NCBI RefSeq assembly: GCF_900177245.1
Contig: NZ_FXBM01000001.1
Coordinates: forward strand, 124,001-188,000
Origin: Rathayibacter oskolensis
Lineage (GTDB): Bacteria > Actinomycetota > Actinomycetes > Actinomycetales > Microbacteriaceae
Direction: 5' to 3'
DNA length: 64,000 nt
The notes below the pieces were generated by a model that saw only the letters and a program-made list of their open reading frames with translations, was not told where the DNA came from and searched no databases. Position 1 is the first letter of the stretch. The number at the start of each line of letters is the position of its first letter. Shown piece by piece: positions 1-64,000 of this stretch. The translations under genes were made by a program, and so were the position numbers.

Positions 1-136
1 CCGGGCGCGTCCCCGGCGAGCGCGCTTCGAGGGCGTGCAGCCGGGCGAGCGCCCCGGGGTCCTCGGTGATGTCCGGACTCCGTCCGTAGGCCCGTCGCCG
101 CAGCTCCGCGAGCTCGTCCCGCTGTGGATCGTCCAT
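1..136 (-). CDS. N-terminal part of a small unknown protein, cut by the window edge
   Basis: The frame begins with ATG at 136 on the minus strand and stays open to the window edge, giving about 45 residues starting MDDPQRDELAELRRRAYG. It is charged, probably helical, and rich in Leu, Ala and Arg. No catalytic motif or membrane segment is visible and I do not recognise the family. It is divergent to the kinase gene that starts at 193, with 56 bases between them. Codon use (G or C in the third position) supports a real gene, but only the amino end is present. Confidence 0.5.
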   Translation of the reverse strand, partial: MDDPQRDELAELRRRAYGRSPDITEDPGALARLHALEARSPGTRP

Positions 137-192
137 CCTCCGGATTCTGTCAGCGATGGGCTCGGCTGCGCCGCGCCGCCTAGGCTGCGGCC

Positions 193-1077
193 ATGATCGC
201 CGTTCCGCAGTCCTTCCGGGCGATGCCGAGATGGTGGGGCGACGAGCGGGGCCGCGCGTGGCTCGACGAGCTTCCCCGGATCGTCGAGAGCCGGTGCTCG
301 AGCTGGGGTCTCGACATCGACGGCGAGCCCTTGCACGGCTCGAACGCGCTCGTCGTTCCGGTGCGGCGCGGGCGCGAGGCGGCGGTCCTCCGCCTCGCTC
401 CGCCCGGGGACGACGTGTCGAGCGAGCTGGCCGCACTGACGCACTGGGACGGCCGCGGAGTCGTGCGGCTCCTCGACTCGGCGCCGGAGGCCGGGGCCTC
501 GCTCCTCGAGCGGCTCGACCACACGCGTTCCCTGCTCGCCGAGCCGCTCCACACGGCGGTCGTGACGCTGGGGGAGCTGACGCGCCTGCTGGCGGTGCCC
601 GCGCCGACGAGCGCGCCCAGCACGCGGGTCATCGCCCGGGAGGAGTCGGTCGCCTTCCCCGCCGAGTGGGAGGCGCTCGGCCGCCCCACCTCCCGCGCCC
701 TGCTCGACGCGGCGACGGGTGCCGCCTCCTGGCTCGGAGATCGTCACGCACCGCCGCTGTCGGTCGACGGCGATCTGCACTTCGAGCAGGTCCTCGCGGG
801 GAGCCGCTCGCCCTGGGTGGTGGTCGATCCCGTGCTGCTGCAGGGCGATCCGGAGTACGACCTCGGACGGATCCTCTGGTCGCGACTCGACGAGCTCGAG
901 CAGGACGCGGACGTGCACCGCGCCTTCGAGGGTTTCGTCGCGGCCGCCGAGGTGCCTCCGGAGCGGGCGCGGGCCTGGGTCCTCGTGCGCTCGATGTCGT
1001 ACCTGCTCTGGGGGCTCCGGCACGGTCTGACCCTCGACCCGCCGAAGTGCGAGCGCCTGCTGCGGCTCTTCGCCTGA
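193..1077 (+). CDS. Aminoglycoside 6-phosphotransferase / hydroxyurea kinase family protein
   Basis: This 294-residue protein has the APH(6) (streptomycin 6-kinase / hydroxyurea phosphotransferase) layout. The catalytic loop is DGDLHFEQVL around residues 192-201, and the metal-binding stretch VVDPVLLQGDPEYDLGR follows at about 209-225. The family transfers phosphate from ATP to a small hydroxylated compound in the cytoplasm. Two usually conserved positions differ: the loop starts with Asp instead of His, and the Mg-contacting Asn (HGDLHxxN) is Gln199. The gene therefore may not confer antibiotic resistance. A TAGGCT box at 181-186 lies 6 bases before the ATG, and no Shine-Dalgarno is seen, so a leaderless message is likely. 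The family is fairly sure; the substrate is unknown. Confidence 0.75.
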   Translation: MIAVPQSFRAMPRWWGDERGRAWLDELPRIVESRCSSWGLDIDGEPLHGSNALVVPVRRGREAAVLRLAPPGDDVSSELAALTHWDGRGVVRLLDSAPEAGASLLERLDHTRSLLAEPLHTAVVTLGELTRLLAVPAPTSAPSTRVIAREESVAFPAEWEALGRPTSRALLDAATGAASWLGDRHAPPLSVDGDLHFEQVLAGSRSPWVVVDPVLLQGDPEYDLGRILWSRLDELEQDADVHRAFEGFVAAAEVPPERARAWVLVRSMSYLLWGLRHGLTLDPPKCERLLRLFA

Positions 1078-1120
1078 GCCCGCCCGGGAGCGTGCGCCGC
1101 GTTGGTAGAGTCGCGAGGCC

Positions 1121-1498
1121 ATGGGCGGATCACAGAGCAGAGGCGCCGTCGTCGCCGCGATCGTCGTCGTCGGACTGCTCGCGGTGCTGTACCTCGGGCG
1201 ACTCGGCGTGCTCTTCGTGGGGGCGACCGAGGGCGACGTCCCGCCCGCCTCGTCGATCGGCCTCCCCGCCGGGAGCGAGGTCGTCCGCGAGAGCGTCGAG
1301 TGCGCCTCGGGCGGATGCTGGTCCCTCCTCGCGGTCCGGCCGCCGGAGGGCATGTCGCCGGAGGAGTTGTCGAGCGAGCTGGGCGCGCGCCTCCCCGGCT
1401 CGTTCTGGGACCCGCGGACGATCTCGCTGAGCTCGGACCCGCAGGGACGGCTCCTCGTCGTCCGCGCCGACTACTGGACGCGCGAGTCAGCGCCCTGA
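1121..1498 (+). CDS. Small single-pass membrane protein, unknown function
   Basis: A 125-residue protein. After a short N-terminal stretch, residues about 8-27 form one hydrophobic helix, followed by an extracytoplasmic domain of about 95 residues with a close cysteine pair in CASGGC that may form a disulfide. I do not recognise the family. A TAGAGT box at 1106-1111 sits 9 bases before the ATG, consistent with a leaderless transcript. It follows the kinase gene by 43 bases on the same strand and is convergent with the epimerase gene. Confidence 0.6.
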   Translation: MGGSQSRGAVVAAIVVVGLLAVLYLGRLGVLFVGATEGDVPPASSIGLPAGSEVVRESVECASGGCWSLLAVRPPEGMSPEELSSELGARLPGSFWDPRTISLSSDPQGRLLVVRADYWTRESAP

Positions 1499-1559
1499 TC
1501 CTCCGTGATCGGAGGCGCGATGCCGTCCCCCGTCGGCCTCCTCGTCGCCGGCCGCGTCG

Positions 1560-2555
1560 TCAGAGCGCGCGCGGCCGGTAGGCCTCGATCAGCGAGTCGA
1601 ACAGGGCGTTCATCCGCTCGTCGACCACCCGGCGCGCCGGGTCTGCGTCGTACCACTCGACGATCTCGCGCGCACCGTCGCTGAAGCGGACGGAGGGGGA
1701 GTAGGCCGGGACGAGACTCCGGATCTTCGCGTTGTCGAAGACCATCGAGTGGGCCTTGTCGCCGATGATGCCGGCTCCGAGCGCCGGGTCGGCCGCAGCG
1801 ATCGCGTCGGAGGCGATATGCACGATCCTCGCCTCGACTCCCGCGGCGGCGGCGAGGGCCTGGTGGATCCTGTCCCAGGTCGGCGTCTCGTCGCCCGTGA
1901 TGTGGAAGGCCTCGCCGATCGCGGCGGTCGCTCCGAAGAGCCCGACCAGCCCGACCGCGACGTCGTCGGTGTGCGTGAGCGTCCAGAGCGAGGTGCCGTC
2001 TCCCGGGACGACCACCTCGAGACCGCGGCGCATCCGGTCGACGACCGTCCAGCCTCCGTCGACGGGGAGCGAGGTTCGGTCGTACGTGTGCGAGGGCCGC
2101 ACGATCGTGACCGGGAAGCCGGTGCGGCGGTACTCGTCGACGAGGAGGTCCTCGCAGGCGATCTTGTCGCGCGAGTACTGCCAGAACGGGTTGCGCAGCG
2201 GCGTGGACTCGGTGATCGGCAGCCGGTTCGGCGGCGTCTGATAGGCCGACGCCGAGCTGATGAAGACGTACTGGCCCGTGCGCCCGGCGAACAGGTCGAT
2301 GTCCTGCTGCACGTGCTCGGGAGTGAACGCGGCGAACTCGACGACGACGTCGAACTGCTCGTCGCCGAGCGCCGCGCGCACCGACTCGGCATCGCGGATG
2401 TCGCCCTGCAGTTCGCGGACGCCGTCCGGTACGGGACGCACGGCCGTCGTCCCGCGGTTGAGGACGGTGACGTCGAAGCCGACCCCGAGGGATCGGACGA
2501 CGCACGCCGAGCTGATGATCCCGGTCCCACCGATGAACAACACGCTGAGAGTCAT
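1560..2555 (-). CDS. NAD-dependent epimerase/dehydratase (extended SDR)
   Basis: A 331-residue extended short-chain dehydrogenase. The Rossmann motif GGTGIIS is at residues 9-15 and the catalytic YSRDK (Tyr127, Lys131) has correct spacing. It resembles nucleotide-sugar epimerases of the CSP41-like branch. It probably oxidises or epimerises a sugar or sugar nucleotide using NAD(P) in the cytoplasm; the substrate cannot be read. The start is the ATG at 2555, preceded by AGAAGG. The 226 bases upstream, up to the MFS gene end, hold no clear feature. Confidence 0.8.
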   Translation of the reverse strand: MTLSVLFIGGTGIISSACVVRSLGVGFDVTVLNRGTTAVRPVPDGVRELQGDIRDAESVRAALGDEQFDVVVEFAAFTPEHVQQDIDLFAGRTGQYVFISSASAYQTPPNRLPITESTPLRNPFWQYSRDKIACEDLLVDEYRRTGFPVTIVRPSHTYDRTSLPVDGGWTVVDRMRRGLEVVVPGDGTSLWTLTHTDDVAVGLVGLFGATAAIGEAFHITGDETPTWDRIHQALAAAAGVEARIVHIASDAIAAADPALGAGIIGDKAHSMVFDNAKIRSLVPAYSPSVRFSDGAREIVEWYDADPARRVVDERMNALFDSLIEAYRPRAL

Positions 2556-2781
2556 GACTGACCTGGCCTTCTGAGAGGAGTGGACGGGATGCGCGCGCGA
2601 TCGCGTCGGCCCCCCGTTTCGGCGACATCGTCGTTCGCCTCACTCGATTCCCTCACATCGGAGGCGCGCGCGCCGAATCCGACCGGTCGCCACGCCGAGC
2701 GGGCGGGACTCAGCGGTCCGCAACCGTCGATGATGAGGCCACCGTCAAGGCCTGCTCGGCTAGGGCGAACGCTCAGCGCGT

Positions 2782-4212
2782 TCAGGCGCCGTTGCGCAAC
2801 CGCACCGTCGGCAGCATCACCAGCGCCCCGAGCGCCACTGCCGCCGCCGCCGCCGACAGCGCGAACACCAGCGGCAGCCCGAGCGCGTACGCCTCCGCCT
2901 CCGTCGCCCCGGCCTGCGTCAGCACTCCGATCCGCGCCGACAGCGCCGCTCCGTACCCCACCAGCCCGACGGTGCCGCCGAGCGTGAAGAAGAACACGAT
3001 CGCCGCGCTCACCGAGCCGGTCCGCCCCGGAGGCGCCACGGTCTGCGCCGCGAGGACGAGGTTCTGCAGCGACATGCCGAGGCCGGCCGAGAGCAGCAGG
3101 GCGCCGGTCAGCGCGAGGGGCAGCGGAGCGAGGGGCGCCAGGGCGAGGGCGGCGTTGCCGACGAGCATGGCCGCCGCCGCGAGGAGCAGCACGCCCTTCA
3201 CACGCCCGCGCCTCGTGATCGCCCGGCCGGCGGCGAAGGAGGCGATCACCGCGCCGACCGCCATCGGCGCCAGCAGCAGACCGGCCGGCGCGGGATCGAT
3301 GCCGAGCCCGATCTGGAGGTACTGCGTGACGAAGACCGAGCCTCCGAAGAGCGTCGAACCGAGCAGCACGGCGGCCACCGCGCACACCAGCGGCACGCGC
3401 GACGCCAGCAGGCGCAGCGGGATGATCGGCGCGGCCACCCGGAGCTCGACGATCACGAGGGCGATCAGGGCGAGCAGCCCGAACGACCCGAACGCCGTGA
3501 AGGCCACGCCCGTCGCGCCCTCGCCGACGAGGGTCAGCGCGATCAGCGCCGAGGGGATCCCCGTCGCGATCAGCAGCGCGCCGGCGTAGTCGGTCCGCCC
3601 GCCGCGCGCGGCGACGGGGAGGCGCACGTGCAGGGTCGCGGTCAGCACCGCGAAGGAGGCGACGGCGAGCGGCAGCGCGACGACGAAGCACCAGCGCCAG
3701 CCGAGCGACTGCACCACGACGCCTCCGACGATCGGGCCGAGGATGGTCGCCGAGGTCTGCAGCGCCTGCAGCGAGCCGTTCACGCGGCCGCGCTCGCGCT
3801 GCGGGACGAGCAGGGCGACGGCCGCGATCGACACGGCGGCGGTGCCTCCGAGGCCCACGCCCTGCACGGCGCGGCCGGTCAGCAGCACGGCGGTGGTCGG
3901 GGCGAGGGCGGCGAGCACCGATCCGGCGATGAAGAGGCCGATGGCGCACTGCAGGATCCGCTTCGGCGCCACCAGATCGGCGAGGCGGCCCCAGAGCGGA
4001 GTCGTCGCGGTGTTGCCGAGGATCGTGGCGGCGACGAGCCAGGTCGAGAGGCCGGCGGCTCCCTCCAGCGACCGCATGACGGTCGGGACGCTGGTCGCGA
4101 CGATCGTGGCCGACAGGCCGGCGACGAACTGCGCGATCATCAGCCCCGCGAGGGGCCAGCGGGCACCGCGGAGCGACGGCGGCGCCTCCCGGACGGCAGT
4201 GCCGGCGGTCAC
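2782..4212 (-). CDS. MFS drug-efflux transporter (EmrB/QacA, DHA2 type)
   Basis: This 476-residue protein has about 14 hydrophobic segments. DHA2 signatures include LWGRLADLVAPKR after the second helix and the motif C stretch ILGPIVGGVVVQSLGWRW. It should export a small molecule using the proton gradient. It starts with GTG at 4212, only 4 bases after the stop of the alpha/beta hydrolase gene, so it is the last cistron of the monooxygenase operon (7687 to 2782). Export of an imported substrate's product or of a toxic intermediate fits this position. The family is clear; the substrate is unknown. Confidence 0.85.
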   Translation of the reverse strand: MTAGTAVREAPPSLRGARWPLAGLMIAQFVAGLSATIVATSVPTVMRSLEGAAGLSTWLVAATILGNTATTPLWGRLADLVAPKRILQCAIGLFIAGSVLAALAPTTAVLLTGRAVQGVGLGGTAAVSIAAVALLVPQRERGRVNGSLQALQTSATILGPIVGGVVVQSLGWRWCFVVALPLAVASFAVLTATLHVRLPVAARGGRTDYAGALLIATGIPSALIALTLVGEGATGVAFTAFGSFGLLALIALVIVELRVAAPIIPLRLLASRVPLVCAVAAVLLGSTLFGGSVFVTQYLQIGLGIDPAPAGLLLAPMAVGAVIASFAAGRAITRRGRVKGVLLLAAAAMLVGNAALALAPLAPLPLALTGALLLSAGLGMSLQNLVLAAQTVAPPGRTGSVSAAIVFFFTLGGTVGLVGYGAALSARIGVLTQAGATEAEAYALGLPLVFALSAAAAAVALGALVMLPTVRLRNGA

Positions 4213-4216
4213 GACC

Positions 4217-5023
4217 TCACGCCGGCACCCGGGTGCCGACCGCCTCGAGCACGGCGGCGGTGAACTCTCGAGGGGCGCGCCTCGGGAACTGTCCGCTCAC
4301 CGGCATCTCGACGACGCGGGTGCCGGGCATGTCGGTGAACTCGATCGGGATGTCGAGGGTCATCCGCGCCCACGGCGGGCGCAGCACGGTGAGCTCGACG
4401 CCCGCCTCGACCAGCGCGAGGTTGTCGGCCCAGGTCTTCGCCCGCCCGCGGAACACCGCGGGGTAGATCGAGTTGTAGCGCTCGAGATTGCCGAGGGTGT
4501 CGGCGACGCAGCCCAGGAGCGCCCGCGGGTCGTCGGTGCCGTAGAGGCCGACGTTCTTCTCCCACAGGTACTGCAGCACCGAGCCGTCGGCGGTGACCGG
4601 CAGCTCGGGAGCCCAGTTCTCGGCCCAGAACTCGGTCGACTCCTCGTCGGGCTCCTCGAGGGCGTAGAGCACAGCCCGCTGCACCCGTCCGGTGCCCAGC
4701 AGCGACACGGCGATCGCCGTCGCGAGCGAGCTGCCGGTCTTCATGCCCACGGGCACGAACTCGCCGACCCCCAGCGCATCGAGCGCCTGCACGAGGATCC
4801 GCGCGTACTCGGCGAGCGGCTGCCCGGCGGGGGCCGAGTCGCTCTGACCGAAGCCGGGGGTGTCGAAGGCGAGGGTCGTCGTGTGCTCGCCGAGCGCCTC
4901 CATCACGGGCTCGTAGACGGCGGAGGTGCGGGGCGACTCGTGCAGCAGCACGATCGCCGGGCCTCCCGAGCCGCTCCTGCGGTAGTGCAGCTGACCCCAG
5001 TCGGTGTCGACGTATCCGCGCAT
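4217..5023 (-). CDS. Alpha/beta-hydrolase fold protein lacking the nucleophile serine
   Basis: A 268-residue alpha/beta-hydrolase fold with an oxyanion-type HESPRTS at 28-34 and DTPGFGQSD at 54-62. The nucleophile elbow reads GMKTG (93-97), with Lys95 where GxSxG hydrolases have Ser. From memory, a related branch has GxHTG there, so loss of Ser may be ancestral, but Lys is unusual. The gene lies between the two-monooxygenase pair and the MFS gene in one minus-strand operon, 31 bases after the 439-residue monooxygenase gene. It may act on the oxidised product without classical Ser chemistry. The start is ATG at 5023, with AGGAGAG about 5 bases ahead. Confidence 0.8.
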   Translation of the reverse strand: MRGYVDTDWGQLHYRRSGSGGPAIVLLHESPRTSAVYEPVMEALGEHTTTLAFDTPGFGQSDSAPAGQPLAEYARILVQALDALGVGEFVPVGMKTGSSLATAIAVSLLGTGRVQRAVLYALEEPDEESTEFWAENWAPELPVTADGSVLQYLWEKNVGLYGTDDPRALLGCVADTLGNLERYNSIYPAVFRGRAKTWADNLALVEAGVELTVLRPPWARMTLDIPIEFTDMPGTRVVEMPVSGQFPRRAPREFTAAVLEAVGTRVPA

Positions 5024-5054
5024 GGTCTCTCTCCTTGGGTACGGGTGGGATGTC

Positions 5055-6374
5055 TCAGAACTCGAGCAGGTTGTCGCGCAGCTGGTCGAACGAGTACTCG
5101 CGCCGCGTGAGGCCGCGCCGCTGCAGCTCCGGGACGAGGCCGTCGCAGATCTCGGCGATGAAGCGGCGGGTGACGCCGCTCGTCGAGATGAGGAAGCCGT
5201 CGCCGCCGGCGACGCGCATCATCTCCTCCATCTGGTCGGCCACCGACTCGGGAGTGCCGGCGATGACGGGGCCGTTGCCGACTCCGCGCGAGACGACCGC
5301 CTCCCGGAGCGTCTTGGTCGCGTTGCGCGAGACGAAGTCGCTGAGCTGCTGGGTGCCGTTCGTCTGCAGCTCGAGGGAGCCGAGCGGCACGTCGAGCGGG
5401 ACCTGCGCGAAGTCGATGTCGGTCGACTTCGCCATCGCGGCCAGGTGCACCTCGATGTTCTCGGCGATGTCGTCGCGGCGCAGGCGCACCCGCTCGTCCG
5501 CCTCCACCTGCGTCGACCCGACGATGGGGCCGACGCCGAAGAGCACCTTGATGTCGTCGGGGTCGCGGCCGAACGAGAGCGCGGCGGCGCGCACCTTGTC
5601 GCGGTAGGTCTTCATCGACTCGGCCGTCGCGTGGATCGCGACGATGGTGTCGGCGTACTTCGCGGCGAAGGCGATGCCGCGGGGCGATCCTCCGGCCTGC
5701 GAGATCACCGGCCGGCCCTGGGGGAGGGGCCCGGTGTTCAGGGGCCCGCGGGTGGAGTAGTGGCTGCCCCGGTAGTCGGCCCGCCGCACCTTCGTGTGGT
5801 CGGCCCAGTAACCGGTCTCGGAGTCGGCGACCACGGAGTCCGGGTCCCAGGTGTCCCAGAGGGCGATGGCCGCCTTCAGGAAGTCCTCGGCGACGTCGTA
5901 GCGCGAGTCGTGCTCGTCCATCCCGTCGAACCCGTAGTTCTGCAGCGCCCGATCGGAGGTGCCGGTCACCACGTTCACGCCCATCCGGCCGCCCGAGAGC
6001 TGGTCGATCGACGCGGAGAGCCGCGCGAGCATGTAGGGGTGGTAGGCGAAGGTGCCCGCTGTCGCGACGATCCCGAGGTGCTGGGTCGCCTGCGCGAGCA
6101 GGGTCGCGGTGACCATCGGATCCTGCCGCGGCGTCTGGAACGCGTGCTTGAGGTACAGCTCCATCGAGTCGCCGTAGCGATCGCCGACGAACGTGTTGTC
6201 CTCGATCAGCACGTAGTCGAAGCGCGCCCGCTCCATCGCCCGCGCGAGATCGACGAAGATCTCGGCCTGCTGCCACTGCGTGCCGATCGCGCCCGAGAAC
6301 TCCTGCCCCCAGGCCGGCACCGAGGTGCCGTTGAGGAACCAGCCGAGGTGGAACGGGGCGACGCCGCCGCCCAT
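5055..6374 (-). CDS. FMN-dependent monooxygenase, NtaA/SnaA/DszA family (copy 2)
   Basis: A 439-residue flavin-dependent oxidoreductase of the luciferase-like TIM-barrel fold. Family marks include APFHLGWFLNG at the N-terminus, GGRMGVNVVTGTSDRALQNYG in the middle, and VISQAGGSPRG near the phosphate-binding region. Such enzymes use FMNH2 delivered by a separate reductase plus O2 to cleave C-N, C-S or similar bonds. The ATG at 6374 shares one base with the stop of the upstream monooxygenase (TGATG), so the two are translationally coupled and may work in sequence. The open frame continues far upstream, but the overlap and homology place the start here. The reductase partner is probably the gene at 9527-10222. 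Confidence 0.85.
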   Translation of the reverse strand: MGGGVAPFHLGWFLNGTSVPAWGQEFSGAIGTQWQQAEIFVDLARAMERARFDYVLIEDNTFVGDRYGDSMELYLKHAFQTPRQDPMVTATLLAQATQHLGIVATAGTFAYHPYMLARLSASIDQLSGGRMGVNVVTGTSDRALQNYGFDGMDEHDSRYDVAEDFLKAAIALWDTWDPDSVVADSETGYWADHTKVRRADYRGSHYSTRGPLNTGPLPQGRPVISQAGGSPRGIAFAAKYADTIVAIHATAESMKTYRDKVRAAALSFGRDPDDIKVLFGVGPIVGSTQVEADERVRLRRDDIAENIEVHLAAMAKSTDIDFAQVPLDVPLGSLELQTNGTQQLSDFVSRNATKTLREAVVSRGVGNGPVIAGTPESVADQMEEMMRVAGGDGFLISTSGVTRRFIAEICDGLVPELQRRGLTRREYSFDQLRDNLLEF

Positions 6375-7687
6375 CAGAACGCCGCCAGGTTCGCCTTGAA
6401 GGTGGGCTCGTCGTAGGAGGTGCGGATGAGGCCGCGACGGCGCAGCGCCGGGGCGAGCCCGCTCGCGATCTCGTCGATGTAGCGGCGCGAGTGCGTGCGG
6501 ACCGGCTCGCCGCGGACGAGGAACCCGTCGCCTCCGACGAAGTCGACGACCTCCTCCATCTGCTCGGCGACCGAATCGGGGGTGCCGACGAGCTTCACGG
6601 ACTCGGAGGACTGGCCCATCAGCGCCTCGCGGATCGTCTTGCCCGCCGCCCGCTTCTTGAACGACGCGAGCCCCGACTGGTGCCCGTTGGTCGAGACGTC
6701 GTCGGGCAGCGGCTGATCGAGGTCGAACTGCTTGAAGTCGACCTCGGTGGTGATCGACATGATGCCGAGGACCGTCTCGATCTGGTCCTGGGTGAGCTCG
6801 TAGCGGCGGCGCGCGAGCTCGTCCGCGTCGGCCTGCGTCTCGCCGAGCACGGGCTGGATGATGTACATCACCTTCACGTCGTCCGGGTTGCGGCCGTGGG
6901 CGGCGGCGCGGGCGCGGATGTCGTCGCGGTACTCCTTCATCCCCTCCACTCCGCTGGGCTGCGAGAGCAGCACGTTCGAGTGCTTGGCGGCGAAGTCGCG
7001 ACCGGCGGGGGAGCCGCCCGCCTGGCAGAGAACGGGGTGCCCCTGCGGGCCGGCCGGGAGGTTGAGCGGCCCGCGCACCTTGAAGTACTTGCCCTCGTGG
7101 TGGATGGGGTGCACCTTCGTGTGGTCGGCGAGGACGCCGGTCTCGCGGTCGGCGATGATCGCGCCGGGCTCCCACGAGTCCCAGAGCGCCTTCACGACGC
7201 TGACGTACTCCTCGGCCATCGCGTAGCGCTCGTCGTGCGGGAGCAGATGGTCGAGGCCGTAGTTCTGGCCGGCGAGGTCCTCGGAGGAGGTGACGATGTT
7301 CCAGCCGACGCGCCCCTTGGTCAGGTGGTCCATCGTCGCCATGGTGCGGGCGAGGATGAACGGCGGGTAGAAGCTGGTCGACATCGTCGCGATGAAGCCC
7401 ATCTTCGAGGTGTGCTGCGCGAGCACGGGGAGCAGCGGCACGGGGTCGCCCTTGGGCGAGTGCAGTCCGTGCTTGAGGTCGTTCTCGGTCGTGCCGCCGT
7501 AGGTGTCCGACACGAGCGTCGAGTCCTCGAACATCATGAAGTCGAAGCCGGCCCGCTCGAGCTGCCGCGCCATGTCGATGTAGTAGTCGCCGTTGAGCCA
7601 GGTCATCGGGGTGTCGGCGGCCCAGGGGCTCTTCCACGCGGGGGTCTTGAACGGGGTGAACCAGGCGAGGTGGAACGGGGTGACCAT
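6374..7687 (-). CDS. FMN-dependent monooxygenase, NtaA/SnaA/DszA family (copy 1)
   Basis: A 437-residue paralogue of the downstream gene, with TPFHLAWFTPF at the N-terminus, KGRVGWNIVTSSEDLAGQNYG around residue 140, and PVLCQAGGSPAGRDFA. This is the NtaA/SnaA/DszA/DmoA luciferase-like group, which depends on reduced FMN. The ATG at 7687 is preceded by AAGGAG 9 bases upstream. The frame extends further upstream, but that part is compositionally non-coding. It is the first gene of the operon running down to 2782. The 361-base gap upstream should hold its promoter, but no convincing -35/-10 pair was found. The substrate is unknown. Confidence 0.85.
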   Translation of the reverse strand: MVTPFHLAWFTPFKTPAWKSPWAADTPMTWLNGDYYIDMARQLERAGFDFMMFEDSTLVSDTYGGTTENDLKHGLHSPKGDPVPLLPVLAQHTSKMGFIATMSTSFYPPFILARTMATMDHLTKGRVGWNIVTSSEDLAGQNYGLDHLLPHDERYAMAEEYVSVVKALWDSWEPGAIIADRETGVLADHTKVHPIHHEGKYFKVRGPLNLPAGPQGHPVLCQAGGSPAGRDFAAKHSNVLLSQPSGVEGMKEYRDDIRARAAAHGRNPDDVKVMYIIQPVLGETQADADELARRRYELTQDQIETVLGIMSITTEVDFKQFDLDQPLPDDVSTNGHQSGLASFKKRAAGKTIREALMGQSSESVKLVGTPDSVAEQMEEVVDFVGGDGFLVRGEPVRTHSRRYIDEIASGLAPALRRRGLIRTSYDEPTFKANLAAF

Positions 7688-8048
7688 GCGTTCGGGCTCC
7701 TTCTTCAGTCGTGCGCGGACGCGGTGCTGCCGTGCTTGCGCTCTGGAGGCCATTCCACAGGGCGCAGATTTCGCCGGGGGAGCCACGGGGTGCCGATCTG
7801 ATTGCGCGCGAGAGCGGTGGCGGGATCGGGGCCTGACCAGGGGTTCTGCTCGGTCGCGCTCGCGAATTCGCCGGGGACGCGCTGGCGGCGGGTAGCCGCC
7901 GGTCGGCGCTCGCTGCCGTATCCGCCGCGAGGGGGAGCCGGATGGGTGCAGCGGAGGTCGTTCCTCCACAGGGCTGGATGAGGGTCGGGTTGTCGGGTTC
8001 GGTGGGCGCGGCGGGTCTGGTGTCGGTGGTCGCTGGTTCAATACTGGT
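7688..8048. other. Divergent intergenic region with a G-rich tract
   Basis: This 361-base gap separates the monooxygenase operon (minus) from the DUF222/HNH gene (plus). The plus strand has G runs at 7982-7984, 7987-7989, 7995-7997 and 8004-8006 with loops of 2, 5 and 6 bases, which fits a four-run G-quadruplex pattern; a fifth run is at 8013-8015. A TTCAAT box (8037-8042) lies 6 bases before the HNH start. No gene, terminator or clear operator is seen in the rest. Confidence 0.5.
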
Positions 8049-9374
8049 ATGAGAGATGCGGGTGAGATCCAAGCAGCGGAGGGGACACTCGGCGCGGTCG
8101 GTGGGCTCGCTGATCTTGCGGCGCAGTTGGGTCGCTCGTCGGCGCAGATGCTGCTCGCGCGGGCCGCGGCGCTGCATGCGGCCTACCTCGCGGCGCTCGC
8201 TGTTCCGGAGTCGTTCGCTCGCGGCGCCCGGCTCTCCCGCAGCGAGGCGGGCGATCTGGTGGAGCGGTCGATCCGGGCGGAGTTCGCGGTGGCGTTGGGG
8301 ATGTCCGAGCCGGCCGCGTGTCGGGTGCTCGAGCATGCGCAGCTGCTGATGGAGGACCTGCCGTGCACGCGGGCGGCCCTCCGGGACGCGCGGATCCTGT
8401 GGGAGGCGTCCGAGGTGATCTGCGCCGCGGCGAGCACCCTTCCGGCCGCGTCGCGGGGTGCGTTGGATGCGCGGGCGGCGGAGGCGGCGCTGGTGATGAC
8501 TCCGACGCAGCTGCGCAAGGCCGTGGGCCGGATGCGGGACCAGCTGCACGAGGAACCGCTCGTGCAGCGGCATGCGCGCGCCCGTCAAGATCGCACGGTG
8601 TGGGTCAGCCCGGAGATCGACGGGATGGCGACCCTCAGTGCGCTGCTGCCCGCGCCGGTGGCGATGGGCGCGTTCGATCGGATCGACCGCATCGCCCGGA
8701 CGCTGCGCGAGGGCACCGAAGGCGATGGCGGTGATGAGCGGACGCTCGCGCAGCTGCGGGCGGATGCGCTGGCCGACCTGCTCTGCGACGGCGATGTCGC
8801 CGGAACGACTCCGGTCAGCGGCGGGAAGGACCTCACCGCGACGTTCGTCCCCGGAGTGCGCGCGGAAGTGCGGATCACACTGCCCGCGAGCACTGCTGCG
8901 GGTCTGGACGACACCCCGGCGGATCTCGACGGCTACGGCCTGATCCCCGCCGACGTCGCCCGCGACCTGGTCGGTATCGGCGCGTCCTTCACCCGGGTCC
9001 TGACCGATCCGGACACCGGGAGGGTCGCCTCCGTCGGACGCACCCACCGCGTCCCTCCGCCACGCATGCGCCTGCACCTGCAGCTGCGGGATCAGACCTG
9101 CCGCTTCCCCGGCTGCACCCGGTCAGGGTCCACGGCGGAGGCCGACCACACTCTCGAGTGGCGCAACGGCGGCGAGACCCGCCTCGAGAACCTCGCGTCG
9201 CTGTGCACCGCCCATCACCACGTCCGCCACGGCGACCGCTGGACCTACCTCCTCCGACCTGACGGCACCGCGGAGTGGTCCACCCCCACGGGACGCCGGG
9301 TCACCACGAGCCCGCCGCCACTCCCCGGGCGACCACCCGGGCCACGCTTCGATGACGAGCTGCCACCGTTCTGA
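8049..9374 (+). CDS. DUF222 / HNH endonuclease domain protein (13E12 repeat family)
   Basis: This 441-residue protein has a long helical DUF222 region (about 1-300) and a C-terminal HNH nuclease domain (about 345-395). The HNH part shows CRFPGC, then EADHTLEWRNGGET, then LCTAHHHVRH, so the metal-binding Cys and His residues are intact. A Pro-rich tail follows. The family is present in many copies in actinobacterial genomes and behaves like a mobile or selfish gene; its cellular role is not established. It is the only plus-strand gene inside the 2.8-20.4 kb minus-strand island, and an inverted pair of dispersed repeats lies just downstream (9393-9488). No Shine-Dalgarno is seen before the ATG, so a leaderless start is likely. 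Confidence 0.85.
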   Translation: MRDAGEIQAAEGTLGAVGGLADLAAQLGRSSAQMLLARAAALHAAYLAALAVPESFARGARLSRSEAGDLVERSIRAEFAVALGMSEPAACRVLEHAQLLMEDLPCTRAALRDARILWEASEVICAAASTLPAASRGALDARAAEAALVMTPTQLRKAVGRMRDQLHEEPLVQRHARARQDRTVWVSPEIDGMATLSALLPAPVAMGAFDRIDRIARTLREGTEGDGGDERTLAQLRADALADLLCDGDVAGTTPVSGGKDLTATFVPGVRAEVRITLPASTAAGLDDTPADLDGYGLIPADVARDLVGIGASFTRVLTDPDTGRVASVGRTHRVPPPRMRLHLQLRDQTCRFPGCTRSGSTAEADHTLEWRNGGETRLENLASLCTAHHHVRHGDRWTYLLRPDGTAEWSTPTGRRVTTSPPPLPGRPPGPRFDDELPPF

Positions 9375-9392
9375 CGTTCGTAGGAAGGTGGG

Positions 9393-9488
9393 TCTTGATA
9401 CGCCGCTGCGCGGCTACTCGACCAGCAAGCGCCAGGGTGTGCCTGATGCCTGCTGATCGAGCAGCCGCGCAGTGGGCATTTCGAGATC
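9393..9488. repeat. Inverted pair of dispersed intergenic repeats (REP/REPIN-like)
   Basis: The first arm (9393-9426) reads TCTTGATACGCC, GCTGCGCGGC, then TACTCGACCAGC. The second arm (9452-9488) is the same family in reverse orientation, CTGATCGAGCAGCCGCG then TTTCGAGATC. Each arm holds a small GCCG...CGGC-type palindrome. The arms are separated by 25 bases and follow the HNH gene directly. Related arms occur at 55066-55103 and 55155-55190. Confidence 0.65.
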
Positions 9489-9526
9489 CGCTACCGGCCG
9501 GCTGGGAGGCCGGCAGGGCGCGCGGG

Positions 9527-10222
9527 TCAGACCGCGGCGGCCGCCTGCTCGCGCGACCAGGCCGCGGCCGCGGCGAGCTCGTCGGGGTCGACGGGCGCGG
9601 CCACCGCACCGCCGGGCTGGGACGCGAGCCACTCCTCCGTCGCCACGGGCACGGGGTGCTTGTAGTCGCTCGTGACCGTCGTGTAGAGCGAGCCGCCGAG
9701 GCGGGCGACCGGGCGGTACTTCGCGATGTCGATGCGACCGCTCCCGTCGAGGATCCCGTCGTCGGCGTGCACCGCGAGCACCTGAGCGAACACGACGTGC
9801 GCGTCGTACACCTCGGTCTCGCGCAGCAGCACGCACTCGAGCGCGACCTTCGCCATCGCGAGCCGCTTCGGGCGGACCCGCGTGGAGTCGAGCAGCTCGA
9901 GCCCCAGCAGCGCCGCCTCGTCGACCGACGGAGGCGTGATCGCGGCCGTCGCGGTCTGGACCTCGGCCTGCCCGTCGGTGACGAGGTTGACCACGAACTC
10001 GCCCGTCGCGGCGATGTTGTCGTGCGAGTCCTTCTCGCCGGTGAACGAGATCATCAGGGTGGGCGGGTCCATCGTCACGAGCGTGAAGTACGAGAAGGGG
10101 GCGAGGTTGCCCACTCCTTCGGCGCTCTCGGTGCCGACCCAGGCGATCGGCCGGGGCACCACCGCGTTCTTGACCATCCAGATGAAGTCGTGGGTCGCTC
10201 CGGTGTCGTCAGCGAGGTACAT
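9527..10222 (-). CDS. Flavin reductase domain protein (FMN reductase partner)
   Basis: A 231-residue protein with the flavin-reductase-like FMN-binding split barrel. It shows VVPRPIAWVGT, NLAPFSYFT and HDNIAATGEFVVNLV in family order, ending in a low-complexity Ala-rich tail. It would reduce FMN with NAD(P)H and pass FMNH2 to the two monooxygenases at 5055-7687. The start ATG at 10222 follows the stop of the solute-binding protein gene by only 12 bases, so it is the last cistron of the importer operon. The DUF222/HNH gene now separates it from the monooxygenases. A reductase of this family without flavin supply would be inactive; the riboflavin kinase at 16622 may provide it. Confidence 0.8.
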   Translation of the reverse strand: MYLADDTGATHDFIWMVKNAVVPRPIAWVGTESAEGVGNLAPFSYFTLVTMDPPTLMISFTGEKDSHDNIAATGEFVVNLVTDGQAEVQTATAAITPPSVDEAALLGLELLDSTRVRPKRLAMAKVALECVLLRETEVYDAHVVFAQVLAVHADDGILDGSGRIDIAKYRPVARLGGSLYTTVTSDYKHPVPVATEEWLASQPGGAVAAPVDPDELAAAAAWSREQAAAAV

Positions 10223-10234
10223 GCGCGGCCCCCC

Positions 10235-11764
10235 TCATTCCCAGCTCGCCTCGCGCCAGTCGACGTGACCGTCGGCGCGCGGAGTCCAGTCGAGCCCGGG
10301 GGCCACTCCGTAGGTGCCGACGGTGTAGTCGATGTTCGCGAGGTGGGTGCGCTCGGCGTTCAGCTGCCAGATCTCGGCGATGACGTCGTTGCGGGCGTCG
10401 ACGTCGACCGTGGCGTTCGCCTCCACGATCAGCGCGTCGACATCGGGGTCGGAGAAGATGGCGTAGCCCGTCGGGCCGTAGAGGTAGTTCAGCGTGGTGG
10501 AGGCGTCCATCATCGACGGCGAGAACTGGGTGATGTACATCCCGGGGTGCGACTTCGACGAGGTGAGCAGCACGTACGAGGCGTACTCCACTCCCTCGAG
10601 CTCGACGGTGATGCCGACCTCGGCGAGCTGCGAGGCGATCGCCTGCGCGACCTCGGCCGAGTTCGGCACGTTGCCGCCCGTGGGGTACTGGAAGGTGATC
10701 GCGCTGCCGTCGTAGCCGGAGGACTCGACCAGCTCGGCGGCCGCATCCGGGTCGTACTCGAGGTCGGGCAGCTCGTCGTCGAAGCCGTTCACGTTCGGGG
10801 CGACCGAGGAGGCGTTCGCGACGGTCGCGTAGCCGTCGTGGATGGTCTCGATGATGGTCTCGCGGTCGATCGCCATGCTGATCGCGTTCCGGAGGTCCTC
10901 GTTCGCGAGCGGGCCGCCCGAGGTCTCGTTGAAGCCGACGTAGATCAGCTGGTTCGACTGGCTCTCGGCGACCGTGTAGCCGGAGCCGTCGACCGAGGCG
11001 ACCTGCGCGGGGGTGATCGCGGTGAGGTCGATGTCACCCGAGAGCAGGCCGTTCAGGCGGGCGTCGGCGTCGGCGATGGGCTCGACCGTGACGTTCGCGA
11101 TCGCCGGCTCGCCGCCCCAGTAGTCGGGGTTCGCGGCGAGCTCGGTCGACACTCCGGGCGTCCAGCTCTCGAAGGTGTAGGGGCCCGAGCCGATCGGCGC
11201 CTCGGCGAAGCCGGCGGAGCCGACCTCGGTGTAGTACGCCTCCGGGACGATCGAGATGTAGTAGACCCGGCGCGTGAAGACGGAGTCGCCGGCCGTGAGC
11301 TGGAAGGTGATCTCGGTGTCGCTGGTCACCTCCATGCTCGCGATGTTGTTCGTGTAGATCTTGTTCAGCGAGTCGGGGGAGTCGATGACCGCCTGGAAGC
11401 TGAAGCGCACGTCCTCCGCGGTGACCGGCGTGCCGTCGGTGAAGGTGGCGTCGTCGCGGATGGTGAAGGTCCAGGTCTTCGCGTCCTCGCTCGCGGTCCA
11501 CTCGGTCGCGAGCCGCGGCTGCAGCTCGCCCTCGCCGTCGACGGTGGTGAGCTGGTCGTAGACCGCGTGGAAGATGTTGGTGCTGTAGAGCCCGTTGTCG
11601 ATCACGGGGTCGGCGTTGGCGAGGTCGCTCGGCTGGGCGACGACGATCGAGTCCTTCGTCGCGCCGCCCTCGCTCGAGGAGGCGTCGCCGCTGCAGGCGG
11701 TGAGCAGGAGTGCGACGGCGGCGGCGGAGGCCGCCGCGGCCGAGAGCCGGGTGCGTCGGAGCAT
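10235..11764 (-). CDS. ABC importer solute-binding lipoprotein (peptide/nickel/opine family 5)
   Basis: This 509-residue family-5 solute-binding protein has a lipoprotein signal ending LLLTAC, with Cys24 as the predicted lipid-modified residue. It then shows the family-typical stretch for dipeptide, nickel, opine or glutathione receptors (WTFTIRDDATFTDGTPVTAEDVRFSF). It captures the imported compound outside the membrane for the permeases at 13579-15422. It lies 143 bases after the ATPase gene, and that gap contains a 16-bp tandem repeat. Its own ATG at 11764 follows an AAGGCA-like site. The family does not tell the ligand. Confidence 0.9.
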   Translation of the reverse strand: MLRRTRLSAAAASAAAVALLLTACSGDASSSEGGATKDSIVVAQPSDLANADPVIDNGLYSTNIFHAVYDQLTTVDGEGELQPRLATEWTASEDAKTWTFTIRDDATFTDGTPVTAEDVRFSFQAVIDSPDSLNKIYTNNIASMEVTSDTEITFQLTAGDSVFTRRVYYISIVPEAYYTEVGSAGFAEAPIGSGPYTFESWTPGVSTELAANPDYWGGEPAIANVTVEPIADADARLNGLLSGDIDLTAITPAQVASVDGSGYTVAESQSNQLIYVGFNETSGGPLANEDLRNAISMAIDRETIIETIHDGYATVANASSVAPNVNGFDDELPDLEYDPDAAAELVESSGYDGSAITFQYPTGGNVPNSAEVAQAIASQLAEVGITVELEGVEYASYVLLTSSKSHPGMYITQFSPSMMDASTTLNYLYGPTGYAIFSDPDVDALIVEANATVDVDARNDVIAEIWQLNAERTHLANIDYTVGTYGVAPGLDWTPRADGHVDWREASWE

Positions 11765-11861
11765 GGGGGAGTGCCTTTCGTCGAGGGGCGGGCGCGCGGG
11801 GGCGGCACCCGACCGGCGCGGGGACGCGCGGGAGGGTCGTGAAGGCGGAGCTGGGTGCTGC

Positions 11862-11909
11862 GGTGCTGCGGTGGGTCGGTGCTGCGGTGGGTCGGTGCTG
11901 TGGTGGGTC
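11862..11909. repeat. Three tandem 16-bp repeats between ATPase and binding-protein genes
   Basis: Three adjacent units, GGTGCTGCGGTGGGTC twice and GGTGCTGTGGTGGGTC once, occupy 11862-11877, 11878-11893 and 11894-11909; a shortened unit precedes them. The last unit overlaps the ATPase stop codon (11908-11910). It lies in the intercistronic part of the importer message. Copy number may vary between strains. Confidence 0.75.
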
Positions 11910-13575
11910 AGGCGGCGGCGGGGAGGGTGCGCCGGCGGCGGGTCGGGTCGGGAACGGGGGCGGAGGCGAGAAGGGAGCGCGTGTAGTCGTGCTGCGGGGA
12001 GTCGAAGACCGAGGCGGTCGGCCCCGTCTCGACGAAGACGCCGCGGTGCATGACCGCCACGTCGTCGGCGAGGGCGCGGACGACGGAGAGGTCGTGCGAG
12101 ACGAAGAGGTAGGCGAGGCCGAGCTCCGACTGCAGCTCGGTGAGCAGAGCCATCACCTGGGCCTGGATCGACACGTCGAGGGCCGAGGTGGGCTCGTCGA
12201 GCACGAGCACGTCGGGCTTGAGCGCCAGGGCTCTGGCGATGCCGATCCGCTGGCGCTGTCCGCCCGAGAAGTCGGACGGGCGGCGGCCCGCCATCTCGCG
12301 GCTGAGGCCGACCTGGTCGAGCACCTCGGCCACGCGGGCCGCGGAGTAGACGCGGTTGATCCTGAGCGGCTCGGCCACGATCTCGTGCACCGTGAGCCGC
12401 GGGTCGAGGGAGGAGTACGGGTCCTGGAACACCGCCTGGATCGAGGAGCGCAGCGGCCTGCGAGCGCGGTCGCTCAGCTCGGAGACGACGGTCCCGCGGT
12501 AGCTGATCGAGCCCGACGTCGGCTTCTGCATGCCCAGGATCGTGCGGACGAGGGTCGACTTGCCGCAGCCCGACTCGCCGACCAGCCCGAGGGTCCGGCC
12601 GGCCTCGAGCCGGAACGAGACGCCGTCGACCGCGCGGAACGGCTCCGCCGAGCGGCCCCAGGCGCCGCGCTGCGGGAAGTGGACGCGCACCTCCGACACC
12701 TCGACGACGGCCTCGGCGTGCGGGTGGTCGACCCCGGTGACGACGGGGGCGACGGCCCGTGCCTCCGTGCCCGTGACAGGGAGGATGCTCGCGAGCAGTC
12801 GCTTCGTGTAGTCGTCCTGCGGGTCGCGGAAGATGTCGAGCGTCGTGCCGCTCTCGACGATGCGGCCCTGGTGCATGACGAGCACCCGGTCGGCGTTCTC
12901 GGCGACGAGCCCGAGGTCGTGGGTGACGAGGACGAGCGAGGATCGGAGGCGCTCGCGCACCTCCTGCAGCACGCCCATCACCTGGGCCTGCACGGTGACG
13001 TCGAGCGCGGTCGTCGGCTCGTCGGCGATGAGCATGCCCGGCTCGTGGGCGATGGCCATCGCGATCATGACGCGTTGGCGCTGCCCGCCCGAGAGCTCGT
13101 GCGGGTACGACCGCAGCCTCCGCTCGGGCTCGGGCAGGTGCACGAGATCGAGCAGCCGGAGCGACTTCGCGCGCACCTCGGCCTTCGAGAGGCCCTTCTC
13201 GTGCAGCGTGATCATCTCGGCGATCTGAGTGCCGATGCGCATCACCGGGTTCAGCGAGGTCATCGGGTCCTGGAAGATCATCGAGAGCGAGCCGCCGCGG
13301 ATCGAGCGGAGCGCCGCCTCGTCGACCGAGCGCAGGTCGACTCCGCCGAGGAGGATCTCGCCACGGGTCACCCGCACCCCGCGGGGCAGGAGGCCCATCG
13401 TCGAGAGCATCGTCATCGACTTGCCCGAGCCGGACTCGCCGACGATCGCGACGACCTCTCCGGGCATGACGTCGAAGCCGATGCCGTCGACGAGGCGGAC
13501 GGGTGCGTCCTTCGGGCCGGCCTCGATGACGAGGTCGCGGACGCTGAGGACCGGGACGGCTTCTTCGGGGGACAT
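11908..13575 (-). CDS. ABC importer ATPase with two fused nucleotide-binding domains (DppD-DppF type)
   Basis: A 555-residue protein with two complete ABC ATPase domains. The first has Walker A GESGSGKS (46-53), signature LSGGQRQRV and Walker [12 protein letters not shown]. The second has [17 protein letters not shown] and [10 protein letters not shown]. Each half matches the oligopeptide/dipeptide transporter ATPases, so this single gene replaces the usual DppD plus DppF. It starts with ATG at 13575, 3 bases after the stop of the upstream permease gene. It powers uptake by the permease pair. All catalytic motifs look intact. Confidence 0.92.
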
Positions 13576-13578
13576 GCG

Positions 13579-14508
13579 CTACTCCGCCTTCTGCGACTGG
13601 ACGCCGGTGAGGCGCTGGCTCATGAACTGGAGCCCGGCGACGAGCATGAACAGCATCACGCCGGGGAGGATCGTGATCATCGGGCTGTCGCGGAGGTAGG
13701 TCTGTCCCTCCTCGATCATCCCGCCCCAGCTGGGGGTGGGCGCCTGGATGCCGAGGCCCAGGAACGACAGCGCCGCCTCGAGCAGCACGATCACGCCGAG
13801 GTCGAAGGGCACCAGCACGGCGAGGGCGGGGACGACGTTCGGCACGAGGTGCTTGCGGAGGATCCAGCCGTGCGTCGCGCCGTGGGTCTTCGGCGCCCAG
13901 ATGAACTCGCGCTCCCGGAGCGACCAGGCCGTCGCCCGGGCGACGCGAGCGTAGCCGACCCAGTTGGCGACTCCGATGACCACGATCAGGGTGATCACGC
14001 TCGGGCCGACCGCCGAGACGATCGCGATCAGCAGCAGCATGATCGGAATGGCGAGCTGGATGTCGGACAGCGCCGAGATGACGTTGTCGAGCCGGCCGCC
14101 GAAGTAGCCCGCGATGAGCCCGAGGGTGACGCCGATCAGCAGGTTCAGCGCGACGGCCGGCACCGCGATCGAGAGCGAGACGCGGCCCGCGACGGCGAGC
14201 CGCGAGAGCAGGTCGCGGCCGAGCGCGTCGGTGCCGAGCAGGTGCGCCGGGTCGGCGAACGGCAGGAGGAAGCGGGCGCGCAGATCCTGCGTGTCGGGGT
14301 CGAAGAAGGGCAGCACCGGCACGAGCACGATGGTCAGCACGACGATGACGACGAGCCCGGTGGCCACGTAGAAGGAGGCGCTCAGCGGCGTGCGCGACGA
14401 GCCCGGCTGCGGCCTGCGGAACAGCCAGCGCACCCGCTGGATCGCGAGGGTCTGGGTGGAGGTCGGCGCGGACGCGGGGGTCGGCACCAGGATCGGGTCG
14501 GGGCTCAC
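13579..14508 (-). CDS. ABC importer permease (DppC type)
   Basis: A 309-residue inner-membrane permease with about six helices. The N-terminal segment and the [19 protein letters not shown] element are typical of DppC/OppC proteins, and the ATPase-contact loop ([23 protein letters not shown], split by position about 195-217) is present. It pairs with the DppB-type permease to form the channel. The GTG start at 14508 overlaps the stop of that gene by 4 bases (GTGA), indicating translational coupling. Confidence 0.9.
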
Positions 14509-15422
14509 TGCAGTCTCACTCTCGGGTCGAGTGCCGCGTAGACGAGGTCGACGAGGAAGTTGACGAGGACGAAGAACAGCGCGATGACGAGGATCGCCGA
14601 CTGCACGACGGTGTAGTCGCGGTTCGAGATCGACTGCATCAGCAGCTGCCCGACTCCCGGCCAGTTGAAGACCAGCTCGACGACCACCGTGCCGCCCAGC
14701 AGGGCGCCCAGGTTCAGGCCGGCGACGGTGATCACGGGGAGGAGCGCGTTGGGCAGCATGTGGCGGAGGATGACGACGCTCCGACGCTGCCCCTTCGCGT
14801 AGGCGGTGCGGACGTAGTCCATCCGGTACTGCTCGGCGAAGCCGGTGTCGAGGAGGCGGATGTAGAGCGCGAGCTCGAGGGTCGCGATCGTCACCGCCGG
14901 CAGGATGATCGACAGCGGCGAGTTGTTGCCCAGCGCGGGCAGCACGCCCAGGCTCACGGCGAACACCATCACCAGCAGGATGCCGAACCAGAACGACGGG
15001 ATCGCCTGGCGGGCGCTGGCGAACCAGAGCACCGCGTTGCGCAGCCGCGACGAGTCCGACAGCTGCAGGATCAGCACCACCACGAACGCGAGCGCGAGCC
15101 CGAGGACGAAGCTGGTGAGCGCGAGCTGGAGCGTGGCGGGCATCCGCTGCAGCACCAGCTCGAGCGAGGGCGTTCCCTGGCGGAGGGAGTCGCCGAAGTC
15201 GCCGGTGATCGCCCCCGCGAGGAAGCCGGTGTACTGGAACAGGAGCGGCTGGTCGAAGCCGAGGCTCGCCGAGAGGCGCGCGATGTCCTCCTGCGACGCC
15301 TCCGGCCCGAGGAGCAGGGCGGCGGGGTTGCCCGACAGGCGGACGAGGAAGAAGGCGACCGTCACGACTCCGAAGACCGTGACGAGGCCCTGGACGAGCC
15401 GGCGTGAGACGAAGCGGACCAC
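14505..15422 (-). CDS. ABC importer permease (DppB type)
   Basis: A 305-residue permease with the DppB/OppB N-terminal helix followed by RLSGNPAALLLGPEAS and the loop RTAYAKGQRRSVVILRHMLPNA that docks on the ATPase. About six membrane helices are visible. It is the first gene of the importer operon (15422 down to 9527) and starts with GTG at 15422, preceded by AAAGGAG. Just upstream lie a five-fold 17-bp repeat and then the GntR/UTRA gene, so expression is probably regulated at that site. Confidence 0.9.
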   Translation of the reverse strand: MVRFVSRRLVQGLVTVFGVVTVAFFLVRLSGNPAALLLGPEASQEDIARLSASLGFDQPLLFQYTGFLAGAITGDFGDSLRQGTPSLELVLQRMPATLQLALTSFVLGLALAFVVVLILQLSDSSRLRNAVLWFASARQAIPSFWFGILLVMVFAVSLGVLPALGNNSPLSIILPAVTIATLELALYIRLLDTGFAEQYRMDYVRTAYAKGQRRSVVILRHMLPNALLPVITVAGLNLGALLGGTVVVELVFNWPGVGQLLMQSISNRDYTVVQSAILVIALFFVLVNFLVDLVYAALDPRVRLQ

Positions 15423-15480
15423 TCGGGCTCCTTTCGCTGGGGGCGACGCTCGAGACGTGACCGGTGGGGAGGTGCTGCCT

Positions 15481-15558
15481 GATCAGTACAGGTACCTGAT
15501 CAGTACAGGTGCCTGATCAGTACAGGTGCCTGATCAGTACAGGTGCCTGATCAGTACA
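15481..15558. repeat. Tandem 17-bp repeat array, candidate operator for the importer operon
   Basis: Four full units GATCAGTACAGGTGCCT (the first has A for G at position 13) and a fifth 10-base partial unit run head to tail. Each junction contains the palindrome CTGATCAG, and CCTG...CAGG arms recur. The array sits 59 bases before the importer start codon and 106 bases after the GntR/UTRA stop. The 17-bp spacing puts successive palindromes on rotated faces of the helix. Operator function is inferred from position. Confidence 0.8.
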
Positions 15559-15565
15559 GCGGGTG

Positions 15566-15595
15566 GGTATTTCGGCACCGCGTCGTCGCCGTCAA
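15566..15595 (-). promoter_or_regulatory. Candidate promoter of the importer operon
   Basis: Read on the minus strand, TTGACG (15595-15590) and AATACC (15571-15566) are separated by 18 bases. Transcription would begin just inside the 17-bp repeat array, so a protein bound to the array would block the polymerase. The -10 match is weak (3 of 6). Confidence 0.35.
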
Positions 15596-15664
15596 CGTCT
15601 GATTGCGCATCGCGTCATCTGAACGGAAACAGATCCTGACCAGGGATTTCGATCGGAGGGGCCG

Positions 15665-16534
15665 TCAATTCGCCGGTGCCGTGTCCGTCGCGCGGTCGGC
15701 GGGAGCGGTGGTGAAGCGCATCGCCTCCACGTCCGGGTCCTCGGCCCAGAGCGCGACACGGTCGCCGCGGTAGTGGCCGTAGGCGAGGATCTGCGGCACG
15801 CCCGCCGCGTCGCGCACGAGCGTCTCGCGGGTCAGGATCGCGGCGCCCTCCTTGAGGCCCAGGATGCGCGCGGTGCGCTCGTCGGCGTTGACCGCCTCGA
15901 CCGTCGCCTCCACCTGGTTGCCGGGCGCGGCGCGGACCGAGTCGATGAACACCCGGACCGAGTCGGCGAGCCCGAGCGGGTCGGGTCGGACGCCCGGGGG
16001 AGTCGCTCCCGCGAGGGGGTGGTAGCCGACGATGATCCCGGCGGGCACGCCCTCGATCGACACGAGCTGCTCGGCCAGCACCACCCGGTCGCCCTCGAGC
16101 TCGAGGCGCTCGCGGATGTGGCGGTGGGCGATCACCTCGCTGACGTCGGTGACCTCGCAGGTCATCTCGAGTCCGCCCGGGTGCTGGACCGACTCCGAGC
16201 CCATCACCCAGCCGCTCGTCGGGAGGAGCGAGAGCAGGGGAAGCTCCCAGATGCTGCCGACGACGTTGGTGCCGATGCGCTGCCGGCGACGGATCAGGCC
16301 CTCGGAGCCGAGCTGCTGCAGAGCGCTGCGGATGGAGTTGCGGCTCATCATCATCGACATGACGAGGTCGTGCTCCTCGACCAGGTCGGACTCGGTGATG
16401 AGGCCGCGGCGGATGCTCGCGCGCAGCAGGGCGTGCGCGCGGCGCGGACTGCTCTGGAGCAGTTCGCGGATGCGGCGCTGGCTTCCCTCGCGGGCGCGAC
16501 CCAGTGCTTCGGCGAGCTCGAAATCGTCGTCCAT
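15665..16534 (-). CDS. GntR-family regulator with UTRA ligand-binding domain
   Basis: A 289-residue regulator. A winged helix-turn-helix lies around residues 55-100 (SRNSIRSALQQLGSEGLIRRRQRIGTNV, given here in positions), after an unusually long helical lead of about 50 residues. The UTRA domain follows (about 120-280), with the typical FIDSVRAAP and LTRETLVRDAAGVP. UTRA domains sense small molecules, often the substrate of the neighbouring transporter. The chosen ATG at 16534 has GAGGAGG 8 bases ahead; an ATG 39 bases further upstream lacks a site. It probably controls the importer operon through the repeat array just downstream of the gene. Confidence 0.85.
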   Translation of the reverse strand: MDDDFELAEALGRAREGSQRRIRELLQSSPRRAHALLRASIRRGLITESDLVEEHDLVMSMMMSRNSIRSALQQLGSEGLIRRRQRIGTNVVGSIWELPLLSLLPTSGWVMGSESVQHPGGLEMTCEVTDVSEVIAHRHIRERLELEGDRVVLAEQLVSIEGVPAGIIVGYHPLAGATPPGVRPDPLGLADSVRVFIDSVRAAPGNQVEATVEAVNADERTARILGLKEGAAILTRETLVRDAAGVPQILAYGHYRGDRVALWAEDPDVEAMRFTTAPADRATDTAPAN

Positions 16535-16621
16535 CGCGTGCCTCCTCAGGGGGCCTCCGGCCCGAATACCCAACGTATGTGGGGTTTTGCACGGCCAGTC
16601 GCGCGTTGCGTTAACCCTGCG

Positions 16622-17326
16622 TTACAAGGGCCTGCGCGCCGCGGCGAGGAGGTCCTGCGTGGTCGGGTACGCCCAGCGGAGGTAGGCGACCGGGATGCGG
16701 CTGCGCTCGGCGACGAGCTCGTGGGTCGCCTCGCGCGCCTCCCCGCCGTCGAGCAGGTCGTCGACCGAGCGGGCGAGGGCCGCGAGCCGGTGGGACTCGC
16801 GCGCGGCCCGCCTGCGCTCGGTCTCGTCGGCGTCGAGGATCCGCCGCGAGCGGACCGGGCCGCGGCGGCCGCGGTGCACCGGCTCGGCGTCGCGCTCGCG
16901 CGACCAGGTGCGCGTCGCGGCGACGTCGCGCTGCAGCTGCTCGACCAGCGCCTCCGCTCCGCGGTAGCGGCGCTGCGGGCGGAGCTTCACGTGCAGCTCG
17001 ACGCGGATCGCGTGGCCGTAGAGGTCGCCCGAGAAGTCGAGGAGGTGCGCCTCGAGGAGGCGCTCGCCGTCGCGGCCGTAGAAGCTCGCGCGGCGGCCGA
17101 CCGAGACGGCGGCGAGGTGCGAGGAGCCGTCGGTCTCGTCGATGACGGTGCCGGCGTAGACGCCGTCGGTGATGCCTCCGTGCCGGCCGTCCCCGTCGTC
17201 GAGCGGCAGGTTCGCGGTCGGGAAGCCGAGGAGCCGGCCGCGCTGGTCGCCCGGGACGACCACTCCGGACACGACCGCCGTCTCCTCCGGTGCGTCGGTG
17301 CGGGTCTGGTGGGGCTCGGGGCTCAT
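16622..17326 (-). CDS. Stand-alone riboflavin kinase domain protein with C-terminal extension
   Basis: A 234-residue protein whose first 140 residues match the riboflavin kinase half of RibF: GDQRGRLLGFPTANLPL (substrate and Mg loop), ITDGVYAGTV, and EAHLLDFSGDLYG with the catalytic Glu. The FAD-synthetase half is absent. The usual PTF motif is ASF here. A 95-residue Arg-rich helical extension (about 140-234) has no family I recognise. It would phosphorylate riboflavin to FMN, supplying the reductase and monooxygenases of the island. The ATG at 17326 has GAGGAG 6 bases upstream. The C-terminus may bind partners or regulate. The RibF gene proper is not in this window. Confidence 0.75.
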   Translation of the reverse strand: MSPEPHQTRTDAPEETAVVSGVVVPGDQRGRLLGFPTANLPLDDGDGRHGGITDGVYAGTVIDETDGSSHLAAVSVGRRASFYGRDGERLLEAHLLDFSGDLYGHAIRVELHVKLRPQRRYRGAEALVEQLQRDVAATRTWSRERDAEPVHRGRRGPVRSRRILDADETERRRAARESHRLAALARSVDDLLDGGEAREATHELVAERSRIPVAYLRWAYPTTQDLLAAARRPL

Positions 17327-17477
17327 GGCGGTCTCCTCGGCTATGGTGTGCCGCCAGTCAACCCGTCCGGCGTTTCGGCCCGATGACCTGCCGCTTCCAG
17401 TCGTATTGCGCCGTTCCGGCCCGCGTCGATCCGCGCCGCGCGGGCGATTGCGCGCCCTCGCGGAGCGGCGCCCGGCG

Positions 17478-19022
17478 CTACGCCGCCAGGAAGCGGTCGG
17501 CGGTGCGCAGCGAGAGCGCCATCGTCGCGAGCGCCGGGTTGGCGATCACGGCGCTCGGGAAGACCGAGTTGTCGCAGACCCAGAGGTTCGGGATGTCGAA
17601 GCTGCGGCCGTCGGGGTCGATCACCGCGTCCCCCGGGTCGGTCCCCATCCGGCAGGTGCCGATCGTGTGCGCCGTGCGGGCGAGCACTCGCGTGCTCGTC
17701 GCGCCCGCCGCTTCGACGATCGCGGTCATCGTGCGGATCGCGTGCGCGTCGATCGCCTCCTCGTTGGCGCCGGCCGAGAACGAGATGCGCGCCTTCGGGA
17801 CGCCGTGCTCGTCGAGCTCGTCGGTCAGCTCGAGGAGGTTGCCGTCGGCGGGCAGGCACTCGGCGTTGATGCCGACCCCGGCCAGGAACCGGTAGCCGTC
17901 GAGCGCGTCGACGAGGGCGCGCCCCCAGAGCCCGGCGCCGCGCGCCATCGAGGTGGCGAGGGTGAGCGGCATGACCCCGAGGCTCTGGATGAGGTAGCCC
18001 CCCGCGAAGTCGGCGTCGGCGGGCCGCACCGTGTCCTCGGTGATGACGGAGGAGGGGTAGCCGCGGTAGCCGCGCATCTCGGTCTCGAAGGTGCCCCAGA
18101 CCTGGGTCGCCCCGTGCGCGAGGAAGTTGCGGCCCACCTGCCCGCTGCTGTTGGCGAGACCGGTGTGCAGGAGCAGGCGCGGAGTCTCGACTCCGCCCGC
18201 GCACAGGAACAGGGCCGAGCAGCGCTGACGCCGCTCGACTCCGTCGGCGGTGTAGACGACCGCGCTCACCCGCCCTGCCGCGTCGAGCTCGATCCCGTGC
18301 ACGAACGACTCCGCGCGGATCTCGGCCCCCGCGCGCACCGCGAGCGGCAGATAGGTGTTCTCCATGCTCGCCTTGGCGCCGGTGCGGCAGCCCTGGTGGC
18401 ACTGGCCGCAGTTGACGCAGGCAGGGCGGTCGCCGAACCCGCCCTGATGCCGACCCCCGCTGAGCACGGCGGCGGGCGCGTCGGTGGCCCGGATGCCGAG
18501 GGCCTCGCAGCCGCGGAGCATCATGTCGGCCGACGCGTTGCGCCCGACCGGCCCCTGGAGGTAGCGGCGGGAGGGGTCCCACGGGTAGTCGGCCGGCCCC
18601 GAGACGCCGATGGTCGCCTCCACCTGCTCGAGGTACGCGGTCAGCTCGGCGTGCGCGACCGGCCAGTCCCGGCCGACGCCCGACTCCGAGCGGAGGAGCA
18701 GATCGCGCGGATCGGGCCGCGGGGTGAACGCGCCCCAGTGCAGCGTCGAACCGCCCACTCCGCGACCGCTGTTGTTCGGGCCGAACGCGGTGGGGGTCTC
18801 GCCGCCGCTCAGGCGCTCCTGCATCCAGTTGATCTGCGCGGCCGCGTCCTCGTCGGCCGTGTAGTCGATCGGATCGAAGAACGGGCCGGCCTCGAGGGCG
18901 ACGACGCGGAGGCCGCGTGCGGCGAGACTCGAGAGGAGGGGCGCGCCTCCCGCCCCCGTCCCGATGACGACGGCGTCGACGACCTCGTCGAGGGCGAAGC
19001 GGCGCATGCCGGTGGTGTTCAT
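17478..19022 (-). CDS. GMC-type FAD-dependent alcohol/sugar oxidoreductase with Cys-rich motif
   Basis: A 514-residue GMC-family flavoprotein. It has the FAD-binding VIGTGAGGAPLLSSLAARG at 19-37, the GVGGSTLHWGAF loop near 88-99, a cysteine cluster Cys202-Cys205-Cys208-Cys212 (CVNCGQCHQGC), and C-terminal HTIGTCRMG and NPALATMALSLRTAD. Members of this branch dehydrogenate alcohols or sugars and pass electrons to a small subunit of the gluconate 2-dehydrogenase subunit 3 type; such a domain is encoded in the overlapping upstream gene. The ATG at 19022 overlaps that gene's stop by 4 bases. The start used gives the shortest sensible N-terminus. Confidence 0.85.
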   Translation of the reverse strand: MNTTGMRRFALDEVVDAVVIGTGAGGAPLLSSLAARGLRVVALEAGPFFDPIDYTADEDAAAQINWMQERLSGGETPTAFGPNNSGRGVGGSTLHWGAFTPRPDPRDLLLRSESGVGRDWPVAHAELTAYLEQVEATIGVSGPADYPWDPSRRYLQGPVGRNASADMMLRGCEALGIRATDAPAAVLSGGRHQGGFGDRPACVNCGQCHQGCRTGAKASMENTYLPLAVRAGAEIRAESFVHGIELDAAGRVSAVVYTADGVERRQRCSALFLCAGGVETPRLLLHTGLANSSGQVGRNFLAHGATQVWGTFETEMRGYRGYPSSVITEDTVRPADADFAGGYLIQSLGVMPLTLATSMARGAGLWGRALVDALDGYRFLAGVGINAECLPADGNLLELTDELDEHGVPKARISFSAGANEEAIDAHAIRTMTAIVEAAGATSTRVLARTAHTIGTCRMGTDPGDAVIDPDGRSFDIPNLWVCDNSVFPSAVIANPALATMALSLRTADRFLAA

Positions 19023-20416
19023 CGGTGACTCCTCGTGCTCGGCTCCCAGGGTTCCCGTTCGCCCGCGCCGAGCAGGCGGAAGCCGGGGATGAGCGCCGTG
19101 TCGCCGCCGGTCGCGTAGCCGTCGTAGCCGACGCGCGCCTGGATCGCGGGGTGGGCGAGCCACTGCCGCACGAGGTCGACGCGGCAGTCCTCGAACCAGG
19201 CGCTCAGCTGCTCGGGCGAGAGGCGCCCGGCCGGGCCGTCGGCCGGAGCCCCGTCGTCGGCCGGAGCCCGGCCGGCGGCCAGCGCCGTCAGCTCGGCGTC
19301 CTGCTCGTCGGCGGTGCGGGTCTCGAAGCCCGCGAGCCGGTCAAGGGCGAGAGCGTAGGCGACGGGGTCCGCGGGCAGCTCGGCGTTGCGCCAGCCGTCG
19401 CCGATCCCCTCGGCGAGCTGCGCGTCGACGCGGGCGGCCAGGTCGATCCGGGGGCCGTCCTGCGGCACGACCCGGTCGGCGATCGCGCGCAGGGTGCCCA
19501 GCTGCTCCGGGGTCAGCGCTCGGGGCGTGTAGCCGGGGTCGTCGGGGAGGGCGCGCTCCGACAGGATCGAGCGCACGCGCGTGCTGGTGCGGGCGGAGGC
19601 GATGGTGCTGGCCGCGTCGGCCGGGACGACCGGGGCGGTGCCGGCCTCCTCCTCCCAGAAGGCGCGGATCGCAGCGGCGATCTCGGCCGGGCGCTCGAAC
19701 GGCAGCACGTGCCCGGCGCCGTCGAGGGTCAGCATGCGGGAGCGCGGGTAGAGCGGGCGGTTGGTGCGCTCCTGCCCGTCGGTGCCCAGGTCGCCGTCGG
19801 CCCCGCCCGCGACGACGAGCGCCGGGAGCGACGCGACGGCGGCCTCAGCGGTGCTGTCGATCCGGCTCCCGGTCTCGAGCCAGTCGCGCCAGGCGGTCGG
19901 GGAGGCGCGGAGCAGCTGCGCGACCGCCGTCCGCTGGAGCTCGTCCGGGAGATCGCCGCCGAGGTTCTGCTCCAGGTACTCGTGCGCCTGCTCCTCGGTG
20001 AGCGGGCCGTCGTCGACCCAGCCGAGCATGGTGCGCCGCTGCTCCTCGTCCATCGGCTCGGGCGAGAGCGGTGAGGCGGCCAGCAGCACGACCCCCGAGA
20101 GCCCGAAGAGACCGGCCCGGCCGGACATCGTCCGGGAGGCGACCAGCGACGCGACCTTGCCGCCCATGCTGTGGCCGGCGATCATCCAGCGGGTCGACCC
20201 GTGCGCGCGGATGCGGCGGACGACGAACGCGACCGTCTGCTCCAGCGAGTTCTCGGGGCTGTCGCGCTCGTCGCCGAAGCCGGGCAGATCGAGCGCCACC
20301 ACCTCGACGACACCGTCGAGCTCCCGCATCAGCGGGTCGAAGAGCTGGCGGCCGAACCCGAGCCCGTGCAGGGCGAAGAGGGTCGGCCGGGCGGCCTCGG
20401 CGGCACTCGTGGGCAT
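19019..20416 (-). CDS. Fusion: alpha/beta hydrolase plus gluconate 2-dehydrogenase subunit 3-like domain
   Basis: A 465-residue protein of two parts. Residues 1-260 are an alpha/beta hydrolase with the nucleophile elbow GHSMGG (Ser83) and a C-terminal His in GAGHVLPF (His236). Residues about 295-465 resemble the small (subunit 3) partner of GMC dehydrogenases: LTPEQLGTLRAIADRVVPQDG, then CRVDLVRQWLAHPA and YDGYATGGDTALIPGF. The fusion would tether hydrolysis to the alcohol oxidation done by the next gene, whose ATG overlaps this stop (ATGA). The ATG at 20416 has GAGGAG 5 bases upstream. The fusion is real in the sequence because the frame is continuous and the linker is short. Confidence 0.75.
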   Translation of the reverse strand: MPTSAAEAARPTLFALHGLGFGRQLFDPLMRELDGVVEVVALDLPGFGDERDSPENSLEQTVAFVVRRIRAHGSTRWMIAGHSMGGKVASLVASRTMSGRAGLFGLSGVVLLAASPLSPEPMDEEQRRTMLGWVDDGPLTEEQAHEYLEQNLGGDLPDELQRTAVAQLLRASPTAWRDWLETGSRIDSTAEAAVASLPALVVAGGADGDLGTDGQERTNRPLYPRSRMLTLDGAGHVLPFERPAEIAAAIRAFWEEEAGTAPVVPADAASTIASARTSTRVRSILSERALPDDPGYTPRALTPEQLGTLRAIADRVVPQDGPRIDLAARVDAQLAEGIGDGWRNAELPADPVAYALALDRLAGFETRTADEQDAELTALAAGRAPADDGAPADGPAGRLSPEQLSAWFEDCRVDLVRQWLAHPAIQARVGYDGYATGGDTALIPGFRLLGAGEREPWEPSTRSHR

Positions 20417-20559
20417 GCAGGCTCCTCGCTCGACAGGGTGATGCCTCGACCTCGGGGCGCGCTTCTCATGCGACCACAGCGCGAGCGCGCTGTCTCGGAC
20501 TTGCGGGCCGCGAGTGCTCGTGCAAAGCGGGCCGAGACCGGGCTCGTGACCCGGCCGCT

Positions 20560-21132
20560 TCACGCCGGGGGATGCGCCGTCGCCGACACCACCCGCACCA
20601 CGTCCGCGAGGATGTCCGCGAGCGGCGCCTCGGCCCCGCCCGCGAGCCACCACTCCAGCGTCATGTCGTAGACCGCGACCGCCAGCCGCCCGGCGACCTG
20701 CGCCTCGAGTGGCGGCAGACCCCGCCGCGCGAACGCCTCCGTGGCGACGTCGTGGATGATCGCGAGCTTGCGCAGCTCCCGCTCGCGGAGCGCCTCGTCG
20801 GTACGCACGATGCTCCAGCGCCGCAGCAGCTCGTCGCGGTACAGCTCGAGGCGGGGCAGCACCACTCTGCGCAGCCCGTCGTGGATGACCGCCATCGTCG
20901 GCAGCGACGGGTCGGCCTCGTCGACCACCCGGGCGACGACCGCCGGCAGCTCGTCCTCGCCCACGAAGAGCACCTCGCGCTTGTCGGCGTAGTGGCGGAA
21001 GAAGCTCCGCGTGGTCAGTCCCGCGCGCTCGGCGATCTGCGGAACGGTCGTCGCGGCGAAGCCCTGCTCGAGGAAGAGCTCGAGAGCGGCCTCGTGGAGC
21101 CTGCTCGCCGCATCCGGTGCCCATCGCGTCAT
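20560..21132 (-). CDS. TetR-family repressor of the divergent quinone oxidoreductase
   Basis: A 190-residue TetR regulator. The N-terminal helix-turn-helix is at about residues 10-55 (ELFLEQGFAATTVPQIAERAG then RSFFRHYADKREVLF), followed by a helical ligand-binding domain. ATG 21132 is chosen because a longer GTG start at 21156 would place operator 1 within coding sequence. It sits head to head with the oxidoreductase gene, 90 bases apart, with two palindromic sites between. TetR proteins of this arrangement usually repress both genes until an inducer, here perhaps a quinone or aldehyde, binds. The ligand is unknown. Confidence 0.85.
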   Translation of the reverse strand: MTRWAPDAASRLHEAALELFLEQGFAATTVPQIAERAGLTTRSFFRHYADKREVLFVGEDELPAVVARVVDEADPSLPTMAVIHDGLRRVVLPRLELYRDELLRRWSIVRTDEALRERELRKLAIIHDVATEAFARRGLPPLEAQVAGRLAVAVYDMTLEWWLAGGAEAPLADILADVVRVVSATAHPPA

Positions 21133-21146
21133 GACACCCAGGGTAC

Positions 21147-21176
21147 TTGACGACACGACGTGTCATCACCCATGCT
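21147..21176 (+). promoter_or_regulatory. Candidate promoter for the oxidoreductase gene
   Basis: TTGACG (21147-21152) and CATGCT (21171-21176), 18-base spacing, drive towards the plus-strand gene. Operator 1 lies between the two boxes and operator 2 covers the expected start of transcription, the usual way a TetR protein blocks a promoter. Confidence 0.45.
21152..21164. promoter_or_regulatory. Palindromic operator 1 for the adjacent TetR protein
   Basis: GACACGACGTGTC is a 13-bp inverted repeat (GACAC/GTGTC). Its centre is 28 bp from that of operator 2, and the same arms recur there, so one protein likely binds both. Confidence 0.75.
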
Positions 21177-21177
21177 C

Positions 21178-21194
21178 ATGACACGGCGTGTCAT
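21178..21194. promoter_or_regulatory. Palindromic operator 2 for the adjacent TetR protein
   Basis: ATGACACGGCGTGTCAT is a 17-bp inverted repeat with 7-base arms around a 3-base centre. It is the better of the two sites and sits 28 bases before the oxidoreductase start codon. Confidence 0.8.
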
Positions 21195-21222
21195 CGGTCC
21201 GCCGGATCACGAAGGAGCAGCC

Positions 21223-22302
21223 ATGACGAACCCCGCCCAGCACGAAGCCCCCGATTGGCACGAAGCGCTCTGGTTGAGAACCCGCTTCGGCTCCCTCGAG
21301 GTGGGCGAGGCCCCCGTTCCGGCTCCCGGGCCCTCGGAGGTGGTCGTCCGCGCTCGCGCCGTCGCCGTGAACCCGGTCGACGCCATGAACGGCATCGCCC
21401 GCCGCGTCGTCTACCCGTGGCTGAGCTACCCCGCCGTCCTCGGATCGGATGTCGCAGGTGAGGTCGTCGCGGTCGGCGACGGCGTCACGACCCTCGCCGT
21501 CGGCGACCGGGTCGCCGGCTTCGCCGTCGGGGCGGAGCGGAGTCGGGACTCGCCCGCCGAGGGCGCGTTCCAGAGCCACGTGACGCTGCTGGCGACGCTG
21601 TGCGCGCGGCTCCCCGACACGCTCTCGTTCGAGGACGCCTCCGTGCTTCCGCTCGCGCTCACGACGGCCGCGGCCGGTCTCTTCGAGGCCGATCAGCTCG
21701 GCCTCGAGCTCCCCGCCCTCGGGGGCCCCGCGCGCGGCACGACCGTGCTGGTGCTCGGAGCGGCGACGAGCGTGGGCATGAACGCCGTCCAGCTCGCGCG
21801 CAGCGCCGGCCATCGCGTCGTCGCCACGGCGTCGCTCGGCAACGCCGGCCTCCTCCGCGAACTCGGTGCCGAGTCCGTCGTCGACTACCACGACGCCGAT
21901 GCGGTGGATCAGCTCGTGCGGATCCTCGACGGTCACGACCTCGTGGGCACCCTGGCGGTCGCCGGCGGATCGCTGCCGATCGCGCTCGCCCTCGACCGGG
22001 CCCGCGGAGTGGGCGGGAGGCGCCGCATCGCCTCCGCGCATCCGACTCCGGTGACCGCGCTGCGCGCCGCCCTCGCCCGACGCCGCGGAGTGCACGTGTC
22101 GGCGATCTGGGGCGGCAGCCCGAAGGACACCGCGGTCGGACCGGCCGTCTGGAACGACTACCTCCCGGCGGCGCTCGCCGACGGCCGGCACCGCGCCGCA
22201 CCGGAGGCGAGGGTCGTCGGCCACGGGCTCGCCGCGATTCCCGAGGCGCTCGCCCGGCTGCGCGCGGGAGCCCGCGCCGAGAAGTTCGTCGTCACGCTCT
22301 GA
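21223..22302 (+). CDS. Zinc-less MDR NADPH:quinone oxidoreductase-like protein
   Basis: A 359-residue medium-chain dehydrogenase/reductase without the structural zinc cysteines. It shows the substrate-side PAVLGSDVAGEVVAVGDGV and the NADPH-binding VLGAATSVGMNAVQLARSAGH. It probably reduces quinones or reactive carbonyls with NADPH in the cytoplasm. The ATG at 21223 has GAAGGAG 7 bases upstream. It is divergent from its likely TetR regulator and is followed after 128 bases by the sigma factor gene. Two further MDR genes of this type lie at 31983 and 59629. Confidence 0.85.
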   Translation: MTNPAQHEAPDWHEALWLRTRFGSLEVGEAPVPAPGPSEVVVRARAVAVNPVDAMNGIARRVVYPWLSYPAVLGSDVAGEVVAVGDGVTTLAVGDRVAGFAVGAERSRDSPAEGAFQSHVTLLATLCARLPDTLSFEDASVLPLALTTAAAGLFEADQLGLELPALGGPARGTTVLVLGAATSVGMNAVQLARSAGHRVVATASLGNAGLLRELGAESVVDYHDADAVDQLVRILDGHDLVGTLAVAGGSLPIALALDRARGVGGRRRIASAHPTPVTALRAALARRRGVHVSAIWGGSPKDTAVGPAVWNDYLPAALADGRHRAAPEARVVGHGLAAIPEALARLRAGARAEKFVVTL

Positions 22303-22430
22303 GCCGAGGCGGGAGTCGTCCTGCGCCTGAACTCCCTCTCATAGAATCGACTCCAGCATCCGGATGAACGGACCGCCCTCGCGGGTCGTATCCCCTCCGA
22401 GGGACCGAGCGGCCCCGTCAGGAGGCGCCG

Positions 22431-23063
22431 ATGGCATTCGCGGCAGTGACGCGACGATCGGAGGAGCCCGCGATGACGCAGTCCTCCTCCGATCGCGCTC
22501 CGGCAGCCGTCGCCCGGCTCCGCACGCGCGCCGGCGAACCGCCGGACTTCGATCTCGCGGCGGCCTTCGACGAGCACGGAGGCGCGCTGCTGGGGTTCGC
22601 GGTCAACGCGCTGCGCGATCGCTCGCTGGCCGAGGACTGCGTGCAGGAGACGTTCCTGCGCGCCTGGCGCTCCCGCGAGAGCTACTCGGCGCAGCGGGCG
22701 AGCCTGCGGACCTGGCTGTTCGCGATCGCGCGCAACGTCGTCATCGACGTGCACCGCTCGGTGCAGCGCCTGCCCCGACTGGTCGCGGGCGACGTGCTCG
22801 AGGACGTCCCCGGTGACGAGGCCGACCCGCTCGAGCCGCTGATGCTGGTCGAGGCGCTCGCCCGTCTCTCGGCGGAGCACCGCGCCGTCGTCGTCGCCAT
22901 CCATGTGCGCGGTGAGAGCTACGCCGAGGTCTCGGAGGCGACAGGAGTGCCCGTCGCGACCCTGCGCACCCGAGCGTTCTACGCCCTCCGAGCGCTCCGC
23001 GAGCATCTCGCGGACACCGAGCCCACTGCCGAGGAGCGCCGGATGACCGAGGAGACACCATGA
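22431..23063 (+). CDS. ECF RNA polymerase sigma factor, SigK-like
   Basis: A 210-residue ECF sigma factor. Region 2 (LAEDCVQETFLRAWRSRESYSA, about residues 66-87) and region 4 (YAEVSEATGVPVATLRTRAFYALRALREHL) are both clear. Two starts are possible: ATG at 22431 with AGGAGG upstream, and ATG at 22473 with GGAGGA upstream; the second gives the more usual length. The stop overlaps the anti-sigma gene by 4 bases (ATGA). In this family the sigma factor responds to redox or envelope stress and is held by the partner. A TAGAAT box at 22342-22347 could belong to its promoter, but no -35 is clear. Confidence 0.9.
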   Translation: MAFAAVTRRSEEPAMTQSSSDRAPAAVARLRTRAGEPPDFDLAAAFDEHGGALLGFAVNALRDRSLAEDCVQETFLRAWRSRESYSAQRASLRTWLFAIARNVVIDVHRSVQRLPRLVAGDVLEDVPGDEADPLEPLMLVEALARLSAEHRAVVVAIHVRGESYAEVSEATGVPVATLRTRAFYALRALREHLADTEPTAEERRMTEETP

Positions 23064-23749
23064 CCGAGACGCCGGGCCGCCGCGAGGAGCTCATCGCCGC
23101 CGCCCTGGCGGGGGAGCTGTCCGACGTCGAAGCCGCCGAGCTCGACCGGCTGCGCGCGGCCGACCCGACGATCGACCGCGAGCTCGCCGCGTTCGGCGTC
23201 GTCCTCGCGGATCTCCGCGCGCTCGGCGACTGGGACGAGGCGGTGCCGAGCGAGCAGCTGCGCTCGCGGATCCTCGCCGTCGAGGAGGCGTCACCCGCCG
23301 CGTCCCGCACGCCGCGGCGCGGTCGCATCGCCCTCGCGGTCGGCGCCGCGGCGGCCGGCCTCGTGCTCGGCGCCGTCGCGGGCCCGGCCCTGTTCTCGCT
23401 CGGCGATCGTCCCGTCGAGGGCCCGGCCGGGACCCTCGGAGCGGTGGAGACGATCGCCTTCGACGACCGCGCCGCGGGGATCGAGCTCGACGGCTCGGTC
23501 GTCGCCCACACCTGGGGCACAGAGACGATCCTCGAGGGCACGGGCTTCACCGTCGGCGAGAGCTACTCGCTCGTCCTCGTCACCGACACGGGGGAGCGCC
23601 TCGCGTCGGGGTCGTTCCTCGGCAGCGCCGTCGCGATCGACTGCGAGATGAACGCCGCGGTCCTCCGCGCCTCCGTGACCGCCATCGAGATCACCGATGC
23701 CCGCGGCGGCGCCGTCGCGGTCGCCGAACTGCCGGCGGTCGCGAGCTGA
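23060..23749 (+). CDS. Anti-sigma factor, RskA type
   Basis: A 229-residue membrane protein. The N-terminal cytoplasmic part (1-85) resembles the zinc-free anti-sigma domain; one hydrophobic helix follows at about 92-112 after an Arg-rich stretch; the external C-terminal RskA domain (115-229) has VETIAFDDRAAGIELDG and a single Cys. It probably holds the sigma factor at the membrane until proteolysis or a signal frees it. It overlaps the sigma gene by 4 bases. The stop codon lies inside a terminator-like hairpin shared with the LysE gene. Confidence 0.85.
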   Translation: MTETPGRREELIAAALAGELSDVEAAELDRLRAADPTIDRELAAFGVVLADLRALGDWDEAVPSEQLRSRILAVEEASPAASRTPRRGRIALAVGAAAAGLVLGAVAGPALFSLGDRPVEGPAGTLGAVETIAFDDRAAGIELDGSVVAHTWGTETILEGTGFTVGESYSLVLVTDTGERLASGSFLGSAVAIDCEMNAAVLRASVTAIEITDARGGAVAVAELPAVAS

Positions 23750-23782
23750 GGCCTCCCTCCGCCTCGCCACGGGGCCTCAGCT
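23744..23782. terminator. Bidirectional hairpin carrying both convergent stop codons
   Basis: AGCTGAGGCC (23744-23753) pairs perfectly with GGCCTCAGCT (23773-23782) around a 19-base loop. The anti-sigma stop is in the left arm and the LysE stop in the right arm. No T tract follows on either side, so termination may be inefficient or factor-assisted. Confidence 0.5.
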
Positions 23783-24385
23783 CAGCGCGAGGGACACCGC
23801 CAGCACCACCATCACCACGGCGACGCCCGCGTCGAGCACCCGCCAGGCCGCGCGACTCCGGAACAGCGGGCGCAGCGCTCGGGCGCCGAACCCGAGCGCG
23901 GTGAACCAGAGCACGCTCCCGAGGGCGGCGCCCGCGCCGAACCACCAGCGCTCGTCGCCGTGGGTGTTCGCGACCGACCCGAGCAGCACGACCGTGTCGA
24001 GGTAGACGTGCGGGTTGAGGAGGGTCAGCGCGAGGCAGGTCCCGACGGCCGTGCGGAGCGTGGTCGAGGCGCCGGCCGGATCGCCGTCGAGGGTCCCCGG
24101 TCGCAGGGCGCGCCGGGCCGCGAGCACCGCGTAGGCCAGGAGGAACACGATGCCGCCCCACCGGATGACCACGAGCAGCCACGGGGCCGACTCGAGGACG
24201 GCCCCGATCCCGGCGATGCCGAGGACGATCAGCGCCGCGTCGGCGAGCGCGCAGATCGCGACGACCGCGAGCACGTGCTCGCGGCGAAGACCCTGCCGGA
24301 GCACGAAGGCGTTCTGGGCTCCGATGGCGATGATGAGCGAGAGGCCGAACCCGAGCCCGGAGGCGGCGGCGAGGAGGAAGGACAC
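23777..24385 (-). CDS. LysE/ArgO family basic amino acid exporter
   Basis: A 202-residue membrane protein with six predicted helices. The LysE N-terminal signature LIIAIGAQNAFVLRQGLR and the later LTLLNPHVYLDTVVLLG match arginine/lysine exporters. It starts with GTG at 24385. A TAGCGT box (minus strand 24397-24392) lies 6 bases ahead, so the message is probably leaderless. The gene is divergent from a LysG-type regulator 68 bases away, the standard arrangement in which intracellular lysine or arginine induces export. Confidence 0.9.
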   Translation of the reverse strand: MSFLLAAASGLGFGLSLIIAIGAQNAFVLRQGLRREHVLAVVAICALADAALIVLGIAGIGAVLESAPWLLVVIRWGGIVFLLAYAVLAARRALRPGTLDGDPAGASTTLRTAVGTCLALTLLNPHVYLDTVVLLGSVANTHGDERWWFGAGAALGSVLWFTALGFGARALRPLFRSRAAWRVLDAGVAVVMVVLAVSLALS

Positions 24386-24453
24386 GACCCGACGCTACGA
24401 CGGGCCATCTCTGTAGACCAGCTCATGCTCCTTCAGTACCGTAAGCAGAACTG

Positions 24454-25350
24454 ATGCAGACCGACGATCTCGACCTCTCCCGCCTCCGCGCCCTCGCTGC
24501 CGCCGTCCGGCACGGCTCCTTCGACGCGGCCGCTCGCGCGCTGCGGATCACCCCCTCGGCGCTGAGCCAGCGGATCAAGGCGCTCGAGTCCGCCGCCGGC
24601 CGAGTGCTGCTGGTGCGCTCGCGGCCGGTCGTCGCGACGGAGGCGGGCGCCGGACTCCTCCGCCTCGCCCGCCAGATCGAGCTGCTGGCCGACGAGGCCG
24701 TGCGCGCCCTCGGCGACGACGGCGACTCCGCCGGCCCGGTCGTCGTGCCGCTGGCCGTCAACGCGGACTCGCTCGCGACCTGGGTCCTGCCCGCGCTCGC
24801 CGCGGTCCCCGACGTCGTCTTCGAGCTGCACCGGGAGGATCAGGAGCACACCACCGCGTTCCTCCGCGACGGCACGGTGCTCGCGGCCGTCACGGCCGAG
24901 GCGGAGGCGGTGCTGGGCTGCACCGTCGCCCCCCTCGGCGTCATGCGGTACCGCGCGATGGCGGCGCCGGCCTTCGCCGACCGGTGGTTCCCCTCCGGAG
25001 ATCTCGCGGCGCTCGCCACGGCGCCGGCGGTGGTCTTCGACGAGAAGGACCGGCTGCAGGAGCGGTTCCTCGCGGCGCAGGGCGTCGACGGCCGTCCGCC
25101 GCAGCACCGCGTGCCGGGGTCGACCGACTTCGAGGCGGCGGTGCGACTCGGGCTCGGCTGGGGCATGCTGCCGGAGCTCCAGTCGCCCGTCGGGGCACCG
25201 GGACTCGTCCCGCTCGGCGGCGGCCCCGTCGACGTCCCCCTCTTCTGGCAGCAGTGGGCGCTGCGGACGCCGAGCCTCGAGGCGGTGGCCGCCGCGATCG
25301 CCCAGGGCGCCCGCGTGAGCCTCCTTGCGGCGGGCCCGCCGCTCGCCTAA
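24454..25350 (+). CDS. LysR-family regulator of the LysE gene (LysG/ArgP type)
   Basis: A 298-residue LysR-type regulator. The N-terminal winged helix-turn-helix is at about residues 7-65 (AAAVRHGSFDAAARALRITPSALSQRIKALE, in positions), with the ArgP/LysG sequence pattern. The effector domain follows with STDFEAAVRLGLGWGMLPE near the C-terminus. It would activate the divergent exporter when basic amino acids accumulate. The shared 68-base gap has to hold its binding site; no perfect palindrome was seen. The assignment rests on homology plus gene order. Confidence 0.88.
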   Translation: MQTDDLDLSRLRALAAAVRHGSFDAAARALRITPSALSQRIKALESAAGRVLLVRSRPVVATEAGAGLLRLARQIELLADEAVRALGDDGDSAGPVVVPLAVNADSLATWVLPALAAVPDVVFELHREDQEHTTAFLRDGTVLAAVTAEAEAVLGCTVAPLGVMRYRAMAAPAFADRWFPSGDLAALATAPAVVFDEKDRLQERFLAAQGVDGRPPQHRVPGSTDFEAAVRLGLGWGMLPELQSPVGAPGLVPLGGGPVDVPLFWQQWALRTPSLEAVAAAIAQGARVSLLAAGPPLA

Positions 25351-25482
25351 GCTACTCAGGTTGCGTGCATCTGCATGCGCTCGCGTGCTGCCCTCCGGGC
25401 GCGCGCCGACAAGTGACCTTGGGTGGGTCGGGCGAGGCCTCGTGCCGCGCGTGGCCCACGGTAACCACATATGGAGGAAACT

Positions 25483-25719
25483 ATGGCAGCAGTCTGCCAG
25501 GTGACCGGAGCCGTCCCCGGCTTCGGACACGCCATCTCGCACTCGCACCGGCGCACCAAGCGCCGCTTCGACCCGAACGTGCAGAAGAAGACGTACTACG
25601 TCCCCTCGCTCCGCCGTAACGTCACCCTGACGCTGTCGGCCAAGGGCATCAAGGTCATCGACGCCCGTGGCATCGAGTCCGTCGTCAAGGACATTCTCGC
25701 TCGTGGGGTGAAGATCTAA
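25483..25719 (+). CDS. rpmB: 50S ribosomal protein L28, zinc-free form
   Basis: A 78-residue L28 with [16 protein letters not shown] near the N-terminus. Zinc-binding L28 proteins carry two CxxC pairs; here only one cysteine remains (CQVTG), so this is the zinc-free form. The ATG at 25483 is preceded by GGAGGAA; an upstream in-frame ATG at 25471 overlaps that site and is not the start. The stop shares one base with the ATG of rpmG (TAATG). Confidence 0.95.
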
Positions 25720-25886
25720 TGGCAAAGCAGCAGGACGTCCGTCCCATCATCAAGCTCCGTTCGACGGCAGGAACCGGTTACACCTACGTGACCAAGAAGA
25801 ACCGTCGCAACGACCCCGACCGTCTCGTGCTCAAGAAGTACGACCCCGTAGTGCGCAAGCACGTCGACTTCCGCGAGGAGCGCTAA
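25719..25886 (+). CDS. rpmG: 50S ribosomal protein L33, zinc-free form
   Basis: A 55-residue L33 beginning [18 protein letters not shown] and ending [11 protein letters not shown]. It has no cysteine, whereas zinc-binding L33 has four. It is part of a three-gene ribosomal message and its ATG overlaps the rpmB stop. The next gene, rpsN, begins 3 bases after its stop. Confidence 0.93.
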
Positions 25887-25888
25887 GT

Positions 25889-26194
25889 ATGGCTAAGAAG
25901 AGCAAGATCGCCCGCAACGAGCAGCGAAAGATCGTCGTCGACCGCTACGCGGCCAAGCGCCTAGAGCTGAAGAAGGCCCTCGTCGACCCGGCCGGGACCG
26001 ACGAGAGCCGCGAGGAGGCCCGCGTCGGCCTCCAGAAGCTCCCCCGCAACGCGTCGCCCGTCCGCGTCCGCTCGCGCGACGCCGTCGACGGCCGCCCCCG
26101 CGGCAACCTCTCGAAGTTCGGCATCTCGCGTGTCCGCTTCCGCGACATGGCCCACCGCGGCGAACTGCCCGGCATCACCAAGTCGAGCTGGTAG
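25889..26194 (+). CDS. rpsN: 30S ribosomal protein S14, long zinc-free form
   Basis: A 101-residue S14 of the long type, lacking the CxxC pairs of the short zinc-binding form ([21 protein letters not shown] takes their place). It starts 2 bases after the rpmG stop, with SD-like sequence inside rpmG. Two consecutive hairpins follow its stop and probably end the message. Confidence 0.93.
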
Positions 26195-26196
26195 AG

Positions 26197-26220
26197 ACCG
26201 GCGCAACGCGCCGGTTTCTC
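26197..26220 (+). terminator. Rho-independent terminator after rpsN
   Basis: ACCGGCGC (26197-26204), loop AAC, GCGCCGGT (26208-26215), then TTCTC. It starts 2 bases after the S14 stop codon. Confidence 0.75.
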
Positions 26221-26244
26221 CCAGCGTGCTAGCTGCGTGAACGA

Positions 26245-26280
26245 CCGAAGGCCCCGGATCCTGCGATCCGGGGCCTTCGG
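26245..26280. terminator. Second long hairpin downstream of rpsN
   Basis: A perfect 16-bp stem (26245-26260 with 26265-26280) closes on a CTGC loop. It contains AAGGCCCCGGATC and its complement and has no T tract. It could terminate in either direction and separates the ribosomal message from the structured repeat that follows. Confidence 0.65.
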
Positions 26281-26291
26281 CGTTCCCGTGC

Positions 26292-26409
26292 GAGGGGCGT
26301 CCCCGCCGCCCCTCGCCGCAGTCGGCTCGCCGAGGTGGCCGGGTCCCGCAGAGCGTCCTGCGTCCGCTGCGCGAAATCGCTTGGCACGCGATTTCGCGAT
26401 GCGCTCGCA
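26292..26409. repeat. Structured intergenic repeat, copy 1
   Basis: About 118 bp. It opens with an 8-bp stem GAGGGGCG/CGCCCCTC (26292-26299, 26307-26314, loop TCCCCGC) and closes with an 11-bp stem CGCGAAATCGC/GCGATTTCGCG (26370-26380, 26388-26398, loop TTGGCAC). A second copy at 38380-38496 is about 85% identical by eye and keeps both stems and loops, one pair changing from A-T to G-C. Confidence 0.8.
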
Positions 26410-26603
26410 CGTCCGGCTTGCTGTCCACCTCTTCTCAGGCTGTCCCTCTCTTCTCAGGGCGATCCGGCGCACGTGGCTCCCTCGGCTCGGCGAAGGCGGC
26501 CGTTCGTGACGGATCGGCGGGGGAGGCCCGTCTCGCTCGTCCAGGAGCCGCGCTGGGGCGGGTGGGGCCCGGTGGCCCGGGGCGGCGGGTCGGTCGCCCC
26601 TCC

Positions 26604-26609
26604 TAACAT
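26604..26609 (+). promoter_or_regulatory. -10 box of a probable leaderless deoC message
   Basis: TAACAT ends 6 bases before the deoC ATG, so transcription likely starts at the start codon. A GGAGG next to the ATG lies too close to act as a normal ribosome-binding site. No clear -35 is seen. Confidence 0.45.
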
Positions 26610-26615
26610 GGAGGC

Positions 26616-27341
26616 ATGACCGACACCAGCCTTCCGAGCGTCGCCGAGGTCGCGGCGCTCATCGACCACGCGATCCTCAAGCCCGAGCTGACCCGCGCCG
26701 AGGTCGACGCCCAGCTCGACGAGGCCCGCGTGTCGGGGGTCTTCAGCGTCTGCGTGCGCCCCTCCGACATCGTGCACTCGGTCGCCCGCCTCGAGGGCTC
26801 CGGCGTCCTCGTCGGCACCGTCATCGGGTTCCCGCACGGCACCACCTCGACCGCCGCGAAGGTCGCCGAGGCACGCCAGGCGCTGTCCGACGGCGCGGCC
26901 GAGCTCGACATGGTCGTCAACATCGGCCGCCTGCGCAGCGGACTCCTCGCCGACGTCGAGGACGACATCCGCGCGGTCGTCGAGGCCGCCCCCGGCCACG
27001 TCGTCAAGGTGATCCTCGAGACGAGCTACCTCGACGACGAGCAGATCGTCGCCGGCAGCGAGGCGTCCGAGCGAGCGGGCGCCGACTTCGTCAAGACCGC
27101 GACGGGCTTCGGAGGCGGCGGCGCGAACGAGCACGACCTGCGGCTGATGCGCGGGGCCGTCTCGGACGCCGTCCAGGTGAAGGCGTCCGGAGGCGTCCGC
27201 GACCTCGACACGCTCCTCGCCTACCGCGCGCTCGGCGTGACGCGCTTCGGCACGAGCGGTTCGGCCACGATCCTGGGCGACCTCGCGGCCCGCCTCGCCG
27301 GCGACTCCTCCGCCGCCCGCGTCGACTCCGGCTCCTACTGA
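26616..27341 (+). CDS. deoC: Deoxyribose-phosphate aldolase
   Basis: A 241-residue DeoC. The Schiff-base lysine is Lys160 in DFVKTATGFG, with the second catalytic lysine at 189 (VKASGG) and Asp99 in ELDMVVN. It splits 2-deoxyribose 5-phosphate into glyceraldehyde 3-phosphate and acetaldehyde during deoxynucleoside breakdown in the cytoplasm. No other deo genes are nearby; the next gene begins 1 base after its stop and encodes an unrelated membrane protein. Confidence 0.95.
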   Translation: MTDTSLPSVAEVAALIDHAILKPELTRAEVDAQLDEARVSGVFSVCVRPSDIVHSVARLEGSGVLVGTVIGFPHGTTSTAAKVAEARQALSDGAAELDMVVNIGRLRSGLLADVEDDIRAVVEAAPGHVVKVILETSYLDDEQIVAGSEASERAGADFVKTATGFGGGGANEHDLRLMRGAVSDAVQVKASGGVRDLDTLLAYRALGVTRFGTSGSATILGDLAARLAGDSSAARVDSGSY

Positions 27342-27342
27342 C

Positions 27343-27906
27343 GTGACGGGAGAATCGGCGGCTCCCGGTGACGCACGCACCGGCTTCCGTGGCGGCTCGC
27401 GCCGCCGCGGGCGGGGCCACGGCGCTCCGCTCGACCAGATCGCGCGAGCGCTCAAGGAGCGGGTGTACGCCGCCTTCACCGGACTCGCCGTCGTCATGAT
27501 CTACGCCGTCGACGACCATCCCGACGCCGGGCACGCGCTCAACAGCCTGATCGTCTCGATCATCGGCATCTCGGCCGCGGGCTTCGTGGCCGAGATCATC
27601 GCCCATCAGGTCGCGCACGCCGCCCTCCCCTCCGGCGCCGAGGTCCGGACGATGCTGCAGATCGCCGCCGGGGCGCTGGCCTCGGCGTCCTTCCCCGTCC
27701 TCGCGCTGCTCGCGGCCGTCCTCGGCTGGCTCGAACCGCTGGCGGCGCTGCGCATCGCCGTCGGCGTCTACGTCGTCACCCTGGCCGGCATCGCCCTGAT
27801 CGCGGTCGCGCGCGCCGGGCTCAGCTGGCGGCAGAGCCTGGTCTCGCTGGCGGGCATCGTCGGACTCGGCGCCGTCGTCGTCGCGGTGCTGGCCCTCGCG
27901 CACTGA
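27343..27906 (+). CDS. Multi-pass membrane protein, unknown
   Basis: A 187-residue protein with an Arg/Gly-rich cytoplasmic N-terminus (1-38) and about four hydrophobic helices (about 42-60, 64-85, 100-130, 135-187 as two). I do not recognise the family. It begins with GTG at 27343, one base after the deoC stop, so it is cotranscribed with deoC. Its relation to nucleoside breakdown is not evident. Confidence 0.65.
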   Translation: MTGESAAPGDARTGFRGGSRRRGRGHGAPLDQIARALKERVYAAFTGLAVVMIYAVDDHPDAGHALNSLIVSIIGISAAGFVAEIIAHQVAHAALPSGAEVRTMLQIAAGALASASFPVLALLAAVLGWLEPLAALRIAVGVYVVTLAGIALIAVARAGLSWRQSLVSLAGIVGLGAVVVAVLALAH

Positions 27907-27928
27907 CCCGAGCGTAGGCTCGGGGCTC

Positions 27929-28852
27929 ATGTCACGCACCCGGGTCGATCTCGGGCGCCGGGAGGATCTCGGCGCCGACTGCTCCCGCTGCTTCGCCCTG
28001 TGCTGCGTCGCGCTCGCGTTCTCGCGCTCGGCCGACTTCCCGCTCGACAAGGCCGCCGGCGACCCCTGCGTGAACCTCGACGATGACGACTCCTGCTCCG
28101 TCCACCGCACCCTCCGGCCGCGCGGCTTCGTGGGCTGCACCGTCTTCGACTGCTTCGGCGCGGGCCAGAAGGTCTCGATGCAGACGTTCGGAGGCGTCTC
28201 GTGGCGCGGTGACGAGGAGGTCCGGCGCCGGATGTTCGCGGTGTTCCCCCTGATGCGGCGACTGCACGAGCTGCTCTGGTACCTCGAGTCGGCGCTGGCT
28301 CTGCCGGGCGGCGATGCGGCGGCCCGCGCGAGTCTGCGCGACCGGTTCGACGCCGTGCACGCGCTCACGCTCGGGCGGGCGGAGGACGTCCTCGCGCTCG
28401 ACGTCGACGCCGAGTTCGCGGCGTCGCGCCCCGTCCTGATCACCGCGAGTGCTGCAGCGCGGGCGGGGCGCGGCGGAGCGAGGGGGACGGGTCGGCCGTC
28501 GGGGCGCCTCCGCCGCGGCGCCGAGCTGGTCCCGGGCGCCGACCTGGCCGGGGCCTCCCTCGCCGGCGCCGATCTGCGCGGCGTCGACCTGCGGGGCGCT
28601 CTGCTGCTCGCCGCCGACCTGCGCGGGGCGGATCTGCGCGCCTGCGACGTGCTCGGGGCCGACCTGCGCGACGCGGACGTCTCGGGGGCCGACCTCTCGG
28701 AGGCGATCTACCTGACCCAGTCGCAGGTCTCGAGCATGCGGGGCGATGCGGCGACGGTGCTGCCTCCGGACTTCACGAGGCCGTCGCACTGGTTGCTCGA
28801 GCCCTGGTCGGTCAGTCGGCCCGCGCGCCCTCGTCGACTTCCTCGCCGGTGA
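27929..28852 (+). CDS. Pentapeptide-repeat protein with N-terminal Cys cluster
   Basis: A 307-residue protein. The N-terminal part has CSRCFALCC (residues 18-26), then a further cysteine and CSVHRTLRPRGFVGCTVFDC, the YkgJ-like metal-cluster pattern. Residues about 205-275 form a run of A(D/N)LxG-type pentapeptide repeats (GADLAGASLAGADLRGVDL, in positions), expected to fold as a right-handed beta helix. The role is unknown. A TAGGCT box at 27915-27920 lies 8 bases before the ATG. Its last 41 bases overlap the end of the next gene on the other strand. Confidence 0.75.
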   Translation: MSRTRVDLGRREDLGADCSRCFALCCVALAFSRSADFPLDKAAGDPCVNLDDDDSCSVHRTLRPRGFVGCTVFDCFGAGQKVSMQTFGGVSWRGDEEVRRRMFAVFPLMRRLHELLWYLESALALPGGDAAARASLRDRFDAVHALTLGRAEDVLALDVDAEFAASRPVLITASAAARAGRGGARGTGRPSGRLRRGAELVPGADLAGASLAGADLRGVDLRGALLLAADLRGADLRACDVLGADLRDADVSGADLSEAIYLTQSQVSSMRGDAATVLPPDFTRPSHWLLEPWSVSRPARPRRLPRR

Positions 28853-29054
28853 TCCCCTCGATCACGGAGCGCTCGAGCAGGTGCGCCCCGCTCCAGGCCT
28901 CGATCACGCAGCGGGGGAAGGCCTCCCGGTCGGGGTCGCGCAGCCACGTTGCTGCGGCCTCCCTGGCCCAGGCCTCGGAGGCGTAGACGCCGATGATCTC
29001 GGTGCGGTCGTCCCACGGGGTGGCCGTCAGGAGCACGTAGTGGTCTCCGTTCAC
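28812..29054 (-). CDS. Small conserved-looking protein, unknown
   Basis: An 80-residue soluble protein beginning (GTG) at 29054 with GGAGG 9 bases upstream. It is acidic and contains VLLTATPWDDRTEIIGVYASEAWAREAA (shown by position 7-34) but no motif I can name. It overlaps the 3' end of the pentapeptide gene by 41 bases in convergent orientation. Confidence 0.5.
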   Translation of the reverse strand: MNGDHYVLLTATPWDDRTEIIGVYASEAWAREAAATWLRDPDREAFPRCVIEAWSGAHLLERSVIEGITGEEVDEGARAD

Positions 29055-29159
29055 CGGTGGTCCTCCCCGTCAGTGCCGGTCGACACGCGACCTGGCCACC
29101 CACGGCTGTCCCTCATCGGTGGGTCAGCCCAGACTACTGCGCGACGAGGGTCGGAGGGG

Positions 29160-29390
29160 TCAGCCGATCGAGTCACGGAGTCGCCCGTTCAGAGCGCCGA
29201 TCGCGGCGGCGATCTCGTCCGCGTCCGAGCCGAGGAGGACGGTGCCGCCCAGCTCGAGGCCGTGCCGCAGCACGTCCACCTCGGAGTCGGCGAGGCGCCC
29301 CGCAGCGACCAGTGCCTCGAGGGCGGCGAGGATGGCGACGAGAGCGACGGCATCGTCGACCTGCAGGGGTCGGGCGCTGTCCTGCTGCAC
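29160..29390 (-). CDS. Small unknown protein
   Basis: A 76-residue protein whose GTG start at 29390 has AGGAGG 7 bases ahead, which is better than any upstream start. The sequence is mostly helical (AVALVAILAALEALVAAGRL) with a Gly/Leu-rich middle. I do not recognise it. It stands alone between two gene pairs. Confidence 0.45.
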   Translation of the reverse strand: MQQDSARPLQVDDAVALVAILAALEALVAAGRLADSEVDVLRHGLELGGTVLLGSDADEIAAAIGALNGRLRDSIG

Positions 29391-29531
29391 GACGCACCTC
29401 CTGTTCGGATTCGGGATCGGGCGGGACAGGGATCCGGGTCCGGGGATCGCGCGCTCTCGATCTTGGCGCACGGACGACGCCTCGCGGCCCTCCGACCGCG
29501 AGGCGTCGTACGTATGGACTACTTCTGGGGG

Positions 29532-29960
29532 TCAGGCGACCCGCGGCTGGGCCTCCGGAGCGTCGGCCTCGGGGATGAACACGTCCTGAACGGTCACGTT
29601 GATCTCTGCGACCTCCATCCCGACGATCTGCTGGATCGCGCCGGCGACGGCCGAGCGCACTCCCTCGGCGACGTCCTGGAGGGGCGCGGGGTACTCGGCG
29701 ACGATGACCACGTCGGCGGCGACCTGGCGCTCGCCGACCTCGACCTTCACGCCCTGGCCGCGGTCGTCCGTCCCGATCGCGCTGCGCAGCGCGCCGATCG
29801 CGCGGGCGGCTCCGCCACCGAGGGCGTGCACACCGGGGACCTCGCGGGCGGCGATGCCGGCGACCTTCGCGATGACGCCGTCGTCGATGACGGTGCGTCC
29901 GGCTCCGGAAGCGCCGGCTCCGGAAGCGCCGCTGGTGGTGGTGGTGATGCTCTCGGCCAT
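29532..29960 (-). CDS. Asp23/Gls24 family envelope stress protein
   Basis: A 142-residue Asp23 protein. After a Thr/Ser/Gly-rich lead (1-24), the core has VIAKVAGIAAREVPGVHAL and VAEYPAPLQDVAEGVRSAVAGAIQQIVGMEVAEINVTVQDVF (about 85-125), typical of the family. In Gram-positive bacteria Asp23 proteins are linked to cell-envelope homeostasis. The ATG at 29960 has GAGGAGA just before it. No partner membrane protein (AmaP) is adjacent. Confidence 0.85.
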   Translation of the reverse strand: MAESITTTTSGASGAGASGAGRTVIDDGVIAKVAGIAAREVPGVHALGGGAARAIGALRSAIGTDDRGQGVKVEVGERQVAADVVIVAEYPAPLQDVAEGVRSAVAGAIQQIVGMEVAEINVTVQDVFIPEADAPEAQPRVA

Positions 29961-30084
29961 GGTCTCCTCTTTCGCTCGCTCCCCGATCACTCCGATCGGG
30001 CGGTTCTGCGGGTAGGACGCGCGCCGGCGCTCGATCGTCACGCCGAGTCCCACAGCGTCCAGGGAACTGCCAGGAGGCGCCTCG

Positions 30085-31008
30085 TCAGCGGGAGGTGGCG
30101 TGGGCGAGGAAGGCGAGCGTGCGGTCGAGGGCGGCCCGGGCGTCGGGGAGGTCGAGGTGGAACTGGTACTCGTGTCCGAGCTGCGCCTCGTGGCCCTCGC
30201 CCCAGAAGAGCTCGGTGACGGGGACGCCGAGCGAGCGCAGATGGGCCGCGAACGGGCGGGACTGGCCGGCCGTGAGGGCGTCGGCGTTGCCTCCGCTGAT
30301 GAACACCGGAGGGAAGCGCGGTGTCACGTGGTCGATGGTCGACATCTGCGCGGCCGCCGTCGACTCCGGCCAGTTCCTCTGCCCGGTGTAGGAGCGCAGC
30401 GCCGAGCGGAGGCCCCAGCCGGCGACTCCGGTGGCCGTCGCCAGCGCCGGCAGGTCGAAGACGCCGCAGTGCAGCACCACCGCGCGGACGGCGTCGACCG
30501 GGAGCGTCGTGGTCAGCCCCGCGTCGCGCGCGTAGGAGGGGTTCGTGATCGCGGTGGCCAGCTGGCTGGCCAGCTGCGCGCCCGCGGAGTCGCCGGCCAG
30601 CACGATGCGGTCGCGGGCGATCCCGAGTCGGCCGGCGTTGCGCCGCAGGTGCTCGAGCGCGGCGAGGAGCTGCCGTGGCGCGGTCGGGTACACCGATTCG
30701 GGCCCGCGCCCGTAGTCGAGGCCGACGGCCGTGTAGCCGGCGCCGGCGAGCAGGCGGAGGTAGGGCTCGACATCGCGGCGGTGGCCGGAGACCCAGCCGC
30801 CGCCGTGGATCCAGACCACGGTCGCGCGGGCACCCGCTCCCGGTGAGCGGAACACGTCCGCGGTCGTCGCGGGTGCTCCCGCCCGGGCGGGGATCGGCTC
30901 CGCGACCCGGGTCACGCCCTCGGGCACCCTCGGGCGCATCGCCGCGGCGGTGCGCCGCGCCTCCCGCTCGAAGACCGCCCTGATCGCGAGTGCCGCCACA
31001 CGTCCCAT
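30085..31008 (-). CDS. Alpha/beta hydrolase, hormone-sensitive-lipase-like esterase
   Basis: A 307-residue esterase. The oxyanion motif HGGGW is near residue 69, the nucleophile motif GDSAG follows about 75 residues later, and the catalytic His is in GHEAQLGHEYQFH near the C-terminus. It hydrolyses small acyl esters. The ATG start at 31008 has no strong ribosome-binding site. It is divergent from the TauE-type gene at 31138. Confidence 0.85.
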   Translation of the reverse strand: MGRVAALAIRAVFEREARRTAAAMRPRVPEGVTRVAEPIPARAGAPATTADVFRSPGAGARATVVWIHGGGWVSGHRRDVEPYLRLLAGAGYTAVGLDYGRGPESVYPTAPRQLLAALEHLRRNAGRLGIARDRIVLAGDSAGAQLASQLATAITNPSYARDAGLTTTLPVDAVRAVVLHCGVFDLPALATATGVAGWGLRSALRSYTGQRNWPESTAAAQMSTIDHVTPRFPPVFISGGNADALTAGQSRPFAAHLRSLGVPVTELFWGEGHEAQLGHEYQFHLDLPDARAALDRTLAFLAHATSR

Positions 31009-31137
31009 GCCCGTGCCCCTCCCCGCGATGAGCCCCCCGGCCGCGTCCCGCCACCCAGGAGGCTACGCATCCCATGTTTCGGCCGTGCGACGGGGCTGCG
31101 GTTCGCCCTCCCGTCGCCGCTGTGGTGGCATGGGGTC

Positions 31138-31950
31138 GTGACGGATGACGCGACCCCCGAGGCCACTGCCGCCCCCCTCCGTGCGAGGACGATGCTGGTG
31201 CTCGCGCTCATCGGCGCGATCGGCGGAGTGCTCTCGGGCGCCTTCGGGGTCGGCGGCGGAATCGTGATGGTGCCGATGCTGATCGCCTGGGCGGGGATGG
31301 ACCAGCGCCGCGCCTCCGCGACGTCGCTGCTGGCCATCGCGCCGACCTCGGTCGCCGGCGCCTTCGGCTACGCGCTCGCCGGTCAGGTCGCGTGGCTCCC
31401 CGCCGCGGTGATCGCCGCAGCCGCCGTGCTCGGCGCGGTCGGCGGCTCCTGGCTGCTGGCACGGCTCCCGCTCGGCGTGCTCCGCTGGCTGTTCGTCGCC
31501 CTGCTGCTCGCGGCGGCGGTGCGGATGGCGGTGTTCGGCTCGAACGAGACGGGTGAGGTCGCGGAGGGCTGGGGGGTCTGGCCGGGATTCGCGGGGCTCG
31601 GCATCGGGATGGGCGTCGCCTCCGGTCTCTTCGGCATCGGCGGGGGCGCGATCGCGGTGCCCGTCCTGGTCGGCGCGTTCGGTCTCGCCGATCTGCTCGC
31701 GAAGGGCACCTCGCTCGCCGCGATGATCCCGACGGCGATCACCGGCTCGATCGCGAACGCCCGGCGCGGGCTGCTCGAGGTGCGGGCGGGGCTCGTCGTG
31801 GGCCTGACGGCGACGGCCTTCTCGTTCGCCGGAGTCGCGCTGTCGTTCCTGCTGCCGGCCCGCCTCTCGGGGTACCTCTTCGCCGGCCTGCTCGTGCTCG
31901 CCGCCGTCCAGCTGGTGCTGAAGGGGAGGCGGATGCGCTCGGATCCTTGA
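31138..31950 (+). CDS. TauE/SafE-family membrane transporter
   Basis: A 270-residue membrane protein with about eight helices in two repeats. Each repeat has a Gly-rich GGxG helix end (SGAFGVGGGIVMVPML and SGLFGIGGGAIAVPVL). The family exports sulfite, sulfoacetate or similar anions. It starts with GTG at 31138. Its stop lies within the -35 box proposed for the next gene. Confidence 0.85.
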   Translation: MTDDATPEATAAPLRARTMLVLALIGAIGGVLSGAFGVGGGIVMVPMLIAWAGMDQRRASATSLLAIAPTSVAGAFGYALAGQVAWLPAAVIAAAAVLGAVGGSWLLARLPLGVLRWLFVALLLAAAVRMAVFGSNETGEVAEGWGVWPGFAGLGIGMGVASGLFGIGGGAIAVPVLVGAFGLADLLAKGTSLAAMIPTAITGSIANARRGLLEVRAGLVVGLTATAFSFAGVALSFLLPARLSGYLFAGLLVLAAVQLVLKGRRMRSDP

Positions 31951-31975
31951 CAGCCCCAAGTTGTTAGTGTTCGAT
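31947..31975 (+). promoter_or_regulatory. Promoter of the MDR reductase at 31983, leaderless type
   Basis: TTGACA (31947-31952, perfect -35) and TTCGAT (31970-31975) are 17 bases apart. The predicted start of transcription falls on or next to the ATG at 31983, and no ribosome-binding site is seen. Confidence 0.55.
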
Positions 31976-31982
31976 CAGTCAC

Positions 31983-33017
31983 ATGTCCACTCTCCCCGCC
32001 ACCGCCCTTCGCATCGTCCTCCCCGGTCTCGTCGAGCCGTCGGGCCTCGAGCTCGAGCGCGTGCCCCTCCAGCAGCCCGGCGCAGGCGAGCTGCTCGTCG
32101 CCGTCGAGGCCACCGGCATCTCGTTCGCCGAGCAGGCGATGCGCCGCGGCCGCTACTACGACCAGCCGGCCTTCCCGTTCACACCCGGTTACGATCTCGT
32201 CGGCCGCGTCGTCGGCGTCGGCGCGGGAGGCGACCGCGGACTCCTCGGCCGGCGGGTCGCCTCGATCACGAAGACGGGCGGCTGGGTCGAGTACGCGCTG
32301 GTCCAGGAGCTCGAGTGCGTCCTCGTGCCCGACGACGTCGCGTCGGAGGACGCCGAGACCGTCGCGGTCAACGGCGTCACCGCGTGGCAGATGCTGCACC
32401 GGTCGGCCCGCGTCCGGCGGGGCGGCACGATCCTGCTGTTCGGGGCGAACAGCGGAGTCGGCGGGATCCTGATCCAGCTCGCGCGCCACGCGGGCATCCG
32501 CGTCATCGGCGCCGCGTCTCCCCGTCACCACGAGGCGCTGCGAGCCGCGGGAGTCGATCCCGTCGACTACGCCGATCCCGACCTCGCCGCCGCCGTGCGC
32601 GCACTCGCACCGGGCGGGGTCGACGCGGCGTTCGACAACGTCGGCGGAGAGACGACCCGCGTCGCCTGGTCGCTCCTGGCCCCCGGAGGTGCGCTCGTCG
32701 CCTACGCGATCGCCTCCGCCCCGACCACCGGCAGCGTCGCGGTGCCGTTCATGAGGGCGCTCGGGCGGATCGCGCTCTGGAACCTCGCGCCCAACGGACG
32801 CAGCGCCACGTTCTACAACTTCTGGGCCGGGCACTCCCTGCGTCCCGCGCGCTTCCGCGCCCGCCTCCAGGAGGATCTCGGCCGGCTCTTCGCGCTCCTC
32901 GCCGACGGGACCGTGACGGCGAACATCGCCGCGCGCTTCCCGCTCACCGAGGTCGTCGCCGCCCTCGAGCTCGCCGAGTCGCGCACGCTGAACGGCAAGG
33001 TGATCCTCCTGCCGTGA
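31983..33017 (+). CDS. Zinc-less MDR NADPH:quinone reductase-like protein
   Basis: A 344-residue MDR protein with PGYDLVGRVVGVGAGG at about 62-77 and the NADPH site LLFGANSGVGGILIQLARHAG. It lacks zinc-binding cysteines. The role is probably reduction of quinones or enones. It follows the TauE gene by 32 bases under what appears to be its own leaderless promoter. It is the second of three such genes in the window. Confidence 0.85.
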   Translation: MSTLPATALRIVLPGLVEPSGLELERVPLQQPGAGELLVAVEATGISFAEQAMRRGRYYDQPAFPFTPGYDLVGRVVGVGAGGDRGLLGRRVASITKTGGWVEYALVQELECVLVPDDVASEDAETVAVNGVTAWQMLHRSARVRRGGTILLFGANSGVGGILIQLARHAGIRVIGAASPRHHEALRAAGVDPVDYADPDLAAAVRALAPGGVDAAFDNVGGETTRVAWSLLAPGGALVAYAIASAPTTGSVAVPFMRALGRIALWNLAPNGRSATFYNFWAGHSLRPARFRARLQEDLGRLFALLADGTVTANIAARFPLTEVVAALELAESRTLNGKVILLP

Positions 33018-33033
33018 GTCCGGGAGGTCGTGC

Positions 33034-34242
33034 GTGCACGACGGCCCCCGAAGCCGTGACACGATCGAGGGTGATGACCTCCGGATCCGCATGAGCGCGT
33101 TCACCTACCAGGCCGCGTCCATCCCCCTCCGTCTCGCGAGCGCGGGGATGGTCGTCGCCCTCCCCGTCCTCGCCGTCGAACGGCTCGACGACGTCGCGCT
33201 CGGCGGCCTGCTGACGGGAGCGGCGCTGTTCCCCAGCGTCGTCGCGGCTCCGCTCGTGGGCACGGTGCTCGACCGGATCCGGCGCCCGCGCCGTCTGCTG
33301 GTGGCGGCGGCGATCACGACCGCCGCCGCCTTCGCCCTCGCGGCGTTCCTCGGCGACGTCCCGACTCCGCTGATCGCGCTCCTGCTCGTGCTCGCGGGAC
33401 TCTCGACACCGGTCTACATGGGCGGCATGTCGAGCTTCGTCACGAGCGCCATCGCGGATCCGCGCCGGGCCTACGCGCAGGACTCGCTCTCGTACACGGT
33501 CTCCTCGATCAGCGGCCCCGCGATCGCCGGGCTCGCGATCGGAGTCGGCTCGGCGCGCGTCGCGATGCTCGCGATGGCCGGGCTGGCGCTCGTGGGCGTC
33601 CTCGGCTCGCTCGTCCTCGTGATGGACGCGCGCCCCGCCCCGACGATCGGGGTCCGCGCCACCATCGCCGCCGGGATCACGCACCTCGTCCGCCATCGGC
33701 CGATCGCCGTGGTGACCCTGTCGGGCACGCTCAGCCAGGTCGGAGGAGGCGCCGCGGGGGTCGCCGCGATCGGCCTCTCGATCGAGCGGCTCGGCACCAC
33801 GGCTGCCGCCGCCTGGATCCTCACCGCCTTCGCCGTCGGCGGGCTGGTCGGCGCGATCGCCGTTGCGGCCCGGAGGTGGACGCACCGGCCGCCCGCCTGG
33901 GTGATGGGGGCGGGCTTCGTCGCGACGGGCGTCTCGCTGCTGGTGGCGGCACCCGACCTCGGCATCATCGCGACGGTCGCCGCGTTCGCCGCGGCCGGGA
34001 TCTTCACGGCGCCGGCGAACGCCGCGATGCTGCTCCTGCGCGACCAGGAGAGCCCGGCGACCGTGCGCTCGCAGGTGTTCACCATCGGTGCCGGCCTGCG
34101 CGCCGCGGCCGCCGCGGTCGGTGCGGTGCTCGCGGGTGCCGCTTCGGGGCTGCCGGCCGGCTGGCTGGTCGTCGGCATCGCGACGATCTGGATCGTCTCG
34201 GGCCTGCTGCTGCGCCTGTTCCCGCGCCCCTCCGCTCCCTGA
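33034..34242 (+). CDS. MFS transporter (NRE/enterobactin-exporter-like)
   Basis: A 402-residue protein with about 12 hydrophobic helices. The start GTG at 33034 has GGGAGG 6 bases upstream, 16 bases after the MDR stop; ATG at 33091 would shorten it but lacks a site. Loop sequence LDRIRRPRRLL between helices 2 and 3 matches the MFS A-motif region. It resembles exporters without a clear substrate. It is probably in one transcript with the reductase gene. Confidence 0.8.
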   Translation: MHDGPRSRDTIEGDDLRIRMSAFTYQAASIPLRLASAGMVVALPVLAVERLDDVALGGLLTGAALFPSVVAAPLVGTVLDRIRRPRRLLVAAAITTAAAFALAAFLGDVPTPLIALLLVLAGLSTPVYMGGMSSFVTSAIADPRRAYAQDSLSYTVSSISGPAIAGLAIGVGSARVAMLAMAGLALVGVLGSLVLVMDARPAPTIGVRATIAAGITHLVRHRPIAVVTLSGTLSQVGGGAAGVAAIGLSIERLGTTAAAAWILTAFAVGGLVGAIAVAARRWTHRPPAWVMGAGFVATGVSLLVAAPDLGIIATVAAFAAAGIFTAPANAAMLLLRDQESPATVRSQVFTIGAGLRAAAAAVGAVLAGAASGLPAGWLVVGIATIWIVSGLLLRLFPRPSAP

Positions 34243-34258
34243 CCGCCGGTCGACGGGA

Positions 34259-34759
34259 TCAGGCGGCGACGCCCGCGAGGCTGCCCGTGTTCGGGCCCGC
34301 CGGGTCGGTGATCAGGCAGTTGATGACGCGGTCCCCGCCGCCCCAGCTCTGCTCGGTCGGGTAGTAGTAGCTGAAGTCGTACTGCGACTCCTCGTAGCTC
34401 AGGCCGACGAAGCCCTCGAACGCGGCCGTGCAGTCGGTCTCGGCCTGGGCGACGGTCGCGTCCTCTCCCGGGTAGGCGTCGGCCTCGGCCATCGTGACGT
34501 TCTGGAAGACCTCGTAGCTGTGCGGCTCGGTGCACGGAACCGTCGGGACGTCGGTGACCTCGGTCGCGGTCTCGGTCAGCTCGTCGTTCAGGCAGTCCCC
34601 GACGCGCAGCTGGAAGACGTCGGTCGTCCCGCCCTCGGTGATCTCGCCCGACGACTCGTCGCGGGTCTCGCCGCCCATCAGGCTGTTCAGGCCCGAGCAG
34701 CCGGTGAGGCCGAGCGCGAGCACTGCGGCGAGGGCGAGGGAGGAACGGCGGCGGTTCAT
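34259..34759 (-). CDS. Lipoprotein, septum-formation-related domain
   Basis: A 166-residue lipoprotein. The signal peptide ends LALGLTGC, with Cys21 as the lipid-modified residue. The mature part has the pattern VFQLRVGDCLND, VPCTEPHSYEVFQN and RVINCLITDP, four cysteines that likely form disulfides, as in the actinobacterial septum-formation domain. The function is unknown; it should sit on the outer face of the membrane. The gene is convergent with the MFS gene. Confidence 0.75.
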   Translation of the reverse strand: MNRRRSSLALAAVLALGLTGCSGLNSLMGGETRDESSGEITEGGTTDVFQLRVGDCLNDELTETATEVTDVPTVPCTEPHSYEVFQNVTMAEADAYPGEDATVAQAETDCTAAFEGFVGLSYEESQYDFSYYYPTEQSWGGGDRVINCLITDPAGPNTGSLAGVAA

Positions 34760-34890
34760 GAGCGACTCCAGACGAGGCAGCGGTGACAGGATCAGGCCCA
34801 GGCTAGGGCGAGACGGGCCCGCGCGTGTGCGTCCCGCTGTTCTCCTCGACCCGGTAGCGGATCCGCTGCCGTCGGTAGTCGAATAGGGAG

Positions 34891-36642
34891 ATGGCTCAGA
34901 AGACGGTCGCGGACCAGCTCATCGCTCAGCTCATCGACGCCGGGGTCTCCCGGATCTACGGGATCGTCGGGGACTCCCTCAACCCCATCGTCGACTCCGT
35001 CCGCCGCAGCGGCGGCTCGGCGAAGGGAGGCATCGACTGGATCCACGTGCGCAACGAGGAGGCGGCCGCGTTCGCCGCCGGCGCGGAGGCCCAGCTCACC
35101 GGCAGGCTCGCGGTCTGCGCGGGCAGCTGCGGCCCCGGCAACCTGCACCTGATCAACGGCCTCTACGACGCGCACCGCTCCTCAGCGCCCGTCCTCGCAA
35201 TCGCGAGCCACATCCCGAGCAACGAGATCGGCTCCTCCTACTTCCAGGAGACGCACCCCGACCGGCTCTTCGTCGAGTGCTCGAACTACCGCGAGCTGGT
35301 CTCGACCGCCGCCCAGGCGCCGCGCGTGGTCAACGCCGCGATGCGCAGTGCGGTGGCCCTGCGCGGGGTGGCCGTGGTGACCCTCCCGGGCGACATCGCC
35401 GAGCTCGACGCGGTCGGGGAGTTCCCGGCGTTCGTGCTGCCGGCGACTCCGACCCTGGTGCCGGCGGCGGCCGATGTGGAGGCGCTCGCCGCCGCCATCG
35501 ACAAGGCCCGGACCGTGGCGATCTTCGCCGGAGCCGGAGTGCAGAACGCGCACGACGAGGTCGTCGCCTTCGCCGAGCTGGTCGGCGCTCCCGTCGGCCA
35601 CACGCTGCGCGGCAAGGAGTGGATCCAGTACGACAACCCCTACGACGTCGGCATGACCGGCCTCCTCGGCTACGGAGCCGCCCACGCCGGCATCCACGAC
35701 GCCGACCTGCTGATCCTGCTGGGCACCGACTTCCCCTACGAGCAGTTCCTGCCCGACGCGTCGGAGGTCGTGATCGCCCAGGTCGACTCCGACGCCTCGA
35801 AGCTCGGCCGGAGGGTGAGCGTCGCGCACCCGGTTCACGGAGACGTCGCGGCCACGCTCACCGCCCTCACTCCGCTGGTGAAGCGGAAGGACCACCGCTT
35901 CCTCGACAAGATGCTGAAGAAGCACGAGAAGCTCGTCACCGGAGTCGTCGGGAAGTACACGGATGTGAAGGAGCGGCGCCCGATCCACCCCGAACTGGTC
36001 GCCTCCACCCTCGACGGACTGCTGTCGGACGACGCGATCGTCACCGCCGACACCGGCATGGGCAACGTCTGGCAGGCGCGCTACATCACCCCCAACGGGC
36101 GGCGCCGCCTGATCGGCTCCTACCTGCACGGATCGATGGCGAACGCCCTGCCGCAGGCGGTCGGCGCGCAGCTCTCGCACCCGGGCCGGCAGGTCGTGTC
36201 GCTGAGCGGAGACGGCGGACTGTCGATGCTGATGGGCGAGCTGGTGACAGTGGCCGCCTATCGGCTGCCCGTGACCATCGTCGTCTTCAACAACTCGACG
36301 CTGGGGCTCGTGAAGGTCGAGATGCTGGTCGACGGTTTCCCCGACTTCGCGGTCGACGTGCCGATGGTCGACTACGCGCAGGTCGCGACCGCGATCGGCA
36401 TCCGCGGCATCCGCGTCGAGGATCCGGGCGAGGTCGAGGGCGCGCTGCGCGAGGCGCTGGCCGACGGCGGACCGGTCCTCGTCGACGTGGTGACCGATCC
36501 GCTCGCCCTCTCGCTGCCGCCGACCATCACGGGCGCCCAGGTGAAGGGCTTCGCGCTGGCGATGTCGAAGATCGTGATGAACGGGGGCGCGGGCGAGGCC
36601 ATCGCGCTCGCCCGCTCCAACGTCGAGCACGCCCTGCGGTGA
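34891..36642 (+). CDS. poxB: Pyruvate dehydrogenase (quinone) / pyruvate oxidase
   Basis: A 583-residue thiamine-diphosphate enzyme. The TPP motif starts with GDGGLSMLMGEL and ends at NNSTLGL about 27 residues later. The FAD/TPP fold of the PoxB/SpxB group is evident across the protein, including RNEEAAAFAAGAEAQLTG near the N-terminus with the catalytic Glu. It converts pyruvate to acetate and CO2, feeding electrons to quinones at the membrane. A TCGAAT box at 34879-34884 lies 6 bases before the ATG, so the message is probably leaderless. The stop overlaps the next gene (GTGA). Confidence 0.88.
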   Translation: MAQKTVADQLIAQLIDAGVSRIYGIVGDSLNPIVDSVRRSGGSAKGGIDWIHVRNEEAAAFAAGAEAQLTGRLAVCAGSCGPGNLHLINGLYDAHRSSAPVLAIASHIPSNEIGSSYFQETHPDRLFVECSNYRELVSTAAQAPRVVNAAMRSAVALRGVAVVTLPGDIAELDAVGEFPAFVLPATPTLVPAAADVEALAAAIDKARTVAIFAGAGVQNAHDEVVAFAELVGAPVGHTLRGKEWIQYDNPYDVGMTGLLGYGAAHAGIHDADLLILLGTDFPYEQFLPDASEVVIAQVDSDASKLGRRVSVAHPVHGDVAATLTALTPLVKRKDHRFLDKMLKKHEKLVTGVVGKYTDVKERRPIHPELVASTLDGLLSDDAIVTADTGMGNVWQARYITPNGRRRLIGSYLHGSMANALPQAVGAQLSHPGRQVVSLSGDGGLSMLMGELVTVAAYRLPVTIVVFNNSTLGLVKVEMLVDGFPDFAVDVPMVDYAQVATAIGIRGIRVEDPGEVEGALREALADGGPVLVDVVTDPLALSLPPTITGAQVKGFALAMSKIVMNGGAGEAIALARSNVEHALR

Positions 36643-37091
36643 TCGACCGGGAGGCGCTGGCCACGGGCACGTGGTTCGTGCGCGGGTCGAGTCTGCCGCT
36701 CTGGCGCTCGCGGGCCGGAGTCGCGATCACCTACGCGCCGCTGCCGAGCGGTGAGGTGGGCGACGTGGTGAGCTGGCGGGGGAGGCGCTCGACGCGCTAC
36801 GTGGTCGGGATCGACGCGCCCGACCCCGCGGATCCGCTCGGCTTCCGCTGGCGCGGGGTCGAGCCGCTGACGCTTCTCGCGCGCAGCCGGTGGTCGTTCG
36901 TCGCGGCCGATCCGGAGGCGGGGTGGGCGCTGACGCGGTTCGCGCGCACTCCGTTCACCCCGGCGGGGGTCGACGTGTACGTGCGCTCTCCGCGACCCGC
37001 GCCCGGAGTGCTCGCGGCGGCGCTGGCGGCGTGCGCCGCGGATCCGCTGACGGCTCCGCTGCGGCCGCGGATGTTCGAGGTCGCGGCCTGA
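36639..37091 (+). CDS. Unknown 150-residue protein coupled to poxB
   Basis: A 150-residue soluble protein, starting with GTG that overlaps the poxB stop by 4 bases. It contains WFVRGSSLPLWRSRAG, YAPLPSGEVGDVVSWRGRRS and WGL-type beta sequence; a beta-rich fold is likely. I do not recognise the family. The overlap with poxB suggests cotranslation, but a role in pyruvate metabolism is not shown. Confidence 0.6.
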   Translation: MIDREALATGTWFVRGSSLPLWRSRAGVAITYAPLPSGEVGDVVSWRGRRSTRYVVGIDAPDPADPLGFRWRGVEPLTLLARSRWSFVAADPEAGWALTRFARTPFTPAGVDVYVRSPRPAPGVLAAALAACAADPLTAPLRPRMFEVAA

Positions 37092-37125
37092 GCTCAATCG
37101 ACGACGAGCTCAGCCGACGACGAGC

Positions 37126-37560
37126 TCAGCCGATGACGAGCTCGATCGAGTCGGCGCCCATCGGTTCGCCGCACTCCGCGCAGTGCAGCCGCGGATCGAG
37201 CCGGGCGCCGCAGTCGTGCGCGTAGGGCTGCCGCGCCTCGGGGTCGCGCGCCCAGCGCTCGCCCCACGCGGCGAGGGCGATGAGCACCGGCACCGCCTCG
37301 CGGCCCGCCTCGGTGAAGTGGTACTCGAAGCGCGGCGGGTGCTCGGAGTACCGGATCCGCTCGATGACCCCGTGCTCCTCGAGGCTGCGCAGGCGCGCGG
37401 TCAGGATGTCGCGCGGAGCTCCGGTGAAGGCCCGGATGCCGTCGAAGCGGTGCACTCCGAAGGCGATCTCGCGGAGGACGAGGAGGCTCCAGCGCTCGCC
37501 GAGGACCTCGAGGCCGGCGGCGATCGGGCAGACGCGGGGGGTGATCTCGAGGGCGGCCAT
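37126..37560 (-). CDS. HxlR-family regulator with C-terminal zinc ribbon
   Basis: A 144-residue regulator. The winged helix-turn-helix of HxlR proteins covers about residues 8-95 (CPIAAGLEVLGERWSLLVLREI, then APRDILTARLRSLEEHGVI). A short C-terminal CGARLDPRLHCAECG looks like a zinc ribbon. ATG 37560 has AAGGAG 6 bases upstream. It is divergent from the SDR gene and an inverted repeat lies between them; the protein probably represses that gene until it senses a small oxidant or aldehyde. Confidence 0.85.
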   Translation of the reverse strand: MAALEITPRVCPIAAGLEVLGERWSLLVLREIAFGVHRFDGIRAFTGAPRDILTARLRSLEEHGVIERIRYSEHPPRFEYHFTEAGREAVPVLIALAAWGERWARDPEARQPYAHDCGARLDPRLHCAECGEPMGADSIELVIG

Positions 37561-37585
37561 CGGTGCTCCTTCGGTGTGCGAGTGA

Positions 37586-37600
37586 GTTGGGAATACCAAC
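37586..37600. promoter_or_regulatory. Inverted repeat, candidate HxlR operator
   Basis: GTTGGGAATACCAAC has 5-base arms (GTTGG/CCAAC) and a 5-base centre. It lies 25 bases upstream of the HxlR start codon and 68 bases upstream of the SDR start, in the shared divergent gap. Confidence 0.6.
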
Positions 37601-37668
37601 CTACTGGATCCGGGTTGTCGAGAGCACTGGTCGCGGACGTCGCGACCCGAGCCCAGGGAGCACCCACC

Positions 37669-38379
37669 ATGTCATCACTCAACGGAGCCGTCGTCCTCGT
37701 CACCGGAGCCAACGGCGGTCTCGGGTCCGAGTTCGTCACCCAGGCGCTCGCGCGCGGAGCCGCGAAGGTCTACGCCGCCGCCCGCCGCCCGAAGGAGTGG
37801 GGCGACGAGCGGATCGTCCCGCTCGTGCTCGACGTGAACGACGCGGAGTCGGTGCGCGCGGCCGTCGAGGCCGCGCCCGACGTGACCGTCCTCGTCAACA
37901 ACGCGGGTGTCTCCGCGGCGAGCCGCAGCCTCCTCGAGCTGAGCGCCGACGAGCTGCGCGCCGTGATGGAGACGAACTTCTTCGCGCCGGTGCTGCTCGC
38001 GACGGCGTTCGCGCCGCGTCTCGTCGAGGCCGACGGCGCGGCGATCGTCGATGTCCACTCCGCGCTGAGCTGGTTCGCGGTGGCCGGCGGTTACAGCGCC
38101 TCGAAGGCGGCGCTCTGGTCGGCCACGAACTCGCTGCGGCTCGAGCTGGCGCCGCAGGGCGTGCACGTGCTCGGCCTGCACGTCGGCTATGTCGACACCC
38201 CGATGGCCGCCGGGGTCGAGGGCCCCAAGTCGAGCCCGGTCGACGTCGTGGGGCAGACCTACGACGGACTCGAGTCCGGGGCCTTCGAGGTCCTGGCCGA
38301 CGAGACCAGCCGCCAGGTGAAGGCCGGGCTGTCCGGCCCTCTTGAGGCGGTCTACCCCCAGCTCGGCAGTGCTCTCTAG
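37669..38379 (+). CDS. Short-chain dehydrogenase/reductase
   Basis: A 236-residue classical SDR. The cofactor motif TGANGGLG is at 13-20, NNAG at about 77-80, and the catalytic YSASK near residue 142. It probably reduces or oxidises a small alcohol/carbonyl with NADP. The ATG at 37669 follows GGGAGCACCC. The stop TAG leads straight into the structured repeat copy 2, whose first stem could serve as a terminator. Confidence 0.85.
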   Translation: MSSLNGAVVLVTGANGGLGSEFVTQALARGAAKVYAAARRPKEWGDERIVPLVLDVNDAESVRAAVEAAPDVTVLVNNAGVSAASRSLLELSADELRAVMETNFFAPVLLATAFAPRLVEADGAAIVDVHSALSWFAVAGGYSASKAALWSATNSLRLELAPQGVHVLGLHVGYVDTPMAAGVEGPKSSPVDVVGQTYDGLESGAFEVLADETSRQVKAGLSGPLEAVYPQLGSAL

Positions 38380-38496
38380 GAGGGGCGTCCCCGCCGCCCC
38401 TCCCGCAGTCGGCTTCTCGAGGCGGTGAAGTACCGCAGAGCGTCGTGCGTTCGCTTCGCGGAATCGCTTGGCACGCGATTCCGCGTTGCGCTCGCG
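38380..38496. repeat. Structured intergenic repeat, copy 2
   Basis: The stem GGAGGGGCG/CGCCCCTCC (38379-38387, 38395-38403) keeps the loop TCCCCGC, and the second stem CGCGGAATCGC/GCGATTCCGCG (38457-38467, 38475-38485) keeps the loop TTGGCAC. In copy 1 the fifth pair of the long stem is A-T; here it is G-C on both sides. The copy follows a gene stop, as copy 1 does. Confidence 0.8.
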
Positions 38497-38527
38497 GATC
38501 CAGGGGTCGCGATACGACAGGGGTCGG

Positions 38528-39763
38528 CTACTCGCCCAACGTGATGGACTCGGCCTCGACGACCACCGGCTCCTCGCCGTGGGAGTCGGCGCGCGCGAGG
38601 GTGCGCCGACCGAGCAGCACGATCAGCGACGCGACCAGCACGGCGCCCGCGGCGGCGTACATCGGGAACGCGGGCGAGATCGCGGCGGCGAGGGCGGAGG
38701 CGGCGGGCGGGGCGATCGCACCGCCCAGGAACCGCACACCCGAGTAGGCGGAGGAGGCGACGGACCGCGGGAGGTCTGTCGCCTCCATCACGCACTCGGT
38801 GAGCACGGTGTTGACGACGCCGAGCAGCAGGCCGCCGACGATGATGCAGACGATGAGCCCGACCCGCGACGAGATCGCCAGGCCACCGGCGACGAGGTCG
38901 AGCGCGAGCAGGACGAGCACGGCGCGCAGGACGAGCGTGCGGGGGAACCGCCTCGTCAGCAGCGGCGCGACGAACACCGAGGTGATCGCGACTCCGAGAC
39001 CCCAGCCGAAGAAGGTGAAGCCCAGGCCCATCTCGTCGAGCCCCAGCGGGTAGGGCGTGTAGGCGAGCAACACGAAGAAGCCGATGTTGTAGAAGAGCGC
39101 GGCGCCGGCCAGGGTGCGGATCGCCGGGACCTTCAGCGCGGCGAAGGGAGCCGAGAGCGGGGTCGGCGCGGGGCGGGGTCCGTCTTCGCGGAGGAGGGTC
39201 GCGATGGCGACGAAGCCGACGGCCATCAGCACCGCGGTGCCGAAGAACGGTCCGCGCCACGAGACGCTGCCGAGCAGGCCGCCCAGCAGCGGCCCGATCG
39301 CGATGCCGATGCCCAGTGCGGCCTCGTAGAGCACGATCGCGGCCGACGAGCCTCCGCTGGCCGCGCCGACGATGGTCGAGAGCGCGGTCGAGATGAAGAG
39401 CGCGTTGCCGAAGCCCCAGCCGGCGCGGAACCCGATGACACCCTCGACGCTGCCCGCGGTGCCGGCGAGAGCGGCGAACACCACGATCAGCACGAGGCCG
39501 ATCATCAGCGTCTTCTTCGCGCCGATGCGGCTCGAGAGCCAGCTGGTGAAGAACATCACGACACCGGTGATCACCAGGTAGCTGGTGAACAGCAGCGAGG
39601 TCTCGGTCGGCGTCGCCTCGAGGCTCTCGGCGATCGCGGGGAGGATCGGGTCGACCAGGCCGATGCCCATGAAGGCGATGACCGCGGCAAAGGCGACGGC
39701 CCAGACGGCGAGCGGCTGCTTGAGGATCGAGCCGCCTGCTGCGGGGGAGGAGGAGGTGGTCAC
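38528..39763 (-). CDS. MFS transporter next to the amine oxidase module
   Basis: A 411-residue transporter with about 12 helices. The start is GTG at 39763 with GAAAGG 10 bases ahead; the frame continues upstream without a site. The A-motif loop SRIGAKKTLM and a Gly-rich helix 4 (EAALGIGIAIGPLLGGLLG by position 190-208) mark the family. It is divergent from the amine oxidase operon and may move the polyamine substrate or product. The direction of transport cannot be read. Confidence 0.8.
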   Translation of the reverse strand: MTTSSSPAAGGSILKQPLAVWAVAFAAVIAFMGIGLVDPILPAIAESLEATPTETSLLFTSYLVITGVVMFFTSWLSSRIGAKKTLMIGLVLIVVFAALAGTAGSVEGVIGFRAGWGFGNALFISTALSTIVGAASGGSSAAIVLYEAALGIGIAIGPLLGGLLGSVSWRGPFFGTAVLMAVGFVAIATLLREDGPRPAPTPLSAPFAALKVPAIRTLAGAALFYNIGFFVLLAYTPYPLGLDEMGLGFTFFGWGLGVAITSVFVAPLLTRRFPRTLVLRAVLVLLALDLVAGGLAISSRVGLIVCIIVGGLLLGVVNTVLTECVMEATDLPRSVASSAYSGVRFLGGAIAPPAASALAAAISPAFPMYAAAGAVLVASLIVLLGRRTLARADSHGEEPVVVEAESITLGE

Positions 39764-39926
39764 GGCGTGGGACCTTTCTCGGGGACAGGAGCCCCAGAGC
39801 CATAAAGATAGCACGCCTATGTAATACCGGGCTGCTGCCAGCGCACCGCCCATTTCGGCTGTTCCTGTGCCAAAATCATCCGTGATCCCTTGCGCAATAC
39901 GGCGATCGCCGACGGAAAGAGTTGTC

Positions 39927-41342
39927 ATGACCCGAATCGAGCACGACGTCGTCGTGATCGGAGCCGGAGCCACCGGGCTCACCGCCGCCCTCCGCCTGCA
40001 CGAGCAGGGCCGCGGCGTCGTCGTCCTCGAGGCCCGCGACCGCGTCGGCGGCCGGCTCGAGACGCGCGAGGTCGAGGGCCAGCTGCTCGAGATCGGCGGG
40101 CAGTGGGTCTCGCCCGACCAGACCGCCCTGCTCGAGACCCTCGCCGAGCTCGGCCTCGACACCTACTCCCGCTACCGCGACGGCGAGAGCGTCTACATCG
40201 GCGCCGACGGCCGGGCGCGCCGCTTCACCGGCGACATCTTCCCCGGCACCGCGGCCACCGAGGCCGAGATCGCCCGCCTGATCGCCCTGCTCGACCGCTT
40301 GGTGGCCGAGACCGACCCGGCCGCGCCGTGGGCGCATCCGCTCGCCCACGACTACGACCGCATCAGCTTCAGCGCCTGGCTCGAGGAGCAGACCGACGAC
40401 GCGGAGGCGCGCGCCAACATCGCGCTCTTCGTCGCCGACGCGATGCTCACCAAGCCCGCGCACTCCTTCTCGCTGCTGCAGGCGCTCCTGATGGCGGCGA
40501 GCGCCGGCGCGTTCAGCCACCTGGTCGACGCCGACTTCATCCTCGACAAGCGCGTGCTCGGCGGGCTCCAGCGGGTTCCCGAGCTGCTCGCCGAGCGGCT
40601 GGGCGCCGAGCGCGTCCTCCTCGGGCAGCCGGTCCGCTCCGTGCACTGGACCGACGAGGGAGTCGAGGTGCGCACCGACGCGCTGACCGTGCACGCCCGC
40701 CACGCGATCGTCGCGGTGCCGCCGAACCTCGTCGGCCGCATCGCGTTCGATCCTCCCCTCCCGCGCCTGCGCCAGCAGGCGCTGCAGCACCAGTCGCTCG
40801 GGCTCGTGATCAAGGTCCACGCGACCTACGCGACGCCGTTCTGGCGGGCCGACGGTCTGTCGGGCACCGCGTTCAGCCCGCACGCGCTCGTGCACGAGGC
40901 CTACGACAACTCCAACGCCGGTGAGGAGCGCGGCACCCTGGTCGGCTTCGTCTCGGACGAGAAGGCCGACCGGATGCTGCGCCTCCCCGAGGCCGAGCGG
41001 AAGGCCGCGATCCTCGACTCCCTGGCCGCCTACTACGGCCCGGCCGCGCTCGATCCCGTCGTCTACTACGAGAGCGACTGGGCCTCGGAGGAGTGGACCC
41101 AGGGCGCCTACGCCGCGAGCTTCGACCTGGGCGGGCTGACCCGCTACGGCGCGCTCCAGCTCGAGCCGGTCGGGCCCCTCCGCTTCGGGTCGAGCGACCT
41201 CGCTGCCGAGGGCTACCAGCACGTCGACGGCGCGATCCGCGTCGGACGCCGACTGGCGCAGGAGATCCTCGACGAGGACGACGGCGCCCCGCACGACACC
41301 GGGGCGCGAGCCCACCACCGCGAAGGAGCACTGCCCGCATGA
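39927..41342 (+). CDS. Flavin-containing amine oxidase (putrescine/monoamine oxidase-like)
   Basis: A 471-residue FAD-dependent amine oxidase. The dinucleotide fold starts VVVIGAGATGLTAALRL (about residue 9), followed by RVGGRLET and the IGGQWVSPDQ loop. The C-terminal GPLRFGSSDLAAEGYQHVDGAI binds FAD. It oxidises primary amines to aldehydes with O2. Putrescine oxidases are the closest group by recollection. ATG 39927 has GGAAAGA upstream. The stop overlaps the aldehyde dehydrogenase start (ATGA), so aldehyde produced here is likely handled by that enzyme. Confidence 0.82.
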   Translation: MTRIEHDVVVIGAGATGLTAALRLHEQGRGVVVLEARDRVGGRLETREVEGQLLEIGGQWVSPDQTALLETLAELGLDTYSRYRDGESVYIGADGRARRFTGDIFPGTAATEAEIARLIALLDRLVAETDPAAPWAHPLAHDYDRISFSAWLEEQTDDAEARANIALFVADAMLTKPAHSFSLLQALLMAASAGAFSHLVDADFILDKRVLGGLQRVPELLAERLGAERVLLGQPVRSVHWTDEGVEVRTDALTVHARHAIVAVPPNLVGRIAFDPPLPRLRQQALQHQSLGLVIKVHATYATPFWRADGLSGTAFSPHALVHEAYDNSNAGEERGTLVGFVSDEKADRMLRLPEAERKAAILDSLAAYYGPAALDPVVYYESDWASEEWTQGAYAASFDLGGLTRYGALQLEPVGPLRFGSSDLAAEGYQHVDGAIRVGRRLAQEILDEDDGAPHDTGARAHHREGALPA

Positions 41343-42721
41343 GCACCCACTACGCCGTGATCGACCCCGCCTCCGGCACCACTCTGAGCGAGTACCCGGG
41401 CATCGACGACGCCGAGCTGACCGCCGCGATCGGGTCGGCCCACGACGCCTACACCTCCTGGTCGCGCACCGTCCCCGTCGCGACCCGCGCCGCTCTGATC
41501 GCGCGCGTGGCCGACCTGCACGTCGAGCGGGCCGATGCACTCGCCGAGATCATCGTGCGCGAGATGGGCAAGCCGCTCGACCAGGCGGCCGGCGAGGTCG
41601 GCTTCGCCGCCGACATCTACCGCTACTACGCCGTCAACGGCGAAGCCTTCCTCGCCGACGAGCCGATCGCGCTCTCCGACGGCACGGGCTCCGCGTTCGT
41701 CCGCCGCGCGGGCCTCGGCGTGCTGCTGGGCATCATGCCCTGGAACTTCCCCTACTACCAGGTCGCCCGCTTCGCGGGGCCGAACATCGTCGCGGGCAAC
41801 ACGATCCTGCTGAAGCACGCCCCGCAGTGCCCGGAGTCGGCGGCCGCCATCGCCGACATCTTCCGCACCGCGGCCGAGGAGCTGGGCGCCCCCTCCGGCG
41901 TCTACGTCAACCTCTACGCGAGCAACGACCAGGCCGCGACCGTCATCGCCGACCCGCGCGTGCAGGGGGTCTCGGTCACCGGCTCCGAGCGCGCGGGAGC
42001 GGCCGTCGCCGAGATCGCCGGCCGTCACCTCAAGAAGGTCGTGCTCGAGCTGGGCGGCTCCGACCCGTTCATCCTGCTGTCGACCGACGACCTCGACAAG
42101 GCGGTCGAGGACGCGGTCGCCGCCCGGCTCGACAACAACGGCCAGTCGTGCAACGCCGCCAAGCGCTTCATCGTCATCGACGAGCTCTACGACGAGTTCG
42201 CGGCGAAGTTCACCGAGGCGTTCACCGCCGCCCAGCCGGCCGACCCCTTCGCGGAGGGGACGCTGCTCGGGCCGCTCTCCTCCTCCGCCGCCACCGAGCG
42301 GCTCGAGTCGCAGCTCGCCGCCGCCGTGGAGCAGGGCGCGACGGTGCGCGCGAGCGGCGAGGTCACCGGCAACTTCTTCCCGCCCGCCGTCCTCGAGGAC
42401 GTGACCCCCGCGATGAACGCCTACCGCGAGGAGTTCTTCGGCCCCGTCGCGGCGCTCTACCGGGTGCACGACGAGGACGAGGCGATCACGCTGGCCAACG
42501 ACACGCCCTACGGCCTCGGCTCCTACCTCTACACGACCGACAGCGAGCAGGCGCTGCGTCTCGCCGACCGGATCGACGCCGGCATGGTCTGGATCAACCT
42601 CGTCCTCGGCGATGCCGCCGAGCTCCCGTTCGGCGGCGTGAAGCGCTCGGGCACCGGCCGCGAGATGGGCCGGAGCGCACTGGAGGAGTTCGTCAACAAG
42701 AAGCTGATCCGCATCGCCTAG
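41339..42721 (+). CDS. NAD(P)-dependent aldehyde dehydrogenase (GabD-like)
   Basis: A 460-residue aldehyde dehydrogenase. The catalytic Glu is in LELGGSDP and the catalytic Cys in [12 protein letters not shown]. The nucleotide-binding [14 protein letters not shown] is also present. With the overlapping amine oxidase it would turn an amine into a carboxylic acid, for example putrescine to 4-aminobutyrate; succinate-semialdehyde is another possible substrate. The start overlaps the previous stop by 4 bases. Confidence 0.88.
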
Positions 42722-42774
42722 TCGGTTCGGGCAACCCCCCACGGGCGCCCGCGCGGCTGGCTAGGGTCGAGGGC

Positions 42775-43788
42775 ATGCGCGTGTTCGGCTGTCCCCACTG
42801 CGAGGCCCGCGTCGAGTTCGAGGACGCGGTGTGCCTCCGCTGCCGCACCGCACTCGCCTACGACCTCGACGGGGACGAGCTGGCCGAGGCCGCGGGGCGG
42901 CAGCTCTGCCGCTACCGCGACACCATCGGCTGCAGCTGGCTCGCGGGGGAGGGGACCGGCGGCGCCTGCGCGTCGTGCGCTCTCACGGGCGTGCGGCCCG
43001 CGGTCTACGACGCGGCGACCCTGAGCCAGCTGACCGTCGCCGAGTTCGCGAAGCGGCGCCTCGTGCGCCAGCTGCGCCACCTCGACCTGCCCGTGCAGCG
43101 CCGCACCGGCTCCGCGGGGCTCACCTTCGAGCTCCTGTCGTCCGCGCAGGGGCAGAACGTCACCACGGGGCACGCCGACGGAGTCGTGACCGTCGACCTC
43201 TCCGAGGGGAACGACGCGCACCGCGAGGCCCTCAAGGCGCGCCTCGGCGAGCCCTACCGCACCATGCTCGGCCACTTCCGCCACGAGATCGGCCACTACT
43301 ACTGGCAGCTGCTCGTCGAGGGCACCGACCTGGTCCCCGCCTTCCGCGGGCTCTTCGGCGACGAGAGGGCCGACTACGCCGCGGCGCTCGACTCCCACTA
43401 CGGAGGCGGCTCGGCGGGCGAGGACTGGGCGCGCGACCACATCTCGCAGTACGCGACCACCCACCCCTGGGAGGACTTCGCCGAGACGTTCGCCCACTAC
43501 CTCCACATCACCGACGCGCTCGAGACGACGGCCACGGTCGGCGTGAGCGTCGCCGGTCCGTGGGGCCGCATCCCGGAGTCGCTGGTCGGCAGCGAGCACG
43601 CGACCGGCGCCGAGCGGGTGTCGGGGCTCGAGATGCCCGAGATCCTCAGCCGGTGGCACGCCTTCTCGCTCGCCCTCAACAGCGTGAACCGCTCGATGGG
43701 CAAGGACGACCTCTACCCGTTCGTGATCACTCCGGTGATCGCCGAGAAGCTGGCCTGGGTGCACGAGCTGGTGCGCCGCTCGCGCTGA
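42775..43788 (+). CDS. Putative zinc-binding metallopeptidase
   Basis: A 337-residue protein. Cys6, Cys9, Cys20 and Cys23 form an N-terminal zinc ribbon (CPHC, CLRC), more cysteines follow (CASC at about 66-69), and HEIGHYYW puts the HExxH site at His170-Glu171-His174. This is the family with an N-terminal zinc finger and metal-dependent peptidase fold described only from sequence. A TAGGGT box at 42762-42767 lies 7 bases before the ATG. Its last 76 bases are shared with the gene on the other strand. Confidence 0.8.
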   Translation: MRVFGCPHCEARVEFEDAVCLRCRTALAYDLDGDELAEAAGRQLCRYRDTIGCSWLAGEGTGGACASCALTGVRPAVYDAATLSQLTVAEFAKRRLVRQLRHLDLPVQRRTGSAGLTFELLSSAQGQNVTTGHADGVVTVDLSEGNDAHREALKARLGEPYRTMLGHFRHEIGHYYWQLLVEGTDLVPAFRGLFGDERADYAAALDSHYGGGSAGEDWARDHISQYATTHPWEDFAETFAHYLHITDALETTATVGVSVAGPWGRIPESLVGSEHATGAERVSGLEMPEILSRWHAFSLALNSVNRSMGKDDLYPFVITPVIAEKLAWVHELVRRSR

Positions 43789-44363
43789 CGGGGGCGACCG
43801 CTCCGCTTCGCATCGAGTCGGCCGAGTCGGCCGGCCTCGGCCAGCCACGTGTCCCGCTGCTCCGGAGTCGATGCCTTCACCGGCCCGAACCGGGTCGCCC
43901 GCACCGGCCGGACCCCGCAGAAGCGCAGGGTCGTCTGCCGGACGTGCCGCACCGTGGTGTCCCCGACCAGCCGCAGGTACCAGCGCGGCGAGTCGGAGGT
44001 CACGATCACGCGACCCGTCCGCCCGGTCAGCAGTCCCTCCGGAAAGCCGTTCTCCTTCGTGCGGTAGGCGCGGCGCGGCAGCAGGACTCTGTCGAAGAAC
44101 CCCTTGAGCACGGCGGGAACCGAGCCCCACCAGACGGGCGTGACGACGACCACGTGGCGCGCCTCGTCCAGCAGCTCCCAGGCCCGCTCGAGATCGGGCT
44201 CCAGCTCCTGCCGGCGGGTGTAGCCGAAGCGCATGTCCGGGTCGAACTCGAGATCGCGCACGGCGAGGACCCTCGCGTCGCCGTGGGCGTCGGCGTAGTT
44301 CCGGGCGAGCGCGGCGCAGAGCGAACCGGGGTTCGGGTGTCCGTCGATGATCAGGGTGTGCAC
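43713..44363 (-). CDS. NAD(P)H-dependent flavodoxin-fold oxidoreductase
   Basis: A 216-residue flavodoxin-fold protein (NAD(P)H dehydrogenase (quinone) family). It begins VHTLIIDGHPNPGSL, with GTG at 44363 preceded by GGAGGA, and shows VVVVTPVWWGSVPAVLKGFFDRVLLP around residues 72-97. It reduces quinones or nitro compounds with bound FMN. The last 25 residues are coded antisense to the metallopeptidase gene. It is divergent from the TetR gene, with a palindrome between. Confidence 0.82.
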   Translation of the reverse strand: MHTLIIDGHPNPGSLCAALARNYADAHGDARVLAVRDLEFDPDMRFGYTRRQELEPDLERAWELLDEARHVVVVTPVWWGSVPAVLKGFFDRVLLPRRAYRTKENGFPEGLLTGRTGRVIVTSDSPRWYLRLVGDTTVRHVRQTTLRFCGVRPVRATRFGPVKASTPEQRDTWLAEAGRLGRLDAKRSGRPRQRERRTSSCTQASFSAITGVITNG

Positions 44364-44424
44364 GGTTCCTCCAAGGCTGAATGCCGATCTGGGATGAGTG
44401 CCGATCTGGACGACGCCCAGAATG

Positions 44425-44437
44425 TGGACAGTGTCCA
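44425..44437. promoter_or_regulatory. Palindromic operator between the oxidoreductase and TetR genes
   Basis: TGGACAGTGTCCA is a perfect 13-bp palindrome (TGGACA/TGTCCA). It lies 29 bases before the TetR ATG and 62 bases before the oxidoreductase GTG. Nearby, TGCCGATCTGG occurs twice as direct repeats (44382-44392 and 44399-44409). Confidence 0.6.
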
Positions 44438-44465
44438 TATCAGCGGTTCCGAGGCTAGGGCTACG

Positions 44466-45059
44466 ATGTTGCTCGTGTCAAGATCACCTGCCGCCTACCA
44501 CCACGGGAACCTCGCCCCCGCTCTCGAGGCGGCCGCGTTCGAGCTCCTCCGCACGCAGGGGCACGCCACGCTGAGCCTGCGCGAGGTCGCGCGAGCGGCG
44601 GGGGTCAGCCACAACGCGCCCTACCATCACTTCGGCGACCGCACGGCGCTGCTGAAGCGGCTCAGCGAGGTCAGCATGGCCGAGCTGCTCGCAGCGGTGA
44701 CCGAGGCGCAGGGGCGGGCGGCCGGACGGTCGGCCCAGGCGGGCGCGGTGCTGATCGGAGTCTCCTACGTCGGCTACGCCGCCCGTCACCCCGAGCGCTT
44801 CCGGGTCGTCTACGACCCCGAGGTCTGCGTCCCGGGGTCGCCGAGCGCCGCGATGGCTCCGCTGATCGACCAGGTCGAGGAGGTCCTCGCCCGCGCCGCC
44901 GCCGCGCTCCTGCCCGCGGACGCCTCCTCCGCAGCGGTCGCCGCGCTGACCACCGCGGTCTGGGGGGCGGTCCACGGTCTCGCCGAGCTCGTCGTCGCGG
45001 GCCACATCACCGAGGCCGAGGTGGAACCGGCCCTGGTCGCGCTCCTCGACCGCCGCTGA
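44466..45059 (+). CDS. TetR-family regulator
   Basis: A 197-residue TetR protein with the DNA-binding part SLREVARAAGVSHNAPYHHFGDRTALLKRL at about 40-69. The C-terminal ligand-binding domain is in the TetR_C33-like pattern with VSYVGYAARHPERFRVVYDPE. ATG 44466 and GTG 44475 are both possible starts; neither has a strong ribosome-binding site. The divergent flavodoxin-fold enzyme is the likely target. Confidence 0.82.
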   Translation: MLLVSRSPAAYHHGNLAPALEAAAFELLRTQGHATLSLREVARAAGVSHNAPYHHFGDRTALLKRLSEVSMAELLAAVTEAQGRAAGRSAQAGAVLIGVSYVGYAARHPERFRVVYDPEVCVPGSPSAAMAPLIDQVEEVLARAAAALLPADASSAAVAALTTAVWGAVHGLAELVVAGHITEAEVEPALVALLDRR

Positions 45060-45090
45060 CGTCGGTCCCTCCGCCCGGCTGACGGCGCGC

Positions 45091-45150
45091 CGCCGTCACC
45101 GCCCTTCACCGCCCTTCCCTGCCCTTCCCTTCCCGTCCCTGCCCGTCACT
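45091..45150. repeat. Degenerate 10-bp tandem repeat
   Basis: Six units of the form GCCCTTCCCT run in register from 45091 to 45150 with one to three changes per unit. They lie at the 3' ends of two convergent genes and contain the DinB stop codon (45146-45148). Confidence 0.65.
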
Positions 45151-45700
45151 GCCCGACGCGGCCGTCGACGCACTCGCGCAGCAGGTCGGCGTGCCCGCAG
45201 TGCCGGGCGTACTCCTCGATCCGGTGCACGAGCAGCTCCCGGATCGCGATCCCGTCGCGTCCGACCCGCTCGCCGAGGTCGGAGTGCTCGGCGAGCGCGG
45301 CGTCGGTGTCCCGCTGCTCCCGCCGCAGCGACTCGAGCGCCTCATCCACGACCTCCTGGTCGCCGACCGCCCCGTCGAAGTCGGCGTCGCGGGCGCCGTA
45401 GATCTTCGAGGGAGGCGCCTCCATCGTGAGCCACCCACGCCAGTCCCGCTCCACCTCGGCCAGGTGGCGGAGGAGTCCGAGCAGCGACATCGTCGACGGG
45501 GGTACCGAGCGCCGGGCCAGCTGCTCCGGAGTCAGCCCGTCGCACTTCATCACGAGCGTCTGCCGGTAGGCCGACAGGTAGTCCTGGAGGGTGGGCAGCT
45601 CTCCGTCGGGGCTCACGCCCTCGCGGGGGTCTTCCTCGGGGTCGGTCCACATGTCCGGGTAGGTCGTCGCACGGGTCCACCGCTCGGGCTGATCGCTCAT
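45146..45700 (-). CDS. DinB/DUF664 family protein
   Basis: A 184-residue four-helix-bundle protein of the DUF664 type. It has TLVMKCDGLTPEQLARRSVPPSTMSLLGLLRHLAEVERDW in positions 52-91 and a His pair pattern (HLAEVE, then HRIEEYARHCGHADLLRE) suited to metal and thiol binding. These proteins resemble mycothiol-dependent enzymes. The ATG at 45700 is used; two upstream ATGs are less plausible. The stop lies in the 10-bp tandem repeat. Confidence 0.82.
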   Translation of the reverse strand: MSDQPERWTRATTYPDMWTDPEEDPREGVSPDGELPTLQDYLSAYRQTLVMKCDGLTPEQLARRSVPPSTMSLLGLLRHLAEVERDWRGWLTMEAPPSKIYGARDADFDGAVGDQEVVDEALESLRREQRDTDAALAEHSDLGERVGRDGIAIRELLVHRIEEYARHCGHADLLRECVDGRVGQ

Positions 45701-45775
45701 GCCGACCATCATGCGCCTCGGGTGCCCGGTCGTCTCGGGGGCCGACGATCACTCCGCGCTGGTTACGCTGAGGAC

Positions 45776-46816
45776 ATGGTGACCATCCGGGACGTCGCGG
45801 CCGATGCGGGGGTCGCACGGAGCACGGTCTCCTACGTCCTCTCGGGCAACAAGAAGCTGCCGGAGGCGACGCGCCGGCGGGTCCTCGAGAGCGTCGCGCG
45901 GCTCGGCTACCGTCCGGACCCGATGGCGAGGGCGCTCGCGCTGCGGCGGACGAACATCCTCGGCTTCTTCGCCTCCGTCGACCCGGAGTCGCGGCAGACC
46001 GACGTCGACGTCTTCATGCGCTTCGTGCGCGCGGCCATGTACGCGGCCCGCGCCCGCGGCTTCGATCTGCTGATGATGGGCACCGGCGAGGACGAGCTGG
46101 CGCGCGACGTGCTCGCCGATGCGCTCGTCGTGATGGACATCCGGCAGGACGACCCGCGTCTGCCGGTGCTCGCGAGCATCGGCCTGCCGACCGCCCTCGT
46201 GGGGTACCCGGGGGAGGGCGGCCCGTTCAGCGCGATCGACCTCGACTTCGAGAGCGCGGGGCGCGTCGCCGTCGATCACCTCGTGGGGCTGGGCCACGAG
46301 GAGATCGCGGTCCTCGGACTGGGCCCCGACGTCCACGGGCGCGAGTACGCCTTCGCCCTGCGCTTCCGCGCGGGGTTCCTCGATCAGTGCAGGATCCGGG
46401 GAGTGCGCGGCGCGGTCATCCCGAGCACCGAGGACATCGACGTGTGGCTCGAGCAGGCCCAGACGGTGCTGCCCGAGCTGAGCGCGGTGATCACTCACGG
46501 TCCCGGCGAGCTCGAGCCGTTCGTCGAGCGGCTGATGGCGCTCGGGTTGTCCATTCCGGATGACTGCTCGATCCTGACCGTCGCACCGGAGGCGGTCATG
46601 AGGAACGCCGAGCGGCCGGTCACCGTCATCGATCTGCCGGGCGAGGAGATGGTCTCCCGCGCGGTCAACCTCGTGCTCGACGAGCTCTCGGGCGTCGCGG
46701 CCCCCGGAGTCACGGAGCTCCTGCCCGCCGTGGTGCACGACTTCGGCACGACGGCTCCCCTCGTCGCGGGGGAGAAGCGCAGCATCTTCGCGTCGCGGCG
46801 GCCCGCCGGATCCTGA
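45776..46816 (+). CDS. LacI-family regulator of the sugar ABC operon
   Basis: A 346-residue LacI regulator. The helix-turn-helix VTIRDVAADAGVARSTVSYVLSG is at 2-24 and the periplasmic-binding-like effector domain follows from about residue 60. A TACGCT box (45764-45769) lies 6 bases before the ATG. Two operator-like palindromes lie 37 to 76 bases after its stop, upstream of the binding-protein gene, so it likely represses that operon and possibly responds to an alpha-glycoside or its degradation product. Confidence 0.9.
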   Translation: MVTIRDVAADAGVARSTVSYVLSGNKKLPEATRRRVLESVARLGYRPDPMARALALRRTNILGFFASVDPESRQTDVDVFMRFVRAAMYAARARGFDLLMMGTGEDELARDVLADALVVMDIRQDDPRLPVLASIGLPTALVGYPGEGGPFSAIDLDFESAGRVAVDHLVGLGHEEIAVLGLGPDVHGREYAFALRFRAGFLDQCRIRGVRGAVIPSTEDIDVWLEQAQTVLPELSAVITHGPGELEPFVERLMALGLSIPDDCSILTVAPEAVMRNAERPVTVIDLPGEEMVSRAVNLVLDELSGVAAPGVTELLPAVVHDFGTTAPLVAGEKRSIFASRRPAGS

Positions 46817-46852
46817 CTCCCGACGCCCGTCGCTCGCTCTCCGCGGTGCGCT

Positions 46853-46868
46853 GGAGAACCGGTTCTCC
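46853..46868. promoter_or_regulatory. LacI-type operator 1 of the sugar operon
   Basis: GGAGAACCGGTTCTCC is a perfect 16-bp palindrome with the central CG pair typical of LacI sites. Its centre is 23 bp from that of operator 2. Confidence 0.8.
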
Positions 46869-46875
46869 GAAATCT

Positions 46876-46905
46876 ATTGAACCGGTTCTCCAACTCAGTT
46901 AGGCT
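46876..46905 (+). promoter_or_regulatory. Operator 2 and overlapping promoter of the sugar operon
   Basis: ATTGAACCGGTTCTCC (46876-46891) keeps the core GAACCGGTTC but has a degenerate left half. Its TTGAAC (46877-46882) could also be the -35 box, with TAGGCT (46900-46905) as -10, a 17-base spacing. Binding to either operator would hinder polymerase. Confidence 0.55.
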
Positions 46906-47003
46906 CGCCACGTTCTCGAGCGGATGCCACCGACGGATCCCCTCCGAGCACGCCCTCCGGCACGAGCCACCGCTCGAACCGACCGTATTCAGAGAGGAAT
47001 ACC

Positions 47004-48215
47004 GTGAAGAACAGCACCCGACGAGCAGCAGGCGCCGCCTCCCTCGTCCTCCTCGCCGGAGTCGCCCTCAGCGCGTGCAGCGCGGGTGGAGGCTCCGACA
47101 GCTCGGACAGCTCCCTGACCATCTGGGACGGCTTCACCCAGTACGACGAGTCGTCGCCCTACGGGAAGCTCCTGTCCGCCTGCGAGACGTCGACCGGCGT
47201 CACCCTCGAGCGGACCTCGGACCCCGACCTCACGACGAAGCTGCTGCAGGCCGCCTCGTCGAAGACCACCCCGAACCTGGTCATCCTCGACAACCCGAAC
47301 GTGGCGAAGTTCGCCGACACCGGCCTCCTCGTCGACAACTCGGTCTCGGGGCTCGACACGTCGGACGTCCTGCCGAACGTGCTCGCCGCCGGGCAGCTCG
47401 ACGGCAAGACCTACGGCTCGTCGATCGGAGCGAACACGCTCGCGCTCTTCTACAACAAGGATCTCCTCGACGCGGCGGGAGTCACGCCGCCGACCACGTG
47501 GGACGAGCTGTCCGCCGCGGCGGCCGCGCTCACCTCGGGCGACGTCAAGGGCCTGGGCTTCTCGGCGAACGCCACGGAGGAGGGCACCTTCCAGTTCCTC
47601 CCGTTCTTCTGGGGCTCGGGAGCGACGCTCGACGACATCTCGTCGGACGACGCCGTGTCGGCGCTAGCGCTCTGGACCGACCTCGTGCAGGACGGCTCGG
47701 CCTCGCAGGCGAACGTGAACGCGAACCAGCAGGACGTCCGCGACCAGTTCCTCGCCGGCAAGCTCGGCATGATGGTCAACGGCACCTGGCAGCTCTCCGC
47801 CCTCGACGAGGCCGGCATGAACTACGGAGTCGTCCCGATCCCCGCGAAGGACGGCGGCGCCGCTCCCAGCCCGCTCGGTGGGGAGTTCGTCGAGGTCGTC
47901 GCCTCCGACGAGGCGAAGCAGACGCTCGCCGCCGAGTTCGCGCAGTGCATGATCGAGCCCGACAACCTCAAGGCCTGGGCCGCGGGGCAGTCGTACATCA
48001 TGCCGTACGCCGATGCCGCCGCCGAGCAGGCGACCGAGGATCCGGCGCTCGAGCCGTGGGTCGAGGCGATCTCGGTCGCCCAGGGACGCACGAGCGATCT
48101 CGGCGTCGCCTACCCCGACACCTCGAAGGCGCTGTGGACGGCGCTCCAGGAGGCTCTGACCGGCTCGAAGACGCCGCAGGCCGCTCTCGACGACGCCGCA
48201 GCGAGCCTGGAGTAG
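47004..48215 (+). CDS. Sugar ABC importer solute-binding lipoprotein (family 1)
   Basis: A 403-residue family-1 extracellular sugar-binding protein. The signal ends LSACSAG, with the lipobox Cys near residue 25. The start is GTG at 47004 with GAGAGGA upstream. It would deliver a mono- or oligosaccharide to the two permeases that follow. The sequence after residue 30 has the usual WDGFTQYD and PPTTWDELSAAAAALT pieces. The ligand is not readable, but the GH31 enzyme at the operon end points to an alpha-glycoside. Confidence 0.9.
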   Translation: MKNSTRRAAGAASLVLLAGVALSACSAGGGSDSSDSSLTIWDGFTQYDESSPYGKLLSACETSTGVTLERTSDPDLTTKLLQAASSKTTPNLVILDNPNVAKFADTGLLVDNSVSGLDTSDVLPNVLAAGQLDGKTYGSSIGANTLALFYNKDLLDAAGVTPPTTWDELSAAAAALTSGDVKGLGFSANATEEGTFQFLPFFWGSGATLDDISSDDAVSALALWTDLVQDGSASQANVNANQQDVRDQFLAGKLGMMVNGTWQLSALDEAGMNYGVVPIPAKDGGAAPSPLGGEFVEVVASDEAKQTLAAEFAQCMIEPDNLKAWAAGQSYIMPYADAAAEQATEDPALEPWVEAISVAQGRTSDLGVAYPDTSKALWTALQEALTGSKTPQAALDDAAASLE

Positions 48216-48221
48216 CAGCGG

Positions 48222-49160
48222 ATGACCGACCCCGCCGTCCTCACGGCGCCGGTCGCGGGCGAGGCGGCCACCCGGCCGCCCGCCCGCCGTCGGCCGCGCT
48301 CCCACCTGAGGCTCGCCGCGATCGCCTTCATGGCGCCCGTGGTGGTCTTCCTCGCCGTCTTCTTCGTCTACCCGATCATCCGGGGCGTCGTCCTGAGCTT
48401 CCAGGACTTCGGACCGGCCGCCTTCGTCACGGGTGATGCCCCGTTCGTCGGGTTCGACAACTACCTCACCGTCGTCACCGACCCGATCTTCGGCAGCATC
48501 GCCTGGCACACGGTCGTCTTCACGGTGGTGTCGCTCGCCGGCCAGTTCACGATCGGCATGGCCCTCGCCCTGTTCTTCAGCCGCCGCTTCCCGCTGTCGG
48601 CGACGTTCCGCTCGCTGATCCTCCTGCCGTGGCTGCTGCCGCTGATCGTCTCGGCGACGGCGTGGCGCTGGATCTTCGACCAGCAGTTCGGAGTCCTCAA
48701 CGCCGCGCTCGGCTCCCAGATCGGCTGGCTGACCGACCCGTCGGTCTCGCTCTGGGCGGTCATCATCGCGAACATCTGGCTGGGCATCCCGTTCAACATG
48801 GTGCTGCTGCACGGTGGTCTCCAGGGCATCCCCGAGAACCTCTACGAGGCGGCGGCGCTCGATGGAGCGAGCCGCTGGCGCACCTTCTGGAGCATCACCT
48901 GGCCGCTGCTGCGACCGGTCACCTCGGTGACGCTCCTGCTCGGTCTCGTCTACACGATCAAGGTGTTCGACGTGATCTGGATCCTCACCAAGGGCGGCCC
49001 GGCCAACAGCTCGCACACGCTCGCGACCTGGGCCTACGAGCAGTCCTTCACCGACCTCGAGTTCGGCGTCGGCGCCGCGGCCGGCCAGATCCTCGTGATC
49101 GTGGCCCTCGTCTTCGGAGTCGTCTACATCCGCGCTCAGCGCAAGGAGACCTTCGGATGA
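48222..49160 (+). CDS. Sugar ABC importer permease (MalF/UgpA type)
   Basis: A 312-residue permease with about six helices and the EAA loop ENLYEAAALDGASRWRTFWSI in positions 205-225. It follows the binding-protein gene by 6 bases. It pairs with the MalG-type permease whose ATG overlaps its stop. Confidence 0.92.
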   Translation: MTDPAVLTAPVAGEAATRPPARRRPRSHLRLAAIAFMAPVVVFLAVFFVYPIIRGVVLSFQDFGPAAFVTGDAPFVGFDNYLTVVTDPIFGSIAWHTVVFTVVSLAGQFTIGMALALFFSRRFPLSATFRSLILLPWLLPLIVSATAWRWIFDQQFGVLNAALGSQIGWLTDPSVSLWAVIIANIWLGIPFNMVLLHGGLQGIPENLYEAAALDGASRWRTFWSITWPLLRPVTSVTLLLGLVYTIKVFDVIWILTKGGPANSSHTLATWAYEQSFTDLEFGVGAAAGQILVIVALVFGVVYIRAQRKETFG

Positions 49161-49987
49161 ACCAGATCACCACCCCGCTGCGACGCGGGATCGACGTCGT
49201 CATCGCGATGGTCCTCTGCGGGTTCCTGCTCTTCCCGCTCTACTGGATGGTCAACGTCTCGCTGACCAAGCCGCAGAACCTCATCCAGTCCCCGCCGAGC
49301 CTGTTCCCCTCCGACCCGACGCTCGACGGCTACGTCCAGGCCTTCTCGACCCAGCTGCCGAACCTGATCACCAGCCTGGTGATCTCGATCGGCTGCGTGA
49401 TCCTCACGCTGGCCATCGCGCTCCCCGCCGCCTTCGCGATGGCGAAGTTCCGGGTGCGCGGCACGGGCCTCGTGATGTTCGTGTTCCTGCTCGCGCAGAT
49501 GATCCCCGGGATCGTCCTGGTGACCGCCCTGTTCGCGATCTACAACGCGCTCGGGCTGCTCAACACCTATCCCGGCCTGATCCTGGCGGACGCGACCGCG
49601 TCGGTCCCGTTCGCGGTGATCATCCTGCGCGCCTTCATGCTCGGGATCCCGGACGAGCTGATCGAGGCTGCGCGGATCGACGGTGCGAGCAACTGGCGCT
49701 CGTTCGTCTCGATCGTGATCCCGCTCAGCCGCAACTCGATCGTGACCGCGGGGCTGTTCTCGTTCCTGTTCGCCTGGGCCGACTTCCTCAACGCGAACTC
49801 GCTCACGTCGGGCAACAGCATCGTCCCGTTCACGCTCGGGCTCTACCGCTACATCGGATCGACCACCACCAACTGGAACGGGATCATGGCGACCGCCGTG
49901 ATCGCCTCCATCCCCGCCGCCGTCCTGCTGATCGTCGCGCAGCGCTACGTCTCGGCAGGCGTGACCGCGGGCGCGGTCAAGGACTGA
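49157..49987 (+). CDS. Sugar ABC importer permease (MalG type)
   Basis: A 276-residue permease with six helices and the EAA loop DELIEAARIDGASNWRSF. The ATG at 49157 overlaps the previous stop by 4 bases. No ATPase gene follows or precedes; in actinobacteria a shared ATPase (MsiK type) elsewhere on the chromosome usually serves such importers. Confidence 0.92.
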   Translation: MNQITTPLRRGIDVVIAMVLCGFLLFPLYWMVNVSLTKPQNLIQSPPSLFPSDPTLDGYVQAFSTQLPNLITSLVISIGCVILTLAIALPAAFAMAKFRVRGTGLVMFVFLLAQMIPGIVLVTALFAIYNALGLLNTYPGLILADATASVPFAVIILRAFMLGIPDELIEAARIDGASNWRSFVSIVIPLSRNSIVTAGLFSFLFAWADFLNANSLTSGNSIVPFTLGLYRYIGSTTTNWNGIMATAVIASIPAAVLLIVAQRYVSAGVTAGAVKD

Positions 49988-49988
49988 G

Positions 49989-52037
49989 ATGACCGACTCG
50001 AAGGAACAGATGAACCAGCAGGCATTCGACCTCGAGGGCACGCGCCTCGTCTGGCGGGGCGACGGCGAGACGATCGTCGTCGAGCCGTGGGGAGCCGACA
50101 GCGTCCGGGTCCGCGCCGTCAGGATGGGCGAGGTGCTCGACACCGACTGGGCGCTCGTCGCGCCCGAGCCGATCGAGCCGGAGGTGCGGATCGAGGGCTC
50201 GCGGGCGACGCTCCGCAACGGCGGTCTCACCGTCGTCCTCGAGCAGGAGGAGGGCTACGGGTACCAGACCGGCTACCACGAGACCTCCTGTGCGCTCTCC
50301 TTCTTCGACGCCCGCGGGGAGCTCCTCTTCTCGGAGCTCGGCAGCGGAGGCGCTCTCAAGCTGCGCGCTCGCGAGCAGCGACCGCACCTCGGGGGCGACT
50401 ACCGGCTGACCGCCCTCTTCGAGACGGCCGCCGACGAGAAGCTCTACGGGATGGGGCAGTACCAGCAGGACATCCTCGACCTCAAGGGATGCACGCTCGA
50501 GCTCGCGCACCGGAACTCCCAGTCGAGCGTGCCGTTCGTGCTCTCGAGCCGGGGCTACGGGTTCCTCTGGCACAACCCCGCGATCGGCCGGGCGACGTTC
50601 GCCTCGAACCGCACCGAGTGGACGGCGGAGTCGTCGAAGCAGCTGGACTACTGGGTGACCGCGGGCGACACCCCCGCGGCCATCACCCGGGCCTACGCCG
50701 ACGCCACCGGCCACGTGCCGATGATGCCCGAGCACGGGCTCGGCTTCTGGCAGTGCAAGCTGCGCTACTGGAACCAGGAGCAGCTGCTCGAGGTCGCCAG
50801 GGAGCACAAGCGCCGTGGGCTGCCGATGGACGTGATCGTCGCCGACTTCTTCCACTGGCCGCACATGGGCGACTTCCGCTTCGAGGAGGAGTTCTGGCCC
50901 GATCCCTCCGCGATGGTCGCGGAGCTGCGCGAGCTGGGGATCGAGCTGATGGTCTCGGTCTGGCCGCAGGTCTCGGTCGAGTCCGAGAACTACGTCGCGA
51001 TGAAGAGGGGCAACCTCCTCGTCAAGGCCGAGCGCGGCCTCGACCTGCACATGCAGTTCGAGGGTCCGAGCGCCTTCTACGACGCGACCAACGCCGACGC
51101 GCGCCGCTTCGTCTGGGAGGCGTGCCGTCGCAACTACGGAGAGCACGGCATCCGGCTGTTCTGGCTCGACGAGGCCGAGCCCGAGTTCGGCGTCTACGAC
51201 TACGACAACTACCGCTACGCCGCAGGTCCGACCGTGCAGGTCGGCAACATCTACCCCCAGGCGTTCTCCCGAGGGTTCTACGAGGGGCAGCGGGCCGGCG
51301 GCGAGACCGAGATCGTGAACCTCGTCCGCACCGCGTGGGCGGGCAGTCAGCGCTACGGCGCACTGGTGTGGTCGGGAGACATCCACTCCACGTTCGCCGA
51401 CCTGCGGCACCAGATCACGGCGGGCATCCACATGGGAGTGGCGGGCATCCCGTGGTTCACCACCGACATCGGCGGCTTCGCCGGAGGAGACCCGGGCGAC
51501 CCGGCGTTCCGGGAGCTCCTGGTGCGCTGGTTCCAGTTCGGAGCCTTCAGCCCGGTGATGCGCCTGCACGGCGACCGGGCTCCGTCGGAACCCGTCCGGG
51601 CCGCGGACGGCTCGCGGCGAGCCCCGTCGGGAGCCGCGAACGAGATCTGGAGCTTCGGCGACGAGACCACTCCGGTGCTCGAGGCGCTCCTGAGGCTGCG
51701 CGAGCTGCTCCGGCCCTACACGCGCGAGGTGATGCGGGAGGCGCACGAGGCCGGTCAGCCGGTCATGCGCGGCGTCTTCCACGGGTTCCCGGGGGATCCG
51801 ATCGCCTGGACCCTCGCCGACCAGTACCTGTTCGGCCCCGACCTGCTCGTCGCGCCGGTCACCGAGGCGGGGGCGGTCTCGCGCGAGGTCTACCTCCCGG
51901 CGGGGGCGAGCTGGACCGAGCTGTCCAGTGGCGCCGAGTACGACGGTGGCCAGTGGATCTCCGCCGCTGCGCCCCTCGACGTCATCCCGGTCTTCGCGCG
52001 CGACGGCCGCCAGGGGCACCTCGTCGGCGCGCTCTGA
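49989..52037 (+). CDS. Glycoside hydrolase family 31 (alpha-xylosidase/alpha-glucosidase)
   Basis: A 682-residue GH31 enzyme without a signal peptide, so it acts in the cytoplasm on imported sugar. The nucleophile Asp394 is in FWLDEAEPE and the probable acid/base Asp464 in VWSGDI. The substrate-binding domain precedes at 1-240. It starts 1 base after the permease stop; ATG 50010 with GAAGGAA upstream is an alternative start. The nearest functional group by recollection is alpha-xylosidase/isoprimeverose hydrolase, but alpha-glucosidase is possible. Confidence 0.87.
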   Translation: MTDSKEQMNQQAFDLEGTRLVWRGDGETIVVEPWGADSVRVRAVRMGEVLDTDWALVAPEPIEPEVRIEGSRATLRNGGLTVVLEQEEGYGYQTGYHETSCALSFFDARGELLFSELGSGGALKLRAREQRPHLGGDYRLTALFETAADEKLYGMGQYQQDILDLKGCTLELAHRNSQSSVPFVLSSRGYGFLWHNPAIGRATFASNRTEWTAESSKQLDYWVTAGDTPAAITRAYADATGHVPMMPEHGLGFWQCKLRYWNQEQLLEVAREHKRRGLPMDVIVADFFHWPHMGDFRFEEEFWPDPSAMVAELRELGIELMVSVWPQVSVESENYVAMKRGNLLVKAERGLDLHMQFEGPSAFYDATNADARRFVWEACRRNYGEHGIRLFWLDEAEPEFGVYDYDNYRYAAGPTVQVGNIYPQAFSRGFYEGQRAGGETEIVNLVRTAWAGSQRYGALVWSGDIHSTFADLRHQITAGIHMGVAGIPWFTTDIGGFAGGDPGDPAFRELLVRWFQFGAFSPVMRLHGDRAPSEPVRAADGSRRAPSGAANEIWSFGDETTPVLEALLRLRELLRPYTREVMREAHEAGQPVMRGVFHGFPGDPIAWTLADQYLFGPDLLVAPVTEAGAVSREVYLPAGASWTELSSGAEYDGGQWISAAAPLDVIPVFARDGRQGHLVGAL

Positions 52038-52040
52038 CAC

Positions 52041-52086
52041 GTCGCAGACGGCCCGTCGAGCAGCGCTCGGACGGGCCGTCTGCGAC
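52041..52086. terminator. Long hairpin terminator between convergent genes
   Basis: A perfect 17-bp stem (52041-52057 with 52070-52086) continues, after a one-base bulge, into GAGC/GCTC. Its core GGCCCGTCGAGC is shared, one base apart, with the hairpin at 55235-55264. It can stop transcription from both sides. Confidence 0.75.
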
Positions 52087-52106
52087 GGGTCGCACTGCCC
52101 CGGGCG

Positions 52107-52619
52107 TCAGCCGACCGTCGACAGCACGCCCGACACGATGACCGAGACGATCGTCGTCCACGCGACGATGGCGATGCCCTGCCAGACGAGGATCCGCACC
52201 CGCTCGATCCCGGCGGCCGCCAGCATCGAGGCCGTGAACTGAGTGGGCAGCAGCAGCGGGCCGAGCAGGCTCACTCCGGGAACCCCGTAGCGCTCGAAGG
52301 CGCGCTGGAACTTCGCCCGGCGGGGCGTCGGCGCGGGGGCGGGCTCGCCCGGGCCGCCGGCGGTGACCAACACTCGCCTGCGGTTCACGACGGCCTGCCG
52401 TGCCCCGGAGCTCAGCAGTACGACCAGCGCGACGCAGGCGAAGTTGCCGACGACGGCGGCGAGCGCGGCGATCACCGGGTGCACGCCTCCGATGATGCCG
52501 ATCGTGGCCGCCCCCTCGCCCTCGACGAACGGCACCGCCCCGGCGGCGGCGACGATGATCGGCTGGACGAGGTCGGGGACCTGCGCGACGAGATCCTGGA
52601 AGGTGGTGATGACGCTCAT
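52107..52619 (-). CDS. Small multi-drug export-like membrane protein
   Basis: A 170-residue membrane protein with about four helices. VPFVEGEGAATIGIIGGVHP near the N-terminus with two acidic residues in the membrane region, and the later GVPGVSLLGPLLLPTQFTASMLAAAG, match the small multidrug export family (Sm_multidrug_ex). The biochemical role is unproven. The ATG at 52619 has AGGAG 8 bases upstream. It is divergent from the two-component system genes at 52772. Confidence 0.75.
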   Translation of the reverse strand: MSVITTFQDLVAQVPDLVQPIIVAAAGAVPFVEGEGAATIGIIGGVHPVIAALAAVVGNFACVALVVLLSSGARQAVVNRRRVLVTAGGPGEPAPAPTPRRAKFQRAFERYGVPGVSLLGPLLLPTQFTASMLAAAGIERVRILVWQGIAIVAWTTIVSVIVSGVLSTVG

Positions 52620-52771
52620 GGCGGGCTCCTGACGAGTCGGGGACGGGTTCGTCCTGTCGTGCCTCCAGTCCAGCGGGGTCCGGAAGGCGACGGAAGTGCC
52701 CCTCTGTCACCGCCGGGCGGGCGCTCCTCCCGTCCGATCCGTGACATCTGTCACGCCCGTAGGGTGGGCGC

Positions 52772-53962
52772 GTGAGCATGCAGGCGGGGCCCGGGATCGA
52801 CGTCGCGCGCTCGACCGTGCTGCTCACCCGGAGCATCACCGCGACCTGGTGGTACACCCTCACCGGCGTCCTGTTCCTCGACACCGTGCTCGTACTGGTC
52901 TGGACGTCGTCGCAGCTCCCCGCCGGCCCTGCCGCCGTCGCCGCGGTCGGTCTCGGCGGGCTCGTCTGGCTCGCCGCACAGGTGCCTCTGCTGCTGGGCT
53001 ACCGCCTCCGCTCGGGATCGAGCACACCGCTGCTCTCGGCCGGCTCCCTCGTGCCCCTGGCGATCGCCGTCGGCTACGGCGCGCTCGCCGCCGTGGTCAC
53101 GGGCTCGTGGGTCATGGCGGCGTTCCCGGTGGTGCAGGTGCTCGTGCTGCTCGACTGGGGTCCCGGCCTCCGCGTCCGCATCGTGATCGCCGCGACCGCC
53201 GTGCTGGCCGCGCTCTGGATCATCGACCTGCGGCTCGGCGCGATCCGCACCGATCACGAGGGCGCGCTCCTCCTGGGCTTCTACTCGACCGCCCTGCCCG
53301 CGATGACGGTGCTCTCGCTCTGGTGGTGGGACGTCCTCGCGATGCTCGACCGTGCGCGGGCCTCCGAAGCGCGGCTCGGCGCCACCCAGGAGCGCCTCCG
53401 GGTGGCGACCGACGTGCACGACCTGCAGGGGCACCACCTGCAGGTGATCGCCCTGCAGCTCGAGCTCGCCGAGCGTCTGATGGCGGCCGATCCGGAGGCG
53501 GCACTCGCCCAGCTGCGCGCCGCACGCACCAGCGTCGACGAGGCCCGGCAGGGCACGCGCGATCTCGCGACCCGGTTCCGCTCGGTGCCGCTCGGCGACG
53601 AGCTGGCGAACGCCGTCGACCTGTTGCGGGCGGCGGGCGTCTCCGCGGAGGCGTCGGTGCATCCCTCCGCCGACCTCGCGCCGGCCGCGGTGCTCGGCCC
53701 CGTCGTCCGCGAGACGACCACGAACGTCCTCCGCCACGGCGGCGGGCACTGGGCGCGGCTCTCGCTGCAGCCCGCGGAGGCGTCGTGGCGGTTCGACATC
53801 GAGAACGATCCCGAGTCCGAGGCGCCCGCCGACGACTCCGGAGGCGCGGGGCTCGAGGGCGTCGCCCGCCGCGTCGCCGAGGCGGGCGGCACCCTCGAGG
53901 TCGATCGCGGCCGGCAGGCGTTCCGCGTGACGGTCATAGTGCCGGCGGGGCTCGAGCCGTGA
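52772..53962 (+). CDS. Membrane sensor histidine kinase (HisKA_3/DesK type)
   Basis: A 396-residue kinase with five or six helices in the first 190 residues and no large external domain, so it senses within the membrane or its edge. The phosphorylated His216 is in VHDLQGHHLQVIALQLELAE, and the ATPase part ends with GAGLEGVARRVAEAGG. It starts with GTG at 52772; a TAGGGT box at 52760-52765 lies 6 bases upstream. The stop overlaps the response regulator start (GTGA). The stimulus is unknown; neighbouring small exporter genes may be targets. Confidence 0.88.
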   Translation: MSMQAGPGIDVARSTVLLTRSITATWWYTLTGVLFLDTVLVLVWTSSQLPAGPAAVAAVGLGGLVWLAAQVPLLLGYRLRSGSSTPLLSAGSLVPLAIAVGYGALAAVVTGSWVMAAFPVVQVLVLLDWGPGLRVRIVIAATAVLAALWIIDLRLGAIRTDHEGALLLGFYSTALPAMTVLSLWWWDVLAMLDRARASEARLGATQERLRVATDVHDLQGHHLQVIALQLELAERLMAADPEAALAQLRAARTSVDEARQGTRDLATRFRSVPLGDELANAVDLLRAAGVSAEASVHPSADLAPAAVLGPVVRETTTNVLRHGGGHWARLSLQPAEASWRFDIENDPESEAPADDSGGAGLEGVARRVAEAGGTLEVDRGRQAFRVTVIVPAGLEP

Positions 53963-54561
53963 TCCGCGTGCTGATCGCCGACGACGAGGCGATGATCCGC
54001 TCGGCGCTGGCCTCGCTCCTCGCTCTCGAGGACGACATCGAGGTCGTCGCGCAGTGCGCCGACGGCGAGGAGGCGCTCGTCGAGGCCGCCCGTCTCGCTC
54101 CCGACATCTGCCTCCTCGACCTCGAGATGCCGGGGCTCGACGGCGTCGACGTCGCCGAGAGGCTGCTCCGCACCGTCGCGACCCGGTGCATCGTGGTGAC
54201 GCGGCACGCGCGACCGGGTGTGCTGCGCCGAGCTCTCGCCTCCGGAGTCTCGGGCTTCCTCCCCAAGTCGCGCGACGCCCACGAGGTGGCCGCCGTCATC
54301 CGCCGGGTCGCGGCGGGCGGCCGCTACGTCGACCCCGAGGTCGCCGCCGACGCGCTCAGCGACCAGCGCAGCCCCCTGACCGACCGCGAGCTCGACGTGC
54401 TGCGCGCGGGCCGTCGAGGCGAGACCACCGGCCAGATCGCTCGGGCCCTGTCGCTCGCTCCCGGCACCGTCCGCAACCACGTCTCGGCCGTGCTCGCGAA
54501 ACTTGCGGTTCGCACCCGCCAGCAGGCGGTCCTCGTCGCGGAGGAGCGCGGCTGGCTCTGA
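53959..54561 (+). CDS. Response regulator, NarL/LuxR family
   Basis: A 200-residue regulator. The receiver domain has acidic pocket DDE near residue 8-10 and Asp54 (LLDLEMPGLDG) as the phosphorylation site; the C-terminal LuxR-type helix-turn-helix lies at about 138-198 (SPLTDRELDVLRAGRRGETTGQIARALSL). The GTG start overlaps the kinase stop by 4 bases, so the two are a coupled pair. Confidence 0.92.
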   Translation: MIRVLIADDEAMIRSALASLLALEDDIEVVAQCADGEEALVEAARLAPDICLLDLEMPGLDGVDVAERLLRTVATRCIVVTRHARPGVLRRALASGVSGFLPKSRDAHEVAAVIRRVAAGGRYVDPEVAADALSDQRSPLTDRELDVLRAGRRGETTGQIARALSLAPGTVRNHVSAVLAKLAVRTRQQAVLVAEERGWL

Positions 54562-54611
54562 GCGCGGCTGGCTCTGAGCGCCGCTGTCGCGCGCGGTGAG
54601 CGCCTCGAGCG

Positions 54612-54944
54612 TCAGGCCTCGTTGCGGAGGCGCTTCGGGGCGCGGGCGTCCCAGGCCTCGCGGAGCAGCTCGGCGAGGCGGTCGGACGCGACGCGGTCGA
54701 GGCGCACGAGCACGCTCGGGTGCCCGTCGTAGTGGCTCGTGGTGAAGAACGCGTCGGGGTCGCTCTGCAGAAGCGCCTCGCGTTCGCCGAGGTCGGCCCG
54801 CCACAGCACCAGCACTCCGGGCTGCTGATGCAGCCGCGCGAACATCATGGGCCCCGCGTAGAAGGCCGGTGTCCCGTAGGCGGTCCGCTCCTCGGCTCCC
54901 GGGAGCTGAAGCGCCAGCCGGCGCACGTCGTCGTCGCTGCTCAT
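54612..54944 (-). CDS. YjbR/MmcQ-like small protein
   Basis: A 110-residue protein of the YjbR/MmcQ fold, with VRRLALQLPGAEERTAYGTPAFYAG near the N-terminus and DHPSVLVRLDRV later. It is a DNA-binding-like fold of unclear role. ATG 54944 has no strong site. It is convergent with the response regulator gene. Confidence 0.75.
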   Translation of the reverse strand: MSSDDDVRRLALQLPGAEERTAYGTPAFYAGPMMFARLHQQPGVLVLWRADLGEREALLQSDPDAFFTTSHYDGHPSVLVRLDRVASDRLAELLREAWDARAPKRLRNEA

Positions 54945-55065
54945 TCCGCCAGTGTGCTCCGCACAGCCCCGTTGGTCGAGTGCGAAGCCCGCGACGGCGT
55001 AGCGAGCGGCGTGGTCGTTTCGCGTCTGAGTAGGAGAGAAGAAGACTGCGCCCGCCGCCATCCAT

Positions 55066-55190
55066 GCTGGTCGAGCCCGCAGCCCCGCAGAGGCGTATCG
55101 AGAACCCCCGTTTCAGCAGCTCGGACCGCTGACCGCGCCTTCTGAGGGACGCGGATCTCGATGCGCCCGCAAGCGGGCTACTCGATCCGG
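55066..55190. repeat. Inverted pair of REP-like elements (second locus)
   Basis: The left arm (55066-55103) begins CTGGTCGAGCCCGC and ends GCGTATCGAGA. The right arm (55155-55190) begins ATCTCGATGCGCCCGC and ends GGGCTACTCGATC. They are the same family as at 9393-9488, but in the opposite order. Unrelated DNA of about 50 bases lies between. Confidence 0.65.
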
Positions 55191-55234
55191 AGCAGCCCGG
55201 CTGGATCCGTCCGACGCGGATCGACCCGTCACAA

Positions 55235-55264
55235 ACGGCCCGTCGAGCAGTGCTCGGACGGGCC
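55235..55264 (-). terminator. Hairpin terminator downstream of the MarR gene
   Basis: GGCCCGTC (55237-55244) pairs with GACGGGCC (55257-55264) with an inner GAGC/GCTC stem. On the minus strand it is followed by GTTTGT, so it likely ends the MarR message. The sequence is almost identical to the core at 52050-52077. Confidence 0.65.
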
Positions 55265-55316
55265 TTCTCCGCCGGATCGGAGGGCCGAGCGAGTGGCCGG
55301 CCCGCCGACCGCGCGC

Positions 55317-55736
55317 TCAGGGTGCGTCGTCGCCGAGGGCGCGGGTCGCGAGCCGCAGCAGCGTGGCGCGCTCCTCGTCGTCGAGGCGGCCGACGGTCTC
55401 GTCGAACACGCCGTGCACGATCCGGGCGCCGTCCGACCGGAGGCGCTCGCCCTCGTCGGTGAGCTCGTGCCGAACGATGCGTCCCGTGCCCTCACGGCGG
55501 CGGAGCAGTCCGCGGTCGATCATCCGGCGCGCGAGCTCGCCCATGGCCTGATCCGTCTGGAAGGTGAGCACGGCGAGACGGTGCAGGGAGGCGTCGGGTT
55601 CCCGGTCGAGGTGCCGCATCACGTCCCACTGCACGAGGGAGAGGCGCAGGGAGGCGAGGCGCCGGTTCGCGTCGCGGTGGTGCCGCCACTGCAGCCGCTT
55701 CACAGCGAGGGCGACGTCGTCGACTGTCGTGGCCAT
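55317..55736 (-). CDS. MarR-family regulator
   Basis: A 139-residue MarR protein with the winged-helix region at about 35-95 (LSLVQWDVMRHLDREPDASLHRLAVLTFQTDQAMGELARRM). ATG 55736 is chosen; an earlier TTG gives only three more residues. It is divergent from the alpha/beta hydrolase gene at 55823, with a long inverted repeat in the 86-base gap, so it probably represses that gene. Confidence 0.85.
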   Translation of the reverse strand: MATTVDDVALAVKRLQWRHHRDANRRLASLRLSLVQWDVMRHLDREPDASLHRLAVLTFQTDQAMGELARRMIDRGLLRRREGTGRIVRHELTDEGERLRSDGARIVHGVFDETVGRLDDEERATLLRLATRALGDDAP

Positions 55737-55783
55737 GCGAGCCAAGGTATCAGGTTCCTTGTATCACGGCTCATAGCTCGTAT

Positions 55784-55807
55784 AAGGTTCCGTATATCAG
55801 GAACCTT
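55784..55807. promoter_or_regulatory. Inverted repeat, candidate MarR operator
   Basis: AAGGTTCC (55784-55791) and GGAACCTT (55800-55807) form perfect 8-base arms around GTATATCA. A related half with GGTTCC and TATCA occurs at 55753-55766. The site lies 15 bases before the hydrolase ATG. Confidence 0.7.
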
Positions 55808-55822
55808 CAGAAGGAGATCGGC

Positions 55823-56605
55823 ATGACCACCACCCAGGACATCGACATCGACGGCGTCACCCTGCGCCTGACCGCCGTCGGCGAGGGTCGCACGATCCTG
55901 CTGCTCCACGGCGGAGGTGGGACCGCCACCGTGCTGCGCTGGGCGGGCCTGCTCGCCGAGGCCCGCGGCGTACGGGTCCTCGTGCCCGCTCATCCCGGCT
56001 TCGACGGCACCCCGCGAGCCGCTTCGGTGGCGAGCGTCCGCGATCTCGCCGCGCTCTACCTCCGCCTGCTCGAGCGGCTCGACCTCGAGGACGTGACGGT
56101 CGCCGGCAATTCCATCGGCGGCTGGATCGCGGCCGAGATCGCCGCCGCGCGATCTCCGCGTGTCTCGGGCGCCGTCGTCATCGACGCCGTCGGCCTGGTC
56201 GTCGACGGCCACCCCTACGCCGACTTCTTCTCTCTGACACCCGCCGAGCTCGCTCAACGCAGCTACCACGATCCCGAGCGCTTCGGGATCGACCCGCAGG
56301 CGCTCCCTCCCGAGGCCCGAGCCGTGATGGCCGCGAACCGTCCGGTCATCGCGTACTACGGAGGCGACATGACCGACCCGACGCTCGCCGACCGGCTCCC
56401 GCGCATCGAGGTCCCGACGCTCGTCGTCTGGGGCGACGCAGATCGCATCGGCGACCCCGCGGTGGGGGAGGCGTACGCCGCCGCGATCCCGGCAGCGCGC
56501 CTCGCAGTGATCCCCGACTCAGGGCACCTGCCGCAGATCGAGACCCCCGATGCGCTCGTCGAGCTCGTCGGGAGTCTCCTCGACCTCACGGCGCGGGACG
56601 CCTGA
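55823..56605 (+). CDS. Alpha/beta hydrolase controlled by the divergent MarR protein
   Basis: A 260-residue alpha/beta hydrolase. The nucleophile elbow GNSIGGWIAAE is at about 95-105, the oxyanion HGGGG is at about 29-33, and a C-terminal SGHLPQIETPDAL carries the His. Asp is expected in WGDADRIGDPA. ATG 55823 has AAGGAG 8 bases upstream. The hydrolysed compound is unknown; the MarR operator next to it suggests induction by that compound. Confidence 0.85.
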   Translation: MTTTQDIDIDGVTLRLTAVGEGRTILLLHGGGGTATVLRWAGLLAEARGVRVLVPAHPGFDGTPRAASVASVRDLAALYLRLLERLDLEDVTVAGNSIGGWIAAEIAAARSPRVSGAVVIDAVGLVVDGHPYADFFSLTPAELAQRSYHDPERFGIDPQALPPEARAVMAANRPVIAYYGGDMTDPTLADRLPRIEVPTLVVWGDADRIGDPAVGEAYAAAIPAARLAVIPDSGHLPQIETPDALVELVGSLLDLTARDA

Positions 56606-56618
56606 GTCAGTACACGTC

Positions 56619-56816
56619 CTACTTCTTCGTGAGCGACGACTCCTTGTGGGCGGCCTTGGCGCCGGTCTTCTCGCTCTGCACGATCCAGTACGGGTCGTCG
56701 TCCGAGGCGTTGAACTTCTGGCCCTCGAAGTGGAACTCCTTCGTCTTCTTCTCGACGAGCTCCCCGTGGGTCTCGCCCTGCGAGGTGTTCCAGCTGATCG
56801 TGTCGCCCTTCTTCAT
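56619..56816 (-). CDS. DUF2945 (hypervirulence-associated, TUDOR-like) small protein
   Basis: A 65-residue Lys-rich protein starting MKKGDTISWNTSQGETHGEL. The beta-rich GDTISWNTSQGETHG / DDPYWIVQSEKTG pattern matches DUF2945. The role is unknown. The ATG overlaps the stop of the 223-residue gene by 4 bases, so it is the third cistron of the glgX operon. Confidence 0.75.
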   Translation of the reverse strand: MKKGDTISWNTSQGETHGELVEKKTKEFHFEGQKFNASDDDPYWIVQSEKTGAKAAHKESSLTKK

Positions 56817-57480
56817 GAGGAGCGTCCTCTCTCTCGTGGCGCGGTGGGCGCCGGTCTCGAATCGCGCGGGAGCGCGATCGTGGTGGTGACGTCGACGATC
56901 GCCGGGGTGGCGGGCGCCGACGAGAACCCGAAGTGCACGGGAGGCGACAGCGGCCGCAGCCCGCCGAGGTCGGCTCCCTCGAGCGTCGCCTCGACCCCGT
57001 GGATCCGCCGGATCGTGCGGACCCCGTAGTACTCGCGGCGGCCGTGACCCGCCGATCCCGCCGTGCCGACTCCCTCGACCAGCAGAGACGCGACGGGCGA
57101 GATCGCGGTGAGCCAGACCGGATGCTCGGCGACCGGTCCGGGGACGATGCGCAGCAGCCTCCCCAGCGGCGTCGGGCCGCCCAGCCGGAGCGACACGGAG
57201 AGCGGGCCGGCCGAGGCCGCGAGCCCGCCGTCGATGCGGCGCCACGACACCGGCTCGACCCGCAGCTCGTCGAACGCGTAGGTGTCGGCGATGAACTCGG
57301 CGACCTCCGGCGAGGGCGCGACGAGCATCCGGTGCCCGTCGCCCCGCTCGACCATCGCGTCGGCGAAGGCGCCGAAGGGAGTCGTCTGCCACAGCCCCAG
57401 CACCACGCGCGTGCCGGAGGCCGTGCCGAACCCCGCGATGCGCCCGGTGAAGCGCAGGCGTCGCAGGGCCCGGCCGGAAC

Positions 57481-57484
<4 letters not shown>
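56813..57484 (-). CDS. Unknown protein translationally coupled to glgX
   Basis: A 223-residue protein, rich in beta segments and basic at the N-terminus (RALRRLRFTGRIAGFG). Its fold is not recognised, and no membrane helix or catalytic signature is visible. The ATG at 57484 overlaps the glgX stop by 4 bases and its own stop overlaps the DUF2945 start, so it is made in a fixed ratio to GlgX. Coupling suggests a role in glycogen or envelope sugar metabolism, but only by location. Confidence 0.6.
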
Positions 57485-59526
<2,042 letters not shown>

Positions 59527-59628
59527 GCGTCCATCCTGACGGGGCCGGTCCCGCGGCTTCTCGTGCTTGTCGGCCGCCCCCGCTGCCGGTACTGTTCCAG
59601 GCCGTCGCCGTCGGCGATCCTGCCGTCG

Positions 59629-60591
59629 TCAGGTCAGCCGGGCGTCGTCGCCCGCCGTGAACACGATCTTCCCGATCGTCCCGTCCGCGCCGGCGGCTCG
59701 GCGGGCGAGCACGTCCACGACGTCCTCGAGCGGATGCACGGCCCCGGGCTGCGGTCGCAGCTCGCCGGCCGCGGCCAGTGCGATCGCGCGGCCGATCCGC
59801 TCCGCGGTCGCCGTGAGGATGAGGTTCTGCACCCGCGGGCCGCCGCGACGGACGACGCCGGCCGCCTGCGCTCCGAGCGCGGGCCCGCTCGGGACGAGAG
59901 TGGTGAAGCGGCCGCCGTCGACCAGCAGGATCCCGGCGTCGGCCGCGCGGAGGTGGCCGGAGATGTCGACGACCGCGTCGAAGCGACCGGCGAGCACGCT
60001 CAGATCGAGGGCGCGGTAGTCGTGCGGCTCGGCCCCGAGGCTCCTCAGCAGGCCCGCGGAGGCGGCCGATCCGGTCGCGGCGACGGGGCAGCCCTCGCGC
60101 ACCAGAAGCTGCACGGTGAGGTACCCGATGGCTCCCGAGCCGCCTCCGACGAGCACCTGCTCACCCGGGCCGACCCGGAGCGCGTCGACCACGCCGATCG
60201 CCGTGCCCCCCGACATGGCCAGGGTCACCGCCTGGGCGAAGTCGAGGGAGTCGGGCACCGGCACGAGCGCGCTCGCGCGGGCGATCGAGGCGTCGGCGAA
60301 CGCGTCGCCGTCGCGGGTCATGCCGACGACGCGGTCGCCGATCGCGACGCCGCCGACCCCGGGGCCGAGCGCCTCCACCGTGCCGGCGATGTCGAGTCCG
60401 AACCCGAAGGGGCGGCGCTTGCCGATCTTCATGATCCGGGCGCTGCCCGCGAGGATCTTCTCGTCGGTCGCGTTGATGCTCGCGGCGCGGGTGCGCACGA
60501 GAACCTCGCCCCGCCCCGGCATCGGCACGGGAGCGTTCCGCCACGAGAGCACGTCCGGTCCGCCGAACCGTTCGTATCCGAGTCGTCGCAT
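59629..60591 (-). CDS. Zinc-less MDR quinone reductase-like protein
   Basis: A 320-residue MDR protein with FGLDIAGTVEALGPGVGGVA around 63-82 and a cofactor loop VGGGSGAIGYLTVQLLVREG. It lacks the zinc cysteines. The substrate is not known. It lies alone upstream of glgX on the same strand, with about 100 bases between. Confidence 0.85.
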   Translation of the reverse strand: MRRLGYERFGGPDVLSWRNAPVPMPGRGEVLVRTRAASINATDEKILAGSARIMKIGKRRPFGFGLDIAGTVEALGPGVGGVAIGDRVVGMTRDGDAFADASIARASALVPVPDSLDFAQAVTLAMSGGTAIGVVDALRVGPGEQVLVGGGSGAIGYLTVQLLVREGCPVAATGSAASAGLLRSLGAEPHDYRALDLSVLAGRFDAVVDISGHLRAADAGILLVDGGRFTTLVPSGPALGAQAAGVVRRGGPRVQNLILTATAERIGRAIALAAAGELRPQPGAVHPLEDVVDVLARRAAGADGTIGKIVFTAGDDARLT

Positions 60592-60707
60592 CGTTCCCGC
60601 CCTCCGCGCCGTCGTCCGGCTCCCGATCGAGCCTAGGTGCTGGGCCGCCGTCCACCCCTCCGAGCGCCCGCCCGGCCGGTGCTACCGTGACCGGCGGAGG
60701 TGCCCCC

Positions 60708-61121
60708 ATGAGCGCAGACACGACCCCCGAGTTCTCCGGCTTCACCGGCGAAGGCCTGAGCGGTGCAGACCCGAGCGGTGCAGACCCGAGCGGACCGGAC
60801 GCCGAGGCCCCCGACGACGTCCGCCCCGCCGGCCCCGAGGTCGAGGAGAACACGACCGCCGACGAGAGCCGCGACCCCGACCACGGCTACGACCCGATGA
60901 GCGAGAGCGGCTCCGAGAACGCGCCGGAGGACGAGGTGAGCGACTCCGAGGACGAGGAGGGCCTGCTCGCCCCCGGCAGCACAGCGGAGGGGAGCGGCAC
61001 CTCCCTCGGCGCGGTCCCCGCCGAGGCGGCGCGCGAGGCCCGCCCGCTCAGCGCGGAGGGCTCCTCCGGGCAGCTCGCCGACGAGCGCTGGCGCCAGAAC
61101 GGCGTCGACCCCCTCGCCTGA
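60708..61121 (+). CDS. Acidic low-complexity protein
   Basis: A 137-residue protein that is highly acidic (DEE-rich, EVSDSEDEEGLLAPGS) and rich in Ser, Gly and Pro. Near the N-terminus SGADPSGADPSG comes from two 15-bp tandem repeats, with GAGCGGTGCAGACCC as the unit. GGAGG 6 bases ahead of the ATG supports expression. No fold is expected; the function is unknown. Confidence 0.55.
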   Translation: MSADTTPEFSGFTGEGLSGADPSGADPSGPDAEAPDDVRPAGPEVEENTTADESRDPDHGYDPMSESGSENAPEDEVSDSEDEEGLLAPGSTAEGSGTSLGAVPAEAAREARPLSAEGSSGQLADERWRQNGVDPLA

Positions 61122-61250
61122 TCCGACCCGGACGAGGCCCGGGTCGCGCGCCGCGTCCAGGAAGTACCCCGGTTGCTCGGAGGAGGCGTCCCGGCGCGCC
61201 CCGTAGCGTGCCGGGAGCGCGCCCGATCGGTCGCGCGGACGGGGAGTGCC

Positions 61251-61946
61251 ATGTCGTTGTTCCTGAACCGCACCCGGGAGGACCGCTGGACGCCCGACGA
61301 ACGTCGTGCGCTCGCGGAGGCTGTCGCGGAGGATCGCGCCGAGCTCTGGCGAGCGATCGGCGAGCTGGACCGCACCGTTGTCGTCTCGACCGAGGATCCG
61401 GGTACCCGCGGCGGGGCCCGCTGGCCGACCGATCACCGGGCGTTCCTCCGGGTCGATCGCGGCGCCTCCGTGGTGCTGGCCACCGACGGGCTCAGCGACC
61501 CCTTCGACCGCCTCGCCAGCCCGGGCACGGGGCTCGGACTCGAGCTGTGCCTCGAAACCTCCGCGCTGCGCGGGGTGCCCACGGCAGAGCTCTGGAACCA
61601 CTGGCAGTTCCGGCTCCTCTACGAGTCCGCACGGCTCGCCGCCCAGCAGGGCGTCTGCTGCCGCACCGGGCTCGACACCGCGCTCCTCAGGGGTGCCGCT
61701 GCGCCGGAGTCGTGGACCGATCGCGACGGCGCGGTCGGAGTCCTGCTGGGCCTGCGCGGTGCGGGGCTCCCCGAGCGGATGGACCTGGCGACCGGGCACG
61801 CCGAGCTCGTGACGGTCACGCCGCTGTGGCCGGAGGAGTACGCCCGGGCGAGCGTCGACACCGCGGCGCGTGGCGAGATCGCGCAGCGGCTCCGAGAGCT
61901 GCCGCACGACGAGCTGGTGCACACCGCCCGGCCCTGCGTGGTCTGA
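61251..61946 (+). CDS. Suppressor-of-fused-like domain protein (tentative)
   Basis: A 231-residue soluble protein. The stretch VLATDGLSDPFDRLASPGTGLGLELCLE (88-115 or so) looks like the SUFU-domain pattern, followed by WNHWQFRLLYESARLAAQQG. Bacterial SUFU proteins are often immunity or stress-associated proteins. ATG 61251 has GGGGAG just upstream. I am unsure of the family. Confidence 0.55.
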   Translation: MSLFLNRTREDRWTPDERRALAEAVAEDRAELWRAIGELDRTVVVSTEDPGTRGGARWPTDHRAFLRVDRGASVVLATDGLSDPFDRLASPGTGLGLELCLETSALRGVPTAELWNHWQFRLLYESARLAAQQGVCCRTGLDTALLRGAAAPESWTDRDGAVGVLLGLRGAGLPERMDLATGHAELVTVTPLWPEEYARASVDTAARGEIAQRLRELPHDELVHTARPCVV

Positions 61947-61987
61947 GGCCTGTGCGGTCTGAGCCCTGCGTGGACTGAGGGTCGTAC

Positions 61988-62299
61988 TCAGCCCTCGTCG
62001 TCGGCGGGCTCGGGCGAGACGACCATCTCTCCCGTGTTGTTCGCGCCGGCCACGAGCTGCTCGATCCAGGTGCGGTTGAGCGCGGGGCGCTTGCTGCCGG
62101 CGAAGCGGAAGTGCAGCGGCGTGGTCGGGTGGACCCAGACGGAGCTGCGCCCGGAGCCGGTCGCGGGCGACTCGCTCCACGAGAGGCTGAACGACTCGTT
62201 GCGGCGCATCTTCGTAAACATGGCGACTTTCAGGTGGGCCAGCAGGCGATCCTCGAGATCGATCTCGAGTGATTGCGGCCCGTAGATCAGTAGTCCCAT
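61988..62299 (-). CDS. DUF7882-type small protein
   Basis: A 103-residue protein starting MGLLIYGPQSLEIDLEDRLL, with VWVHPTTPLHFRFAGSK near the centre and LNRTWIEQLVAGANNTGEM towards the end. The family is common in Microbacteriaceae and of unknown role. ATG 62299 is chosen over an upstream ATG because of homology. Confidence 0.75.
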   Translation of the reverse strand: MGLLIYGPQSLEIDLEDRLLAHLKVAMFTKMRRNESFSLSWSESPATGSGRSSVWVHPTTPLHFRFAGSKRPALNRTWIEQLVAGANNTGEMVVSPEPADDEG

Positions 62300-62458
62300 C
62301 GCTTCCGCTCCTGTGCTGCTCACGACGACGCCGGGAGGAGACGCCGCTTGGAGCCTACGCCGGGCCGGGCGGAGTGCGGGAACGACGAACGCCCCGCCGG
62401 CCGGATCCTGGGATCACGGCCGACGAGGCGTCGGCGGTTCGAAGAACGGAGTCGGAGA

Positions 62459-62668
62459 CTACTCGCCGACGCCGCGGATGTTCGCGGCCTGCGGGCCCTT
62501 GCGGCCCTGCTCGACGTCGTACTCGACGTGCTGGTTCTCGACGAGCTCGCGGTAGCCCTGCTTCGCGATGGCGGAGAAGTGCGCGAACACGTCGGCGCCT
62601 CCGTCGTCGGGAGCGATGAAGCCGAAGCCCTTTTCGGAGTTGAACCACTTAACGGTGCCAGTAGGCAT
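62459..62668 (-). CDS. cspA: Cold-shock protein CspA family
   Basis: A 69-residue single-OB-fold protein with the RNA-binding motifs KGFGFI (RNP1) and DVFAHF (RNP2). It binds single-stranded RNA and DNA and acts as an RNA chaperone. The AAGGAAA ribosome-binding site is 6 bases before the ATG. The 5' region contains several hairpins that may control expression. Confidence 0.93.
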
Positions 62669-63261
62669 GTCTTTTCCTTACGTGATGGTGACGTCTGCCG
62701 GAGCGGACGTCGTCTAGATTCCGCACGAGTGTGCGGTACCCGCTCGGCTCCGCCTCTGCGCGGATGAATCACGCGTCGGGAGGGAGTCGTTCGGGTCGTT
62801 GTGGGGGCGGAGGACATCTCCACGGGGGAGAACGTCTCCGCGGGGGAGAACGTCCCGCGAGCCGACGGAGTCGGTGGTGCGGGGGTCGAACGAGGAACGG
62901 CGCGGCTTCCGCGGCGTCCTGTGAAGGGCGGTACCCGCGTGCGAGGCGGGCGTTCGAACCGGCTGATCGAGGTTGATGCGCTCGATCACTGCGGCTTCTA
63001 TCAGGGGCTGAGTCTCTTCGTCGTGGTGCGACTTCTCAGCCGTGGAATTCGGGCGATCGCCCAGGAGATGTCCCCAGCCTACGCGATCGGAGCGGTCGAG
63101 CGCGACCGCCCGTCGCACTCGGGCGCGGCGGGCGTCCCGCTCGGACCCCTCCGTGTGGCAGCATGCACCCGAGGGCGTCCGCCGGCGGACGCCTCCCCGT
63201 CCACCGCCTCCCGCCGCTTCGCAGGCGTCGGGAGCCCCCTTCCGGCGAGGCCAGACGACGA
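62669..63261. other. Long cspA leader and divergent gap with hairpins and repeats
   Basis: This 593-base gap holds hairpins: GACGTC pair (62690-62695 and 62706-62711), CCGCAC/GTGCGG (62721-62726 and 62731-62736), and an 18-bp perfect palindrome at 63175-63192. Two 18-bp direct repeats of CTCCRCGGGGGAGAACGT type occupy 62815-62850; each is a stem of CTCC/GGAG. No convincing gene is found. Confidence 0.55.
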
Positions 63262-64000
63262 TGCCCCCCACGAGCGGACCAGCGATCGCGCCGGAGCGCA
63301 GCGACCTCCGGCGCGAGCAGACCGAGGTCGGCGTGCGGGCCGCCCGCCGGGCCGGCGGGGTCTTCTTCGGGGCGACCGCGGCCAACCTGCTGATCCTCCC
63401 GCCCCGCGAGCTGGCGGGGACCGCGCCGATCCTGATCCTCCTCCTCGCCGCGACGGTCGTCCTCTTCGGGCGCCACGTGCTGCGACTGGAGGCCGATCGC
63501 GTCGTGGTCGCCGGCTATACGCTCGGTGCGCTCGCGCTGGTCGCGTTCCTGATCCCCGGCGTCGACGACCGCGCCCCGGCGGTCCTCGCCGCCGTGACGA
63601 TGCTGGCCTCGATGGCTCTGCCGTGCGCCTTCATGGCGCTCGGCGCCTCCCGCCGCCTGCCGCTGATCGCGTCGGCCGCCTGCCTCCCGGTGATCGCCCT
63701 GAGTGCGGCGGCGAGCTGGGAGTCGGGACGGGCCGCCTTCGTGGCGGTGTCGGTGATCGCGTGCTGGATCGTGCTGGTGTCGGCGGCGCGCTGGCTCGCC
63801 TCGAGCGTCGAGCGCGCCGACATCGGGACCGAGCGGCTGCTCACCGCGCACGACGCCGAGCGGCGATCCAGCGAGAGCGAGGCGCGGCGCCGCTACGACG
63901 CCCGCCTGATGCACGACACGATCCTCGCGACGCTGACCCTGGTCGCCCACCGCGGCGAGGGCGTCCCCGCCGAGACCCTCCGCGCCCAGGCCGCCGCCGA
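63262..64000 (+). CDS. Sensor histidine kinase, truncated at the window edge
   Basis: A 246-residue fragment. It starts with ATG at 63262 and shows several hydrophobic helices between about residues 30 and 185, then a coiled segment and the H-box ARLMHDTILATLTLVAHRGEG (His near residue 225). The ATPase domain lies outside the window. No ribosome-binding site is strong (GAGG 9 bases before). It is probably part of a two-component system, partner not seen. Confidence 0.75.

Follow-up and report, generated by a model that had tools for sequence, protein, structure and literature searches.

Two-component FMN monooxygenases need free FMNH2, and how its supply is matched to the enzymes has rarely been asked. 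Among the described systems closest to the locus studied here, the riboflavin-catabolic rca cluster of Microbacterium maritypicum, like this locus, brings together an NtaA/DmoA-family LLM enzyme, a flavin reductase, a stand-alone kinase and an ABC importer. The operon neighbours of Bacillus subtilis RibR are LLM monooxygenases (YtnJ) and a transporter, and the archaeal RbkR kinase is CTP-dependent and belongs to another family. RibR is a monofunctional flavokinase that is encoded in a 12-gene sulfur-uptake unit and interferes with FMN riboswitches (PMC7693651), and RbkR carries its helix-turn-helix (HTH) at the N-terminus (PMC8305020). Here we analyse a 64-kb stretch of DNA (the window, meaning its full length) in which a riboflavin kinase with a C-terminal TetR-type HTH adjoins an importer and two FMN-dependent monooxygenases.

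Gene content and synteny of the island

Scans against Pfam and NCBIfam, with inspection of start codons, give 14 genes, 13 of them on the minus strand (Table 1); the one-strand bias described in the first-pass annotation is borne out, and its count of 11 genes in 12 is revised. The order kinase, GntR, permease, permease, ATPase, solute-binding protein, flavin reductase, LLM1, LLM2, hydrolase and MFS carrier recurs on the same strand in four of the four fetched loci whose LLM1 orthologue reaches at least 94% (G360, G119a, G304 and G001), so the island is more than a chance arrangement. The earlier proposal of a single uptake and monooxygenation island is upheld by the gene set and by its recurrence in relatives, where the first-pass annotation had suggested that the gene order be sought. 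The riboflavin kinase, singled out at first reading as unusual and as the gene whose absence from syntenic clusters would speak against the proposal, is a genuine and unusual member, being present in 4/4 loci. It is also the least conserved island gene besides the DUF222-HNH gene (66-72% vs 73-99% across these loci); the latter is probably not part of the island function.

By synteny the conserved island spans 2782-17326. The four loci were followed for 12-13 kb upstream of their kinase genes without an orthologue of the GMC or abh-G3 gene being found, G304 holding one GMC fragment at 33%, so the conserved island stops at the kinase, about 3 kb before the end first assigned to it. The two genes at 17.5-20.4 kb, previously placed in the same unit as a GMC/alcohol-dehydrogenase pair, are accordingly ruled out as members.

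Table 1. Positions of genes, the HTH-encoding segment and promoter boxes in the window
Feature	Position	Strand	Matches and conservation
MFS transporter	2782-4212	-	PF07690; in 4/4 syntenic loci
Alpha/beta-hydrolase-fold protein, non-canonical catalytic positions	4217-5023	-	PF00561; Lys at nucleophile elbow and Gln in GHFP position in 5/5 sequences
LLM2, NtaA/DmoA-family FMN-dependent monooxygenase	5055-6374	-	TIGR03860, 379.8 bits
LLM1, NtaA/DmoA-family FMN-dependent monooxygenase	6374-7687	-	TIGR03860, 416.5 bits; 94-99% in 4 syntenic loci
GCGCAATCAG box, monooxygenase operon promoter region	7798-7807	-	same place in 5/5 genomes
DUF222-HNH gene inside island	8049-9374	+	PF02720; in 3/4 syntenic loci, absent in G001
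Flavin reductase (predicted FMNH2 supply)	9527-10222	-	PF01613, 87.8 bits; 83-94% in 4 syntenic loci
Family-5 (dipeptide/nickel-type) solute-binding protein	10235-11764	-	PF00496, 306.6 bits
ABC ATPase, two nucleotide-binding domains	11908-13575	-	PF00005, two stretches
ABC permease 2	13579-14508	-	PF00528
ABC permease 1	14505-15422	-	PF00528; 94-98% in 4 syntenic loci
GCGCAATCAG box, ABC operon promoter region	15599-15608	-	same place in 5/5 genomes
GntR-UTRA regulator	15665-16534	-	PF00392 + PF07702; 87-92% in 4 syntenic loci
Riboflavin kinase with C-terminal TetR-type HTH extension	16622-17326	-	PF01687, 105.8 bits (cut-off 19.6)
TetR_N-like HTH part of kinase	16622-16830	-	model helices 166-193, 202-209, 213-219, 223-231
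GCGCAAT box upstream of kinase	17405-17411 (first base 17411)	-
Second GCGCAAT copy upstream of kinase, 42 nt away	17447-17453	-
GMC oxidoreductase, outside conserved island	17478-19022	-
abh-G3: alpha/beta hydrolase, then in frame a gluconate-2-dehydrogenase-subunit-3-like part	19019-20416	-	subunit-3-like part 17.9 bits, below the 23.4-bit cut-off

Monooxygenase family and substrate

Both monooxygenases, which are 44% identical to each other, exceed the TIGR03860 cut-off of 279.7 bits and share that match with the NtaA/DmoA family (YtnJ, DszA, DmoA, LadA, HcbA1 and the EDTA/NTA monooxygenases). Unlike the characterised members of that family, they sit in a separate 100/100 clade that includes plasmid relatives at 47-51% and, among the rows compared, no characterised enzyme. 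The firm grouping with a characterised enzyme of a non-flavin substrate that had been named as counter-evidence was not seen, since LLM1 and LLM2 join no characterised enzyme firmly.

The comparison with RcaE suggested by the first-pass annotation places that enzyme in its own, different 100/100 clade, about 33% identical to LLM1 and LLM2, and the solved RcaE is the 10th best PDB match of either (206.8 bits for LLM1, 186.9 bits for LLM2). Genuine rca loci do occur in the same family: eight were found, their RcaE sharing 72-80% identity with the solved enzyme, and in the five related genomes that carry the regulator-fused kinase nothing closer to RcaE than 43% was found. An rca-like cluster, in which LLM1 or LLM2 would cleave riboflavin or attack lumichrome while the kinase makes FMN from the imported vitamin, would account for a kinase, a flavin reductase and NtaA/DmoA-family enzymes standing together as in rca loci, yet it is highly improbable given the clade separation and the five genomes without RcaE. 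Moreover, the importer is of family 5 here vs NMT1-type in one rca locus, the regulator is GntR here vs PadR in the rca locus, and the rca kinases examined are without an HTH. Where three of the four rca activities had been claimed, the flavin reductase and the kinase stand and the flavin-dependent lyase of RcaE type does not. The reported absence of a ribokinase holds for the open reading frames scanned in 1560-22302; a ribokinase is present in the Maritalea rca locus and absent among the 10 open reading frames of the true G085 rca locus, which makes it a weak criterion even as a point against an rca identity. Riboflavin catabolism was rejected on the true rca loci elsewhere in the family and the clade comparison, and with it the earlier suggestion of riboflavin or lumichrome; the substrate of the island is probably not riboflavin.

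YtnJ, at 250.9 bits, ranks first among the PDB matches of LLM1. MoxC (in the alignment the same protein sequence as YtnJ), the NtaA-like 3sdo and DszA score nearly equally, all four at 245-251 bits, so no substrate follows for LLM1, and assignment from PDB neighbours was rejected because the YtnJ, NtaA-like and DszA scores are too close. These results bear on sulfur scavenging in the manner of the Bacillus ytmI operon, an unlikely reading in which LLM1 and LLM2 would remove sulfur from an organosulfur compound, with the kinase-HTH as a functional counterpart of RibR. It draws on the YtnJ match, on RibR as a flavokinase that belongs to a sulfur-uptake unit and interferes with FMN riboswitches (PMC7693651) and on one plasmid-borne LLM1 relative, close to which lie genes named ssuA, ssuD and a cysJI activator. 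The closeness of the four scores weighs against it, as do the other relatives, which adjoin creatininase, amine oxidase or biosynthetic genes, and the window itself, which gave no Rfam match at gathering thresholds and hence holds no FMN riboswitch.

The kinase, its C-terminal HTH and the promoter boxes

The kinase consists of a Flavokinase domain (residues 18-141) followed by an HTH extension at about residues 166-234. Its GFPTAN motif and E92 are invariant in 10/10 aligned rows, and the domain score, the PTAN motif and the glutamate identify it as a riboflavin kinase of PF01687; we take PTAN and the glutamate to have their usual motif roles, the latter catalytic. The N-terminal adenylyltransferase domain of bifunctional RibF is absent: RibF models match the protein in their C-terminal kinase portion alone (103.1 vs 295 bits). 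Each of the five related genomes holds a separate kinase domain in an open frame of 473-484 aa.

The C-terminus aligned in hhalign to 11 independently collected TetR N-termini at 2.2e-5 (reversed control 0.57) and in another comparison at 1.2e-4, as against 0.87, 0.47 and 0.71 for GntR, IclR and LysR alignments. Outside kinases its profile matched three proteins, all read as TetR regulators, and VIA-align with the kinase model listed 15 PDB rows on residues 164-234, of which seven are titled TetR and the remaining eight are also members of that family. Pfam TetR_N (PF00440) left 7/7 kinase C-termini unmatched up to E 10, the Pfam scan of the C-terminus returned DUF5338 alone (E 0.2), and Foldseek with the whole kinase model gave kinases and unrelated proteins, with no TetR among the 50 matches listed. 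In profile and structure comparison the C-terminus nevertheless has a TetR-like fold, taken as a class broader than the Pfam TetR_N model. The ligand and dimer domain found C-terminally in TetR is absent, the protein ending after the HTH. Of six further family members, three have the HTH fused and three encode it in a separate or adjacent frame. Searches of openly licensed papers turned up no account of a riboflavin kinase with a fused TetR-type HTH. In our reading the protein would make FMN and may in addition act as a regulator.

Shared boxes mark the island promoters. The motif GGCGCAAT lies upstream of 7/7 Microbacteriaceae kinase-HTH genes; exact GCGCAATCAG occurs twice in 64 kb, both times at island promoters; and GCGCAAT, a box chosen after the alignments were viewed, occurs four times across the 993 bp of intergenic sequence in the island vs 0.11 expected and marks the three island promoters. 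When one mismatch is allowed, GCGCAATCAG shows no enrichment (8 vs 4.9 expected), and a two-box spaced promoter pattern was discarded (1 match vs 1.0 expected). The box was found upstream of none of six kinase-HTH genes outside the genus of G360, and at none of 18 further LLM genes of G001, G002 and G119 on their own strand within 350 nt. G001 and G002 each hold one opposite-strand box, 286 and 308 nt from a multi-LLM cluster, and G002 also has a tandem pair flanked by an LLM gene and an ABC gene.

Either the kinase-HTH or the GntR-UTRA protein may bind these boxes, the two being equally good candidates. Rather doubtful, in our view, is the reading in which the kinase supplies FMN only, its HTH is decayed or serves a structural purpose such as oligomerisation or protein contact, and regulation of the island through the boxes falls to GntR alone. 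Against it, G002 and G119b keep the box at the kinase gene without an adjacent orthologue of the island GntR, and within the extension the HTH core shows the strongest conservation and persists in split-gene versions. On the side of an FMN-only kinase are the failure of Pfam to see a TetR domain, a conserved YLRWAYP that in our reading of the alignment is unlike usual recognition helices, the fast evolution of the kinase, the GntR-UTRA gene adjoining the main box, and boxes that also precede two extra kinases without an HTH (G249 and G010).

Proposed cofactor supply and comparison with known systems

Across 21 Microbacteriaceae-family genomes, an LLM gene lies within about 10 kb of 15/22 extra kinases and a flavin-reductase gene within the same distance of 17/22, vs 0/21 and 0/21 for the RibF controls of these genomes; the 22 exclude G127 (a single, ambiguous kinase match), and the G249 and G179 stretches are shortened by contig ends. 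Three of the seven kinases lacking a nearby LLM gene belong to syntenic loci in which LLM1 starts about 9.4-10.4 kb off and is truncated by, or lies past, the stretch end. The same link is seen on plasmids, where nine annotated loci carry a stand-alone riboflavin kinase: an LLM gene is annotated in the displayed stretch of eight, and a flavin reductase likewise in eight. This set excludes the unannotated Ensifer locus L061 and other kinase-annotated records such as Agrobacterium sp. 13-2099-1-2 and Rhizobium NIBRBAC000502774. In the genus of G360, moreover, the kinase-HTH occurs in 5/15 genomes and LLM1-clade enzymes (E <= 1e-110) in the same five, a coincidence of 1 in 3003 if independent; in one of these, G002, the LLM1-clade enzymes lie elsewhere in the genome.

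On balance we lean towards a joint function of importer and FMNH2 monooxygenases in which the kinase supplies FMN and its HTH binds DNA and ties that supply to expression. The dipeptide-type ABC transporter would import an organic compound, a substrate class that we infer, which LLM1 and LLM2 would oxidise with FMNH2 from the flavin reductase encoded nearby; the hydrolase-fold protein and MFS carrier would serve a downstream step or export. The kinase would raise the local FMN supply for both monooxygenases, its TetR-type HTH probably binds DNA, and FMN-making capacity and monooxygenase expression would be tied through it. That the protein is a flavin kinase-transcription factor, sensing riboflavin, FMN or its own turnover and controlling its own gene, the importer and the monooxygenases via the GCGCAAT boxes, is a more tentative possibility; if true, production of the enzymes would be confined to conditions in which cofactor supply is assured, and bacteria would have evolved, independently, a counterpart of archaeal RbkR. 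A single purified protein and a single DNA fragment would suffice to test such coupling directly. More generally, dedicated kinases near FMN monooxygenases suggest a general answer to matching cofactor supply with enzymes, and caution that a riboflavin kinase need not signify riboflavin catabolism.

The locus resembles that of Bacillus subtilis RibR, where an extra monofunctional flavokinase with a reported regulatory role (PMC7693651) lies beside LLM monooxygenases and a transporter; RibR acts on RNA, at the FMN riboswitch, whereas the window kinase carries a TetR-type HTH. With archaeal RbkR it shares the union of a riboflavin kinase and an HTH in one protein. Unlike RbkR with its N-terminal HTH, the window kinase joins a PF01687 domain to a C-terminal HTH, and with these differences in kinase family and layout it is an independent combination.

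Gene content and limits of the island

The interval 2782-20416 of the window holds 14 genes, 13 of them on the minus strand, so that the strong strand bias described in the first-pass annotation stands while its count of eleven genes in twelve is corrected. The parts listed there were all found, namely an ABC importer, a GntR protein, a riboflavin kinase, a flavin reductase, two NtaA/DmoA-family FMN-dependent monooxygenases (LLM1 and LLM2), two hydrolase-fold proteins and a GMC oxidoreductase. Relatives were collected by a kinase scan, which gave two close matches (Microbacteriaceae bacterium VKM Ac-2855 and VKM Ac-2854), and by a search of 398 Microbacteriaceae genomes, five of which contained six full-length kinase matches between them (E 3e-89 to 8e-78), with the next-best match at E 1.4e-27. 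Gene order recurs in the family, a check that the annotation had proposed: the order kinase-GntR-permease-permease-ATPase-binding protein-flavin reductase-LLM1-LLM2-hydrolase-fold-MFS is kept in four loci (G360, G119a, G304 and G001), which are also the only LLM1 matches of at least 94% in the genus of G360. The GMC oxidoreductase and abh-G3 genes were not found at these four syntenic loci, which places the island limits at 2782-17326 and removes the alcohol-oxidation genes from the membership first assigned to them. Both parts of abh-G3 lie in one frame, adjoining the GMC oxidoreductase and a TetR gene, and probably mark a separate operon. Three of the four syntenic loci carry DUF222-HNH; G001 lacks it. 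The kinase shares 66-72% across these loci versus 94-99% for LLM1; among the island genes only DUF222 is less conserved.

Features of the island and its flank (window positions)
Feature	Position	Strand	Remark
Alpha/beta-hydrolase fold	4217-5023	-	Lys at nucleophile elbow (GMKTG), Gln for usual His (SGQFP)
LLM2	5055-6374	-	NtaA/DmoA family
LLM1	6374-7687	-	NtaA/DmoA family
DUF222-HNH	8049-9374	+	Sole plus-strand gene in 2782-20416, inside island
Tandem repeat	15476-15559		17-bp unit, 4.9 copies, between GntR and permease
Kinase-HTH	16622-17326	-	Riboflavin kinase, C-terminal TetR-type HTH extension
abh-G3	19019-20416	-	Alpha/beta hydrolase + gluconate-2-dehydrogenase-subunit-3-like part

Extra riboflavin kinases and the compound oxidised

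Across 21 genomes that each encode at least two kinase domains, an LLM gene lies within ~10 kb of 15 of the 22 extra kinases and a flavin reductase within the same distance of 17, against 0 of 21 in both cases for RibF, the housekeeping bifunctional kinase of the same genomes. Of the seven extra kinases for which no LLM gene was counted, three lie in syntenic loci where LLM1 starts ~9.4-10.4 kb off, at or beyond the fetched end; the others are in G002, G090, G249 and G179, the stretches of the last two ending at contig ends. In G010 the LLM gene is 8.5 kb from the extra kinase, on the opposite strand. Nine annotated plasmid loci encoding a stand-alone kinase carry an LLM gene in 8/9 (not in Sphingobium) and a flavin reductase in 8/9 (not in Agrobacterium cucumeris). 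The riboflavin-synthesis enzyme 3,4-dihydroxy-2-butanone-4-phosphate synthase is encoded near the kinase in the two Phaeobacter loci and the Peribacillus locus of this set, which favours FMN supply over FMN destruction as the role of the extra kinases. Within the genus of G360, kinase-HTH occurs in 5 of 15 genomes, exactly those with LLM1-clade enzymes at E <= 1e-110 (encoded elsewhere in the genome in G002), a coincidence of 1 in 3003 by chance if the genomes, which are not fully independent, are treated as such.

Variants of this arrangement were also observed. A second kinase-HTH of G119 (L049/L101, contig C20) lies next to an ABC importer and a run of five or more NtaA/DmoA-family genes, and a third group of extra kinases (L071-L075, in G298, G381, G063 and G229) accompanies a flavin reductase and two LLM genes of another type, whose enzymes are just 30-33% to any enzyme compared. 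In L113, L114 and L119, HTH and kinase occupy separate or neighbouring frames; those of L114 are flanked by an LLM gene on the upstream side and a flavin reductase on the downstream side. No report of a riboflavin kinase fused to a TetR-type HTH was found in the openly licensed papers searched.

Riboflavin had been suggested as a possible compound, and PMC12746152 describes the riboflavin-catabolic rca cluster as a five-gene set including the lyase RcaE. G085 has a genuine rca locus: its extra short kinase adjoins an LLM gene matching solved RcaE at 832 bits, together with an NMT1-type importer, a PadR regulator and a flavin reductase, and RcaE is found at 72-80% identity in eight such loci. 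A tree of 40 rows places RcaE and its relatives in a clade, supported at 100/100, that joins LadA, DmoA and HcbA1; LLM1 and LLM2 belong with plasmid relatives to a different clade, which has 19 rows and likewise 100/100 support. In the five genomes that encode the window-type kinase, nothing closer than 43% to RcaE was found, and riboflavin catabolism is not supported for the island. The best PDB matches of LLM1 (YtnJ 250.9, NtaA-like 246.2 and DszA 245.0 bits) are too close to choose a substrate class. Its plasmid relatives (47-51% identity) have differing neighbours: a creatininase gene with urea-type ABC genes, an amine oxidase gene with dipeptide ABC genes, sulfonate genes, or a biosynthetic cluster.

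Promoter boxes and candidate regulators

Alignment of the island intergenic regions revealed a box, GCGCAATCAG, preceding both the ABC operon and LLM1, and no further exact copy occurs in the 64 kb window. It occupies the same two places in 5/5 genomes, and two copies in total were counted in 36 other loci spanning 693,021 bases. The word GCGCAAT, chosen after the alignment was seen, occurs four times in 993 bp of island spacers versus 0.11 expected, and four or more copies arose in 0 of 20,000 resamplings of this word so picked. Upstream of 7/7 kinase-HTH genes of the genus stands GGCGCAAT, including G002 and G119b with their differing neighbours. The box also precedes two kinases without the HTH (G249 and G010), and was not found at six kinase-HTH genes outside the genus or, on their own strand, at 18 other LLM genes; the regulator could therefore be GntR, kinase-HTH or another factor. 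The tandemly repeated unit TGCCTGATCAGTACAGG was not present in the four syntenic loci in the intergenic alignment.

Proposed mechanism and comparison with known systems

Most likely, the compound would enter through the ABC importer and be oxidised by LLM1 and LLM2, in turn or as a pair with different specificity, using FMNH2 made by the flavin reductase, while the kinase would convert riboflavin to FMN for both enzymes and the MFS protein would export or import a product. In 5/5 sequences of the hydrolase-fold protein, Lys and Gln stand in place of the catalytic Ser and His; judged by these residues it is probably not an ordinary hydrolase, and its role most likely differs from ordinary hydrolysis. 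The kinase may also report flavin state to the promoters.

On this model, the island acts in the manner of catabolic clusters built on two-component FMN monooxygenases generally. The nearest precedent for a regulatory extra flavokinase is RibR of B. subtilis, which PMC7693651 describes as having a regulatory role and being encoded in a sulfur operon. For a kinase-HTH protein the nearest precedent is archaeal RbkR, although it belongs to a different kinase family; PMC8305020 places its HTH at the N-terminus, the opposite end.
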